Source of the DNA: Ectobius pallidus
Lineage: Eukaryota > Arthropoda > Insecta > Blattodea > Ectobiidae
Reading direction: 5' to 3'
DNA: 64,000 bases
NCBI GenBank assembly: GCA_964059195.1
Contig: CAXKWD010000005.1
Location: 92,765,882 to 92,829,881, forward strand
Shown here piece by piece: positions 1 to 64,000 of this stretch. A model generated the notes under the pieces. That model made no database searches and had not been told where the DNA came from. It saw only the letters and a program-made list of their open reading frames with translations. A program made the position numbers and the translations under genes. Each line of letters opens with the position of its first letter. Position 1 is the stretch's first letter.

Positions 1-179
1 ATCAAAGTGATTACTAGGAACGAGAATCAAAAATGGTAATGCTAATTAGTTATATATAATAATATATTTTTATTGCAGCCAAACTGGCAGTTATAGTTTT
101 TGACGATTGTAATACATTTGATGTTCTCATCTGTTCTTTCAATAAAAAAAATATTTCTATTTCTATTTCTAAATGAAAA

Positions 180-453
180 GATGATGATTAGTGTTCTATC
201 CATAGTCAGCTTCAGACCAGGATCGATTCATGGGATGTTGACCACGACTTCTTCAAGACTCTTTCAGGCAAGGGTGATACCGCGGAGATTTTCCATTGCC
301 TCTCGTGGGATGGGAATGAAGGGACAACAAAACACCCAGTCCTCAATCAAGGAAGGAAATTTGCCACTATTAAAATATTCCCGATCCAGCCGGAAATCGA
401 ACCCTACCCGCCAGAGTGGAAGGCAGCTAAGTTACTAACACCCCCACGGCGGC
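180..453 (-). mobile_element. tRNA-derived SINE relic (family 1)
   Basis: Read on the minus strand this matches, end to end with many substitutions, the element at 47617-47884: a tRNA-like head with a B-box-like GGGTTCGATTTCCGG, then a body containing TTGTCCCTTCATTCCCATCC, AGGCAATGGAAAATCTCC and a CTGAAAGAGTC-like block. A pol III A box is hard to define in this copy. The overlapping 112-aa open frame at 100-438 runs through SINE sequence and is not a gene. The two copies differ enough to suggest an old insertion. No convincing target duplication was found. Confidence 0.72.
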
Positions 454-548
454 GTCCAAAATGAAAATATACGGAGAAAATGAAAATGCAGACAACCGTT
501 AATGAGATGATACATTCAAAACATTTTCTTTGACATACTGTAGGCATT

Positions 549-1110
549 TTATTTATTTATTTATTTATTTATTGTAAGAAAACCCCAACGAGCAAAGCTC
601 ACCTTAAGGGGCTATATACAACATGACATGCATTGTGATACATAAATTTTCAATTACAAATAACTTATAAATATACAAGAGGTGCAATATATACAAGAGG
701 TACAAAGTACAGAATATAGGAACACAAAACAAAATGACTTGATTTTAAGAGTGAAGTGAAATGATAGATGATGAAGGGAAACATAGTTACATAATATAAT
801 AGTGATCAATATACAGTATCTATTTATTACTATATCAATGAACTTAATTAATCTTAGATTTTAAAAAGAGTTTTATTTGTGATTTAAATTTGTTATAATT
901 TAATATATTCTTTTGTTCTTGTGGTAATTCATTATATGTTTTGATCAAATAATATTTTAATCCCTTTGTCCCATAAGTTACAGTTGAAGAATGTGTGAGG
1001 TATATGTTCTGTTTTTGCCTTGTTTCATAGTTATGAATGTCTTTGTTATATTCTATTGGAAAATGAGGAGTAGGGGATTGCAAGAATATATTATGTACTA
1101 GGGCCTACCC
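549..1110 (-). mobile_element. 3' end of a Jockey-like non-LTR retrotransposon
   Basis: The minus-strand open frame 844-1083 (79 aa) looks like the C-terminal tail of a non-LTR reverse transcriptase polyprotein: HNYETRQKQNIYLTHSSTV, then KGLKYYLIKTYNELPQEQK and a final FKSQIKLFLKSK. It is followed by a 3' UTR with a short AGCTTTGCTCGTTGGGG-type motif, and ends at the left in a run of TTTA units (549-572), which on the element strand is an (AATA)n tail typical of such LINEs. The reverse transcriptase core is absent, so this is a 5'-truncated dead copy. Confidence 0.72.
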
Positions 1111-2255
1111 TAGTAAATACATACGACAAGAAGCAAAATCGCCAGAAATACCGGTACTGGTATTACTGATGTCAATAAGGCAGGAGAAGCGGAACAAGAG
1201 GATTTGAGAAAAATTACTATCAAGCTACAACAATTCACTATAAAGAAAGTGAAATTGTTTTATCGGAAAGGCTTTTTTAATTTAATGAAAGTGTTGCTAA
1301 GTGAATTTTAAGCTATTAGAGCTTGATATGTGTTGTACAATAATAAATTCTGTAACCTAGAAAACGCTGTAATGTAATGTAGTGTCTTTGAAATGAAAAT
1401 ATATAAAAAATAAAAATGTGAATCCAAATTACGAAAGAATTTGTCAACGCCATTCGCTCAACAGAAAACAACCATTGGAGGTATGAATGTGAGTTCAGTT
1501 TAGTTTTATTCTTCGCCCCTTGGATTATACTATATAATAGCTATATAACTTTTTAGAACAAAGGTCCTCATTTTCAGATCATAAAGTATGTAGTAGTAGA
1601 AATAATATTAACCTTCCTTTTTAAGTATTTGTTGGTTTTCTATTGATCTTATCATTCCTGGTAGTTAACATACAAATTCTGAGTACACTACACATTCTGA
1701 TTGTGAATATTTTTATGACTTATCAGCGAAACCTTCAAGTATACTGAAACCTCTAGACCACCTGACAAGGTAGCATAAAGCAATAAAATTGTGCAATAGT
1801 CCATTGTTTCTTTTTTACATTTGAAATGAAGCAGTCTAAATGGCGGAAGAAAATCGAATAATTCGTTTGGTCGTAACTATATAACCCAAAAAAAGTTACT
1901 GACATTCTGACGAAATGCCGAATGGCCGAGTTAAAACAGCACCTCGCTTCGCTCGGTCAACTTAATCGTATCGTGATAAAACCGACTAGTTACCATTTCG
2001 TACCTCCAAACGTATGTAGGGAATCCTTATGATCCGTCTTCAAAAGTTTTCCCTGAACGGTTAAAATTACTGATTTGAAGTAAAATTGGGTTCTAAAAAG
2101 TATTTTCTACTGCACAAATGGGGCATAGTATGAAAAGAAGTCTGTACAAAATTTCAGGAATAATTTTAACCCTTTCAGAGCTGACTTTATATTTAGGGCC
2201 TAATATAAAAATTCAAAACTGATATCAGCGCCTATCTGTCATTCTTTGTGATTTC
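1111..2255. other. No gene recognised
   Basis: AT-rich sequence with no convincing coding frame. A small GC-richer block near 1915-1985 (CACCTCGCTTCGCTCGG) looks like a fragment of a dispersed repeat, but no partner was found in the window. Confidence 0.5.
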
Positions 2256-2350
2256 GTGAGGTGTAGGGAAATATGTAAATCACTGGGAGCGAGGTCCGGG
2301 CTTTAGGGTGGATGTTTAAACATCTCCTACCAAGTCTCCTGCAGAATTTC
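2256..2350 (-). repeat. Dispersed repeat, inverted partner of 8275-8370
   Basis: The reverse complement shares long blocks with 8275-8370, including TTCTGCAGGAGACTTG, AAACATCCACCCTAAAGC and ACCTCGCTCC. The copy at 8.3 kb lies at the insertion site of the hAT composite. The family is unknown to me. Confidence 0.6.
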
Positions 2351-3429
2351 GGCTCTTTTACCGAATTTATAACTGAAATATGACGTTAAATTACAAATAT
2401 GGCCAAAATATGACCAAGATCACAAAAAAGCCCAAAATGTGACTTTATATGCAAAATAAAAACGGTCAGATTAGGATAACAAGCGTGCAATTAGTGTTAA
2501 TTTGTATTTGCAGCAAGACCGGAGGTCAGTTAGAAATATGACATGTCATAAACATCCGAATCCTAGTCATCATATTAAGTTGAAATTGTTGTCCTCGTGC
2601 AACCACGTTCTTCTGTCACTTTTTAGTTCTAAGTTGGATAGTTAGTTGCAAACACTATAGGCTACTATCCAAATTTCCCAAACATGAAAATTACACACAA
2701 TGAAACCAGGGGCCCAATGGGTAGAAGTAAGTATGGAAGATAGGTTATATTTTTCGAAGGTCTCGAATCTTTATATCCTAAAGTAAGCTGTAGAAAACTC
2801 AAAATATTTTGAAATGTATTGAGATACGTAAAGATCAGTAAAATCATGGAAATTAAAAAAATGTATTTTGCAAGCTACTCATAGTTATACCAGTAATATG
2901 ATTTTTGTTACGATCTTGAAAACTATGCAACACTGTATGAAAATAGAGTTCTGTTTTAGGATCATTGAACAAAGCTTTTTAAATGATAACCCACTTTGTG
3001 GGACTCTGTTCATATTTTAAAGGTTCCCTGTGAAATAAGTCCGGGGTTTCTTTGTTTTTAAATTGTTTTGCAATGCGTAAAATGTTGTAAATCTTTAGTT
3101 GATAAGGATTCGTGCTGTTTACGAGACTGCTAAGAACAGCAACAGCAGTAAACAACGGTATTTTACGGGAAAATCAATTTTTCATCAGGATTTTGTGACA
3201 CTATTCTACCATGCTATTTTACACACACCTGTTTTTTACATTCCCAAGACTGGGTGACGGGGGGTGGTGGTACGTAATCACTTGGTAAGGCTCGTGCAAG
3301 AAACACGACATGCTATATTTGTTGAGACACACTAATTTTAGTTTCTTTAACGAGTCTCAAATCTCAGACTCGTGACCCATAGTGAACCCCTATACGTGAA
3401 AGACTTGTGCTGAAAACTTACTTGCCGCG
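2351..3429. other. No gene recognised
   Basis: AT-rich intergenic sequence. The 60-aa frame at 2665-2847 (minus) has no recognisable domain and is of a length expected by chance. Confidence 0.5.
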
Positions 3430-3790
3430 AAACCCCAGGTAGGTTTTTTTTTTTAAATTAACGAATTAATTTATGACATATCAATGATAAAAAGCAATAA
3501 TTTAAATTTTAAACACAAATATTACAAATTTTTGTCACATACATACATACAGTATAAATATGATATTCAGAAAATACACCCGAACGAGCAAGGTTGCTCG
3601 TGCTCGGGTGCAAGTCCAAAAGAGAACAGAGTGCAAAAGGATGAGAGACGAAGAGCAGAGTGAAAAAAAAAATGATAAAAGAAAAATGTGGCGTAACTTA
3701 TGTAAAATATAACAAAATTTTAAAATAAAGGCTTAATAGAAATACAAAACATAAATAGCTAGGAGACAGCTAGCAATAAATTACAGATAC
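3430..3790 (-). mobile_element. Possible LINE 3' end with hairpin
   Basis: A T-run at 3437-3448 is followed by a 3' UTR-like stretch and a short inverted repeat at about 3576-3613 (CACCCGAACGAGCAA paired with TTGCTCGTGCTCGGGTG). The arrangement resembles the 3' end of a minus-strand non-LTR element such as the one at 549-1110, which has a related GAGCAAAGCTC motif. There is no coding sequence to confirm it. Confidence 0.35.
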
Positions 3791-4139
3791 GTTTTTATAC
3801 TGACTCGTGATTTTCGGTTCAGTGACCTGCAGACGACCAGAATCCAAAAGCGCCAGAAAAACTTCATATCTTGTATGTACGAAGTATTGAGGAAATAGTT
3901 TTATTGCGTTTTGTGTTGATACAGTATAACGCTCGTGTATCACTTACCCAATGTGTTCTATTCACAATACACAAACCGGTATTTATCTGAAATCCAACAT
4001 GTACCTGTCATCATATCTTAGGTTAGAAATGTGTCAGTAGTTATTATAAAGGAGCTCTACTGAACAAACAGTAAAGGAAAGGAAAAGATAGCATTATTAG
4101 GCTATATATAGGTTATAACTAACATTAACCTTATAATAA

Positions 4140-7100
4140 TACACGAATGCTATCTAGCTCAGTACTTCATCTTGAGATATTTTTATACTTAAAACACCTA
4201 CCTATGTTTTTGAGACATTTCTTTGTATTATTCTTTATAATAATGGATTCAGAGCTTCTCATGTCAACTTGCGATTTTTTTTTATGTGGTATGTTTAGGA
4301 TTCTTACGCACGTTCTTGAGATGAACTTCACTGAATTATTCTTGAAATTGACGGATGTCATCTTCAGAATTTGTTTTGTATTACTCTTAATATTGACATA
4401 TTTAGCAATCCTACACACGTTCCAGAAATGAATTATCGCATCATTCTTTAAATTAACTGATTAAGAACCGAATCACATCATCTTGGGATATTTTGATTTG
4501 CATTATTATTAGTTTTAGCACATTTCCCACTACTACAGTTCTCTGTATTATTTTTATATATTAAATGTATTCAGGCTCCCATACATCATCTAGACGTTTT
4601 AGTTTTATTATTTTTAGTATTTGCATTGTCAAGACTCTTATCTACGTCCCAGAGATGGATTTTACAGAATTATTATTTAAATTAACGGATTCAGAACCCC
4701 TGTACTCCATCTTGAGATATTTTGATTTGTATTATTCTTAATATTAACACATTCAGGACTCCTACCTACATTTTTTAGGTGAATTGCATTGTATTATTCT
4801 TTATATCAACGGAGTCATTACCTAAGTACTTCATTTTGAGGTGTTTTAATTTGTATTTTTCTTTGTACTGACATATTTAAAAAACTCATAACACCATACG
4901 TCATATTGAGATGTTTTTATTTGTATTATTCCTTGTATTGAAACATTTAGGACGTTCCTATGGTGAATTTCACATAATATTTTATAAATTATTATTTGTA
5001 TTGAAACATTTAAGACGTTCCTAGGGTGAATTTCACTTAATATTTCAGAAATTATTCTATGTATTGAAACATTCAGGACGTTCCTAGGATGAATTTAACT
5101 TCATAATTTTATAAATTATTCTATGTATTGAAACATTCAGGACGTTCCTAGGATGAATTTAACTTCATAATTTTATAAATTATTCTATGTATTGAGACAT
5201 TCAGGACGTTCCTAGGATGAATTTCACATAATAGTTTATAAATTACTCTTTGTATTGAAACATTTAAGATGTTCCTAGGGTGAATTTCACTTAATATTTC
5301 AGAAATTATTCTATGTATTGAAACATTCAGGACGTTCCTAGGATGAATTTAACTTCATAATTTTATAGATTATTCTATGTATTGAAACATTCAGGACGTT
5401 CCTAGGATGAATTTCACATAATATTTTATAAATTATTCTTTATATTGAAACAATCAGGACATTCCTAGGATGAACTTCACTTAATATTTTATAAATTATT
5501 CTTTGTATTAAAACATTCGGGACGTTCCTAGGATGAATTTCACTTCATTATTTTATAAATTATTCTTTGTATTGAAACATTCAGGACGTTCCTAGGATGA
5601 ATTTCACATAATATTTTATAAATTATTCTTTATTCCTAGGGTGAATTTCACTTGATATTTTAGAAATTATTCTTTGTATTGAAACATTCAGGACGTTCCT
5701 AGGATGAATTTCACTTAATATTTTATAAATTATTCTTTATTCCTAGGGTGAATTACACTTGATATTTTAGAAATTATTCTTTGTATTGAAACATTCAGGA
5801 CGTTCCTAGGATGAATTTCACATAATATTTTATAAATTATTCTTTATTCCTAGGGCGAATTTCACTTGATGTTTGAGAAATTATTCTTTGTATTGAAACA
5901 TTTAGGACGTTCCTAGGATGAATTTCACTTAATATTTTATAAATTATTCTGTGTATTGAAACATTCAGGACGTTCCTAGGATGAAATTAACTTCATAATT
6001 TTATAAATTATTCTATTTATTGAAACATTCAGGACGTTCCTAGGATGAATTTAACTTCATAATTTTATAAATTATTCTATGTATTGAAACATTCAGGACG
6101 TTCCTAGGATGAATTTCACATAATATTTTATAAATTATTCTTTATATTGAAACAATCAGGACATTCCTAGGATGAACTTCACTTAATATTTTATAAATTA
6201 TTCTATGTATTGAAACATTCAGGACGTTCCTAGGATGAATTTAACTTCATAATTTTATAAATTATTCTATGAATTGAAACATTCAGGACGTTCCTAGGAT
6301 GAATTTAACTTCATAATTTTATAAATTATTCTATGTATTGAAACATTCAGGACGTTCCTAGGATGAATTTCACATAATATTTTATAAATTACTCTTTGTA
6401 TTGAAACATTTAAGACGTTCCTAGGGTGAATTTCACTTAATATTTCAGAAATTATTCTATGTATTGAAACATTCAGGACGTTCCTAGGATGAATTTAACT
6501 TCATAATTTTATAAATTATTCTATGTATTGAAACATTCAGGACGTTCCTAGGATGAATTTCACATAATATTTTATAAATTATTCTTTATATTGAAACAAT
6601 CAGGACATTCCTAGGATGAACTTCACTTAATATTTTATAATTATTCTTTGTATTCAAACATTCGGGACGTTCCTAGGATGAATTTCACTTCATTATTTTA
6701 TAAATTATTCTTTGTATTGAAACATTTAGGACGTTCCTAAGATGAATTTCACTTCATTATTTTAGAAATTATCCTTTGTATTGAAACATTCAGGACGTTC
6801 CTAGGATGAATTTCACTTCTATATTTTATAAATTAACGGATTCAGAATCCCAGTACTCCATCCTGAGATATTTTTATCTCTATTATTCTTAAATTTGCAC
6901 ACTTAGGACTCCTATCTACGTCCTTCGTCCTTTAAATAAATATATCTGTATTATTCTTCAATTAATGAAATCAGAACCTATATCATGAGATGCTTTTGTT
7001 TCTACTATTCTTATTATTAACACATTCAAGATTCCAACCCACGTTCGTGATATGTATTTCGTTGTTATATTCTTTAAACTAAAGGATTCGGAACCCCAGT

Positions 7101-7350
7101 ACTTCATCTTGGCTTATTTTTATAAATATTATAGTTAGTTTATACATATTTTGGATTCCTACTCTCGTAATTTCAGTGTATTATTTTATAAATGAATGGA
7201 TTCAAAACCCCAGAACTTCATTTTGTATTGTTCTTAATATTTACACACTTAGGACTCCTACCCAAGATACGTCTCTGTATTCTCTATATTAATGGACTCA
7301 TAACACAATATTATGTCATCTTGATACTTTTTCCATTATTAAGTGAAAGA
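4140..7350. repeat. Degenerate ~120-bp tandem array
   Basis: A motif of the form CTTCATCTTGAGATATTTTT recurs roughly every 110-130 bp on both sides of the central 64-bp array (near 4167, 4354, 4477, 4585, 4707, 4829, 4902, then 6855, 6985, 7105, 7215, 7315). Between occurrences there are reproducible blocks: an ACACATTxAGGACTCCTACC block, a GATGAATTTCAC block and an ACGGATTCAGAACCCC block. Units are strongly diverged, so this is an old array. Short frames inside it (4147-4431, 4167-4418, 7192-7458) are by-products. Confidence 0.75.
4925..6830. repeat. 64-bp satellite array
   Basis: About 29 units of roughly 64 bp, each containing GTATTGAAACATTCAGGACG, TTCCTAGGATGAATTT and TTTTATAAATTATTCT. 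Several shortened units of about 47 bp occur (for example near 5630, 5735 and 5850), where the GTATTGAAACATTCAGGACG block is deleted. Higher-order repeats of several units are also present; compare 5340-5480 with 6475-6620. The unit equals one half of the flanking ~120-bp unit. Confidence 0.9.
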
Positions 7351-7364
7351 ATGGTACTTTATAA

Positions 7365-7570
7365 GATTGTGTGGGGGACGGGGAAATGTCTGTCCATCCG
7401 TCCGTCTGTCCGTGCGTCTGTACGCGCGATAACTCAAATACGCTTTATCGGATTTTAATGAAACTTGGTATACACATTTATAGTGTCCATGGGAAAAAGC
7501 CTATTGAATTTGGACCAAATCGGTTGACCGGTACCGAAATAACGGTCACATCTATTATAATATAATATTC
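7365..7570 (+). repeat. TGTCCGTCCG-type dispersed repeat
   Basis: A run of TGTCTGTCCATCCGTCCGTC-like units is followed by a conserved-looking block (GATTTTAATGAAACTTGGTA). This is the layout of a repeat I recall from several arthropod genomes, probably a short non-autonomous element. Overlapping frames at 7192-7458 and 7371-7565 read through it and are not genes. Confidence 0.45.
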
Positions 7571-8274
7571 GTTCTCCGAAAATCCGAAGCATTTTGATTG
7601 GTTCGCGCCGTGCTATCGTAACTAATGTAAACAAGACACGTTCAGATGTATCAATTTCCGTAAGTAGAAATAATGGGCTAAATTACTTATTAAAGAGCAT
7701 GCTTTCATTTACAATTTAATAAAAATATTAATTTTGTAATGGATACAAGACGCTACTATATTATTGCATGGCCCACAAAATATTAAACATAACGTAACAA
7801 ATTGCCAGTCGTTTACTGATATTGTTAGCCCGTCTTGATTAATTCGTTTCTTCATAACGATGTCAGTGTAAATAAATGTAAATAAAAGATTTAAAACACA
7901 ACTAGCCGTTGAATATTGATATAATATTTTCATTCTATCGATATATATGACCACCGATTTCTACATTATATTTTAATGTGAGTATTTTTCTTACTCGCTC
8001 CTGTGCAGCAATATACCTAATGTAATTCCTGACAGATTGATTTCAGATTGACTTTTTATTCATTCATAACCTATACGGCTACTTTAAACTTTGAAACAAA
8101 CATGTCAGCGACGCAGAATTCGCTCAATCGCGTAGAGAATACTCACGAGCGATTTATCAATCCGAAAGCTGTGTCCAGATGTTCTCTAAACCATATTAGG
8201 CGATGACTGGGATTACTTTAAGCTGAAATATTCTTAATTTGCGATGATTCTAATGGAGTTCATTGCTTCACTTA
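7571..8274. other. No gene recognised
   Basis: AT-rich sequence without a convincing frame or repeat partner. The 81-aa minus frame at 7709-7954 has no recognisable domain. Confidence 0.5.
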
Positions 8275-8370
8275 AGGCATGTTGAACTTCTGCAGGAGAC
8301 TTGCTAGGAGGTGCTTAAACATCCACCCTAAAGCTCAGACCTCGCTCCTTAGTGATTTACACCTCAATGA
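8275..8370 (+). repeat. Dispersed repeat, partner of 2256-2350
   Basis: Shares CTGCAGGAGACTTG, AACATCCACCCTAAAGC and CCTCGCTCC blocks with the reverse complement of 2256-2350. It also contains a GGAGACTTG motif like the one used as hAT target about 140 bp downstream. Confidence 0.6.
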
Positions 8371-9639
8371 TAGAGGGAATGATAGAGAGGAGATGTTTGT
8401 CACACAGTGGTTAAATCCCTGGCGGGAGACTTGCAGTGGCGCCAACTTATATGGGCCCGTGGGGCTCAAGCCCACCCAATAATTTGCCGTGTACTATTAT
8501 AATTATTTATTGCTATTACTCTAGACTGTGTTTATTTGTTGAATTTGTAAAAAGAAAACCTGGCTAATGTGGACATATATAGTACTATCTTCTCTTGTTC
8601 AAATTCCCTCACGATAATTTGAAATCGTTCTACAATTCATTACATTTTGACATCTGTCAGTGCAGTTTCCACAGCCACCGCTGTTCTAAATACTGTATAT
8701 TTAAGGAGAGCACAGAAAAGCTAGATTTAGAATTTAGACGATGCTTGTGAGAAAAAATCACAGGAAAGCCATTAATGGACAAGGCAAAAAATTGTGATAT
8801 AATACAAAAGTGTGGACATTGAAAGAGTGGATGGAACATGTAGAAAAAATGAATTATAAAGGTCATCAAGGGACAATAAACCACGAAAAAGATAAAGTGA
8901 TTGGGGAGAATAGGCTCCTGGTCTAAGGAAATACGAAGAAGATAATTTACTGTAATCAGGAAAAACACATTTTGGAACACGCCGTGCTACTTATTTTATT
9001 TTAGTAGGTACCTGAAACACAAAGTTTATAATATAACATTATTAATTTTTAAAGGATTTCCGTTAATTAGGCTACACAATTATTTTTCTAGCGGTTGAAT
9101 TACGTTGATTGTTATTTATTATTACAAACAAAGACATCGTTTCTTACAAAATTCTATATTTATCCGAATTATGGAACATTTTACTCCTATGCGCGCAGCA
9201 TGTTATGTACCATGTTTTTGGAGAGGAAAGTATGAAAGTGAAATTTAATTTATTTCTTATTTTAGCCCCGAAACGGTTGTATTGTAACATGAGAGTAAGA
9301 AATAAAATATTCCATAAAGACAATACAATTTTATGTTACCGGCATTCTGTTTTTTCTTATTTAAACCCTACCCAGGCATGGTGTGTAGAAGCTATGAATT
9401 TGCAAAATTAGACATTCTCTATGAGCCATGGGCTTTCTAGTGTTTTCTGAGGGAATAGTTTTAGTGTGATAAGTCGTTCTTCCTTATTTCAAATTCTACG
9501 TACCTATGTAAGGACCTAGAGTTTGAATATCGCAAGTCCTTCATAAGTTAATTTCTAATTACAAAATACAAAACTCGGGCATTTTAAGCTATTTCTTTAT
9601 ATTGCGTATATGCGAGAAAATTGGACTAATGCATCCATA

Positions 9640-9886
9640 ATTCTGTACCTCAGAGCCAAAGGAACGTAACTCCAAATTTCATATATTTTTTTTCATATTC
9701 TTTACTAACTTCTTGACCTCTATAGAACCAATTAATATTAAATCCATAATTTCATTAGAAACCAAGATATTGAGAGCCAAATAGTAGTAACTCCATTCCC
9801 CTTTATTGTTCATAATTTTGTTTTTCGCTCCTCCTGTAAAATTTAGTTTTTGGCAGTTACGCTCGTTTGGCTCTGAGGTACAGAAT
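9640..9886. mobile_element. MITE with TA target duplication
   Basis: Inverted termini ATTCTGTACCTCAGAGCC and GGCTCTGAGGTACAGAAT, followed on the inside by further partial symmetry (AACGTAACT / AGTTACGCT), are bounded by TA on both sides (9638-9639, 9887-9888). This fits a Tc1/mariner-type MITE about 247 bp long, nested between the two halves of the hAT composite. Confidence 0.75.
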
Positions 9887-10370
9887 TACGGTTAACGATG
9901 AACGTATTGCTTTTAGCAATAGTCTTGCGTTAGTGAAACTTGTATGTTATTTCGGAGCACTACGTCGCCGAGTTTTAGGGTTTTAAGTTGTGCAGGTAAT
10001 TGATCAGTTAAAACTATGAACAACTAATTAATTATCCAAACAGATTATAATACTTTTCACCATATAACGTTAAACAACACTGACATGTATAAACTACTAG
10101 GTAACTATAATATAATTGACATAAAATTACATTGAATGAAAAAAGTTTTAATTGCGTACTTGGACGAAAAATGGAATGTTCATTATCGCACTAAAATAGT
10201 ACATTATGAAATGAACCTAATATAATGCTACTGTTTGTTCGAACATGCTTTATTCAATGTTTTAAGTTTTGAGATTTTAAATTAAAAGAAAGAAAAACAA
10301 AACGGCTGAACGCGGCGATCAGCTGTTACTAAGTTCTCGTAGTTCTTGACTTCTGCGATAGATGGGCAGC

Positions 10371-11796
10371 CAATGGCGCCAACTTGTAGGCCAATGGACC
10401 CGCGGGGCTCAAGCCCACCCAATAATTTTTATCTTAATTATTTATTGCTATTACTACAAATCCTGTTTCATTGTTGATTCTGTATACAGCTAATAATGAA
10501 GCTATTGTTGACATAGGCCTACTTAGGCCTAGTACGGTATTCTTTTATTGCAATTCTCTCATGATCGTTTGGAATCGTTGGTGACTGGTTAAAAAGAAAG
10601 ATGTCGGTGGAACGAAAAATATAGAATGAATATATTAACTGCAAGAAAGATTGGTTAAATCAGCAAGGGACAATGAACCAGAGCGAAAAGGGAGCTCAGG
10701 TCGTTCATGAAAAAGATGGTTTGATTAGGCTTCTGTTCTAAGGAAATACGAAGAAGATAATGGTTGTGACGAATTTATTAGGAAAACTCCAGTCAGGAGA
10801 AACCGCCGCCGTCTCGACTCGAGAATTACACTGCCTGTCCTATGCTTTATTTTAACATGGAGTTTAGAGAATTGCTCAATTGCCTAATTTCTCCAGTAGA
10901 GGCGACACAGTTCACACCCAGATTGCAGCAATCACCGCCACCTATACAACCGCCGTCTCGAGAATACACGAGTAATAGAGTCTAGAAGGCAGTGCCCTAT
11001 ACATTACCGTACATTGCTTCTATGCGTTTGCTGCGTCAAAATAAGCATTAAACAGACACAGATACTTGTGTTATTAGCTTAGAACATAATATTATTCCAG
11101 TATATGACACTTACCTTGAAATGGAATTTTGGAGCAATAATTAAAATAAATATAAATTAATTGGACGTATTGATAGTAAATTTTATCATTATTATTTTAC
11201 AAAATTTTATTCATAGCAATTAAGTACCGGTACCTAGAATAATACAAGTTTAAACATTCAGTTTATGCTATATTACTAGACGGCGGTGACAGCACTACAT
11301 AATCAACAATGTCGTAGCAAGAAACAAGAAGCAATCTGGGTGTGAAAGGTGCTGCCATCTGTAATGTCGCAGAGTACGCAAAATTAGCCGTATAGGACAC
11401 GCAGTGTATACACGAGTAATACAATTTAGAAGGCAGTGGGAGAAACATATTTTGTAACACGCCATGCTACATATGCGTGAGACCATGTTTGTTTTTATAT
11501 TATTTTATTTCGTTTCATTTTAACTGTTACCTAAAATCCAAAATTAAAAAGAAATAAACTTCGTATGATTTTTAAATGATTTCTTTTAACTTGGCTACAT
11601 AACACTTTCTTGGCGGTTGATTTACAGTTGATTGTCATTACAAACAACGAAATTTTTTCTTGTGCAGTTTTCTGTATTTATCCGAAGTCTTGTCAGGGTT
11701 ATATATTGTTCGTGCAAGCTCCAATATTAGGGGCGGGAGTATGAAAATTTTAAAATCTTGAGCCCACCCAAAGTTTTTCAAAAGTTGGCGCCACTG
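10371..11796. mobile_element. Inner complete copy within the hAT composite
   Basis: Has both the degenerate left end (CAATGGCGCCAACTT, then GGGGCTCAAGCCCACCC) and the right end with the complementary GGGTGGGCTCAAG block. It contains an internal direct duplication: ACACGAGTAATA with GAAGGCAGTG occurs near 10962 and again near 11410. No transposase frame survives. Confidence 0.65.
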
Positions 11797-11910
11797 GAGA
11801 CTTGTACGACACAGATATTCAAAAGTTGGCTCCACGGTATGACAAATGTTTCAATTCCGGTGGCAAATAGCTATGTTTAATATTAATTGAATACTTGCAG
11901 TATCTATTGG

Positions 11911-12006
11911 AATATACAGGGTGTTAATGAATAACACCGAAATATTTTACCTGTGTATAGAGGGGACATAGACAAGCAACTTTTATTAGGATATTTTTGC
12001 TCTATG
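11911..12006 (+). repeat. Outer flank repeat F
   Basis: Starts ATATACAGGGTG and includes AACACCGAAATATTTT and GACAAGCAACTTTTATTAGG. It is about 90% similar to the reverse complement of 40649-40760, the sequence directly outside A'. On the left it is separated from A by 444 bp of unmatched sequence. It is either the outermost, older part of the giant inverted repeat or two independent copies of a dispersed element. Confidence 0.7.
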
Positions 12007-12450
12007 ACGTAAAATGTGTATACTACAGGGCATTAAAGTCCTTAAAAATTGTTGCTCATAAGTCAATAATTGAGCGAAATAGGGTTAAAAATTCATTAAT
12101 TTGACTTCATGCCCTCTTAGCGATCGATAAAAACCTGATTCTTAATAATTCATCAACAGCTATACCATAATTTAGAATTTTCATAATCTGCAAAATTTAC
12201 TGATTAATCACATGATTGCCCGCCACTGCATTATGTTTTTATTCCTAATTCCAAGCCTAACAAAAATGTTTCGTTTGTCTTTTTTTTCCCTCAGTGTTGC
12301 AAGATATCGATCGTAATTTTTTACAATTTTCCCGACCCCTATACAATATTCACTGTTCCTTTGTTTCCCATCGTTTCAAGTATTAGAAGTCAGTGGCGTG
12401 CATATCCTTGGGAGATTTTATGTTATATCAGGAAGAATTGAATCCATAGA
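12007..12450. other. Unmatched segment between flank repeat and arm A
   Basis: 444 bp present on the left side only. It contains CAGTGGCGTGCATATCC at about 12391, which resembles a hAT terminus, but no partner terminus or target duplication was found. No gene. Confidence 0.4.
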
Positions 12451-12562
12451 AGTAGTATGGTTTTATATGCTACCCCTTGGGTGGGGCCCGATACTGTCCC
12501 GCAACATTGGGTGGGGCAGGTCAAAGTCCATCTCGCAGCGTGTTGCAGGGGCAAAGTCCACA

Positions 12563-12612
12563 AATGACGTCATCCAAAATGGCGGCGCGCTAGACCGCGT
12601 GACCGGAAGTAG
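12563..12612. promoter_or_regulatory. CRE + YY1-like + ETS-like motif cluster in terminal arm
   Basis: TGACGTCA (12565-12572), AAATGGCGGC (12577-12586) and CCGGAAGT (12603-12610) lie within 46 bp, about 115 bp inside the outer end of A. They occur again in mirror image in A' near 40490-40535. The match is to vertebrate and insect consensus motifs by eye; promoter activity is inferred only. Confidence 0.5.
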
Positions 12613-12737
12613 GTTTCGTATTACAGCACGAAGCGTAAATGCATCGTCATCATTATATTCCGCCATACAAGTTTTCCGTAAGATGTTTATTTCACTATGG
12701 TCCTGGGATCGACTCAGCCTGGATACCTAAGGCTGCT

Positions 12738-12740
12738 AAC

Positions 12741-12776
<36 letters not shown>

Positions 12777-12791
12777 TATTATTATTATTAT
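12738..12791. repeat. (ATT)n microsatellite
   Basis: Long ATT runs also occur at 12966-12996, 14040-14102 and 14342-14370 in A, and mirrored as AAT runs in A'. Run lengths differ between the arms; the run mirrored at 40293-40355 is longer on the right. Each run occupies the same place in the recurring A-arm module. Confidence 0.9.
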
Positions 12792-12964
12792 CAGACGCGA
12801 TCGGGAGTGTAGAGAAGCGATATTTTAAACCTTCAAGTATTTTTTTTTTTTTAAACTATATTTTATCATACAATTTTGCCGTAAGATGTTTATTTCTCTA
12901 ATACATTCATTTTTTCACTATGGTCCTGGGATCGACTCAACCTGGATACCTAAGGCTGTTAACC

Positions 12965-12997
<33 letters not shown>

Positions 12998-14038
12998 TAC
13001 TTCTTTGATTACATATCGAAGTCTAAAAGATATTATGTTAGCACATATTTCAAACCTTTATTTATTTATTTATTTATTTTTTATAATTATGGTAGCTATC
13101 GTTTTAAAACTATATTTCGTCATAAGATGATAATTTTAGCCCTGGGGTTAACTCAGCCTCTAGCTTACCGACGAGTGTTGAATTAGCTTCAAACCCTCGG
13201 TATAATGAGGGAATAATATTATGTTGATAATTACGGCATTATAAAATTCGCGTACAGAAAGCCAGCATGTGATTTATACATGTGGAGTACAGAGATTTGC
13301 TAAGGTAATCGGAAGTCTCATCTCGCAAGATTTCTACTCACCTTGCAGTGGTCATATGCAGACGCAAGCGTTCTAGTATGTCTTATCTCGCACTCGTGTC
13401 ACCTACATTTCATCTCTTTAATTCTCCATTCATAACAGTGATATTTCATTTATCCATTTAATCTTTAAATCCTAGTTTATTAATCTACCTAGTGCTTTTA
13501 TTAATTTATTGCTTTGAAGCGGACTTGTACTATAATAGTCCTCACGGTTGCTCCTGGTGAAAATAGAAAAATGGTTTTCAATGCAAGGTTTTAGCGAGAG
13601 ATTTGAAATTCTAATACGTAATTCTTTAGAAAATGGCTTCTAGCGCGTAATTTAAAATTATGAACAAATGACATTGTGGTAGATTTGTAATATACTTTTA
13701 CGAGAGAGTTCATTTCACAATAGGTATCATATTACCAAAGTCAACAACCGTGTCGACAATCTGAACCTCCTTATTTATTATTATTATTATCATTATTATA
13801 TTACTTTTTTTCTTTCTTTCTTTCTTTTCTTTTTCTTTTTTTACACATCGAAGTCTAAAAGATACTAAGATAGCACATATTTCATTTCTTCAAGTATTTT
13901 TTTATAATTATATTTCACTGTACATTTTTTCCGTAAGATGTCTATTTATCTAAAAAATAGCCCTGAGGTCGACTCAGCCTCTAACAGAATCCTGGAGTAA
14001 AGGCGGCCGGTGCGTAGGGCTAACAACCTTAACGTACA

Positions 14039-14086
<48 letters not shown>

Positions 14087-15336
14087 CATCATCATTATTA
14101 TATTACTTTTTTTTTCTTTCTTTCTTTCTTTTCTTTTTCATTTTTTACACATTCAAGTCTAAAAGATATTAAGATAGCATATATTTAATCCTTTATGTTT
14201 TTTTATAATTATATTTAACCATACAATTTTATCCGTAAGATGTATATTTCTCTATTACATTAATTTTTTACTATGACCCTGGGATCAACTCAGCCTGGAG
14301 TAAATGCGGTCGGTATGTAAGGCTGTTAATCTTAACGTACATATTATTATTATTATTATCATTATTATATTACTTCTTTGTTTACATATCGAATTCTAAA
14401 AGATATTACGTTAGCACATATTTCAAAACTTTATTTATTTATTTATTTTTTATTTTTTTATTTTTTTGTATAATTATGGTAGTTATCGGCCAGTGCGTAA
14501 AACTCATGCTGAGGTCTTTAGAGGGAATATATTATGTTAATAATTACAGGTTTTTTTAATGCCGATACAGTAATATATGGCAAGCCAGTATCGAGTTTTA
14601 TATTCAAGTGTTATATCATCGCAGAACTGTGCTTAGCGTTGTCTCAAAGCAGAGAGAGTTTTGCTGATTAGGCTAGCATTTTTGCTGATGCAGTAATACT
14701 ATGTAGTGATGCTACGCTCAAGTGATACAACTTCATTCAGTCTCTTTAAATGTACACTCAATATGTCAAAACACTCCTTTCCCTGTAATACATTATTCAT
14801 TAGGCATTCTGTTTAATTTTCCAATCGTTACGCCTTATATGTGTTATATCAGTGATCTCATTCCTTTTGCTTTAATTATTATTAAAACCTAGTCATATGT
14901 GTAATTTTTATTCGATGCGTATTACCTATAACGATTTTTATATAATAAACCTATGTTTCATCTCTGAACGATATCACGTTACATGTTATACAACTTAATA
15001 AATACGTCATTATTCATAGGCGTTTTGTAAAGTCAGTTTTTTCTCAACGCAGAACCGTATCGCAACGTATGGAGATTTTACCGTCATAAACGGGAAGTTT
15101 GCTGACCTTCACATACAGGACGGGTGGTATTATTTAGATCAGTGATTTAACTTTTAATACAATGTTATGCTTTACCTGCTAATCTGAAGCGATGTATTTA
15201 CGAATTGATCCTATTTTTGTGTATAATAATATTACATTATTTTGCTTTTCAATTTGTTACATACCGATATATTTTAAATTATTCTTAGTAGTATATGACC
15301 ATTTTTGAATGGATGGAGGGGAAATGGGGTGGGGGT

Positions 15337-15625
15337 AATGACGTCATCAGTGGTGGGGATAATGACGTCATCACTTCCCCTCCAAGATGGCGGCACTTCC
15401 TGTTCCGGAACAAAATGGCGGCACTTCCTGTTCCGGAACAAAATGGCGGATCTTCCTGTTCCGGAACAATATGGCGGATCTTCCTGTTCCGGAACAAAAT
15501 GGCGGATCTTCCTGTTCCGGAACAAAATGGCGGATCTTCCTGTTCCGGAACAAAATGGCTGATCTTCCTGATCCGGAACAATATGGCGGATCTTCCTGTT
15601 CCGGAACAATATGGCGGCTAGCGCG
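15337..15625. promoter_or_regulatory. 28-bp motif array with flanking CRE sites (left)
   Basis: Two TGACGTCA palindromes (15339-15346, 15363-15370) precede eight 28-bp units, each containing TTCCTGTTCCGGAAC and ATGGCGG (TTCCGGAAC starts near 15403, 15431, 15459, 15487, 15515, 15543, 15571 and 15599). The first unit reads AAGATGGCGGC, a close match to the YY1 consensus, and CCGGAA is the ETS core. Because 28 is not a multiple of 3 and the unit lacks stops, several overlapping open frames on both strands run through it; they are not genes. The mirror array at 30905-31115 has seven units. Confidence 0.8.
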
Positions 15626-16082
15626 AAATTCAAAATTTTATAAATGCAAGAGTGTGCTAAGTCGAAATTAATGCAAAAGTGAGCTAAGTCGAAATTTTAT
15701 GGCGGGATATTTGAAAATTCAAAATTGTTATCAAGATGGCGACTAGCGCCGGCGGCTAGCGCGAAATTCAAAATTTTAAAAATGCAAGAATGTGCTAAGT
15801 CTTAATATTATTTTTACCAATTAGTTAAGCCCTTATGCCAAGGACGTCTGGATCCCCTCCCCCTCTTATGCAAGCCTTTTACCAATTAGTTACGCCCTTA
15901 TGCCATAGACGCCATGGACGCAATCTTACGTGAGGTTTTTTCTCGGGACGTTTGCAGTTGGGTCCTTTGGCTATCCCATATGAAGTCCCTACACTTTGAA
16001 CTTTTTTATCCCGCAAACGTTATGACCTTTTGACAGTTGTAGTCGCTATCCCAGGACCTCCATATGACGTCATCATTACGGT

Positions 16083-16262
16083 AGGCCAACTTTTTATGGA
16101 TGCAGCGCCAAAACTGTTAACCAACTCCCCTTACGAATACAGTGAGTACTTTTTAAATTCAGAATTTTGTGTACGGTAGGCCACCTTTTTATGGAAGCAG
16201 CGCCAAAACTGTTAAACAACTCCCATTACGAATACAACACCTACTTTTTAAATTCAGAATTT
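16083..16262 (+). repeat. Two-copy tandem duplication (~95 bp)
   Basis: ACGGTAGGCCAACTTTTTAT with GCAGCGCCAAAACTGTTAA and TTTTTAAATTCAGAATTT occurs twice in succession. It is mirrored in B' at about 30260-30440. A third TGACGTCA lies just before it (16075-16082). Confidence 0.75.
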
Positions 16263-16697
16263 AAAATATTGTCTTTAAATTAGATTTCAGGATAAAATGG
16301 CATTAAATAATACTAGACACCATTAGACCTAATTGAATATTTTAGCCTTTAGGATAGGAGCTGATGATGAAAGGCTGAAATAAAACTTACATTTTTCAGA
16401 AAAATAATTATTTATTTTCACACGAAATATTATGGTACCAGTATGGGAAGGTTCCCTTGCAGTTATATACAGAAAGAATTCTATTATAGATAACATCTAC
16501 GCAAACATCCTGGTCTAGTTTATTTTCATAACACCTCTAGCAATAACAATCAGCCGGACACAATATAAATAGTACATGAATATGTAGGTCATCTCACTTT
16601 CACCACATCCGTTAACATCCGTATTGAACTTGTGTTTAAGTCCGCATTGATGACACAGATCTTAAAACTATTCTAGAACATAACCAAATTAGCACAA

Positions 16698-16868
16698 GGA
16701 AATGATTGCAACACACACACAAACATCCTGGATGCTAATTGTAACTCCTCTACAGGACATGTTCCTCAGGCTATAAAGAGATGCGTTTTTGGCAAACGTT
16801 CTCACATACTGTGTATAATCGTAAGTGGCTGTATCTCTACAACTGATTGAAACTGTTAGTGCCGTCAT
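16698..16868 (-). CDS. Small open frame in B, unassigned (mirror of 29655-29834)
   Basis: About 59 codons starting from the ATG in CATGACGGCACTAACAG read on the minus strand. The product has YDYTQYVRTFAKNASLYSL and ends QDVCVCVAIISLC. It is identical in both B arms. I do not recognise a domain. A downstream AATAAA lies about 270 bp away. It may be a small gene, an exon or chance; coding status is unproven. Confidence 0.25.
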
Positions 16869-17162
16869 GTTATTCAACCTTGTGCTTTCATAATTGTCTA
16901 CTAGATCGCGCTAGTTAACAGTAATTACTTTCATAATTATCTACTAGATGCCAGTTGTATACCATGCTATAAGATGGCGACTACCGCTAAATTCAAAATT
17001 CAAAACATTGTATCATATAATATTCAGTTTTTTTCTCACTGCCGTCATGTTATTCAATCTTGTGCTTTCATAAATGTTTACTAGATCGCACTAGTTAACA
17101 GTCAATACTTTCAGATTTGTCTACTAGAAGGCAGTTGTGTACCATGCTATAAGAGGGCGACT
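16865..17162 (+). repeat. Two-copy ~170-bp duplication
   Basis: GCCGTCATGTTATTCAA with CTTGTGCTTTCATAA, CTACTAGATCGC and ATACCATGCTATAAGA occurs at about 16862 and again at about 17041. It overlaps the start of the small frame and is mirrored in B'. Confidence 0.75.
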
Positions 17163-17172
17163 CGCACTAAGC

Positions 17173-18052
17173 TATCCATATTCATCCCAACGGCTGTAAT
17201 TTGGCCATTTGGACCAACGAAACGTTATGGTTGTCATGGTAGTCGATTCGAACAATTGAGTTACGCCTTTTAACACTATACTATCCTCGATTCATACCGA
17301 TGGCTGTAATTAAGCCATTTGGACCAAGGAGAGGTTATGGACGTGATGGTAGTCGTTTCGAACAATTGAGTTACGCCCTTTAGCACTATGCTATCCCCGA
17401 TTCATCCCAAAGGCTTCAATTAGGCCATTTGGACCGACGAAACGTTATGAGCGTCATGGTAGTCGTTTCGAACAATTGAGTTACGCCTTTTAACACTATA
17501 CTATCCTCGATTCATACCGATGGCTGTAATTAAGCCATTTGGACCAAAGAGAGGTTTTGGACGTCATGGTAGTCGATTCGAACAAATGAGTTATGCCTTT
17601 TAACAATAAGCTATCCATATTCATCCCAAAGGGTGTAATTAGGCCATTTGGACCAAAGAGAGGTTTTGGACGTCATGGTAGTCGATTCGAACAAATGAGT
17701 TACGCCTTTTAACAATAAGCTATCCATATTCATCCCAACTTGTGTAATTAGGCCATTTGGACCAAAGAGAGGTTTTGGACGTCATGGTAGTCGATTCGAA
17801 CAAATGAGTTACGCCTTTTAACAATAAGCTATCCATATTCATCCCAACGGTTGTAATTAGGCCATTTGGACCGAGGAGACGTTATGGGCGTCATGGTAGT
17901 CGATTAGAACAATTGAGTTACGCCTTTTAACACTATGATATCCCCGATTCATCCCGACGCCTGTTGTTAGGCCGTTTGGACCAAGAGGTGTTTGTGGTAT
18001 CGTGGGAATCGTTTTCGAACCAAAAAGTTACACCTTTCATACTATGCTATCC
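17173..18052. repeat. 110-bp tandem array in B
   Basis: Eight units of 109-110 bp. GCCATTTGGACC starts at about 17204, 17314, 17424, 17534, 17643, 17752 and 17861, and a variant at 17971. Each unit has TCATGGTAGTCG, TTCGAACAA and GAGTTACGCCTTTTAACA. The mirror array is at about 28470-29350. Confidence 0.88.
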
Positions 18053-19050
18053 CTAAAGACCTAGATGTCCAGTAATAAAGGGGAATATAATTATCCAGGA
18101 GTTTAGGTATTCCTTATAGGAACAGAGGAAGGGTAATTCCGTCTTCATTAAAACTGGGAAATACCACCTTTGCAAAAGTATGTCATTGCTTTTTTAAATA
18201 AACAGAATAGACTTCTAATAATAATGAAAAGTTTTCTCCTCTACATTAACACCAAGGTTGAATTTATTTTCAACAACAACAAGCCCTAGGCTAAAGACAT
18301 AACAGTTACAGGTAAAGATCAGCATGCATTATGAAACTATATTTGGTAAACAAGATCTCAAATATAGACAACTTTCTCCTAAACAATATTACAGAGGTCA
18401 TCAAAATATGTTTATCTCTACACAACCCTAAGCTATGTGAATGTCAGTACTGAAAATGATAATAATAAAAAGTTACAGAATTACTTATACCATTTGCGAA
18501 AGCTGATTATGTTTTCCCACTGCATAGAAATTGAAAGATAAATAAGATTATACTTACATAACTTTTTTCTTCTATACAGCATCTTTTCTCCTTCCAGATG
18601 AACACTGTTAGTATTACTATCAACTAATTGAAACGACTGTGTAAGGATTAGGAAAACGGTTAAGGTTAATTTTCATATCAGAACGTCACAACTTTATTCT
18701 GTATCATAAGATTGTCACGTTCCCATGAAATAATCTGTATAAACAAAGGGCTTCACTGTAGTAGAACTGGATGATTTATTTCATAGGTAACGATGTCATA
18801 TAATGATAGATTTTCCCAACTTGTACGAACAACATCTTTGTTTATATAATTAAACACTTCCCCCTTGCAAGAGTACAAATTTACTCGTGATGTCATTTAT
18901 AATAGTAGTGGAATTCATAACGAGGTAAGTAATCTCCTCATTACGTAAAATAATGCGAGCACTATCGTATTGTATCACACATTCTTTCAAGTCCTTACAT
19001 GTCTGTAATTGAAAGAGTCTTCTCTAAACAGTAACATTGTTATATGCAAC
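18053..19050. other. 3' flank of the minus-strand gene in B
   Basis: AT-rich sequence that is non-coding as far as I can see. It contains a probable polyadenylation signal for the minus-strand transcript (TTTATT on the plus strand at 18693-18698, and another near 18777). Confidence 0.5.
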
Positions 19051-19549
19051 TTATTTAACTTCAGGTTTGTTTAAAAACACGTAATGAATATTGTCTACGA
19101 ACCATGACTTTAAACTTAAAACAATTTGTTGTGCACATTTTGCTTCAGGAAAAGTATGAAATTTACAGACAGTAATACATTTAGGTAGAATATTTAAATT
19201 AGGACAATTGAAATCAAACAGATCGTAGAACTCGACAGACGGAATAATGTTTTGTAGAAATTGTTTCTTCTGAAGACCTTTCACAAATACATGATCACAA
19301 TCAATGAAAACGTTTTTTACAATATTTTCCATTTGAACATAATCTACAAATCCAAGATCGTATTGTAATCCATGATGAAAATTTTCTAAGTAATGTTTTG
19401 TCACCTCATTTACAACAAGGTCTTCAGGACTGTTGAATAATATATGTACACTGTTTTCACCTTTCAAATCACAAGAAAAAAATTCTTTTACAAAAAATAC
19501 CGTTGATGCTGCATCGACATAACCCTGTACATCAGCAACGCGAGCATTC
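19051..19549 (-). CDS. Terminal exon of predicted 181-aa protein (left copy)
   Basis: Open from a splice acceptor (CTAG, then exon start at 19549) to the stop at 19051. Joined to the first 15 codons of the 107-aa gene (19955-20001) it gives a predicted 181-aa protein, with the junction codon AG|G in phase. Motifs by predicted residue: DVQGY 22-26, VKE 36-38, FVKG 104-107, NCPNL 130-134 and C144/H147/C154. This pattern matches, from memory, an uncharacterised protein family found widely in arthropod genomes and linked with repeats. A nuclease-like fold is a guess. The frame starting at 19467 uses TTG, not ATG, so it is an exon and not a complete gene. Residue 88 is Gln here and His in the right copy. 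Confidence 0.65.
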
Positions 19550-19677
19550 CTAGATCAAAAGAAAATAATATATTACTATCAAAATTCAGACGTTTACGCA
19601 AATATAAAATAAATAATGATGTGTTTCTTTGTCATTAAGATCTGTTCTTTCTTCCATTGTTGAACACTGTTTTTTTT

Positions 19678-20001
19678 TCATGAACCGTTAACCAGACTTA
19701 AATTGTATGCATTAGATCCGTCGAAATGTCCTTTATACACTAGCCCTAATTTGCATATGCCTGTGTTTATAGAATCAAAATCTTTCGCCTCAAACTGTTC
19801 AGAATACTTCTTTGGTAGAAAAACAGCCAGAAGTTCCTCCTTGTTAGACGTTTGTAATTCCAACAACACAGAGTCCCCATACTTAGTGTGTTTTAATTCA
19901 GCTGATAGAACATTATATGTTTGCCCTCTGACTAGTTGCGAAATGGAAACGCACCTTGCTCCGTAAGTGGTCTTGTTGAATTTTTCGATTATTGAAACCA
20001 T
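19678..20001 (-). CDS. 107-aa OB-like protein (left copy)
   Basis: ATG at 20001, directly after a splice acceptor on the minus strand; stop at 19678. The product has SQLVRGQTY (residues 21-29), HTKYGDSVLLEL (38-49) and FLPKKY (61-66). It is paralogous to the 161-aa protein by this pattern. The layout of short beta-rich segments suggests an OB-fold nucleic-acid-binding protein, but that is inference. A 5' leader exon is separated by an intron (20002-20203), and a TATA box lies at 20325-20332. The protein is identical in the right copy. Confidence 0.72.
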   Translation of the reverse strand: MVSIIEKFNKTTYGARCVSISQLVRGQTYNVLSAELKHTKYGDSVLLELQTSNKEELLAVFLPKKYSEQFEAKDFDSINTGICKLGLVYKGHFDGSNAYNLSLVNGS

Positions 20002-20203
20002 CTGAAAAGCATGAAATGAGTTTTTAGTATATAAATTATGTTATCATTAAACTGTAGCACGTGTTTATGTAAAAATGAACAATCGAAGGACCTACAAATA
20101 ATTAACAAAACTAGTAAAAAAAAATAGAATCTATTAGAAATAGGAAAACAAACAAGAAGTTAATTATATTTTTAAACAAACAAACAAACATGATGTCACT
20201 TAC
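20002..20203 (-). other. 5' leader intron (left copy)
   Basis: On the minus strand the donor is AGAG|GTAAGTGAC (intron starts at 20203) and the acceptor CTTTTCAG ends at 20002, directly before the ATG. The 202-bp intron lies in the 5' UTR. Confidence 0.7.
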
Positions 20204-20324
20204 CTCTATAGTTTGTAGGAGAAAAGACAATGATAGAAGAACAGATGTAGATGCTGACGTCAACTATGTAGTCTTCACTATTCACAGAACGATGAAACAA
20301 TGTTTCAAGACGGAACTGTCAGAC

Positions 20325-20332
20325 CTTTTATA
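20325..20332 (-). promoter_or_regulatory. TATA box of the minus-strand transcript (left)
   Basis: TATAAAAG on the minus strand, about 120 bp upstream of the donor of the leader intron. It is mirrored at 26190-26197. Confidence 0.65.
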
Positions 20333-20343
20333 CGGATATTAAG

Positions 20344-20662
20344 TAACGGGTTTCCCCTTCCTCATTTGAACTTATACAAGTTTCTTGTTTGAAATAGAAT
20401 TAGATGCCGGAACCGGATTTCTTACAAGGATGTACTTTCAAAAACTTGTTATGACACGTTTCTACATTTAGAATTATATACCTGAACAGGATCTCGTGTG
20501 ACTACTGTTATGTTAAGTAATGGGTTTTCCCTTTATGAACTTTCTTGTTGGAAACAGAATTAGATGCCGGAACTGGATTTCTTACAAGGATGTACTTTCA
20601 AAACTTGTTATGACACGTTTCTACATTTAGAATTATATACACAAACAGGATCTCGTGTGACT
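20344..20662. promoter_or_regulatory. 159-bp tandem duplication in the divergent promoter (left)
   Basis: Two copies of a block with CACACGAGATCCTGTT, GTATATAATTCTAAATGTAG, ACGTGTCATAACAAG and AGTTCCGGCATCTAATTCT (minus-strand reading). They lie between the minus-strand 107-aa gene and the plus-strand 161-aa gene. The duplication is mirrored at 25861-26180. Confidence 0.78.
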
Positions 20663-20817
20663 AAGAGTTTGTTTACCGACCTAATTACTTCAAACTTGTG
20701 ATATGTTCGTAAGACCATAACAGGATGTTTGTGAGACGTGACCATGTTTAACAACCTGCTTACACAGGACTATTGCGAGACAAGCGTCATATCCTCAGTG
20801 ATCGTCAAGCCTGCAAG

Positions 20818-21303
20818 ATGTCATCATTGAAACACAGACATAAAAGTGCATCTAATTCTACTACAACTGCTACTGCTACAATAGATATTACAACACAGGA
20901 CTTGTGGGATACACTGCAGACCTCTACCATACAGACGTCAAAAGAGGAATTACCAAATACACAGCTTCAATCGGATGAAATCAAGAATAAGAACACGTCT
21001 ATACTATCCATTCTAAAGCGTTATTCAACTGTGTACGTCCCCCTTGTGAGATGTAACAAGTCGTTGAGCAAATTGCAAATTGGACTTGCGTATCCAATAA
21101 AGGAAGCTCGTTCCGTGTATAGAAGGTATGGAAGAAGAGTCGTTCTAGATGTAATTATAGGGTGCAGCGTTTATCTACCACGAAGGTTTGGGAAGTTGAG
21201 TGAAGATCAGCTGCAACAGATGAACGAGAAACTTTCATTGATGTACATCAGTAGGGAGCCGAATTCACCTGGTTACTGCTACTACGTTTTCAGCTTTATG
21301 TAA
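20818..21303 (+). CDS. 161-aa protein, paralogue of the 107-aa protein (left copy)
   Basis: The first ATG of the frame is at 20818; the longer frame from 20773 begins with TTG. An Inr-like CTCAGTG sits about 25 bp upstream. Residues 1-75 are Ser/Thr/Gln/Lys-rich and look disordered. The C-terminal part has LSKLQIGLAYPIKEA (83-97), YRRYGRRVVLDV (101-112) and YLPRRF (119-124), matching the 107-aa protein position by position (Y-x4-A, (K/R)YG, V-x-L-(D/E), LP(K/R)(K/R)). A probable polyadenylation signal AATAAA is at 21470-21475. The role is unknown; nucleic-acid binding is inferred from the shared fold-like pattern and basic character. The right copy is identical. Confidence 0.72.
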   Translation: MSSLKHRHKSASNSTTTATATIDITTQDLWDTLQTSTIQTSKEELPNTQLQSDEIKNKNTSILSILKRYSTVYVPLVRCNKSLSKLQIGLAYPIKEARSVYRRYGRRVVLDVIIGCSVYLPRRFGKLSEDQLQQMNEKLSLMYISREPNSPGYCYYVFSFM

Positions 21304-21469
21304 CATGGAATCGATGTTTCACGTAGAACATTGGGAAACGTCTTGAGATTTTAGACTCAGTGTAAAGTGTGTGTGTGTGTGTGTGTAACAGACTAAAAGT
21401 GACTATACAACACGTCAACAGGCACCCTACGTCCATCGACTTAAAATGAAATTCATTTTGTAAATATTC

Positions 21470-21475
21470 AATAAA
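21470..21475 (+). terminator. Polyadenylation signal of the 161-aa gene (left)
   Basis: AATAAA 167 bp after the stop; mirrored as TTTATT at 25045-25050. A (GT)n run at 21367-21386 lies between stop and signal and differs in length from its mirror. Confidence 0.6.
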
Positions 21476-21717
21476 AACAAAGTGATAAATTATTTCATAA
21501 GTAGATTTTCTCAAAAATGATATACGTTTTGACAAAGTCCAGTTTTCCCTAACATCTCCTATTCCTAATTCCTAGGATGAGGGGCTGTGAAATAAAAACA
21601 CATTTCAGAATTTTAGATTTTATTTACTTTATTACAATCATACTGGGGTTTCATCCACAGCGTAAACACATTAACATTTAGCAATGCACAGTTCATATTA
21701 GAGTCATTATGAAAAAG

Positions 21718-21910
21718 ACATACAATTTTTCCTATATTATATCACAAGTTTGATGGCTAAAATAATATGATTATTGTTTTTTCTTTCAAGTTCTCATCAT
21801 TACTAGAACTCGACATGTTCATCATTCCAGTCTATGTTATATAAGCACTTGATACAAATTACATTTTTACTAGATCTTTATCGTAATTTACAGAACACGT
21901 AACCGTCTAT
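21718..21910 (+). repeat. B segment paralogous to C
   Basis: Shares blocks in order and in the same orientation with 32968-33155: ATCACAAG, GTTCTCATCATTACT, TATAAGCACTTGA, ACATTTTTAC, AGATCTTTATC and TAATTTACAGAACAC. Divergence is moderate, far greater than between mirror arms. Confidence 0.8.
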
Positions 21911-22035
21911 ACCGTTTGTAATAATAGTTAATGGTAATATTGTTTTAAATTCAAAATCTTTACAACTGTTAATCTGCACTTTAATAACTTGTGATTAAAA
22001 AACTGTATAAAGTATTTAAATGTAGAAATTATTAT

Positions 22036-24486
22036 TATTAATATTTGTACATGTATTACATTTTCAAAGTAATTTGACACATGTGGGGTTGTAATAACAT
22101 TATTATTTACAACATCTGAATACAATTGTACGTTTTGAATCACAAGTTGTGTTTTATACACTATGAAAAGACACGCTTTGTCAGTTCATGTATAAATATT
22201 ATAGTTTTTATGGCGATTTTAATAGCAAGTTATGTTTTATACAGATGAAAAGCCACGCATTGTAAGTTTTCAACCATGAGTTGTATAAATATTTTAGTTT
22301 TCATAACAAGTGAAACATACATGTATGACAATTTCAATTAATCTGGGACATGTTGTGTTGTTTTAACATTATTATTTACAACATCTGAATACAATTGTAC
22401 GTTTTCATTACCAGATTGTGCTTCATACACTACGAAAAGACACGTTTTGTCAGTTTTCAACCTTGACTTGTATAAATATTATAGTTTTCATAGCGATTTT
22501 ATTCACAAGTTGTGTTTTATACAGATGAAAAACCACGCATTGTAGGTTTTCAACCGTGAGTTGTATAAATATTTTAGTTTTCATAGCAAGTGAAACGTAC
22601 ATGTATGACAATTTCAATTAATCTAGGACATGTTGTGTTGTTTTAACATTATTATTTACAACATCTGAATACAATTGTACGTTTTCATTACCAGATTGTG
22701 CTTCATACACTACGAAAAGACACGTTTTGTCAGTTTTCAACCTTGACTTGTATAAATATTATAGTTTTCATAGCTATTTTATTCACAAGTTGTGTTTTAT
22801 ACAGATGAAAAACCACGCATTGTAAGTTTTCAACCGTGAGTTGTATAATATTTTAGTTTTCATAGCAAGTGAAACGTACATGTATGACAATTTCAATTAA
22901 TCTGGGACATGTTGTGTTGTTATAACATTATTATTTACAACATCTGAATACAATTGTACGTTTTCATTACCAGATTGTGCTTCATACACTACGAAAAGAC
23001 ACGTTTTGTCAGTTTTCAACCTTGACTTGTATAAATATTATAGTTTTCATAGCGATTTTATTCACAAGTTGTGTTTTATACAGATGAAAAGCCACGCATT
23101 GTATGTTTTCGACCGTGAGTTGTATAAATATTTTAGTTTTCATAGCAAGTGAAGTGTACATGTATGACAATTTCAATTAATCTGGGACATGTTGTGTTGT
23201 TATAACATTATTATTTACAACATCTGAATACAATTGTACGTTTTCATTACCAGATTGTGCTTCATACACTACGAAAAGACACGTTTTGTCAGTTTTCAAC
23301 CTTGACTTGTATAAATATTATAGTTTTCATAGCGATTTTATTCACAAGTTGTGTTTTATACAGATGAAAAGCCACGCATTGTAAGTTTTCGACCGTGAGT
23401 TGTATAAATATTTTAGTTTTCATAGCAAGTGAAGTGTGCATGTATGACATTTTCAAATTAATTTGGCACATGTTGGGTTGTAATAACATTATTATTTCCT
23501 ACATCTGAATACAATTGTACGTTTTCAATCACAAGTTGTGTATTATACAGTATGAAAAGACATGTTTTGTCAGTTTTCAACCTAGACTTGTATAAACATT
23601 ATAGTTTTCTTAGCGATTTTAATCACAAGTTGTGTTTGATACAGAATGAAAAGCCACGCATTGTAAGTTTTCAACCGTTAGTTGTATAAATATTTTAGTT
23701 TTCATAGCAAGTGAAGTGTACATGTATGACAATTTCAATTAATCTGGGACATGTTGGGTTGTAATAACATTATTATTTCCAACATCTGAATACAATTGTA
23801 CGTTTTCATTACCAGATTGTGCTTCATACACTACGAAAAGACACGTTTTGTCAGTTTTCAACCTTGACTTGTATAAATATTATAGTTTTCATAGCGATTT
23901 TATTCACAAGTTGTGTTTTATACAGATGAAAAGCCACGCATTGTAAGTTTTCGACCGTGAGTTGTATAAATATTTTAGTTTTCATAGCAAGTGAAGTGTG
24001 CATGTATGACATTTTCAAATTAATTTGGCACATGTTGGGTTGTAATAACATTATTATTTCCTACATCTGAATACAATTGTACGTTTTCAATCACAAGTTG
24101 TGTATTATACAGTATGAAAGGACATGTTTTGTCAGTTTTCAACCTAGACTTGTATAAAAATTATAGTTTTCTTAGCGATTTTAATCACAAGTTGTGTTTG
24201 ATACAGAATGAAAAGCCACGCATTGTAAGTTTTCAACCGTTAGTTGTATAATTATTTTAGTTTTCATAGCAAGTGAAGTGTACATGTATGACAATTTCAA
24301 TTAATCTGGGACATGTTGGGTTGTAATAACATTATTATTTCCAACATCTGAATACAATTGTACGTTTTCATTACCAGATTGTGCTTCATACCATTATTAT
24401 TTCCAACAGCTGAATACAATTGTACGTTTTCAATCACAAGTTGTGCATAAATATTATAGTTTTTCAAAGTTTTTCATACCTATTAA
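22036..24486. repeat. 281-bp satellite forming the B hairpin loop
   Basis: Direct repeats of about 281 bp containing TTAATCTGGGACATGTTG, ACAATTGTACGTTTTCA, GACACGTTTTGTCAGTTTTC and CAAGTTGTGTTTTATACAGA. Two variants alternate in the second half: the frames at 23289-23489 and 23851-24051 are identical and 562 bp apart, that is, two units. All units point one way, so the array is the asymmetric loop between B and B'. The short frames are not genes. Confidence 0.9.
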
Positions 24487-25044
24487 TAATTTCTACATTT
24501 AAATACTTTATACAGTTTTTTAATCACAAGTTATTAAAGTGCAGATTAACAGTTGTAAAGATTTTGAATTTAAAACAATATTACCATTAACTATTATTAC
24601 AAACGGTATAGACGGTTACGTGTTCTGTAAATTACGATAAAGATCTAGTAAAAATGTTACTTGTATCAAGTGCTTATATAACATAGACTGGAATGATGAA
24701 CATGTCGAGTTCTAGTAATGATGAGAACTTGAAAGAAAAAACAATAAACATATTATTTTAGCCATCAAACTTGTGATATAATATAGGAAAAATTGTATAT
24801 GTCTTTTTCATAATGACTCTAATATGAACTGTGCATTGCAAAATGTTAATGTGCTTACGCTGTGGATGAAACCCAAGTATGATTGTAATAAAGTAAATAA
24901 AATCTAAAATTCTGAAATGTGTTTTTATTTCACAGCCCCTCATCCTAGGAATTAGGAATAGGAGATGTTAGGGAAAACTGGACTTTGTCAAAACGTATAT
25001 CATTTTTGAGAAAATCTACTTATGAAATAATTTATCACTTTGTT

Positions 25045-25050
25045 TTTATT
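25045..25050 (-). terminator. Polyadenylation signal of the 161-aa gene (right)
   Basis: AATAAA on the minus strand; mirror of 21470-21475. Confidence 0.6.
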
Positions 25051-25218
25051 GAATATTTACAAAATGAATTTCATTTTAAGTCGATGGACGTAGGGTGCCT
25101 GTTGACGTGTTGTATAGTCACTTTTAGTCTGTTACACACACACACACACACACACTTTACACTGAGTCTAAAATCTCAAGACGTTTCCCAATGTTCTACG
25201 TGAAACATCGATTCCATG

Positions 25219-25704
25219 TTACATAAAGCTGAAAACGTAGTAGCAGTAACCAGGTGAATTCGGCTCCCTACTGATGTACATCAATGAAAGTTTCTCGTTC
25301 ATCTGTTGCAGCTGATCTTCACTCAACTTCCCAAACCTTCGTGGTAGATAAACGCTGCACCCTATAATTACATCTAGAACGACTCTTCTTCCATACCTTC
25401 TATACACGGAACGAGCTTCCTTTATTGGATACGCAAGTCCAATTTGCAATTTGCTCAACGACTTGTTACATCTCACAAGGGGGACGTACACAGTTGAATA
25501 ACGCTTTAGAATGGATAGTATAGACGTGTTCTTATTCTTGATTTCATCCGATTGAAGCTGTGTATTTGGTAATTCCTCTTTTGACGTCTGTATGGTAGAG
25601 GTCTGCAGTGTATCCCACAAGTCCTGTGTTGTAATATCTATTGTAGCAGTAGCAGTTGTAGTAGAATTAGATGCACTTTTATGTCTGTGTTTCAATGATG
25701 ACAT
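25219..25704 (-). CDS. 161-aa protein, paralogue of the 107-aa protein (right copy)
   Basis: Protein identical to that of 20818-21303, on the opposite strand. Conservation of the full frame in both arms says little about selection, because the arms as a whole are nearly identical. Divergently arranged with the 107-aa gene at 26521; the two genes share a 0.8-kb intergenic region. Start chosen at the first ATG; the upstream TTG is ignored. Confidence 0.72.
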   Translation of the reverse strand: MSSLKHRHKSASNSTTTATATIDITTQDLWDTLQTSTIQTSKEELPNTQLQSDEIKNKNTSILSILKRYSTVYVPLVRCNKSLSKLQIGLAYPIKEARSVYRRYGRRVVLDVIIGCSVYLPRRFGKLSEDQLQQMNEKLSLMYISREPNSPGYCYYVFSFM

Positions 25705-25860
25705 CTTGCAGGCTTGACGATCACTGAGGATATGACGCTTGTCTCGCAATAGTCCTGTGTAAGCAGGTTGTTAAACATGGTCACGTCTCACAAACATCCT
25801 GTTATGGTCTTACGAACATATCACAAGTTTGAAGTAATTAGGTCGGTAAACAAACTCTTA

Positions 25861-26180
25861 GTCACACGAGATCCTGTTTGTGTATATAATTCTAAATGTA
25901 GAAACGTGTCATAACAAGTTTTGAAAGTACATCCTTGTAAGAAATCCAGTTCCGGCATCTAATTCTGTTTCCAACAAGAAAGTTCATAAAGGGAAAACCC
26001 ATTACTTAACATAACAGTAGTCACACGAGATCCTGTTCAGGTATATAATTCTAAATGTAGAAACGTGTCATAACAAGTTTTTGAAAGTACATCCTTGTAA
26101 GAAATCCGGTTCCGGCATCTAATTCTATTTCAAACAAGAAACTTGTATAAGTTCAAATGAGGAAGGGGAAACCCGTTACT
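25861..26180. promoter_or_regulatory. 159-bp tandem duplication in the divergent promoter (right)
   Basis: GTCACACGAGATCCTGTT begins at 25861 and again at 26020. The two copies differ by several substitutions (for example TTTGTG versus TTCAGG before TATATAATTC), so the duplication predates the mirror copying of the arms. The inner copy ends just before the TATA box. Confidence 0.78.
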
Positions 26181-26189
26181 TAATATCCG

Positions 26190-26197
26190 TATAAAAG
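26190..26197 (+). promoter_or_regulatory. TATA box of the plus-strand transcript (right)
   Basis: TATAAAAG, preceded by AATATCCG. Initiation is expected about 25-35 bp downstream; the exact start is not visible. Confidence 0.65.
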
Positions 26198-26318
26198 GTC
26201 TGACAGTTCCGTCTTGAAACATTGTTTCATCGTTCTGTGAATAGTGAAGACTACATAGTTGACGTCAGCATCTACATCTGTTCTTCTATCATTGTCTTTT
26301 CTCCTACAAACTATAGAG

Positions 26319-26520
26319 GTAAGTGACATCATGTTTGTTTGTTTGTTTAAAAATATAATTAACTTCTTGTTTGTTTTCCTATTTCTAATAGATTCTATTT
26401 TTTTTTACTAGTTTTGTTAATTATTTGTAGGTCCTTCGATTGTTCATTTTTACATAAACACGTGCTACAGTTTAATGATAACATAATTTATATACTAAAA
26501 ACTCATTTCATGCTTTTCAG
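26319..26520 (+). other. 5' leader intron (right copy)
   Basis: Donor AGAG|GTAAGTGAC at 26319 and acceptor TGCTTTTCAG ending at 26520. The ATG is the first triplet of the next exon, which fixes the start of the 107-aa protein. Confidence 0.7.
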
Positions 26521-26844
26521 ATGGTTTCAATAATCGAAAAATTCAACAAGACCACTTACGGAGCAAGGTGCGTTTCCATTTCGCAACTAGTCAGAGGGCA
26601 AACATATAATGTTCTATCAGCTGAATTAAAACACACTAAGTATGGGGACTCTGTGTTGTTGGAATTACAAACGTCTAACAAGGAGGAACTTCTGGCTGTT
26701 TTTCTACCAAAGAAGTATTCTGAACAGTTTGAGGCGAAAGATTTTGATTCTATAAACACAGGCATATGCAAATTAGGGCTAGTGTATAAAGGACATTTCG
26801 ACGGATCTAATGCATACAATTTAAGTCTGGTTAACGGTTCATGA
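26521..26844 (+). CDS. 107-aa OB-like protein (right copy)
   Basis: Protein identical to the left copy. An internal donor AAG|GTGCGT after 47 coding bases (26567/26568) allows a splice to 26974 that replaces residues 17-107 with the 181-aa isoform's sequence. The unspliced form yields this 107-aa protein. There is no AATAAA between its stop and 26974, so both isoforms probably share the distal polyadenylation signals at 27743-27748 or 27825-27830. Confidence 0.72.
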   Translation: MVSIIEKFNKTTYGARCVSISQLVRGQTYNVLSAELKHTKYGDSVLLELQTSNKEELLAVFLPKKYSEQFEAKDFDSINTGICKLGLVYKGHFDGSNAYNLSLVNGS

Positions 26845-26973
26845 AAAAAAAAACAGTGTTCAACAATGGAAGAAAGAACAGATCTTAATGACAAAGAAAC
26901 ACATCATTATTTATTTTATATTTGCGTAAACGTCTGAATTTTGATAGTAATATATTATTTTCTTTTGATCTAG
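26568..26973 (+). other. Predicted alternative intron
   Basis: Donor GTGCGT after GCAAG and acceptor ATCTAG before GAATGCTCG. Donor phase (2 bases of a codon) and acceptor phase (1 base) match, forming AGG (Arg). Removal joins 15 shared codons to the DVQGY exon. Confidence 0.6.
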
Positions 26974-27472
26974 GAATGCTCGCGTTGCTGATGTACAGGG
27001 TTATGTCGATGCAGCATCAACGGTATTTTTTGTAAAAGAATTTTTTTCTTGTGATTTGAAAGGTGAAAACAGTGTACATATATTATTCAACAGTCCTGAA
27101 GACCTTGTTGTAAATGAGGTGACAAAACATTACTTAGAAAATTTTCATCATGGATTACAATACGATCTTGGATTTGTAGATTATGTTCATATGGAAAATA
27201 TTGTAAAAAACGTTTTCATTGATTGTGATCATGTATTTGTGAAAGGTCTTCAGAAGAAACAATTTCTACAAAACATTATTCCGTCTGTCGAGTTCTACGA
27301 TCTGTTTGATTTCAATTGTCCTAATTTAAATATTCTACCTAAATGTATTACTGTCTGTAAATTTCATACTTTTCCTGAAGCAAAATGTGCACAACAAATT
27401 GTTTTAAGTTTAAAGTCATGGTTCGTAGACAATATTCATTACGTGTTTTTAAACAAACCTGAAGTTAAATAA
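26974..27472 (+). CDS. Terminal exon of predicted 181-aa protein (right copy)
   Basis: Open from the acceptor to the stop after NKPEVK. Same motifs as the left copy (DVQGY, VKE, FVKG, NCPNL and a late C-x2-H-x6-C), with His for Gln at predicted residue 88. The family is recognised only as an uncharacterised, repeat-associated arthropod protein; RNase H-like chemistry is conceivable from the early Asp and Glu but unproven. The exon lacks its own ATG, so it depends on splicing to the shared start exon or to one I cannot see. Confidence 0.65.
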
Positions 27473-27742
27473 GTTGCATATAACAATGTTACTGTTTAGA
27501 GAAGACTCTTTCAATTACAGACATGTAAGGACTTGAAAGAATGTGTGATACAATACGATAGTGCTCGCATTATTTTACGTAATGAGGAGATTACTTACCT
27601 CGTTATGAATTCCACTACTATTATAAATGACATCACGAGTAAATTTGTACTCTTGCAAGGGGGAAGTGTTTAATTATATAAACAAAGATGTTGTTCGTAC
27701 AAGTTGGGAAAATCTATCATTATATGACATCGTTACCTATGA

Positions 27743-27830
27743 AATAAATCATCCAGTTCTACTACAGTGAAGCCCTTTGTTTATACAGATTATTTCATGG
27801 GAACGTGACAATCTTATGATACAGAATAAA
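27743..27830 (+). terminator. Probable polyadenylation signals (right)
   Basis: AATAAA at 27743-27748 and 27825-27830, 270-360 bp after the stop of the terminal exon. Confidence 0.5.
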
Positions 27831-28469
27831 GTTGTGACGTTCTGATATGAAAATTAACCTTAACCGTTTTCCTAATCCTTACACAGTCGTTTCAATTAGT
27901 TGATAGTAATACTAACAGTGTTCATCTGGAAGGAGAAAAGATGCTGTATAGAAGAAAAAAGTTATGTAAGTATAATCTTATTTATCTTTCAATTTCTATG
28001 CAGTGGGAAAACATAATCAGCTTTCGCAAATGGTATAAGTAATTCTGTAACTTTTTATTATTATCATTTTCAGTACTGACATTCACATAGCTTAGGGTTG
28101 TGTAGAGATAAACATATTTTGATGACCTCTGTAATATTGTTTAGGAGAAAGTTGTCTATATTTGAGATCTTGTTTACCAAATATAGTTTCATAATGCATG
28201 CTGATCTTTACCTGTAACTGTTATGTCTTTAGCCTAGGGCTTGTTGTTGTTGAAAATAAATTCAACCTTGGTGTTAATGTAGAGGAGAAAACTTTTCATT
28301 ATTATTAGAAGTCTATTCTGTTTATTTAAAAAAGCAATGACATACTTTTGCAAAGGTGGTATTTCCCAGTTTTAATGAAGACGGAATTACCCTTCCTCTG
28401 TTCCTATAAGGAATACCTAAACTCCTGGATAATTATATTCCCCTTTATTACTGGACATCTAGGTCTTTA
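27831..28469. other. Non-coding part of B'
   Basis: AT-rich; mirror of 18053-18690. It contains a donor-like TTATG|TAAGTATAA near 27962, but no coding exon is recognisable. Confidence 0.45.
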
Positions 28470-29350
28470 GGGATAGCATAGTATGAAAGGTGTAACTTTT
28501 TGGTTCGAAAACGATTCCCACGATACCACAAACACCTCTTGGTCCAAACGGCCTAACAACAGGCGTCGGGATGAATCGGGGATATCATAGTGTTAAAAGG
28601 CGTAACTCAATTGTTCTAATCGACTACCATGACGCCCATAACGTCTCCTCGGTCCAAATGGCCTAATTACAACCGTTGGGATGAATATGGATAGCTTATT
28701 GTTAAAAGGCGTAACTCATTTGTTCGAATCGACTACCATGACGTCCAAAACCTCTCTTTGGTCCAAATGGCCTAATTACACAAGTTGGGATGAATATGGA
28801 TAGCTTATTGTTAAAAGGCGTAACTCATTTGTTCGAATCGACTACCATGACGTCCAAAACCTCTCTTTGGTCCAAATGGCCTAATTACACCCTTTGGGAT
28901 GAATATGGATAGCTTATTGTTAAAAGGCATAACTCATTTGTTCGAATCGACTACCATGACGTCCAAAACCTCTCTTTGGTCCAAATGGCTTAATTACAGC
29001 CATCGGTATGAATCGAGGATAGTATAGTGTTAAAAGGCGTAACTCAATTGTTCGAAACGACTACCATGACGCTCATAACGTTTCGTCGGTCCAAATGGCC
29101 TAATTGAAGCCTTTGGGATGAATCGGGGATAGCATAGTGCTAAAGGGCGTAACTCAATTGTTCGAAACGACTACCATCACGTCCATAACCTCTCCTTGGT
29201 CCAAATGGCTTAATTACAGCCATCGGTATGAATCGAGGATAGTATAGTGTTAAAAGGCGTAACTCAATTGTTCGAATCGACTACCATGACAACCATAACG
29301 TTTCGTTGGTCCAAATGGCCAAATTACAGCCGTTGGGATGAATATGGATA
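28470..29350. repeat. 110-bp tandem array in B'
   Basis: Mirror of 17173-18052, with the same unit count and order of variants as far as I can follow. Confidence 0.88.
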
Positions 29351-29654
29351 GCTTAGTGCGAGTCGCCCTCTTATAGCATGGTACACAACTGCCTTCTAGT
29401 AGACAAATCTGAAAGTATTGACTGTTAACTAGTGCGATCTAGTAAACATTTATGAAAGCACAAGATTGAATAACATGACGGCAGTGAGAAAAAAACTGAA
29501 TATTATATGATACAATGTTTTGAATTTTGAATTTAGCGGTAGTCGCCATCTTATAGCATGGTATACAACTGGCATCTAGTAGATAATTATGAAAGTAATT
29601 ACTGTTAACTAGCGCGATCTAGTAGACAATTATGAAAGCACAAGGTTGAATAAC

Positions 29655-29834
29655 ATGACGGCACTAACAGTTTCAATCAGTTGTAGAGATACAGCCACTT
29701 ACGATTATACACAGTATGTGAGAACGTTTGCCAAAAACGCATCTCTTTATAGCCTGAGGAACATGTCCTGTAGAGGAGTTACAATTAGCATCCAGGATGT
29801 TTGTGTGTGTGTTGCAATCATTTCCTTGTGCTAA
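29655..29834 (+). CDS. Small open frame in B', unassigned
   Basis: 59 codons from ATG (29655) to TAA, identical to its mirror. No recognised domain; the C-terminus is hydrophobic and Cys/Val-rich. An AATAAA lies near 30104. It may be a short exon, because both flanks contain splice-like sites, but this is weak. Confidence 0.25.
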   Translation: MTALTVSISCRDTATYDYTQYVRTFAKNASLYSLRNMSCRGVTISIQDVCVCVAIISLC

Positions 29835-30904
29835 TTTGGTTATGTTCTAGAATAGTTTTAAGATCTGTGTCATCAATGCGGACTTAAACACAAGTTCAAT
29901 ACGGATGTTAACGGATGTGGTGAAAGTGAGATGACCTACATATTCATGTACTATTTATATTGTGTCCGGCTGATTGTTATTGCTAGAGGTGTTATGAAAA
30001 TAAACTAGACCAGGATGTTTGCGTAGATGTTATCTATAATAGAATTCTTTCTGTATATAACTGCAAGGGAACCTTCCCATACTGGTACCATAATATTTCG
30101 TGTGAAAATAAATAATTATTTTTCTGAAAAATGTAAGTTTTATTTCAGCCTTTCATCATCAGCTCCTATCCTAAAGGCTAAAATATTCAATTAGGTCTAA
30201 TGGTGTCTAGTATTATTTAATGCCATTTTATCCTGAAATCTAATTTAAAGACAATATTTTAAATTCTGAATTTAAAAAGTAGGTGTTGTATTCGAAATGG
30301 GAGTTGTTTAACAGTTTTGGCGCTGCTTCCATAAAAAGGTGGCCTACCGTACACAAAATTCTGAATTTAAAAAGTACTCACTGTATTCGTAAGGGGAGTT
30401 GGTTAACAGTTTTGGCGCTGCATCCATAAAAAGTTGGCCTACCGTAATGATGACGTCATATGGAGGTCCTGGGATAGCGACTACAACTATCAAAAGGTCA
30501 TAACGTTTGCGGGATAAAAAAGTTCAAAGTGTAGGGACTTCATATGGGATAGCCAAAGGACCCAACTGCAAACGTCCTGAGAAAAAACCTCACGTAAGAT
30601 TGCGTCCATGGCGTCTATGGCATAAGGGCGTAACTAATTGGTAAAAGGCTTGCATAAGAGGGGGAGGGGATCCAGACGTCCTTGGCATAAGGGCTTAACT
30701 AATTGGTAAAAATAATATTAAGACTTAGCACATTCTTGCATTTTTAAAATTTTGAATTTCGCGCTAGCCGCCGGCGCTAGTCGCCATCTTGATAACAATT
30801 TTGAATTTTCAAATATCCCGCCATAAAATTTCGACTTAGCTCACTTTTGCATTAATTTCGACTTAGCACACTCTTGCATTTATAAAATTTTGAATTTCGC
30901 GCTA

Positions 30905-31165
30905 GCCGCCATATTGTTCCGGAACAGGAAGATCCGCCATATTGTTCCGGATCAGGAAGATCAGCCATTTTGTTCCGGAACAGGAAGATCCGCCATTTTG
31001 TTCCGGAACAGGAAGATCCGCCATTTTGTTCCGGAACAGGAAGATCCGCCATATTGTTCCGGAACAGGAAGATCCGCCATTTTGTTCCGGAACAGGAAGT
31101 GCCGCCATCTTGGAGGGGAAGTGATGACGTCATTACCCCCACCACTGATGACGTCATTACCCCCA
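30905..31165. promoter_or_regulatory. 28-bp motif array with flanking CRE sites (right)
   Basis: Mirror of 15337-15625 with seven instead of eight 28-bp units, followed by two TGACGTCA sites. It lies at the base of the B' stem, next to the three-way junction. Confidence 0.8.
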
Positions 31166-31208
31166 CCCTATTTCCCCTCCATCCATTCAAAAATGGTCAT
31201 ATACTACT

Positions 31209-31559
31209 ATTCTTGAAGCGATTTCTTCCTATTTCTATGATTACCTATGATTTTACCTATTTTCTATGAATACCTATGATTTCTATGTATAATGTAATAA
31301 AACATTGTTTCATCTCCGTTCGATCTCACTTTCTTTTTATTTTCTTTTTATTTTTATTTTCTTATTTTTTATAATCATATTCCACATACAATTTTATCCA
31401 TAAGATGTCTATTTCTCTAAAACATTAATTTTTCACTATAGCTTTGGGGGGACGACTTAGCCTCAGTTTGCTGGCTAGCGTATAATTTGAAACAATAATT
31501 TTCACTTTGGTCCTAGGGTAAAGGCAGCCATTGCGTAAGGCTGGTAACCTTATCATACC

Positions 31560-31605
<46 letters not shown>

Positions 31606-33575
31606 CATCACCATATTTCTTCTTTGTTCACACATCGAATTCTAAAAGATGTAGCAATAGCCATTATACATTTTTATAATTATGACAGCGGTCGATTTTT
31701 ATCTGCTGACATAAGCCAACACATAAGATATCTATTTCCCTATATCATCTTTTTTCTGAGATGGACTCGGCCTCAGTCGTTGTATAAAATGTTAATCTCC
31801 TTGCACTACTGTCTCAAACCCTTGGACTGTATACGCAAAACATCGTAATAAATGCATCTTCATTCATAGACGTTTTGTAAAATATATTAAAAACTTGTAT
31901 TAAGTTTTATACTCATACGTTATAAACAGCGAAGATTTCTGCTAGCCTTGTGTCATTGCATAGAGAGTTTACCGAATAAGCTAACCTTAACAGATAGCAT
32001 TTTTGCTGATGTAAGATTACGATAGCAAGTATTTTTATCGATTGCACAGGTGATACTTATGCATTCAGTCTCTTTAAATCTTCATTCGTTATGTTACCTC
32101 ATCTCTCCCTTTAAATCCTCTTCTCAGTCATTATGTCTTAATCTTTCTGTATTACCTAATGCTTTTATTGATTTATTGTTTCATTTTCCGCTTTGAATAA
32201 CCTGATACGCTGACATCTATTTCATTCATAATTATGTACTATGAATTCTCATCGCTGAGGGGAGAGTAAGTGGAAGGTAGTCTACCATTACATTTCTCAA
32301 TACCAAGAGCGCATGCGCAGTCATTCGTCTACCTAGCAGGTCAGCTCTCTAAACTACAAGTTATGCGTTTTTTTCAATTGTGTAATCAGACGTATCCTCA
32401 ATCAAAAGGTTAATTTTAAAATGTCTTTATTCATATGCTTTTTGTGTATGATTTATTAATCTTTATGTATAATATTATGCTGACCACATGACCACCACAC
32501 AATCTACCATCTGCCTATGGTAGATGATGCAGCGGTCGAGTGGTAGGTCAAATCCCTTCAGAGATGTAGCGCCACAGAGTTTTGGAGTTTAGCTGCTTAA
32601 ATATACACTACCTATTTTTTATGCACGATGCTTTCATTCTCCGTTCTGGAACGGACTTGGTCAAAATGTTTACTTTATACATCTAATTTTTAAAAAAATC
32701 ACGTAACAGTCCTATTACAAATAGTAGAAACTCAAAATAGCTGGAGGTTCAAGTTTTCAAAACTTACAATTTTTTAGATATTTAAACTTTGAATTAAAAT
32801 TATGTTTTTTATTTCACAAGATCAGCATTAATTTTTACTATGAACCACAACGGGGGCGCGGGTCCTAACAACATCATGTTTGAATTAGTTTCTTAGCTCT
32901 CCACCATTTTATTCATGTTATCATACCATCTAGCTAATTAACATCACGCTACGGGGTTATTACCAAGTTAACATACATTTTTACTATAATTCATCACAAG
33001 CTTGGCGGTTAAAGATAATATGCCTAAGTTCTCATCATTACTTAAAATACATTTGATCTCAACCAGTCTTAGACCCATATTTTATAAGCACTTGACACAA
33101 GTAACATTTTTACGAGATCTTTATCATAATTTACAGAACACCTAAACATCTCCATTTTGCTTCAAAGTGATGTTCTTTACGCATTTCTTTTATAATGTGG
33201 TACCATCTCCTTAGTATGCAAATTGTCATAGTTTGCTCCATCATGTTTGAATTAGTTTTCTTAGCTTTCCACCATTCAGTTAATAGAGGACTATGTGATG
33301 GAAATATTTAAGTAGGATTATTCCATTCTTGTCACTGAATAGAGAGGGTCTCGATGTCTTACACTATAAGTTGAGTTGTGAATGATGGATGAACGTTCGC
33401 AATCACTCTGAAACTGCATTCTACATACAAGTGTCGTAATCTTAGTAGTCTTGCTAACATTAACCTGTTGCTCTTTACCTATGATTCAGCAAGTAATATG
33501 TGTAAGATATGATTAAAATGATCTTTTTGTTAGACATCCTGAGAGTTGATGTATAGTAAATATACAACTCCACTC
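31209..33575 (+). repeat. Arm C (third stem, left)
   Basis: Mirror of 35408-37786. The outer part (31370-32250) is a diverged copy of the A-arm module: CATACAATTTTATCC, AAGATGTCTATTTCTCTA, (ATT)n, GAATTCTAAAAGATGTAG, CATTCAGTCTCTTTAAAT and AATGCTTTTATTGATTTATT. The inner part (32968-33155) is a diverged copy of inner B. The frame at 31531-31848 begins with a poly-Tyr run encoded by (ATT)n and is not a gene. Confidence 0.88.
32968..33155 (+). repeat. C segment paralogous to B
   Basis: Partner of 21718-21910, lying near the loop end of the stem just as in B. Confidence 0.8.
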
Positions 33576-34482
33576 CTAGAAGACCAAGACCAAGACCGAG
33601 AAACAAGACCAAGACCAAGACCAAGACCAAGACCAAGACCAAGACCAAGACCAAGACCAAGACCAAGACCAAGACCAAGACCAAGACCAAGACCGAGAAA
33701 CAAGACCAAGACCAAGACCAAGACCGAGAAACAAGACCGAGAAACAAGACCAAGACCAAGACCAAGACCAAGACCGAGAAACAAGACCAAGACCAAGACC
33801 AAGACCAAGACCAAGACCAAGACCGAGAAACAAGACCAAGACCGAGAAACAAGACCAAGACCGAGAAACAAGACCAAGACCAAGAAACAAGACCAAGACC
33901 GAGAAACAAGACCAAGACCGAGAAACAAGACCAAGACCAAGACCAAGACCAAGACCAAAACCAAGACCAAGACCAAGACCGAGAAACAAGACCAAGACCA
34001 AGACCGAGAAACAAGACCAAGACCAAGACCAAGACCAAGACCAAGACCGAGAAACAAGACCAAGACCAAGACCGAGACCAAGACCAAGACCAAGACCGAG
34101 ACCAAGACCAAGACCAAGACCAAGAAACAAGACCAAAACCGAGAAACAAGACCAAGACCGAGAAACAAGACCAAGACCGAGAAACAAGACCAAGACCGAG
34201 AAACAAGACCAAGACCGAGAAACAAGACCAAGACCGAGAAACAAGACCAAGAACGAGAAACAAGACCAAGACCGAGAAACAAGACCAAGACCGAGAAACA
34301 AGACCAAGAACGAGAAACAAGACCAAGACCGAGATACAAGACCAAGACCGAGAAACAAGACCAAGACCGAGAAACAAGACCAAGAACGAGAAACAAGACC
34401 AAGACCGAGAAACAAGACCAAGACCGAGAAACAAGACCAAGACTGAGAAACAAGACCAAGACCGAGAAACAAGACCACAGCC
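33576..34482 (+). repeat. GACCAA / GAGAAACAA hexamer array (long)
   Basis: About 900 bp of GACCAA units mixed with GACCGAGAAACAA units. All frames are open on both strands because of the period, giving frames of 300-343 aa of Arg-Pro-Lys-Thr or Gly-Leu-Val-Ser type. The mirror array at 35090-35407 is only about a third as long. Confidence 0.92.
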
Positions 34483-35089
34483 TTCAAATTTAAGATTCCA
34501 TTTCAAAAATTCATATTTCTGAACGTTTAGTCACACTATAAAACATTTTCTACATAAAGTCACTATAATTATCGAAGTTTTTACATAAACTAACTATAAA
34601 TATAGAAATTCGTCGGAGTCCATCAAACTCTTACGTTTTCCCACAATCTTTTCATCTTTTATATGTTTAAGTACGTGCTCTACGGTTTTACATAAATTCA
34701 TTATAAGTATCAAATTTTCGACATAACTTAGTGAAAATAACGAAGTTTGCTCGTAAAATGACTATAAATATCGACTTTTATACATAGAAAGTTGAAAAAT
34801 TACACAATCAAATACACACATATCACATACACTTCATTTCTAGGAGAGTAGACCTACATTTCACACTCATAAATGATACTTCATTTTAAACTAGGAATTG
34901 ATAGAAATTAAGAAAAATATGTAAGTAGGGTTATTCCATTCTTGACACTGAATAGAGAGGGTCTCGACTACAGCATCGCATTGAATGTCCTATTGTTGTA
35001 TGGGTGGTATCTAGTTAGAACTAGTCTTAACTGACTTTTTTCTAGTTAGAACTAGTCTTAACTGAGTTTTTTCTAGTTAGAACTAGAAC
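34483..35089. other. Unique centre of the C hairpin loop
   Basis: AT-rich. It includes a diverged direct copy (34915-34972) of 33305-33355 (AAGTAG, TTATTCCATTCTTG, CACTGAATAGAGAGGGTCTC) and 2-3 tandem copies of TCTAGTTAGAACTAGTCTTA at 35008-35090. Motifs of the form CTATAAATATxGAA recur several times at 34550-34770. No gene. Confidence 0.6.
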
Positions 35090-35407
35090 TCGGTCTTGGT
35101 CTTGTTTCTCGGTCTTGGTCTTGTTTCTCGGTCTTGGTCTTGTTTCTCGGTCTTGGTCTTGGTCTTGGTCTTGGTCTTGGTCTTGTTTCTCGGTCTTGGT
35201 CTTGGTCTTGGTCTTGGTCTTGTTTCTCGGTCTTGTTTCTCGGTCTTGTTTCTCGGTCTTGGTCTTGGTCTTGGTCTTGGTCTTGGTCTTGTTTCTCGGT
35301 CTTGGTCTTGGTCTTGGTCTTGGTCTTGGTCTTGGTCTTGGTCTTGGTCTTGGTCTTGGTCTTGGTCTTGGTCTTGGTCTTGTTTCTCGGTCTTGGTCTT
35401 GGTCTTC
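35090..35407 (-). repeat. GACCAA hexamer array (short, inverted)
   Basis: The same repeat in opposite orientation (GGTCTT units), about 320 bp. The length asymmetry shows independent expansion or contraction since the arms were copied. Confidence 0.92.
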
Positions 35408-37380
35408 TAGGAGTGGAGTTGTATATTTACTATACAGCAACTCTCAGGATGTCTAACAAAAAGATCATTTTAATCATATCTTACACATATTACTTGCTGA
35501 ATCATAGGTAAAGAGCAACAGGTTAATGTTAGCAAGACTACTAAGATTACGACACTTGTATGTAGAATGCAGTTTCAGAGTGATTGCGAACGTTCATCCA
35601 TCATTCACAACTCAACTTATAGTGTAAGACATCGAGACCCTCTCTATTCAGTGACAAGAATGGAATAATCCTACTTAAATATTTCCATCACATAGTCCTC
35701 TATTAACTGAATGGTGGAAAGCTAAGAAAACTAATTCAAACATGATGGAGCAAACTATGACAATTTGCATACTAAGGAGATGGTACCACATTATAAAAGA
35801 AATGCGTAAAGAACATCACTTTGAAGCAAAATGGAGATGTTTAGGTGTTCTGTAAATTATGATAAAGATCTCGTAAAAATGTTACTTGTGTCAAGTGCTT
35901 ATAAAATATGGGTCTAAGACTGGTTGAGATCAAATGTATTTTAAGTAATGATGAGAACTTAGGCATATTATCTTTAACCGCCAAGCTTGTGATGAATTAT
36001 AGTAAAAATGTATGTTAACTTGGTAATAACCCCGTAGCGTGATGTTAATTAGCTAGATGGTATGATAACATGAATAAAATGGTGGAGAGCTAAGAAACTA
36101 ATTCAAACATGATGTTGTTAGGACCCGCGCCCCCGTTGTGGTTCATAGTAAAAATTAATGCTGATCTTGTGAAATAAAAAACATAATTTTAATTCAAAGT
36201 TTAAATATCTAAAAAATTGTAAGTTTTGAAAACTTGAACCTCCAGCTATTTTGAGTTTCTACTATTTGTAATAGGACTGTTACGTGATTTTTTTAAAAAT
36301 TAGATGTATAAAGTAAACATTTTGACCAAGTCCGTTCCAGAACGGAGAATGAAAGCATCGTGCATAAAAAATAGGTAGTGTATATTTAAGCAGCTAAACT
36401 CCAAAACTCTGTGGCGCTACATCTCTGAAGGGATTTGACCTACCACTCGACCGCTGCATCATCTACCATAGGCAGATGGTAGATTGTGTGGTGGTCATGT
36501 GGTCAGCATAATATTATACATAAAGATTAATAAATCATACACAAAAAGCATATGAATAAAGAAATTTTAAAATTAACCTTTTGATTGAGGATACGTCTGA
36601 TTACACAATTGAAAAAAACGCATAACTTGTAGTTTAGAGAGCTGACCTGCTAGGTAGACGAATGACTGCGCATGCGCTCTTGGTATTGAGAAATGTAATG
36701 GTAGACTACCTTCCACTTACTCTCCCCTCAGCGATGAGAATTCATAGTACATAATTATGAATGAAATAGATGTCAGCGTATCAGGTTATTCAAAGCGGAA
36801 AATGAAACAATAAATCAATAAAAGCATTAGGTAATACAGAAAGATTAAGACATAATGACTGAGAAGAGGATTTAAAGGGAGAGATGAGGTAACATAACGA
36901 ATGAAGATTTAAAGAGACTGAATGCATAAGTATCACCTGTGCAATCGATAAAAATACTTGCTATCGTAATCTTACATCAGCAAAAATGCTATCTGTTAAG
37001 GTTAGCTTATTCGGTAAACTCTCTATGCAATGACACAAGGCTAGCAGAAATCTTCGCTGTTTATAACGTATGAGTATAAAACTTAATACAAGTTTTTAAT
37101 ATATTTTACAAAACGTCTATGAATGAAGATGCATTTATTACGATGTTTTGCGTATACAGTCCAAGGGTTTGAGACAGTAGTGCAAGGAGATTAACATTTT
37201 ATACAACGACTGAGGCCGAGTCCATCTCAGAAAAAAGATGATATAGGGAAATAGATATCTTATGTGTTGGCTTATGTCAGCAGATAAAAATCGACCGCTG
37301 TCATAATTATAAAAATGTATAATGGCTATTGCTACATCTTTTAGAATTCGATGTGTGAACAAAGAAGAAATATGGTGATG

Positions 37381-37435
<55 letters not shown>

Positions 37436-37786
37436 GGTATGATAAGGTTACCAGCCTTACGCAATGGCTGCCTTTACCCTAGGACCAAAGTGAAAATTAT
37501 TGTTTCAAATTATACGCTAGCCAGCAAACTGAGGCTAAGTCGTCCCCCCAAAGCTATAGTGAAAAATTAATGTTTTAGAGAAATAGACATCTTATGGATA
37601 AAATTGTATGTGGAATATAATTATAAAAAATAAGAAAATAAAAATAAAAATAAAATAAAAAGAAAGTGAGATCGAACGGAGATGAAACAATGTTTTATTA
37701 CATTATACATAGAAATCATAGGTATTCATAGAAAATAGGTAAAATCATAGGTAATCATAGAAATAGGAAGAAATCGCTTCAAGAAT
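35408..37786 (-). repeat. Arm C' (third stem, right)
   Basis: Mirror of C with a small drift in coordinate sum. The (AAT)n run near 37380-37434 is longer than its mirror. The frame 37138-37464 repeats the poly-Tyr artefact. Confidence 0.88.
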
Positions 37787-38980
37787 AATTTAAAATATAT
37801 CGGTATGTAACAAATTGAAAAGCAAAATAATGTAATATTATTATACACAAAAATAGGATTAATTCGTAAATACATCGCTTCAGATTAGCAGGTAAAGCAT
37901 AACATTGTATTAAAAGTTAAATCACTGATCTAAATAATACCACCCGTCCTGTATGTGAAGGTCAGCAAACTTCCCGTTTATGACGGTAAAATCTCCATAC
38001 GTTGCGATACGGTTCTGCGTTGAGAAAAAACTGACTTTACAAAACGCCTATGAATAATGACGTATTTATTAAGTTGTATAACATGTAACGTGATATCGTT
38101 CAGAGATGAAACATAGGTTTATTATATAAAAATCGTTATAGGTAATACGCATCGAATAAAAATTACACATATGACTAGGTTTTAATAATAATTAAAGCAA
38201 AAGGAATGAGATCACTGATATAACACATATAAGGCGTAACGATTGGAAAATTAAACAGAATGCCTAATGAATAATGTATTACAGGGAAAGGAGTGTTTTG
38301 ACATATTGAGTGTACATTTAAAGAGACTGAATGAAGTTGTATCACTTGAGCGTAGCATCACTACATAGTATTACTGCATCAGCAAAAATGCTAGCCTAAT
38401 CAGCAAAACTCTCTCTGCTTTGAGACAACGCTAAGCACAGTTCTGCGATGATATAACACTTGAATATAAAACTCGATACTGGCTTGCCATATATTACTGT
38501 ATCGGCATTAAAAAAACCTGTAATTATTAACATAATATATTCCCTCTAAAGACCTCAGCATGAGTTTTACGCACTGGCCGATAACTACCATAATTATACA
38601 AAAAAATAAAAAAATAAAAAATAAATAAATAAATAAAGTTTTGAAATATGTGCTAACGTAATATCTTTTAGAATTCGATATGTAAACAAAGAAGTAATAT
38701 AATAATGATAATAATAATAATAATATGTACGTTAAGATTAACAGCCTTACATACCGACCGCATTTACTCCAGGCTGAGTTGATCCCAGGGTCATAGTAAA
38801 AAATTAATGTAATAGAGAAATATACATCTTACGGATAAAATTGTATGGTTAAATATAATTATAAAAAAACATAAAGGATTAAATATATGCTATCTTAATA
38901 TCTTTTAGACTTGAATGTGTAAAAAATGAAAAAGAAAAGAAAGAAAGAAAGAAAAAAAAAGTAATATAATAATGATGATG

Positions 38981-39040
<60 letters not shown>

Positions 39041-40081
39041 TGTACGTTAAGGTTGTTAGCCCTACGCACCGGCCGCCTTTACTCCAGGATTCTGTTAGAG
39101 GCTGAGTCGACCTCAGGGCTATTTTTTAGATAAATAGACATCTTACGGAAAAAATGTACAGTGAAATATAATTATAAAAAAATACTTGAAGAAATGAAAT
39201 ATGTGCTATCTTAGTATCTTTTAGACTTCGATGTGTAAAAAAAGAAAAAGAAAAGAAAGAAAGAAAGAAAAAAAGTAATATAATAATGATAATAATAATA
39301 ATAAATAAGGAGGTTCAGATTGTCGACACGGTTGTTGACTTTGGTAATATGATACCTATTGTGAAATGAACTCTCTCGTAAAAGTATATTACAAATCTAC
39401 CACAATGTCATTTGTTCATAATTTTAAATTACGCGCTAGAAGCCATTTTCTAAAGAATTACGTATTAGAATTTCAAATCTCTCGCTAAAACCTTGCATTG
39501 AAAACCATTTTTCTATTTTCACCAGGAGCAACCGTGAGGACTATTATAGTACAAGTCCGCTTCAAAGCAATAAATTAATAAAAGCACTAGGTAGATTAAT
39601 AAACTAGGATTTAAAGATTAAATGGATAAATGAAATATCACTGTTATGAATGGAGAATTAAAGAGATGAAATGTAGGTGACACGAGTGCGAGATAAGACA
39701 TACTAGAACGCTTGCGTCTGCATATGACCACTGCAAGGTGAGTAGAAATCTTGCGAGATGAGACTTCCGATTACCTTAGCAAATCTCTGTACTCCACATG
39801 TATAAATCACATGCTGGCTTTCTGTACGCGAATTTTATAATGCCGTAATTATCAACATAATATTATTCCCTCATTATACCGAGGGTTTGAAGCTAATTCA
39901 ACACTCGTCGGTAAGCTAGAGGCTGAGTTAACCCCAGGGCTAAAATTATCATCTTATGACGAAATATAGTTTTAAAACGATAGCTACCATAATTATAAAA
40001 AATAAATAAATAAATAAATAAAGGTTTGAAATATGTGCTAACATAATATCTTTTAGACTTCGATATGTAATCAAAGAAGTA

Positions 40082-40117
<36 letters not shown>

Positions 40118-40304
40118 GGTTAACAGCCTTAGGTATCCAGGTTGAGTCGATCCCAGGACCATAGTGAAAAAATGAATGTATTAGAGAAATAAACATCTTA
40201 CGGCAAAATTGTATGATAAAATATAGTTAAAAAAAAAAAAATACTTGAAGGTTTAAAATATCGCTTCTCTACACTCCCGATCGCGTCTGATAATAATAAT
40301 AATA

Positions 40305-40358
<54 letters not shown>

Positions 40359-40648
40359 GTTAGCAGCCTTAGGTATCCAGGCTGAGTCGATCCCAGGACC
40401 ATAGTGAAATAAACATCTTACGGAAAACTTGTATGGCGGAATATAATGATGACGATGCATTTACGCTTCGTGCTGTAATACGAAACCTACTTCCGGTCAC
40501 GCGGTCTAGCGCGCCGCCATTTTGGATGACGTCATTTGTGGACTTTGCCCCTGCAACACGCTGCGAGATGGACTTTGACCTGCCCCACCCAATGTTGCGG
40601 GACAGTATCGGGCCCCACCCAAGGGGTAGCATATAAAACCATACTACT
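37781..40648 (-). repeat. Arm A' (outer stem, right)
   Basis: Mirror of A, ending CCATACTACT at 40639-40648, directly followed by flank repeat F'. It contains the same motif cluster and (AAT)n runs; one run is about 10-15 bp longer than on the left. Confidence 0.88.
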
Positions 40649-40760
40649 CATGGAGCAAAAGTCTCCTAATAAAAGTTGCTTGTCTATATCCCCTCTATAT
40701 ACAGGAAAAATATTTCGGTGTTATTCACCTCTATATGTATATGTCCACCCTGTATATGTC
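40649..40760 (-). repeat. Outer flank repeat F'
   Basis: Reverse-complement partner of 11911-12006, abutting A' with no gap. Similarity is about 90%, lower than within the arms, and a 20-bp stretch rich in TATATG is inserted relative to the left copy. Confidence 0.7.
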
Positions 40761-42490
40761 CACGAAATTGTGTTTTGTTTCTGTAAACGGATCCAGGGAA
40801 ACTCACTTTATGGACGCTCCTCGTAATTTCAATTCCTTTATTGCCAGTTTTTCCTTTCCTTTGTGTTTTTTTAGGGACCTAAGTTTTTAGTGCCTTAACT
40901 TCCGGTGCTTAGTAATCACTAATATCTCACTTTGTATATAGGCCCTATATTTAGTTTACAGGCACTGCTTGTGTGTACTGTGTACCATGTTGTGTTAAGT
41001 ACCTATGGTTATTAATTGTCATTATAGTCATGGCCAGTTTCTTGATGAAACATATTTTTTATTCCACCTAGCCTATTTTGAACCACTATGTTATAAAATG
41101 TAAATGTAAATGTAATTGCTTATAACTTAATTTCATAAATTTCTTTGCTTGGCAATAAGTTACATAACGTGTAATTTTAAACTACAGTATTTCCTCAAGG
41201 AATTTAAATAATAACTGTAATTCATTACCAACTTAATTTTACACACACTTGGCCTGTAATTATTTTTACCTTGTTAATAATGTACATTACACATATTGTA
41301 TATATTGCATATTGTATGTTGTATGTCCTATTGTATTTCTAACGTATAATAATTATTTCATAACCTAGTTGAGTGGAAGAAGAAGCCTCCCTACTACTAC
41401 TAGGCCTACTTCTTGACATGAAATTTTTATTTTTGTAGATTTTCTGGGAAACGGCCATAAAGGTATTGTTTAAAATTTATGCACAAATTGAATTCTATCA
41501 AGGACTGACATTTTCATTTGGAACATTGTTCTTGTAATTATCTGAAGATTAGCTGTAAACTGCCTATCTCGCCAACAAACTCAAATTTCTAGCATGGCGA
41601 ATAATACGGCTCTGAATGTACACTCCTACAATGCAGGTGCTATGTTGCATTATGAATTGAGAGAAGGTTATTTGAGTTTAGCACATCTAATTTTCTATAA
41701 CAAATGAAAGGCTTCTCTTACTCTCTCCCGTGTTTGAAACAGTCAGCGCCGGATATTATTTACCTTTTAAGTCCTTATTGTCCCAACACGCTTCACCATT
41801 TAGCTCCGATTTTCACTTGTGTCGTACATGAACTGCAAGAACCTTTATCGAACTGTCCATCTAATGGTTCTTACTGCCTTTTTTTGTTGTTGAAGGAAAC
41901 TAAATTTCTTTAAAATGCCTAATGAACATGACGGTACCTCGGAAACGAATTTTCATTGTTCTCTGCATGCTTTGTCGCTTTGAAAAAAAAAGAAGATTAA
42001 GAAATTGAAATCGAAACAACAAATACTTAGCCTACTTGTTTCGTTAAACAGATTAATAGCGACAGTGAGTTACTGTGAAATTTCGAACCTATAAATTTTA
42101 TTCGACAAATTGGATTCAGCAAAATGAGATATTAAAAAAACGGAAGTCTGTAAACTAAAATTAGCTGGAGGGATTTACACTATGCTATCCTAAGCCCTGG
42201 CCTAGAGCTTTAAGAATCCTAGGGGCCGCATGCACTAAACGAGGGAATTCAAAAATTAATTTAATAAAACTAACATAACAGTACATAATAAAGCAGTCAT
42301 TTTATTACTAATTAAATCAAGTAAAGTAAAATGTTATATTTCTATTAATTATGTTAATATTTGAACTAGAATCTGTATGAGAGATAACTGTGGGCCGGCT
42401 GCGCGTACAAGCGCAAAAGCTATCCTAACAATCTACTATGGAGTATTATAATATGAGTGCACATCATGCCTGCACTGTAAATTAGATAAC
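40761..42490. other. No gene recognised
   Basis: AT-rich. The 69-aa frame at 41704-41913 and the 96-aa frame at 40536-40826 (which crosses the A' end) have no recognisable domain. Confidence 0.5.
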
Positions 42491-42984
42491 CTGCTTCTTG
42501 TGTATAGCAATATCATATAAATATAAATTTTATAACGGTCATGAGTCTGATGAGCAATGGTGTAAAGTGCACTATCTTGTATGAGTCGGTGATTATTCTA
42601 AAGCTTTTTTCTGCAACAGAAGAATATCATGAATGTAGCTACAATTTCCCCAATCTAAAATTTCGTAAGAGATTATACTGTGAAAAAAAGAAAAATACGC
42701 AGTTCTTACATAACTATCTGACGAATGAGACGTAATAACTGTAATAATGTATACGTAATAATCAGGGCTAGGATTTATATGTAATTACATATTTCTTAAT
42801 TTCACATATAGACACATTTTTTTTCACTTTTCTCCATCTATTATGTTGTCCTCTATTCAAATTAAACAAATTTATTTTACATATTTTTCCATATTTCTGA
42901 CTTTAGTGCATATTTATATGTAAAATAAATATTTGTCCATATTTAGTGATTTTAATGCAATATTCGTACATATTTCATTCTTAA

Positions 42985-43055
42985 GAGTAAAGAGTAAAGA
43001 TCCTGGTTCATATCCCGGCTATGGCATTGAATTTTTCATTCTGACTTCACGTGTC
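42985..43055 (+). mobile_element. SINE fragment (family 3)
   Basis: GATCCTGGTTCATATCCCGG then TATGGCATTGAATTTTTCA matches the B-box half and tail of the tRNA-like element at 58268-58380 (GATCCGTGTTCAAATCCCGG, TATGACATAAAATTTTTCA). Confidence 0.6.
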
Positions 43056-43088
43056 TATATAAAATTGTCGTTTTCAGTTACAGAAAAT

Positions 43089-43503
43089 ATGGCAGCACAG
43101 GATAAGTTTACAGTTATGCACAGAAATGAATGTGGGAAAAATGATTTGTGTTACATTGAATCAAATTTTTGTATTATAACAAAAATAATCCAGAAACTAC
43201 AAAATAATAATATCACATTACCTGGAAATATTGGCATTGTGAAAAACATGATTCGTGAACTCCAATGTATACGTGGACATTTAGCCGATCTTATCAAATG
43301 TAAAGTGGACAATGTGTCTTCAAGAAATCCAGGCTGTCAAGAAATGTGTAAAATCAGTGCAATCTTAAGTGGCTCGTCAAATGTAAAACTAGAATCAGTG
43401 AATTTTAAACACGCGCCAATCACTTCATGTGTAGTAGAACGAAGCTTCAGCCAATACAAATTACTTTTGAAAATTTAAAACAACATTTTGTGGCATACTG
43501 TTA
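43089..43503 (+). pseudogene. hAT transposase C-terminal remnant
   Basis: Plus-strand frame with ATG at 43089 (ENMAAQDKF..), ending KHAPITSCVVERSFSQYKLLL, the C-terminal dimerisation signature of an insect hAT family (pattern APxTSxxVERSFSxYK). The published-type continuation (TFENLKQHFVAYCY) is present in another frame, so there is a frameshift near 43465. The N-terminal catalytic region is missing. The 181-aa frame 42933-43478 starts upstream in SINE-derived sequence and overstates the gene. Confidence 0.7.
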
Positions 43504-43504
43504 T

Positions 43505-43819
43505 AAAGTGTAAGTAAAGTAAAGTGTTCCCTATTACAGGCCATGGAGGCCCAGAGGGTTCCAGGAGGCTGAGGTTCCCAGATTTTTAGATATTCGGCAC
43601 ATGAAGGTGGTAAGATTGTCAGCCTTACGCACCGGCCGCCTTTACCCCCAGGATTGCTCCTGGTACTCATTTATGTTGGAGGCTGAGTCGACCCCAGGGC
43701 CATAGTGCCACCAGAATGATTAGGCCAATTGAAAAACTCCAACGAACTCATCGGGAATCGAATCCGCGACCTTCCGGTTTGTAGCGCAGCGCCTCAACCA
43801 CTACGCTACGGCGTAACCC
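43505..43819 (-). mobile_element. tRNA-derived SINE with 13-bp TSD (family 2)
   Basis: Read on the minus strand: a tRNA-like head with A box TAGCGTAGTGGTTGAGG and B box GGATTCGATTCCC, a body with CTGGGGTCGACTCAGCC, GGTAAAGGCGGCCGGTGCG and TAAGGCTGACAATCTTACC, and a TTACTTTACTTTAC-like tail. A perfect 13-bp target duplication GGCATACTGTTAT lies at 43492-43504 and 43820-43832. It inserted into the last codons of the hAT transposase remnant. Confidence 0.92.
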
Positions 43820-45190
43820 GGCATACTGTTATGGTAGCAGAAATAATCAATGAATGAATACAAATAAAGTAAGTGATCTGAAAAGAAATTGAATAATTTA
43901 ATTTATGAATCCAGTATTTGTAATGCATTTTTATAGGTTCTAAAAGTAACAAAATGTAGTGTCTAGTGGTTAAATTTGTTTTGATGTCCATATTTTACAA
44001 AATATATTTGCATATTTATATGTACGTATTTTAACATTTTTAGTACATATATATGTACATATTTCGACATTTTTAAGTACATGTATATGTACATATTTTG
44101 ACATTTTTTAGTACATATAAATCCTAGCCCTGGTAATAATGTATATAACTGTGAAAAGTTTCCTCATGATATATTTTACATGTGTCTCCCATGCTAGTAG
44201 CTTGTCAATGAGGATATCTAGATATTTTAAACTCGACTGGCCAATATCGATATCTGGGATGCCTCTTAAACTAAAGAATAAAAGTTGAATTTTTGATTCG
44301 TTTAACAAGAATCCGTTAGCTTTGAACTACAGTGTAGCTTAGGACAGAGTATTATTAGTAGTATTGAAAACCATAATCACTATTAAAAAAAGTTGTGTTA
44401 TCTGCATATAAAATTTATTTTCCTTATACATGATGGTAAGTAATTAATTTACAATAAAAATGAAAGACCCTAGTACAGAGCCTTGTGGAACACCACATTA
44501 GACCGCTTGTACGCAACACAAACTATCTGTCTTCGATTCTGTAGGTATGACTTCATTAGGCTAATACTCGTTCTATCAACACCATAATGAGACAATTTTT
44601 TTTAGAAGCAGGCCATGATCATCACAAAGGCCTTGCTAAAATCACAAAAAGTGACCTGAGCAAATACCTTTGTTTATAATACCTGAAGTGCATTATTTAT
44701 TAACATGCTTACAACGTTAACAGTCGATCTTCCACCCCTAAAACCATATTGAGAATTATTTATTGAAATGTGTTGATCAAAATAATTACTTAGTTGGGAA
44801 TATATAACTGATTCTAAGACTTTAGAGAAAACAGGAACTATTGAGATGGAGATCGGAATTTTTATCACTCCTTTTATATACTGGTACAATCCTGGACAAC
44901 TTTAATATTCTGGGAAATATACCTTCTATTAAAAATTTATTTATACATTGAGATGAATAATTATACAATCAATTCCTTTCTTAATTATATTTCTGGAGGT
45001 ACCATATATACCAATGTTATCTTTAACGTTAAGTTTCTTTATATATTTTTAATTGTACGGGAAGAAACTTGAGTAAAAGCAAAGCCATCAGGCCTACAAT
45101 CACTGTGCAGCTGAATCAAGTTAGTAGCAGTCACCTCAGGAGGACATTCAATATTGTGCAATGACCAAGTGCGAGCTTTAATACATAACT

Positions 45191-46739
45191 CATAAATAAT
45201 AATGAATTATAATAGAAATTAAAACTATAATAATGTGGGGTCTAAAATCAAGACAAGGTACATAAAACCTCTTGAAAATTTGGAAATATATTTAGAGTAA
45301 ACTGACGAAACTAATAAGTCAAGATAATGATATTGTGCATATATTATTATTAAATTCTATTCAGAAGCAGACAATTTACCTGTTGTAATCAAAGTAAGAA
45401 CTGCTATGGAAAAGTAGATTTTCCCGGCCCCCATGGTGGTTCTCCAAACCTGACCAGTGATGTTCTGCTGTATTTGGTTTCGTGCTATTGGAGTATTTCT
45501 TAAGCAACAAGCTGTCATTATAGGGTAGGAATATATCTCATGTTACAAATGACATAAAGTATGGTTTTCACATGGCGTATGCGATTAGCGACCTAGCAGT
45601 GACAATGTCATAGATAATGAACTTCAGGATCTAATAAACAAAAGTCGACAAGTGCTCAATGTTCAGGGTGAAGGGTATCATTTATGTGTAATTTGTTTGA
45701 GTGATAAATACTAAAGTAACTACTTCACAACTCCACAGTCTTTTCATCACCAATGAATAGCCCCGAAACAACTTTTTACTACTACTGATAAAAATGGGCG
45801 TCAATTTAATTGTTTTCATGCATAATCGAGTTCGGTGTATTGAAGTAATAAACAATGATAATTTTACTTGTAACCTAGTACAAGTGGTTATTATTGTTAT
45901 TATTATTGTTATTATTATTATTATCATCATAATTATGGTTATCATCATTATCATTGTAGTTAACATTATCGCTTTCATTAGTAGAGATTTTTACAACAGA
46001 AGCATCACACTCAAAGATGAAAATATTATACAATATAGCAGCATGCATAGATTGAACAACTCGCTACTTTGATTTCACAATAAAAATTTCTTCAGGAGCT
46101 TTCAAATCAAATACACTCCTAAGTGCTACTTTTGATGTGCATTATTAACTAAAGTAAGGAAGAATTCAAATTAATATTACAGTGAACAAGCAATCTAGAG
46201 ATATGTCAACATTTTAATGTCCATTTTCCTTTGTTCACATGTGTGTTGATGTAATGAAACATTTTCATGAATACTGAATATTACATAACCCCGCCCCATT
46301 TTCGCCATACTCCTTGGCAACAAGACAGCTTCCATCTTCAATATTAAAGTATAAAAATTTCACATTGCTATAACTAACTGTCTTGGTTAACAAAAGCTGA
46401 AATATAATTATACATCGAACATATTCAATTGGCTTTGAAAACAGAAATCAGTTCTTAATATGTACTTCAGAAAGTGGTAAAATTCTGATGCATAAGTACC
46501 TTCGTGTTAATGGTGGAATGACCAAACGAATAAAATAAACGAATACGTTAAAATAAAGGAATGAAGTAAATAAAACGTAACCGATCAGAAGGTATAAGAA
46601 ATGGAGTAGAAGGCGGACGCTAATCAATAAAGCTGCAGAAGATCCTCGATCACACCCTACTGTAAATTTCAAACATCCATAGCGAACAATATGATACTTA
46701 CGTAACACAAATTATTATAATTACTGTTTAATATAGTAT
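45191..46739. other. No gene recognised; (ATT)n run
   Basis: AT-rich, with an ATT/ATC run at about 45893-45960 that produces the poly-Ile/Met frames 45682-45978 and 45794-46072. Nothing else supported. Confidence 0.5.
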
Positions 46740-46740
46740 A

Positions 46741-46868
46741 TTGCGATACAAGTGCCGTAAGCGATGCATACGGATCGAGGAAAGAATTTGAAAAAACGAG
46801 GCGCTCGCGCCGAGTTTTTTCAATTTTCCGAGATCCGTTATGCGCTTACGGCACGAGTATTGCATGCT
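46741..46868. repeat. Foldback palindrome (~128 bp)
   Basis: Near-perfect inverted repeat: TGCCGTAAGCG, CGGATC and GAAAAAACGAGGCGC on the left mirror GCGCCGAGTTTTTTC, GATCCG and CGCTTACGGCA on the right, around GCGCTCGCGC. Outer symmetry GCGATAC / GTATTGC extends it. Likely a small foldback element. No target duplication was identified. Confidence 0.8.
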
Positions 46869-47616
46869 ATTTTTTGCCCGATGATTATTGATATCAATTT
46901 AATTATATTAATTGAGATATTACCTGAAAATATTATGTATATACATTATTGAAGATAGATGTTTATTTCAGAAAGTGATTCGCATGTGTTTGTTGTTATG
47001 GGAATCGAATATTTGTCCTGGGGGGGCCTTGTCCATAAAGGCTTACATTATGATGTGTGGCGTAAGTAAATTCTTACCGCACGGAAACTCTTACCGCACA
47101 TAGCAACAATTTTGCGTGCGGGAATGTCAACTTACGATCCACAGCAACAATATTCGTAAGTACCACTAATTAGTTAAGTCGTGCAAAAATTATATTACAA
47201 TAACTGTAGAGATGATTTAACATTATACATGTGCAGGCAGTCAAAATTTTAGCAACTTAAGCACTGTAGTTTAAATTAGTATTTATTGGCCAAAAATTAA
47301 GCCATGGGCCGCAAATTGAAGACCACTGGTCTAGAGGAAGTTTTGGAAATGACGTCTCCATCCAGACTTCACGTCCAGACATTACCGTACATAACTGAAA
47401 ACCTGGTTTTAATTCCCGCCCAGGACAAATTCTCCTCTGTATAATTCAATAGTGTATTTTAAGTAGACTACGGTATTTCTGGTGACGGTTGCAAACCTAA
47501 GTTGCAGAATATAATCTTCCTTAAAGAATCACAGTAAATAAACATTTCGAAGAATAAACGTGTATGTATTGCCGTATTTTGATTTTTTATTATAGTGTGA
47601 TACAATAAAAACATTG
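46869..47616. other. No gene recognised
   Basis: AT-rich sequence. A small symmetric block near 47055-47100 (TTCTTACCGCACGG / CTCTTACCGCACA) is a short direct repeat. No gene. Confidence 0.45.
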
Positions 47617-47884
47617 TCTGCCGTGGGGGAGTTGGTAGCGAGGCTGCCTTCCACCCTTGCGGCCTGAGTTCGATTCCCGGCCGAGTCAGGGAATTTTCAG
47701 TAGTGGGGAAAGTTTCCTGCCTGGGTGTTGTCCCTTCATCCCAATCCCGCGAAAGGCAATGGCAAATCTCCGCGGTACTTAATTTGCTCTGAAAGAGCCT
47801 TGGACGAGTCTCGGTCAATATCCCAAGACTTCGTTTCGGGTCTGAACCTGCTTTCGGGCAGAATATTCATCATCGTTAGGACAT
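47617..47884 (+). mobile_element. tRNA-derived SINE (family 1)
   Basis: Head TGGGGGAGTTGGTAGCGAGG (A-box-like TGGTAGCGAGG) with B box GAGTTCGATTCCCGG. The body has TTGTCCCTTCATCCCAATCC, GGCAATGGCAAATCTCCGCG and CTGAAAGAGCCTTGGACGAG, ending near TCATCATCGTTAGG. It is the better-preserved partner of 180-453. Confidence 0.85.
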
Positions 47885-49499
47885 TTCACTTCTATAATCA
47901 AACTGATTAATTAATGTTGATGAAACTATCCTTCTAGATAGACAAATAATGCTATTCATTTTAGTCTTAAGAATTACGCCGTAAATGAAAGTTCCTGACT
48001 TGTAGCCTACTGTCATTGACATGAAAGTAATAATTGTCATGATAACAGCCTTTTATTGGTGTCAAGATTTCTCAGATAGTCATTTTTAGGCTTTCTAAAA
48101 ACGTGTCTAGCTTGATTAGATAATAAGTTATAATTGAGCGGTAATTTGAAGGTTTCTGTAGTACACAGTAATAATTTGATATATCAGAAAAAGCAAGACA
48201 GCGTGTTTGATAATAATATCTAATTATCTCTTGATATGAAAATTATCTTACTACACTTCAGATTTTATGAAGATGGTAATGCTTTGTGGAAAAGGGGCTT
48301 CATAGTTAGGATCCTGCTTTTGGTGAAATAAAACGGCTGATTTCGTTTTTAACTTCATTGCATTTCGGTGGACATTTCGCGAAATGAATTATTTTATAAA
48401 CTACTGCATTTTATATTGAAAAAGTTGCACCGCAAAATCAATCAGAATTATTATATAAAAGTATTTGAAATGAAAATAAAAGTTAGTTTCAATGCAGATA
48501 TAATTAATTATGGTAAGTTTCAATGTAGATATAATTAATCATGGTATGTCTTAAATAAGGATTTTTAAATGTTAGATAATTATATCTGTGATATTTCAAT
48601 TTTAATTTTGCTAATTTTTGTACCACTTTGTCCATGTGGCATGCTTTAATAAGGGAAGTTCTTGTGAATAAAAAATAGTTAATTGCAAATAGAAGTATGA
48701 AATCTGTTAAATATTGCTGCAATCGATCATTGTACAATCGAGCAAGCTACAAATAAAATGGAAAATAAATTGCTAACATCAACAATATCAATTTTAAATT
48801 ATATTTTCGCAGGGTATTTCTTGGTATTTTCGTAACCTAGGCGAGAAATGATTTTGGCGCTCCCCTCAAATTGCGATTTCGATCATTCCATTTTGTACCA
48901 TTTGATTAAACATGGAATTTTACATTCTATAGCCTGGTAATTAAAATTGATTTGTTCTAATTTGAGAAGGCTTGTATTTATAAAGGCATTGTAACACATC
49001 TAGATAATATGTGGTTTAAATAAAGAAATAAATTTAATTGAAAATGTTATCACTTTTATATTTACATTAAACAAACAAGAAACTACATTATAGTTTTTCT
49101 TTCAGGAGATAGCAGTTGAAAAAGGCTTAAAATTCGACAAGCATTTTTCTTTATTTAATTTTGGCAAACTCTTTAACAAGATCTATTACGTCCATTTGGG
49201 AGGCTAACTCAATTCTATAATTTTCTGTAATTTTTATTCTCCCTATATTATTATTTCAGCTTTTTAAAAATCAAAATGTTGTCTTCCTAGATGTTCCTAA
49301 AAAATTTCCGCCCTAGGTGGTTGCCTATTCGCCCAAAAATACAGTCCTTACTCATTGTTCATTAGGAGTTATTTGCCTTTAGGGCTTTATCTCCTTACTC
49401 AGCAGGTACATGTAGATAAACAGGTGCCAGGACCCCACAAACCCCTAAGTCCCCCCACAAACCCCTTCCCCTCACAGGTCTTTCACTGGTGGGATTGAG
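47885..49499. other. No gene recognised
   Basis: AT-rich; no frame above 80 aa with a recognisable domain. Confidence 0.5.
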
Positions 49500-49504
49500 C
49501 AATG

Positions 49505-52160
49505 CTAGGGATATTTTATTTATTTTTATTTATTTATTTAATCAAAAATGAACATTACAGGTATACACCCAATTACAATGTTCATGACTATACTAGCAAT
49601 ACATCATGTGGTTACAATAACACAAATATGAAGTAGATATTATAAAAAGTAGAAAAGTTAGAATAATGACAATGTAAGTTAAGAAGTAAAGAGAATAGGA
49701 GAGAGTAAAGAGAACAAGAGAGATAAGGAGATGTAATGAAGCAAATAGCTGCGTGCCAAATAGACGGTAGGAAACCATTCCTAAACAAAGGAAGGGTTGG
49801 GGAGACCTCAACTAATCGATATTGAACACTTTCATGATTATCGATACTGCCCTGAATTTATTTGAATTACAGAAAAAGGAGAAGTGCGCATGCGTGGACG
49901 ACGAATCGACGGGAGAGGAGTTGAACCTGAAAAACGGTTAGTGAGAACGTGTCTGACTACGAGAGAGGAAGGTTGAAGAGAAAGAAGTGAGGAGACGAGA
50001 CTGGAATGTGTGACAGCGGTGGAGGCGCCCTGGCATGATGGTTTGTCAGACTTTCATCTAATGAAATTCTGAATGGGAATTTCACTGACGCGACTATATG
50101 GAGATAGTCGTTAGTTGGAAGAACACATCACGTCAGCCGGTACGAGAGACCGCTACAGCGAACACCAGCTGTGGAGAGAAGAGTGGGTCACGACTGCTTA
50201 GTCTGGAATAAAGGAAGATGTGGACATCAGGCAGTAGATGGAAACAACACAGGATCAGAGGATAAGTTGGTCACCACCCGTTGAGTATAATCACATAAAA
50301 TTTTTTTTTGTTTTGGGAAGTGGGAAAATTTTGAGGCATTGTTGTTTAAAGCCTGTTTCTAAGAAATGTGTGGCGACTAGACGCCGTAATGAGTGATAAG
50401 GAGTAGGGTTAGAAATATAGATGTGATTAGTCTAGGGTGAGGTAAAAAAGTACAGTAATCCAATCAGTTTCCATCTCTGGTCTAAGTTAATTACAAAAAG
50501 AGCAGTCAGGAGAGAAACCGTTGAATAGTAAAGATAAATCTCTATACTTGGGTTTCTATGGGTGATTGTCCCACGAATGAATACATAGCTCGGGGCAATT
50601 GGTGATGCTCATACAAACTTTGTTTTTTTATAAGACAGGACGCGAGGGGAGTAAGGAAGAAGGGTAATAGGGGCTTACTTAGTATTGCTTACGAGGGCCT
50701 CTCCCACTTGGTTTTCGTTAGGTGACAGGTGATTATCTATAAGTGGATTTCATGCTGGCCTGTAATGTTGAGTTGTTTTTTTTAAGAGATTTATCGAAGA
50801 GCAGGAATTGTATGGAATATGGTAGAGGGGGACAAGAAGGTGAATATTGAGAGGCAGAAGAGGGCCTATGAGTAGCAGTACATTAGGCGCATACCATTGG
50901 AAGATTTACATGTTAGGATAGAAGCAGAAGTTCACTCAAGGGTTATAAAGAGAGAGTTACTGACCTGGGGCGTGAGTTAGTTTCAGTTAGAATTCTAGGG
51001 AATTTTGAAACAAGAAAATTGGGTGCCCATGGAGTAGAGTAGTAACCTGAAAAGTATGGAAACCAGAGTAACATAAAGTAGGTAAATTAGAGCAATGGTA
51101 TAAATTGAAAAGGAACTCTGCTTAATGGAAAAGGAGTTAGAAGATAATAAATAATAACTGGTTAGATTAGAAAGAGGAGAATTGGTAATTTTGGGTAGTG
51201 AATAGATGATAAGTGGTTCAGTAGCACGTACTAGAAATTACCCCAGGAGAAAAAAAAGAACAAGGGTGAGGTGAGGGAGCGCCGGAAGTGTCCCAAATAA
51301 AGTAAATATAAATCTAGTAGTAGGCAAAGCCTATACTGGGGGAGTATAAAAAGATTTATGAGAATTTGTGAAAGTCATCGGTGTTGGAGGCGAACAACGG
51401 CCCCACGTGCCTCTAGGAGAGAGTGTCAGGGACCTCTGACATCGATTGTCAAAATTGTATTTTTGTTTGCGGCCCATTAATATTTTCCCGGTTGCAGGAG
51501 GGGAGTCAGATTGTTTGTAACTCAAGATCTAGACGCCGCCCCTGTATCGGTGGTCTATCGCCACAGTCACTCTGTGGGTATAGGCCTAAACTTCCGTTTC
51601 TTTCTTCATAACACTGTCTTTCCTATTTATCTTTGAGTACAATTCTTCATGGACTAAAATGACTAGTGGACTGGTATAGGAGAAATAGGTGGGATCATTG
51701 AGTATAATATGTCGAGTTAATGACTGAATTATGAATTGAAAAACTTTATTTATTCGGAAGAAAGTACAATATATATATTGAAATGTTTTGAAATTGCAAT
51801 TGGAAAAGAGTACGCAAGTTAGTAGTAAATTATAAGGGTAAAGTGAGATGTTCTAGTAGACACCTGGAAATAAAGAAAGAAAAGAGATTAAAGTAATTAA
51901 TTAGGAATTTGTCTTGTAGAACAAGGAACACATTCATACAGTTAAACTGGGCATACTAACCTGGCAGATGGGAACTGAATATTATTCTTCCCAATAAAAG
52001 TGTTGAATGGTTAATGTTGTTCAGATCGGGTGATCTGAAGATTTTAAAGATGAGTAGTTGTTAAAAAGGGGAAAACCCAAGAGCAAATGTAATTTATTGT
52101 AAATCAGATTGTTATTGTTGAAAAAAAGAAAAAAAAGAAGAAAAAAAAAATATTAAATAA
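49505..52160. other. Probable unidentified repeat, LINE-like left end
   Basis: A TTTA-rich run at 49517-49542 resembles the (AATA)n tail seen at 549-572, suggesting the 3' end of a minus-strand LINE. To its right is about 2.5 kb of purine-rich, higher-GC sequence (for example 49870-50260 and 51240-51560) unlike the surrounding AT-rich DNA, ending near an A-rich run (52118-52150). No protein domain is recognisable; frames are short. Confidence 0.4.
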
Positions 52161-52870
52161 ATTATGGTTATTGTTATGCAAAGTAAACTATCGTGAAGTT
52201 CAGATTTTTGACCCCTATCCTTGTAATGGTTTGAGAGCCACTGATTTTTGGGCTAAGTTACATATTTTGGTAATGGTCATTGCAAAGAAAAAAAAAGAAA
52301 TAGAGTGGAGTAGTATAATAATAAAAGGACAGAGCCGAACCCATTCCCATCTCCACTGTTAAATTAAAAAAAGCTAGCCGAGAGGCCTGTAGGTACATAG
52401 CCTGTGTATCTATAAATTTAATTTGTGACTGGGCTGATGCAAAATAAAAAGAAGAGAGAAGAGTATTGATGATGGCGCCCTTAATATAAATTTTCATCAA
52501 TATTATTAAACTTGGTAAATTGTTAAAAGAAAGAGAGAGTAAACTGGGTGTAGGAAATTTGCAATCACCCGGTAGAGGAGGTAACTGTGCTGAACGTTGG
52601 AATGTGGATTGCGCGTGCCGTGTTATGATGGCATGATAGGCATATAAGTAACATTGTTTTGTAGGAGTTCACTGAACTTATGTACTACGATTGTGAGTAA
52701 TCAAAGAGACTAGGGAACTTCATAGCATACTGTAAGAAAGTCCGTCACAGAGAAAGCAAGCATGAAGGATGTAGAGGAAAAATAAAAATGAAATAAGAGT
52801 GAAACAAGTAAAATAAAACAGTGAAAAATATGTTAGTTGACAACGGTGTTACAATTCACACACAGATTCC
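52161..52870. other. No gene recognised
   Basis: AT-rich; the short frames at 52171-52362 and 52258-52500 have no recognisable domain. Confidence 0.45.
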
Positions 52871-54790
52871 TATGAATTACCATGTTGGACAAGTTTTAAC
52901 AGTCGGCTTGCAGCAGAATTAAATTGTTTAAGATTCATTCCAAATATATCTATATCAAGTGGGTGGATTTGATTGTACCTATTCAAAGTTCTGTTTATTG
53001 GTTAATTTTTGTGTATTTCTGTGTTTACTCTAGGAGTAAAAAATAGTTTTCTTAATCTACTATTTTTACTGGGTACATATATATAAATTTTTTCTATAAG
53101 GTTTGTATCATCAATATGGGAATTAATTATTTTATACAAAAAACTTAATGACTGACATGCTCTTCTATGTGATAAAGCTTGGAATTCAAAGTTTTCCAGG
53201 AGTTTATCATAATTCATATACAATGGATAATAGCCACAAACTTTAAACATTAAAAACTTGAGGAATTTATTTTGTACTTTTTCGATTATATTTTTGTTTT
53301 TTACAGTAAATGGATCCCAAATGATAGATCCATATTCCAAATTTTGTCTTACGAGAGAATAATATAAACGAGTTAATGTTTTCTGGCTTAGCATGTATGA
53401 ATTTCTCATTATGAAACCAAGGATTCCCAATGCTTTCCTAACTGTTAATTCTATATGTTCATTAAATCTTAGATCAGAAGTAAAAGCAATACCTAGATCT
53501 TTTTTACTTTTTACTTGAAGTAATAAAATGTTGTCAATACTATAATCAAATCTAATGGTTTCTTTGCGTCTTGCAAATGTCAATTTTTTCACATTTTTTA
53601 ATATTAAGTGGTAGTTTGTTATCTGTACTCCACTTTGATACTAAATTAATATCAGTTTGAAGATTATAACAGTCTTCTACTGAATTTATAGATTTATATA
53701 ATTTGACATCATCAGCAAACATTATCACATTTGAATACAGAATTTTATCCGGCAAATCGTTTACAAATAATAAAAATAATAGAGGACCCAGGTTTGATCC
53801 TTGAGGTAACCTGAATTGACGGTAAATTTATATGAAAGATGGCCTTTATAATTTACTATTTGGGATCTGCTGTTTAAATATGAACTGAACAGTTTGAGTA
53901 ATTTCGGGGAAAGTCCATAAAAGGTTAATTTCTTTAATAGGAGGTCATGATCTACTTTATCAAAGGCTTTCTGAAAATCAGTATATATAGTATCAACTTG
54001 TTTGTACTCATCTAATTCAGATGATATGCATTCTGTGAAGTTACATAGATTGGTAATTGTTGATCTCTTAGGCATAAAACCGTGTTGTTTTGATGAGATT
54101 GATAGTTTAACATGATTGAAAATATGTTTATGTAAAATGCTTTCAAATATTTTGGCTGGTGTTGATAGAATTGCAATGGGTCTATAGTTTTGTACTAATT
54201 TCGTATTTCCTGATTTATAAATGGGTGTAACTTTAGTAAATTTCCACGCATCTGGAAAAATACTCTTTTCAAGTAGGCTATTTTATTATATATCAGGGTT
54301 AGTGGATATGCCAATGCTTCTCCACAGCCTTTAAAGGTATAGGTGGGTATTTTGTCTGGCCCAGAAGATTTTGTTGATTTTAACTGTTTTCTGGTCTGTT
54401 TCACTTCTGTAATAGTTATATTTTTCAAATCAAAATAGTCCAATTCGCTATTGATCGCATTAAACATTGAATTTTATGTAGATTTGGTTTGTGAATATAT
54501 TGATCTAAAATAGTCTGCATATCCATTTGCAATTTCAACATTTGTTTTTAAAGATTGGCCATTAAATACCATCTCCACATTAGATTTGAGTTGTTTTCTT
54601 TTACTTTTGATAAAATTCCAAAATTGGTTGGTATTTTGCGATATATTCTCTTCTATATTCTGTAGATAAGACCTATAAGCTAATTCAATATCATTTTTAA
54701 TTCGGGCCCTGCAAGCTTTATATAGAAACAAATAGTACTCTGAATCATCTTTCTTCTTTCTGTATATATAGTATTTCCTTAAGTTTGATA
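52871..54790 (-). mobile_element. Decayed Jockey-like non-LTR retrotransposon (RT part)
   Basis: Minus-strand reading from the right. 54731-54474 is the EN-RT linker (FWNFIKSKRKQ, YADYFRSIYS). 54467-54075 is early RT (KSSGPDKIPTYTFKGCGE, NYRPIAILSTPAKIFESILH). 54075-53761 has TDFQKAFDKVDHDLLLKKL and a broken GVPQGS region (YLKDQTWVLYYFYYL). 53755-53552 has the intact catalytic FADD box (MFADDVKLYKSINS). 53592-53002 is the C-terminal part (KKDLGIAFTSDLRFNEHI, RLYYSLVRQNLEYGSIIWDP). 52985-52871 is the tail (NRYNQIHPLDIDIF). At least four frameshifts make it inactive. The endonuclease is missing (5' truncation near 54790). Confidence 0.88.
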
Positions 54791-57001
54791 TTATTTATAA
54801 TTTGTTTCCTTGGCAGCAGTACCGGTAAGTCAACACCAATCCAGGGGATCCCCCGAAAGGATTGCCCTCTAACTAAATATCTTAACCTCCTCAACTGCCT
54901 GGATGAATCCAACCACTGGGGGGAGGGGGGGCTCTAAAAAATGAAAGCTGTTCAATTGCGAAGGAGTAGACAGACCATTATTAACTTGAGTACAAAATGG
55001 GATATTGGGATGGTAAAAATGGAGCAGAGTTATGTGATATTCAGTATTCATGAACATGTTTCTTTATATCAGCATAAATATGAGCAATTGAAAAGAACAT
55101 TACAATGTTGGCATACCACTTTTGTTCCATCACTACATTGCTTGCTCACTGTAATACATTTGAATTCTTTCTGCAGAACATCATTAAAAGTGAACTTTTT
55201 GCATTATTGACAATATATCCATGTACTTAATGCTTTAAAAATAAAACTTAAATCTTTAAAAAGAGTGAAATTGAAACCATAGCATTCAATAACTAAACCA
55301 ACTGTTTGTATACACGCTGAACACTGATGCTTCTTGTTCAGGATGAAAATGCAAGTGTTGTCAGCTTGAATTTTTTGTTTCCCTTGAATAAATAATAGTA
55401 ATAGTAGAAAAACGCACAATGTGCAGGGATTATCAGAACAGAAATTTGGTGTGGAGGTATGACATTCACTTACACCACACGATGTGATGGCCTATTTTTT
55501 CTGAATAGGCTAAATCACTGCTGGTATTAATACTTAGCATGGAACAATGCAACTTCCTGGTTATTCAATTTATTGATAATCGTGGCATTGTATGATTATA
55601 GGTCATGAATAATGAATGAACCTTTATCTGTTTTATTTAAAATTGTACAAAATTAACATTTTCAATAGGATGGCCAAAAACTACCATTTAAAACAGTACA
55701 TAATTCAGCTTACCAAGAAGAGGCTGAATGAACCAGTATTGCAGGTCTAAGAGAGAAAAAAAAACACATCTGAACAACATTTTAAAATATCAATCTATGT
55801 CACAATAGCCCGTGTACAGTCAGTGCAGTGTCTGTTGCTGATCTCACATCTACAGAAGTGATGTTCATTCACACAGTATGGGAGTATGTGGTTAAGTATT
55901 ACTAGCTTTTGTTTCGATATTGTGAAGTTTGCTATGGGACGGTATTGGTCCCCTAGACCCAAATTTCTCTGAAAAATTACTGCCTGATGAGGAACCAGGG
56001 CCATTTCAACAGTAGTGTGTGATCTTTAAGAAATTATCTTTAACTTTTTAAGAATGTTTACTGTGAAAAGTATGTTTGATATTTACTACATAAATTTTTA
56101 AAATGGTATTTATATTCATATGCCAAGTTCATGTTTAATTTGCTGTTACCTTATTGCAGATCTGAGTTAATGCTGAATTTTCACAGACAAATATAACCTG
56201 AGACATTAATCATAATTGTATTGAAACTAAATTTGATTAAGGATCTAAATGGCAGACAGTAAATTACTAGACAAAATAACAAGCACAATCTCTTGAAATA
56301 AAGAATTCAGGCTGTTACGGGATTGAATGCCAATGCTTTACATGACAGTTATTCAGTACTTATAAAAAAATGTTCTAAAAATTTCTAACTTAATTTTATC
56401 GTTAAAATTAGTTCTTTTTTTCTTATAAAATATTTTTGGTTATGCTTCATAGATAAGCACAGAATATTGTACTGAATGCTAAAGGAATATGAGCACTTGG
56501 CTTTAGGCCTAAGTTACTTGTAGTACAAATTTTTTCACCAGTACAGGAAAGTCCCACTTTAGATGCAACTTGCATATTAAATAACTTGTGTAGTTAGTTA
56601 GTACTGAATGGAAAATTCCTTTATTACAAACAATTATTACTTCTGTTCAACTATTTCAAGGAAAACTATACAAGTTTTTAATATGTGAATAGAAAAAATG
56701 AAGATAGTCTGTTTTCCATATCCGTAAAGTAGAAAACTCAATGCCACAAAAGCATTCACTTAATAGTAAATTATGCAATGAACCTATAATGGTACCGGTA
56801 TTTATTAAGACATGAGTATGTTTTTATGAAAGTCACTATGCTCACTTAAGAATACCGTGCTTTAACATAAAGTAATGCACATTAAAAACACACAAAATTA
56901 ATTCAATAATTAAAATTAGCATGAACAGAATTGATTTTATAGGTTGCTTATTACTCAGTTTCATTTGATGTTCTCAAGGTTTCAAGATTATGCCATGTTC
57001 G
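54791..57001. other. No gene recognised
   Basis: AT-rich; a G-run at 54918-54930. Frames up to 89 aa lack recognisable domains. Confidence 0.5.
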
Positions 57002-57009
57002 ATAATAAT

Positions 57010-57627
57010 TAGGGATGGATCGATACCAGATCTTCTCGATACATGATTTTTTCCTCGATACTCGATACTTCGATACTTGATACCGTCAACATTTCCAGTT
57101 TCAATAAATATGTAAATTAAGTGTTGAGAGAACTGTGTAATACCAACTAAATTAATTAAGTGTGCATATTTAATGAGACAAAATTTTATATCATCAGTAG
57201 CCTATAATTATTTTTAAACTCTACATTAGAACTAAAATTAGTTTTTAAAACAGTCCACTTACAAGTTTTTGTTCAAACATTACAATGGGGTTTGGACAGT
57301 CAGCTTGCTTGTTGTTTGTTATTGAAACGTTTGAAAGGAAATTAAACAATTAAGAATCTCTTCTGTTTGGATTTTAAAAGTAGGAAAGTCTTTATTTATG
57401 ACTAGACAAAATTCACAGAGTGGTTTTCTCCATTTCAAGGAGAAATAGAAGTATTTACTATATTTAGTAGACTACTAAAAGCAGAAAGAGATACCATTTC
57501 CTTAAATTTCAGAATTACCAAAGTATCGAAAAAGTACCGAGCGAGTTTTCTGAAGTATCGCTCGATGCCGATACCATGCAAGTATTGAGAGTATCGAGGC
57601 ATCGAAAGTATCGAGGACCCATGCCTA
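57010..57627. mobile_element. Non-autonomous hAT element with TCGATAC-rich ends
   Basis: Ends TAGGGATGGATCGATACC and (complement of right end) TAGGCATGGGTCC are flanked by ATAATAAT on both sides (57002-57009, 57628-57635). Both subterminal regions are dense in TCGATAC / GTATCGA motifs, as in transposase-binding subterminal repeats. It is 618 bp long with no transposase frame. Confidence 0.82.
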
Positions 57628-58054
57628 ATAATAATCAATTCCACACCTGTGTTATAAAATAATCTGTATTGTAATGGATATCATCATGATATTATTACAT
57701 CACATATGAGAAGTGTATTATAGTATGGTAGAACAAAAAAGTTATTTCTAATGATTCGTAATAGATAAAATGAGTTAACAAAGATCCTCCATGTGCCAGG
57801 GTGTCTTACGAACATTAAACCTAAATGCAAGCCTTGTTGTAGTCTATATCAGATAAACACTAAAATGTGAATTCTATGTAATGTGAATATGCATAGAAAA
57901 TCACTTTCTTATGGTTTATTTCCCATATTATTTAATAAGCATCAAAGTGTTAAATTTATTATTTGCCTTGGCAGTGCTCCTGCTGATGTTAATCTTGCTT
58001 GCAGCTTCTTCCTATGCACCCACCACTTCTAAATCTGAATTTCTAAGTAGCACC

Positions 58055-58127
58055 TTAATTAAGTGGAGGGAAAGGAAATAGACATTAAATCCATGTCTGG
58101 GATATTCCTTTCCCTCCACTTAATTAA
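58055..58127. repeat. Short perfect hairpin
   Basis: TTAATTAAGTGGAGGGAAAG (58055-58074) is complemented by CTTTCCCTCCACTTAATTAA (58108-58127) with a loop of about 25 bp; after one extra base the symmetry continues for a few bases. Possibly a foldback element or target-site remnant. Confidence 0.75.
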
Positions 58128-58267
58128 TAGTATATAAATAATAACTTGGCTTCAAAGTACCTACAAATGTAGGACACCATTGGATGAGTGTTCTCAACGG
58201 AGAAACCTCCCGTGGTCTGCCTTGTATTCTGAATCAGTTGAGGAATTTGATGTTGTACTGGAATGTT

Positions 58268-58338
58268 GTCATGGTAGCTCAATGGTAGAGCATCAGCGCG
58301 TTAAGCTGAAGATCCGTGTTCAAATCCCGGTTATGACA
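58268..58338 (+). tRNA. tRNA-like sequence, probably a SINE head (family 3)
   Basis: 71 nt that fold as a cloverleaf: acceptor GTCATGG/TTATGAC, D arm GCTC/GAGC, anticodon stem TCAGC/GCTGA with loop GCGTTAA, and T arm CCGTG/CCCGG with loop TTCAAAT. The loop position before the nominal GTT anticodon is C instead of the near-universal T, and one T-stem pair is mismatched. The sequence continues into a tail shared with 42985-43055. It is therefore better read as a SINE head or pseudogene than as a functional tRNA gene. Confidence 0.5.
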
Positions 58339-58380
58339 TAAAATTTTTCAAGCTGATTAGCACCTTAATGTTCAAGGTTG

Positions 58381-59500
58381 GCCTTCCTTATGTCACATTT
58401 AAGTTTTTACAGAATTTTGAACTTTTTTATTTATTAATCGATTGGAAGAAACAAAGTGATTACTTCAATTTTTTTTTTCTGCATTCTTCCCGCCATTCTA
58501 GTGATTTGAGTTTGTCATAAGTATCATCACTCACAGTTTACTTGTGATCAGATCCAGCTTTAGACCTTGCAGGAGGAGTACTCTAGTTTCAGAAACAACA
58601 AATATGTAGTTTTACATGATATAATTATTGAAGCCCGGGCGTCATGGGTCGCATAAAGGTCCCTCCCTATAAGGGAGAGGTAAAACTACAAAAGAGAAAA
58701 AAATTATCGAAGATTTTTTCAATTTTTATCTGCATATCATTCCAACTGTTGACTGCATGCCATTCAAATGTTGAAATTTCCTTTGTATAATGTTTATCAG
58801 AAAAAAAAAACTTCTTGGTTTGAACTGACACATAACATTAAGTAATTTTTCACATTACACCACAGACACATTTTAAAAATCTGACATATTTATTGCTCTT
58901 TCAGGAATAATTCCCATAAGTCATGTTCTGAAATTCGTTTTCAGACAACAACTAATCATTATTTACCTTTTCAGTAGATTATTTTGATTTAGACGTAATT
59001 TTAGGGAAGTTTGAAAGACATGGCCTTGTTATCAACCCACCTACTTACGTATTGAATGGAACTTTCAGTATAATTCATTTCTCAGTCACCCAGAAAATTG
59101 CCATTGTCATAGAACTTGAGTGATAAGTGGCCTATTAGGGAATATGAATTAAAATTCAGCTTTAATTTTGCTTTCTTTTATTCTTTTAATTGGTGGTTAT
59201 AATTTAATTCCACGTACTACATGTAATATACAGAAGAAAAGTATTTGTCTTTTCTTTTATGTTTGTGTATTGAATAAATATTTTCTGCTGATAAGAATCA
59301 ACCAGTACCATTGTTTACTTGGAAAGAGCATATGCAGCTGGTGCCCACCTAAACCTAAGATAACACAGCAAGCTTTTTCTAATTATATTAAATGTATTAG
59401 AGCATGATTTATAGTGGTTATTATAGTGTTATATAGTGTAGAGATTATAATGCACAACATCAATATTGGGGTTCTTGTCTTAATAAGACAAGAAGTTCAG
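58381..59500. other. No gene recognised
   Basis: AT-rich; the 79-aa frame at 59168-59407 has no recognisable domain. Confidence 0.45.
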
Positions 59501-59529
59501 AACTTAATATTCTAACATTATCTACTGGA

Positions 59530-60480
59530 GAACTGAAATATTGACCCACTGATATAAATAAAATTTCAAATCTCTTGGATTTTTTCTAATGAGAGGAGTG
59601 CCTTTAGAAAAAATGGACTTAAAAAGTCATTATGATTTAAATTCAGATCATTCCCTTGTAATATTGACTTTGACCTCTTCTGTTATTGAAACTTGTCCAC
59701 CTCCAAAGCCATATAATAATTTCACAGACTGGAAGCATTTTAAACATAGAGTACAAGAAAAATTATTGCTGAATATTCACCTTCAAAGAAACTCAGAAAT
59801 TGAAGAAGCCATTGGGCATCTAACAACTACTATACAGCAAGCTTCATGGAATTCGACACCTTCTCATAACAAACATGACAATAAACATTCACTTGACATC
59901 ATTGCAAAAATTGAAGAAAGAAGACAGCTAAAATGTAATTGGCAATGCTCAAGTCAACCTAAGGATTGAGACATTTAATAGACCTTCCTGTCAATTGAAA
60001 AGTCAATTACAGTTTTATCGAAATGAATCCTTCATCCAGTATTTTCAGTCTGTAAGTTCAAATGTGAAATCAAACTATTCGCTTTGGAAAGCAATGAGAA
60101 GACTACAGTGACCAAAATTTCACATCCCATCCCTCAGCAACAATAACAACATCTGGGCTTGCAGCGGGAAGGAAAATGCCGAATATTGTTTGCAGAACAT
60201 CTAGCAACTGTTTTTGAACCTTCTGCACAAAAGAGCTCTTCTGAGGATTAAATTATTCATTACTTCCTGCTCAACTTTCTGTCACCACCTATTTAATCAT
60301 ACTCTTCAAGTGAAGTTAAAAGGACAATAAAGAAGCATGTTAATCCTACAAAAGACCAGGTTATGACCTAATTACTGGTAGAGTCATACAAGAGTTATCA
60401 AAGAAAGTATATGCATTTATTACAACTATTTTTAATGCTATTCTCTGATGCATCTAGATTCTTAACCAGTGGAAGCTAGC
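59530..60480 (+). mobile_element. Jockey-like retrotransposon relic (EN end to early RT)
   Basis: Plus-strand coding remnants. Endonuclease C-terminus: NKISNLLDFF, a stop, then frame 59589-59969 with the LNSDHSLVILTL motif (SDH box). Linker: KSQLQFYRNESFIQYFQSV and SLWKAMRRL near 59998-60110. Early RT: VKRTIKKHVNPTKDQ with PGYDLITG-type sequence near 60355 and VIQELSKKVYAFITTIFNAI near 60385-60445. Multiple frameshifts and stops; the catalytic RT core is absent downstream. Confidence 0.75.
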
Positions 60481-62160
60481 ACAGATGATTACTATAACTA
60501 GCAATTCGTGACAGTCATGGCAACTATTTTTTCTTTTGAAAATGTGGAACCATTTTAAAATTCTGAAAGTAATATACAAATGAAAGGGCAGGGTGTGGAA
60601 TGTAGGCCTATGTATAATGCAGATTAAGGTTCAGAGATATGTTGTCGTTCTGAATAACAGGTCTAGTAGTGTGGAAAATGTCAATGAAGAGAGAAGACTT
60701 TTACTGGAAAATCTACCACTAATTTCCGATGCACTGAAACTGCATACATGAGGACATCATACCAAGGAGGAATGATATGAAGCAACGCTCTGAAACCAAT
60801 ACATCCAGACCAAGATTCTTTCAAGTGGGACTGGACTAAGACTGACGGTGAATGTGTATCAGTATGGATGACACTTCCAGAAGTGGCAGCATCTAGTCAA
60901 GAACTAATTTGCTGTGGCTGTACTGAGTGTGCCATTAGGTGCAAGTTCGGTAAAGAGGTGCAAGACAGGTTTTTCATGAACTCAACTCTGCACGTATGAT
61001 GGTCTTTGCTGGGAATCTATTCAATAAAAAGGTATATATCCAAATCATTTCTCTTCTCTCTTCCCTTTCAATTTTCTAATATCTTTACTCGTTAGCCCTA
61101 TACGTGCCCTTTAATATTCCCGGCAGCGATCATTAATAGTACAGTTCCTTGAGCCTCCCTTACGGGTTGGCTAATAAATAATCAGGCTGACTTTCCTCTC
61201 ACCCCCCCCCCAACATCCCAAATTTTCCAATATAAACAGAAATCACCACAGCACAATTGTTCAGTCACTCATATTCTTGAAATACTTCTGTGTACCTTTT
61301 CACTGTGATAACACATGACCGAAAATGAGCTGCACCATTGTACTTGCATTCTTTTACCGGTCACTGTGGGCTTAATTGTGCAGGGAAATGGGTGTTGTAT
61401 GGTATCAAATTAAAGCTTAAGAAACATACTTTCTTTTTGAGACAGAATTACGAATACTCACTTTCTGAAAAATTGTGATAAAAATAAAAGTGAAAAGAAA
61501 AACTGTTTTTTTACATTTTAAAATTTTTTAAGGGTTTCCACTGTACTTACCTAAAATATCACTGCAGTAACTTATACCACTTAATTTAACATTTAATTTA
61601 AAAGAAGAACATTGAAATTGGACCATGGGGACAGGAGCTAGAGGCGATTTAGTAAATGACTGCAGCCGCCATTTTGAAACCCCCTCTTCCCCTTCTGCTG
61701 AAAAATTTGCGGTGGCGCTCCTTCCAAAAATATTCCATGGGGATCAAGGAAGATGTGTGCAAAGTGGGACCTTTTAAAGTAAAAATGCATAGTTTGCCAC
61801 TTTTTTGGTCCGTAACCACCAGACTATAGCCACTCCATGATCCCTTAAAGTTCAGTAAGGATGGGTATTATTCCCCAAAGCTTCCATCAGCTCTTTGTGA
61901 TATTCCCTGACATTTCTCCCTTGAATAGTGACTATTTTGATATAAGAATGCTGTCACATCTTGACAGCACCATGTCTCTACACCATGGCTGACTCACAGC
62001 TAAATTACCATCCCCTCATATTTGTATAACCATATATCACAATGCTACCAAATGATGTGTCCAAACACACTAGAGATGTCACACTCTCCAATGACATAGA
62101 CCTGTAACATCTCATTGTACCACCACTTTACTTTTGAGAAAAAAAAAATAGTTGCCTTGA
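60481..62160. other. No gene recognised
   Basis: Mixed sequence with a C-run at 61201-61211. A slightly GC-rich block at 61630-61830 may be an unidentified repeat. No gene. Confidence 0.45.
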
Positions 62161-62164
62161 CAAA

Positions 62165-62914
62165 TGAAGACCACACGGGAAAAACGAGGTAAGTCACCTT
62201 TTCTGCAAATTTGAGATATTGTGTTTATAGTGTTCTCCAAGGTCGAATCTACCGTTCTATAACAAGTTCATGCTGATAATGAGGTTAGTCACGAGTATAT
62301 TTACATTTGAAGACACCACATACCGGAAGAGAATGAGGTAAGTCGACTCGAAATTTTCTGTCAATCTAGGTTTCCTGCCTATTTCGAAGGAGATCTGAAG
62401 AGATTTGTAGGACCTGAAGCTCAACAGTACTATTTCCAGCTTCCAAAGAAGACAAAAATTAATGTGTTTGAAGGAAAATGATTTCATAAGACGTGGTAAC
62501 ATTTTCAAAGCTTATTTCTTTATGAACAATGTTTATACTTAAAAAATAATCCATTTTCAATGTAAAACCAATATGCAACATTTTTTAAAACTAAGAATTA
62601 AATTGTTGTCCCGAGCTGATAATAATAATTTCAGATTTACAGGAAGCGTATTGGATTTCACTATGCACTTACGTCATTCTTTCCGTGTATTGAGTGCTGC
62701 AACAATGGTATTGCATTCATTTCTCAACAATTGTGCGACTCTAAGTCTTAATTTTTTTCAGTTTGCTTTATTAATAGTGCATGAATGTATATTAAAATTT
62801 TGAGTAATAGGTTGTTAATGGTTTTCAAGTTAATAGGTTTCAAACTTTAAAAATGCTCTCCTGAAAAATTTAATATAAGTGACTTACCTCATTCTTCCCG
62901 TGTAGTCTTCAAAT
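62165..62914. mobile_element. MITE with ~35-bp terminal inverted repeats
   Basis: GAAGACCACACGGGAAAAAC then GAGGTAAGTCAC at the left pairs with GTGACTTACCTC and ATTCTTCCCGTGTAGTCTTC at the right; both flanks carry AAAT next to the ends. A third copy of the GGAAGAGAATGAGGTAAGTC motif lies inside at 62327-62346. About 750 bp with no transposase; the frames 62257-62508 and 62573-62803 are unassigned. Confidence 0.75.
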
Positions 62915-64000
62915 GCTCTGTTCCTCGTAGATTATAAATACAAATTTATAACTATTCAATTATTTATTTCACTTGTAGACAGAACAAATTAGCCATAAAG
63001 GTTTAATAGTTCATGACTTTCGAAGTTAAACTAAAAAAATAACATTTTAATTAGGCTACAACTAAAGATAACAATACATCATACATATTTATGTGAAAGA
63101 ATGCTTAGGCATAAGCTGGGTTAAAACATTGTTCATTCAAACAAGTATCAAGTGATCCAGAATGATCAAGTGATCATAGTCTAAATACACATAACTTTTA
63201 TATTATCACAGCTGAACGATCATGAAATTTATCATGATAATATGATATGGTTTATGTTCATTCACAACATTATTTGAGTTTAACAACAACAGGAGAATAT
63301 CTTGACAGTTTTCTCACAAATGGTTAAAGTCAGAATTAAGGCCTACAGTAATATTCATAGTTCACAATATTATTTTGCACTAAAATTATAATTATTAGTC
63401 TACATTTAACTATTAATAATATCTCCAGGTAAAATTCATTAAGGGCTTAATACTAAACAAGGAACAAAGTCAGACAAAATAAGAAAGTACAGTACCGTAG
63501 TGATATGTAGAATAAGATTTTGTCATACAAATTGTCATACAAATTGTATGTGATCATTGATGCTGTAGTGCAGGGACGATTCCCTGTAGCTATATTAATC
63601 TCAATTAGCACTTGATACAACAGACAGTCTTAAGGAAAGTTTTTATAGCCCATGAGAGAATAATTATTGATCACTCTTTGTTATGGGTGAATATTTGAAA
63701 AACATGAAAAAGATTTCAATGCTTAAATTTGTATGGTTCAACAAAATAAATACCGTACCTAAACTTGCATTAATAAATGAGGATATCTCACTCAAACAGG
63801 TACAATGGTATGCACTGTTTTAACAAATCTGTAATACTTTATATTTATGAATGAAAGGTCATTCTAATCATGAGAAAATAATACCATATGTGAAAGTGAG
63901 ATGAAATAACAACTCTACACCTAATTGAACAATGGTATGGGTAGAATATAAAATTATACAGGTATACAGAATAATTTCTTCAAACTGGTGTTTTGACAGT
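62915..64000. other. No gene recognised
   Basis: AT-rich sequence to the window edge. The ATACAAATTGTCAT block near 63525-63550 is a short direct duplication. Nothing else supported. Confidence 0.5.

Follow-up and report, generated by a model that had tools for sequence, protein, structure and literature searches.

Foldback elements such as FB, Galileo and Tm1 carry very long inverted repeats, which are rich in tandem arrays. In the terminal hairpins of parvoviruses and at the concatemer junctions of poxviruses an imperfect hairpin lies at the turning point, and the dimer junction is palindromic. A deletion derivative of the linear mitochondrial plasmid kalilo reportedly adopts hairpin and duplex structures, according to the title of the corresponding paper. 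Vertebrate Mavericks, as described in PMC8097293, end in an (AGT)2//(ACT)2 motif, generate 6-bp target site duplications (TSDs) and have terminal repeats of 46-1447 bp. A literature search covering titles and the openings of abstracts yielded no description that we recognised as a palindromic Maverick, and the string "palindrom" is absent from the main text of PMC8097293, PMC6431247 and PMC11071308.

We analyzed a window of 64,000 nt from Ectobius pallidus (GCA_964059195.1, CAXKWD010000005.1, positions 92,765,882-92,829,881 of the forward strand); all coordinates below refer to this whole stretch. An initial annotation had described three inverted repeats in the order A-B-B'-C-C'-A', and self-BLAST of the window recovered them in that order, each far above chance (E = 0.0): A 12443-15286 with A' 37781-40654 (98.7% identity), B 15411-22037 with B' 24481-31112 (99.75%) and C 31208-33903 with C' 35089-37787 (98.6%). 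The alignment of A with A' (2869 columns) contains 1 mismatch and 35 gap columns, that of B with B' (6762 columns) contains 14 and 36, and that of C with C', taken without an AAGACC array (2372 columns), contains 4 and 25. The outer limits proposed at that time, 12451-40648, are exact to the base when the ends are read from the sequence. The six repeats had also been taken for one unit; instead, A and C are the two halves of a single arm, split by B.

Two Maverick/Polinton-like elements were inserted separately at this locus, the inner palindrome (15.9 kb) having entered the left arm of the outer one (12.3 kb) at a later time. Both elements start with AGTAGT, finish with ACTACT and are bounded by 6-bp target duplications. 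The outer element (12451-40648), which has palindromic relatives, measures 28,198 bp with its insert and about 12,270 bp without it; its TSD reads CATAGA on the left (12445-12450, forward strand) and CATGGA on the right (40649-40654, forward strand), with one mismatch. Its left arm comprises A (12451-15286, forward strand, delimited by alignment to A') and C (31215-33903, forward strand), which terminates in the AAGACC array (33580-34477). The right arm comprises C' (35089-37780, reverse strand) and A' (37787-40648, reverse strand, delimited by self-BLAST and by alignment to A), and an asymmetric centre (33904-35088) lies between the arms. The inner element, B-loop-B' (15287-31208, 15,922 bp), has the ends AGTAGTATATGACC...GGTCATATACTACT. 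Its arms, aligned to each other, extend from 15287 to 22037 (B, forward strand) and from 24481 to 31208 (B', reverse strand), and its centre is a tandem array in which a 280-bp unit occurs 8.4 times (22046-24391, forward strand). The nested insertion follows from the perfect TSD of the inner element, ATTCTT at 15281-15286 and 31209-31214 (both on the forward strand), together with the empty site kept in the opposite arm: a single ATTCTT (37781-37786, reverse strand), where the intact right arm runs on unbroken through TTTTAAATTATTCTTGAAGCG.

The T-like layout thus arises because one palindromic element sits inside an arm of another. The initial annotation had compared the locus to a parvoviral terminal hairpin, that is one T-shaped replicon A-B-B'-C-C'-A' moving as a whole. 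What speaks for such a replicon is the repeat order seen in the window, but the perfect duplication around B and the uninterrupted site opposite contradict it, the termini of B and of the outer element diverge past AGTAGTAT, and B is not among the matches listed (the best eight at most per piece) in nine relatives. We give this reading practically no credence, and a parvovirus-type T-shaped terminal palindrome replicating as a unit is ruled out. One relative (C354) has an insertion other than B in one arm, about 2.75 kb long and with inverted repeats of 451 bp at its ends, which indicates that other nested insertions can also yield T-like layouts.

The distribution of related elements was then considered at the scale of the genome. 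The outer terminus gave 40 scored matches (out of 940 candidates) at 21 loci at least, and 19 loci have paired ends in inverted orientation. All 19 paired-end loci examined in this terminal family are palindromic: ten, including the window, were read, and nine were probed by comparing a single place 3.0-3.6 kb inside each end, which was inverted and 100% identical over 570-600 bp in every case. In six relatives that were read the arms measure about 5-7.9 kb, and the terminal repeats take up almost all of the element. Palindromes are also present in other terminal families. In the E. pallidus genome such elements therefore occur as whole-length palindromes. Of the earlier proposal of a hairpin-replicating mobile element, the multi-copy palindromic mobile family stands, and its whole-length symmetry is best explained by a hairpin or fold-back mode of replication; the single T-shaped unit does not stand. 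One ordinary relative with short repeats was also found; its terminal repeats of 1.9 kb are 99.95% identical, and it contains a fragment of a polymerase-like gene and a phospholipase-A2-like ORF.

Long reads are known to suffer from fold-back chimeras, and the present palindromes were read in assembled sequence. A false origin by such chimeras is nevertheless very improbable: it would have mirrored the flanks as well, some arms bear private differences, and 6-bp direct duplications bound all 15 palindromes of which both ends were read (14 perfect, the outer window copy with its one mismatch). The duplications are perfect in 8/8 palindromic copies with both end motifs intact, and also in C13, C355, C4:158.2, C12:46.2 and C12:31.9. 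On these duplications and on the unrelated flanks seen at many loci of the assembly, misassembly was rejected.

Coding content was examined in the window and in its relatives. The B arm contains an ORF of 183 aa from stop to stop (20752-21303, forward strand), intact in both arms; its copy in B' (25219-25770, reverse strand) encodes a 100% identical protein, and 150 scored related matches, including both window copies, were found across the genome. A paralogous ORF of 120 aa (19678-20040, reverse strand; mirror copy 26482-26844) matches it with a BLASTP E-value of 2e-5 in a single comparison. A third ORF of 167 aa (19051-19554, reverse strand; mirror copy 26969-27472) gave no family above the curated cut-off. 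PHROGs searches with the B ORFs and sequence searches of the PDB returned nothing informative, single-sequence AlphaFold models of two B ORFs had mean pLDDT values of 39.7 and 28.6, which makes them unfit for a fold search, and scans of viral contigs gave zero relatives for two B ORFs or for the polymerase-like ORF described below. A Pfam scan of 119 of the 142 listed ORFs recognised no polymerase, integrase, capsid, ATPase or protease gene in the window elements. Both window copies are probably non-autonomous, and the outer one has probably also lost its axial tip: the 42-nt tip hairpin of its relatives was not found in the centre 33904-35088, even with up to 6 substitutions tolerated.

In some relatives both arms contain an intact polymerase-like gene (about 1182 aa). 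Out of 3236 candidates, its protein gave 39 scored full-length frames, all free of stops; they lie at 20 loci at least, and 18/20 loci hold an inverted pair; among loci with one pair, 16/17 span 9.22-9.84 kb and the remaining one 17.6 kb. Between lineages dN/dS is 0.14-0.16, and by this measure the gene is under purifying selection. We call it polymerase-like on the basis of motifs read by eye, namely exonuclease, A, B and C in order; the Pfam scan gave no DNA polymerase family for this ORF, and NCBIfam and PDB gave nothing useful. The protein also includes an endonuclease-VII-like stretch (Pfam E = 1.7e-4, under the Pfam cut-off; PHROG E = 2.4e-5). Since this match is below the cut-off, and since PMC11071308 reports polinton polymerases with inserted homing endonuclease domains, the stretch may have no role in hairpin processing. 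Integrase, ATPase and capsid genes were not recognised in the palindromic copies read (by Pfam in the window, mostly by eye in the relatives), nor were capsid, ATPase or protease genes seen by eye among ORFs of at least 110 aa in the listed pieces of the relatives. In the left arm of C6, ORFs of that size are limited to the polymerase-like one, one with a zinc finger and an antisense frame.

The present elements share with Mavericks/Polintons the (AGT)2//(ACT)2 ends, the 6-bp TSD, a similar size and, in the relatives, a polymerase-like gene. They differ from them by repeats that cover nearly the whole element, by the lack of recognised integrase or capsid genes and, in the relatives, by two inverted polymerase-like genes and a conserved axial hairpin. 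As no retroviral-type integrase was recognised, we consider them Maverick-like derivatives rather than Mavericks proper. Very long inverted repeats with many tandem arrays are shared with FB, Galileo and Tm1. Compared by description, FB and Galileo have other ends and another TSD length, and the present elements are tied to a polymerase-like gene, not to a P- or Mutator-type transposase; the 6-bp TSD and AGTAGT ends argue against membership in the Foldback/Galileo group, as far as such descriptions go. With parvoviruses and poxviruses they have in common an imperfect hairpin at the turning point and a palindromic dimer junction, but no initiator or poxvirus-type gene was recognised in them, and their other end is of Maverick type, integrating with a 6-bp TSD.

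Within a copy, the arms resemble each other far more than arms from different lineages do. In 4/4 between-lineage comparisons, 306-341 sites unite the arms within a copy and 0 unite arms across copies, the lineages being about 5% divergent. Between C6 and C12b, arm differences are common across copies at 8 sites versus 1 within, which indicates that the arms are not wholly re-copied at each round. At the axis, the 42-nt tip motif was found in 8/9 relatives read, with 0, 1 or 4 differences, and lies at a two-sided axis in 6 of the nine. The tip is an imperfect hairpin; two full-length stretches were each predicted to form one hairpin (z -7.6 and -11.9). In C13 and C125 the tip is present and the mirrored arm beside it is absent, which we count against the best explanation. 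The asymmetries adjoining the axis are common to 4/4 aligned copies, in the same phase, and were counted for an element probably inherited as a palindrome. The tip occurs in both orientations. A flip/flop in which the tip turns against the arms was rejected, the adjoining asymmetries being in phase with it; since a palindrome has no other orientation, the two tip orientations are merely those of insertion.

We consider it probable (roughly 0.72) that these elements are Maverick derivatives turned into whole-length palindromes, which replicate by protein priming through a hairpin-folded intermediate. An ancestral Maverick with short terminal repeats would have lost one end, the other being mirrored by fold-back (snap-back) synthesis, and the palindrome would then have been kept since the same protein-primed origin lies at either end. 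At each round the displaced strand would fold over its full length into a hairpin, with the conserved tip at the turn, whereas in an ordinary Maverick pairing would be possible only between the short repeats. Copying or repair of this hairpin would keep the arms alike and restore the duplex palindrome, which alone has two AGTAGT ends and would be the form insertable by an integrase supplied in trans. The endonuclease-VII-like stretch could process the cruciform or the hairpin. To judge by its title, the closest precedent that came up for this mechanism is the kalilo derivative, likewise a protein-primed linear replicon, but a mitochondrial plasmid of Neurospora in a deletion form.

A more tentative possibility, which we hold to be somewhat doubtful, is a distinct replicon: a linear monomer, open and protein-primed at one end (AGTAGT) and covalently closed by a hairpin at the other (the 42-nt tip), which is copied around the hairpin into a palindromic dimer, with the endonuclease-VII-like domain of the element's polymerase carrying out the resolution. 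The replicon would enter the chromosome only as a dimer, because only the dimer carries two integrable ends. With about one chance in four in our judgement, homogeneous arms could come from arm-to-arm gene conversion by the host after insertion of ordinary elements whose terminal inverted repeats are very long, with no hairpin replication. Arm conversion is well known in large chromosomal palindromes. In C12a a mosaic tract of 27 differences within about 0.74 kb of one arm shows sequence exchange with another lineage, and the nearly identical ends of the ordinary relative indicate that homogenisation of ends is not peculiar to palindromes. Such conversion fits poorly, however, with the complete identity of 9/9 probed loci 3.0-3.6 kb from the ends, with the near-equal span of 16/17 one-pair loci, with a conserved tip hairpin whose asymmetries keep a constant phase, and with lineages diverging by about 5% without cross-copy sites. 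We retain the origin by fold-back and copying through a hairpin as the most probable.

As a rule, genomes do not maintain long near-perfect palindromes stably. E. pallidus harbours a mobile family with many of them, bounded by clean target duplications and in some cases holding intact selected genes. If the hairpin route is true, protein-primed replication, as in Mavericks, adenoviruses and linear plasmids, and hairpin-ended replication, as in parvoviruses and poxviruses, would be joined in one element, and these copies would provide natural insertions for studying how palindromes arise, how they remain homogeneous and how their centres are lost.

Self-comparison of the window bore out the three inverted repeats of the initial annotation, with identities of 98.7% (A/A'), 99.75% (B/B') and 98.6% (C/C'). 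Their assembly into a single T-shaped A-B-B'-C-C'-A' unit did not stand: the T results from the insertion of one palindrome into an arm of a second. Reading of the junctions gave exact ends for the outer unit (12451-40648) and for the inner, B unit (15287-31208). From left to right the locus reads CATAGA, then AGTAGTATGG..A..AAATT ATTCTT, then the B unit (AGTAGTATATGACC..B..loop..B'..GGTCATATACTACT). To the right of B come ATTCTT GAAGCG..C..loop..C'..CGCTTC AAGAAT AATTT..A'..CCATACTACT, then CATGGA. Because B is bounded on either side by a perfect 6-bp direct repeat, ATTCTT, and because the opposite arm is uninterrupted at the matching site (TTTTAAATTATTCTTGAAGCG) and so provides the empty site, A and C belong to the same arm of one element. 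Over 2869 columns the A arms show 1 mismatch; the C arms, excluding an AAGACC array, show 4 over 2372, and the B arms 14 over 6762, 8 of these 14 lying within the final 0.4 kb next to the centre. By eye, on the printed sequence, the centre of the outer element (33904-35088) matches the inner part of C13, a relative in the same genome, which is what an asymmetric deletion at a palindrome centre would leave. Elsewhere the window carries a tandem array of 30 copies of a 63-bp unit (4925-6835), a broken LINE-type reverse transcriptase on the minus strand (53002-54794; RVT_1, E 3.8e-15 for one piece) and a tRNA-Asn gene on the plus strand (58267-58339).

Both elements start with AGTAGT, end with ACTACT and are flanked by a 6-bp duplication. 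A study of vertebrate Mavericks gives 5'-(AGT)2//(ACT)2-3' as their most frequent end motif, 6-bp duplications, an intact size of 12.7-24.6 kb and terminal repeats measuring 46-1447 bp (PMC8097293). The two window elements thus share the Maverick end motif and duplication length, and B (15.9 kb) falls inside the size range with the outer element (12.3 kb) slightly under it, but they lack the short terminal repeats. Pfam was searched with ORFs of at least 40 aa from one arm and the centre of each element, low-complexity frames being dropped; the 119 ORFs scanned out of 142 (6 of 29 for the B centre) gave no convincing match, only three weak families (best E 0.0034). Each B arm contains an intact 183-aa ORF, a 120-aa paralogue of it (E 2e-5) and a 167-aa ORF with no family match above cut-off.

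The outer terminus was then used as a query against the 2.12-Gb genome, and 40 of 940 candidates were scored, so that counts are lower bounds: 38 of the 40 fall into 19 inverted pairs, leaving 2 unpaired. All nine relative pairs that were read are palindromic. Six of them (C6, C12b, C9, C1, C3 and C12a) have arms 5.1-7.9 kb long that are 99.09-99.98% identical; in C125 and C354 other sequence interrupts the arms, whose outer 3.6 kb and 3.1 kb are 98.1% and 99.6% identical, and C13 is more decayed (96.9%). For nine other pairs, a single probe 3.0-3.6 kb inside each end was inverted in every case and 100% identical over 570-600 bp. Window included, all 19 outer-family loci examined are therefore palindromic (10 read, 9 by inner probe). 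Perfect 6-bp duplications flank eight copies whose two end motifs are intact, and also C13, in which the last base of the element is changed. The left arm of C354 holds an insert of about 2.75 kb, roughly 4.4-7.1 kb into the fetched stretch L023 and bounded by 451-bp inverted repeats (99.1%); this too is a nested insertion, though not of the same kind, and a 414-aa frame lies within it.

An intact 1182-aa ORF is present in every arm of C6, C12b, C9 and C12a (1193 aa in one C9 arm), and their left arms also carry a C2H2 zinc-finger ORF. The long ORF contains, in order, HNMSNYDAH (from about 516), DANNLYG (768), NNAVFGK (915) and DTDS (1012), which we take to be the exonuclease, A, B and C motifs of family B polymerases. 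Since Pfam, NCBIfam and PDB searches returned no polymerase family, the label polymerase-like refers to these motifs only. Upstream of them lies an endonuclease-VII-like stretch with DHCH (484), for which E is 1.7e-4 in Pfam, below the Pfam cut-off, and 2.4e-5 in PHROG. With 39 scored of 3236 candidates, the protein occurs as at least 39 full-length frames without stops at at least 20 loci; among the 20 listed, 17 have one inverted pair, one has three copies including an inverted pair, and two are single. The outer edges of the paired genes are 9.22-9.84 kb apart in 16 of the 17 pairs, and therefore the fold point is nearly identical; the remaining pair spans 17.6 kb. This odd spacing or a third copy is seen at C7:60.07-60.09 Mb and C8:87.70-87.72 Mb, possibly further nested insertions. 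The dN/dS ratio is 0.14-0.16 between lineages and 0.31, on few changes, inside the C9/C12a lineage; selection has preserved the protein across rounds of movement.

In C6, C12b, C9, C12a and C3 the arms reach almost to the axis. Next to it are an imperfect hairpin, degenerate TTAGG-type repeats and short tandem arrays, which in the first four include a 30-bp tandem and a CAAGAC array among others. The degenerate repeats stand on both sides of the axial hairpin with the G-rich strand toward the axis (L009:7619-7690 and its mirror; centres of C12b, C9, C12a and C3); TTAGG is an arthropod-type telomere unit. A 42-nt tip (CATTGAT..core..ATCAATG) is found in eight of the nine relatives read, with no difference in four, one in three and four in C13. 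Six of these, namely the five copies listed above and C354, carry it at a two-sided axis; in C13 and C125 no mirrored arm was detected up to 700 bp away. Neither the window nor C2, an ordinary short-repeat relative, yielded the tip. DNA folding of two full tip regions gave one hairpin (z -7.6 and -11.9), and a third stretch, with only part of the region, gave z -1.7. Small asymmetries adjoining the tip are common to all four copies aligned, with identical phase.

During ordinary protein-primed replication, as in adenovirus, single strands are displaced that can pair through their terminal repeats. If the element is a palindrome over its whole length, the entire displaced strand can pair with itself. 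Such whole-strand self-pairing would account for homogeneous arms (the hairpin being re-copied or its mismatches repaired), for a conserved tip at the turn, for two identical origins and for lasting asymmetries near the tip. The main rival, which we regard as rather unlikely, is gene conversion between the arms after insertion. In four copies each arm was aligned over its first 7.3 kb: arms of one copy differ at 9, 15, 4 and 29 sites, lineages being 4.5-5.1% apart, and in the four between-lineage comparisons 341, 306, 341 and 306 sites group the arms of one copy, with none grouping across copies. Between C9 and C12a the split is 10 within and 0 across; between C6 and C12b, which have diverged very little, arm differences are common across copies at 8 sites and within at 1. 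One C12a arm bears a mosaic tract of 27 differences, lying some 3.2-3.9 kb inside the end of the element (L026), which departs from its own partner arm, and this arm is nearer the C6 lineage overall; the tract is an exchange of which the other arm was not given a copy. Together with the C6/C12b cross-copy sites it speaks against simple full re-copying in every round. A bolder and rather unlikely version of whole-strand self-pairing supposes a monomer with a hairpin end, which the endonuclease-VII-like stretch would resolve and which would integrate solely as a dimer. We found no account of such elements in open-licence full texts; they may be described elsewhere in the literature.

Other lineages share the palindromic form. 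C355, the closest B relative found, is a palindrome with arms at 99.6% identity and the duplication GCTGTG; among the ten best matches listed per piece, it has in common with B the central repeat and, in the arm, the inner 3.6 kb (18497-22055), whereas the termini are not shared. The 183-aa ORF has at least 150 genome matches (150 scored, of 837 candidates), in which seven inverted pairs with a spacing below 25 kb were recognized by eye, most of the 150 lying outside such pairs. Besides the window and C355, an inner probe was inverted and 99.499-100% identical in four of the five pairs, C4:156.4 being the exception; of the four positive pairs, the three whose ends were reached (all but C13:0.14) have perfect 6-bp duplications. 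C2, one of the ORF matches outside such pairs, is a 14.4-kb ordinary element whose terminal repeats measure 1.93 kb and whose duplication is GACATA. It contains a polymerase-like gene fragment, a BIR (inhibitor-of-apoptosis) ORF (L042:5319-5681, minus strand; E 1.5e-21) and a phospholipase-A2-like PF08398 ORF (L042:2827-3558, plus strand; E 2.7e-9), a family known from parvovirus coat proteins. Over its first 25 bases the C2 terminus shows 0 and 1 differences from those of the palindromes C12:46.2 and C4:158.2, and this match suggests that ordinary elements gave rise to palindromes more than once.
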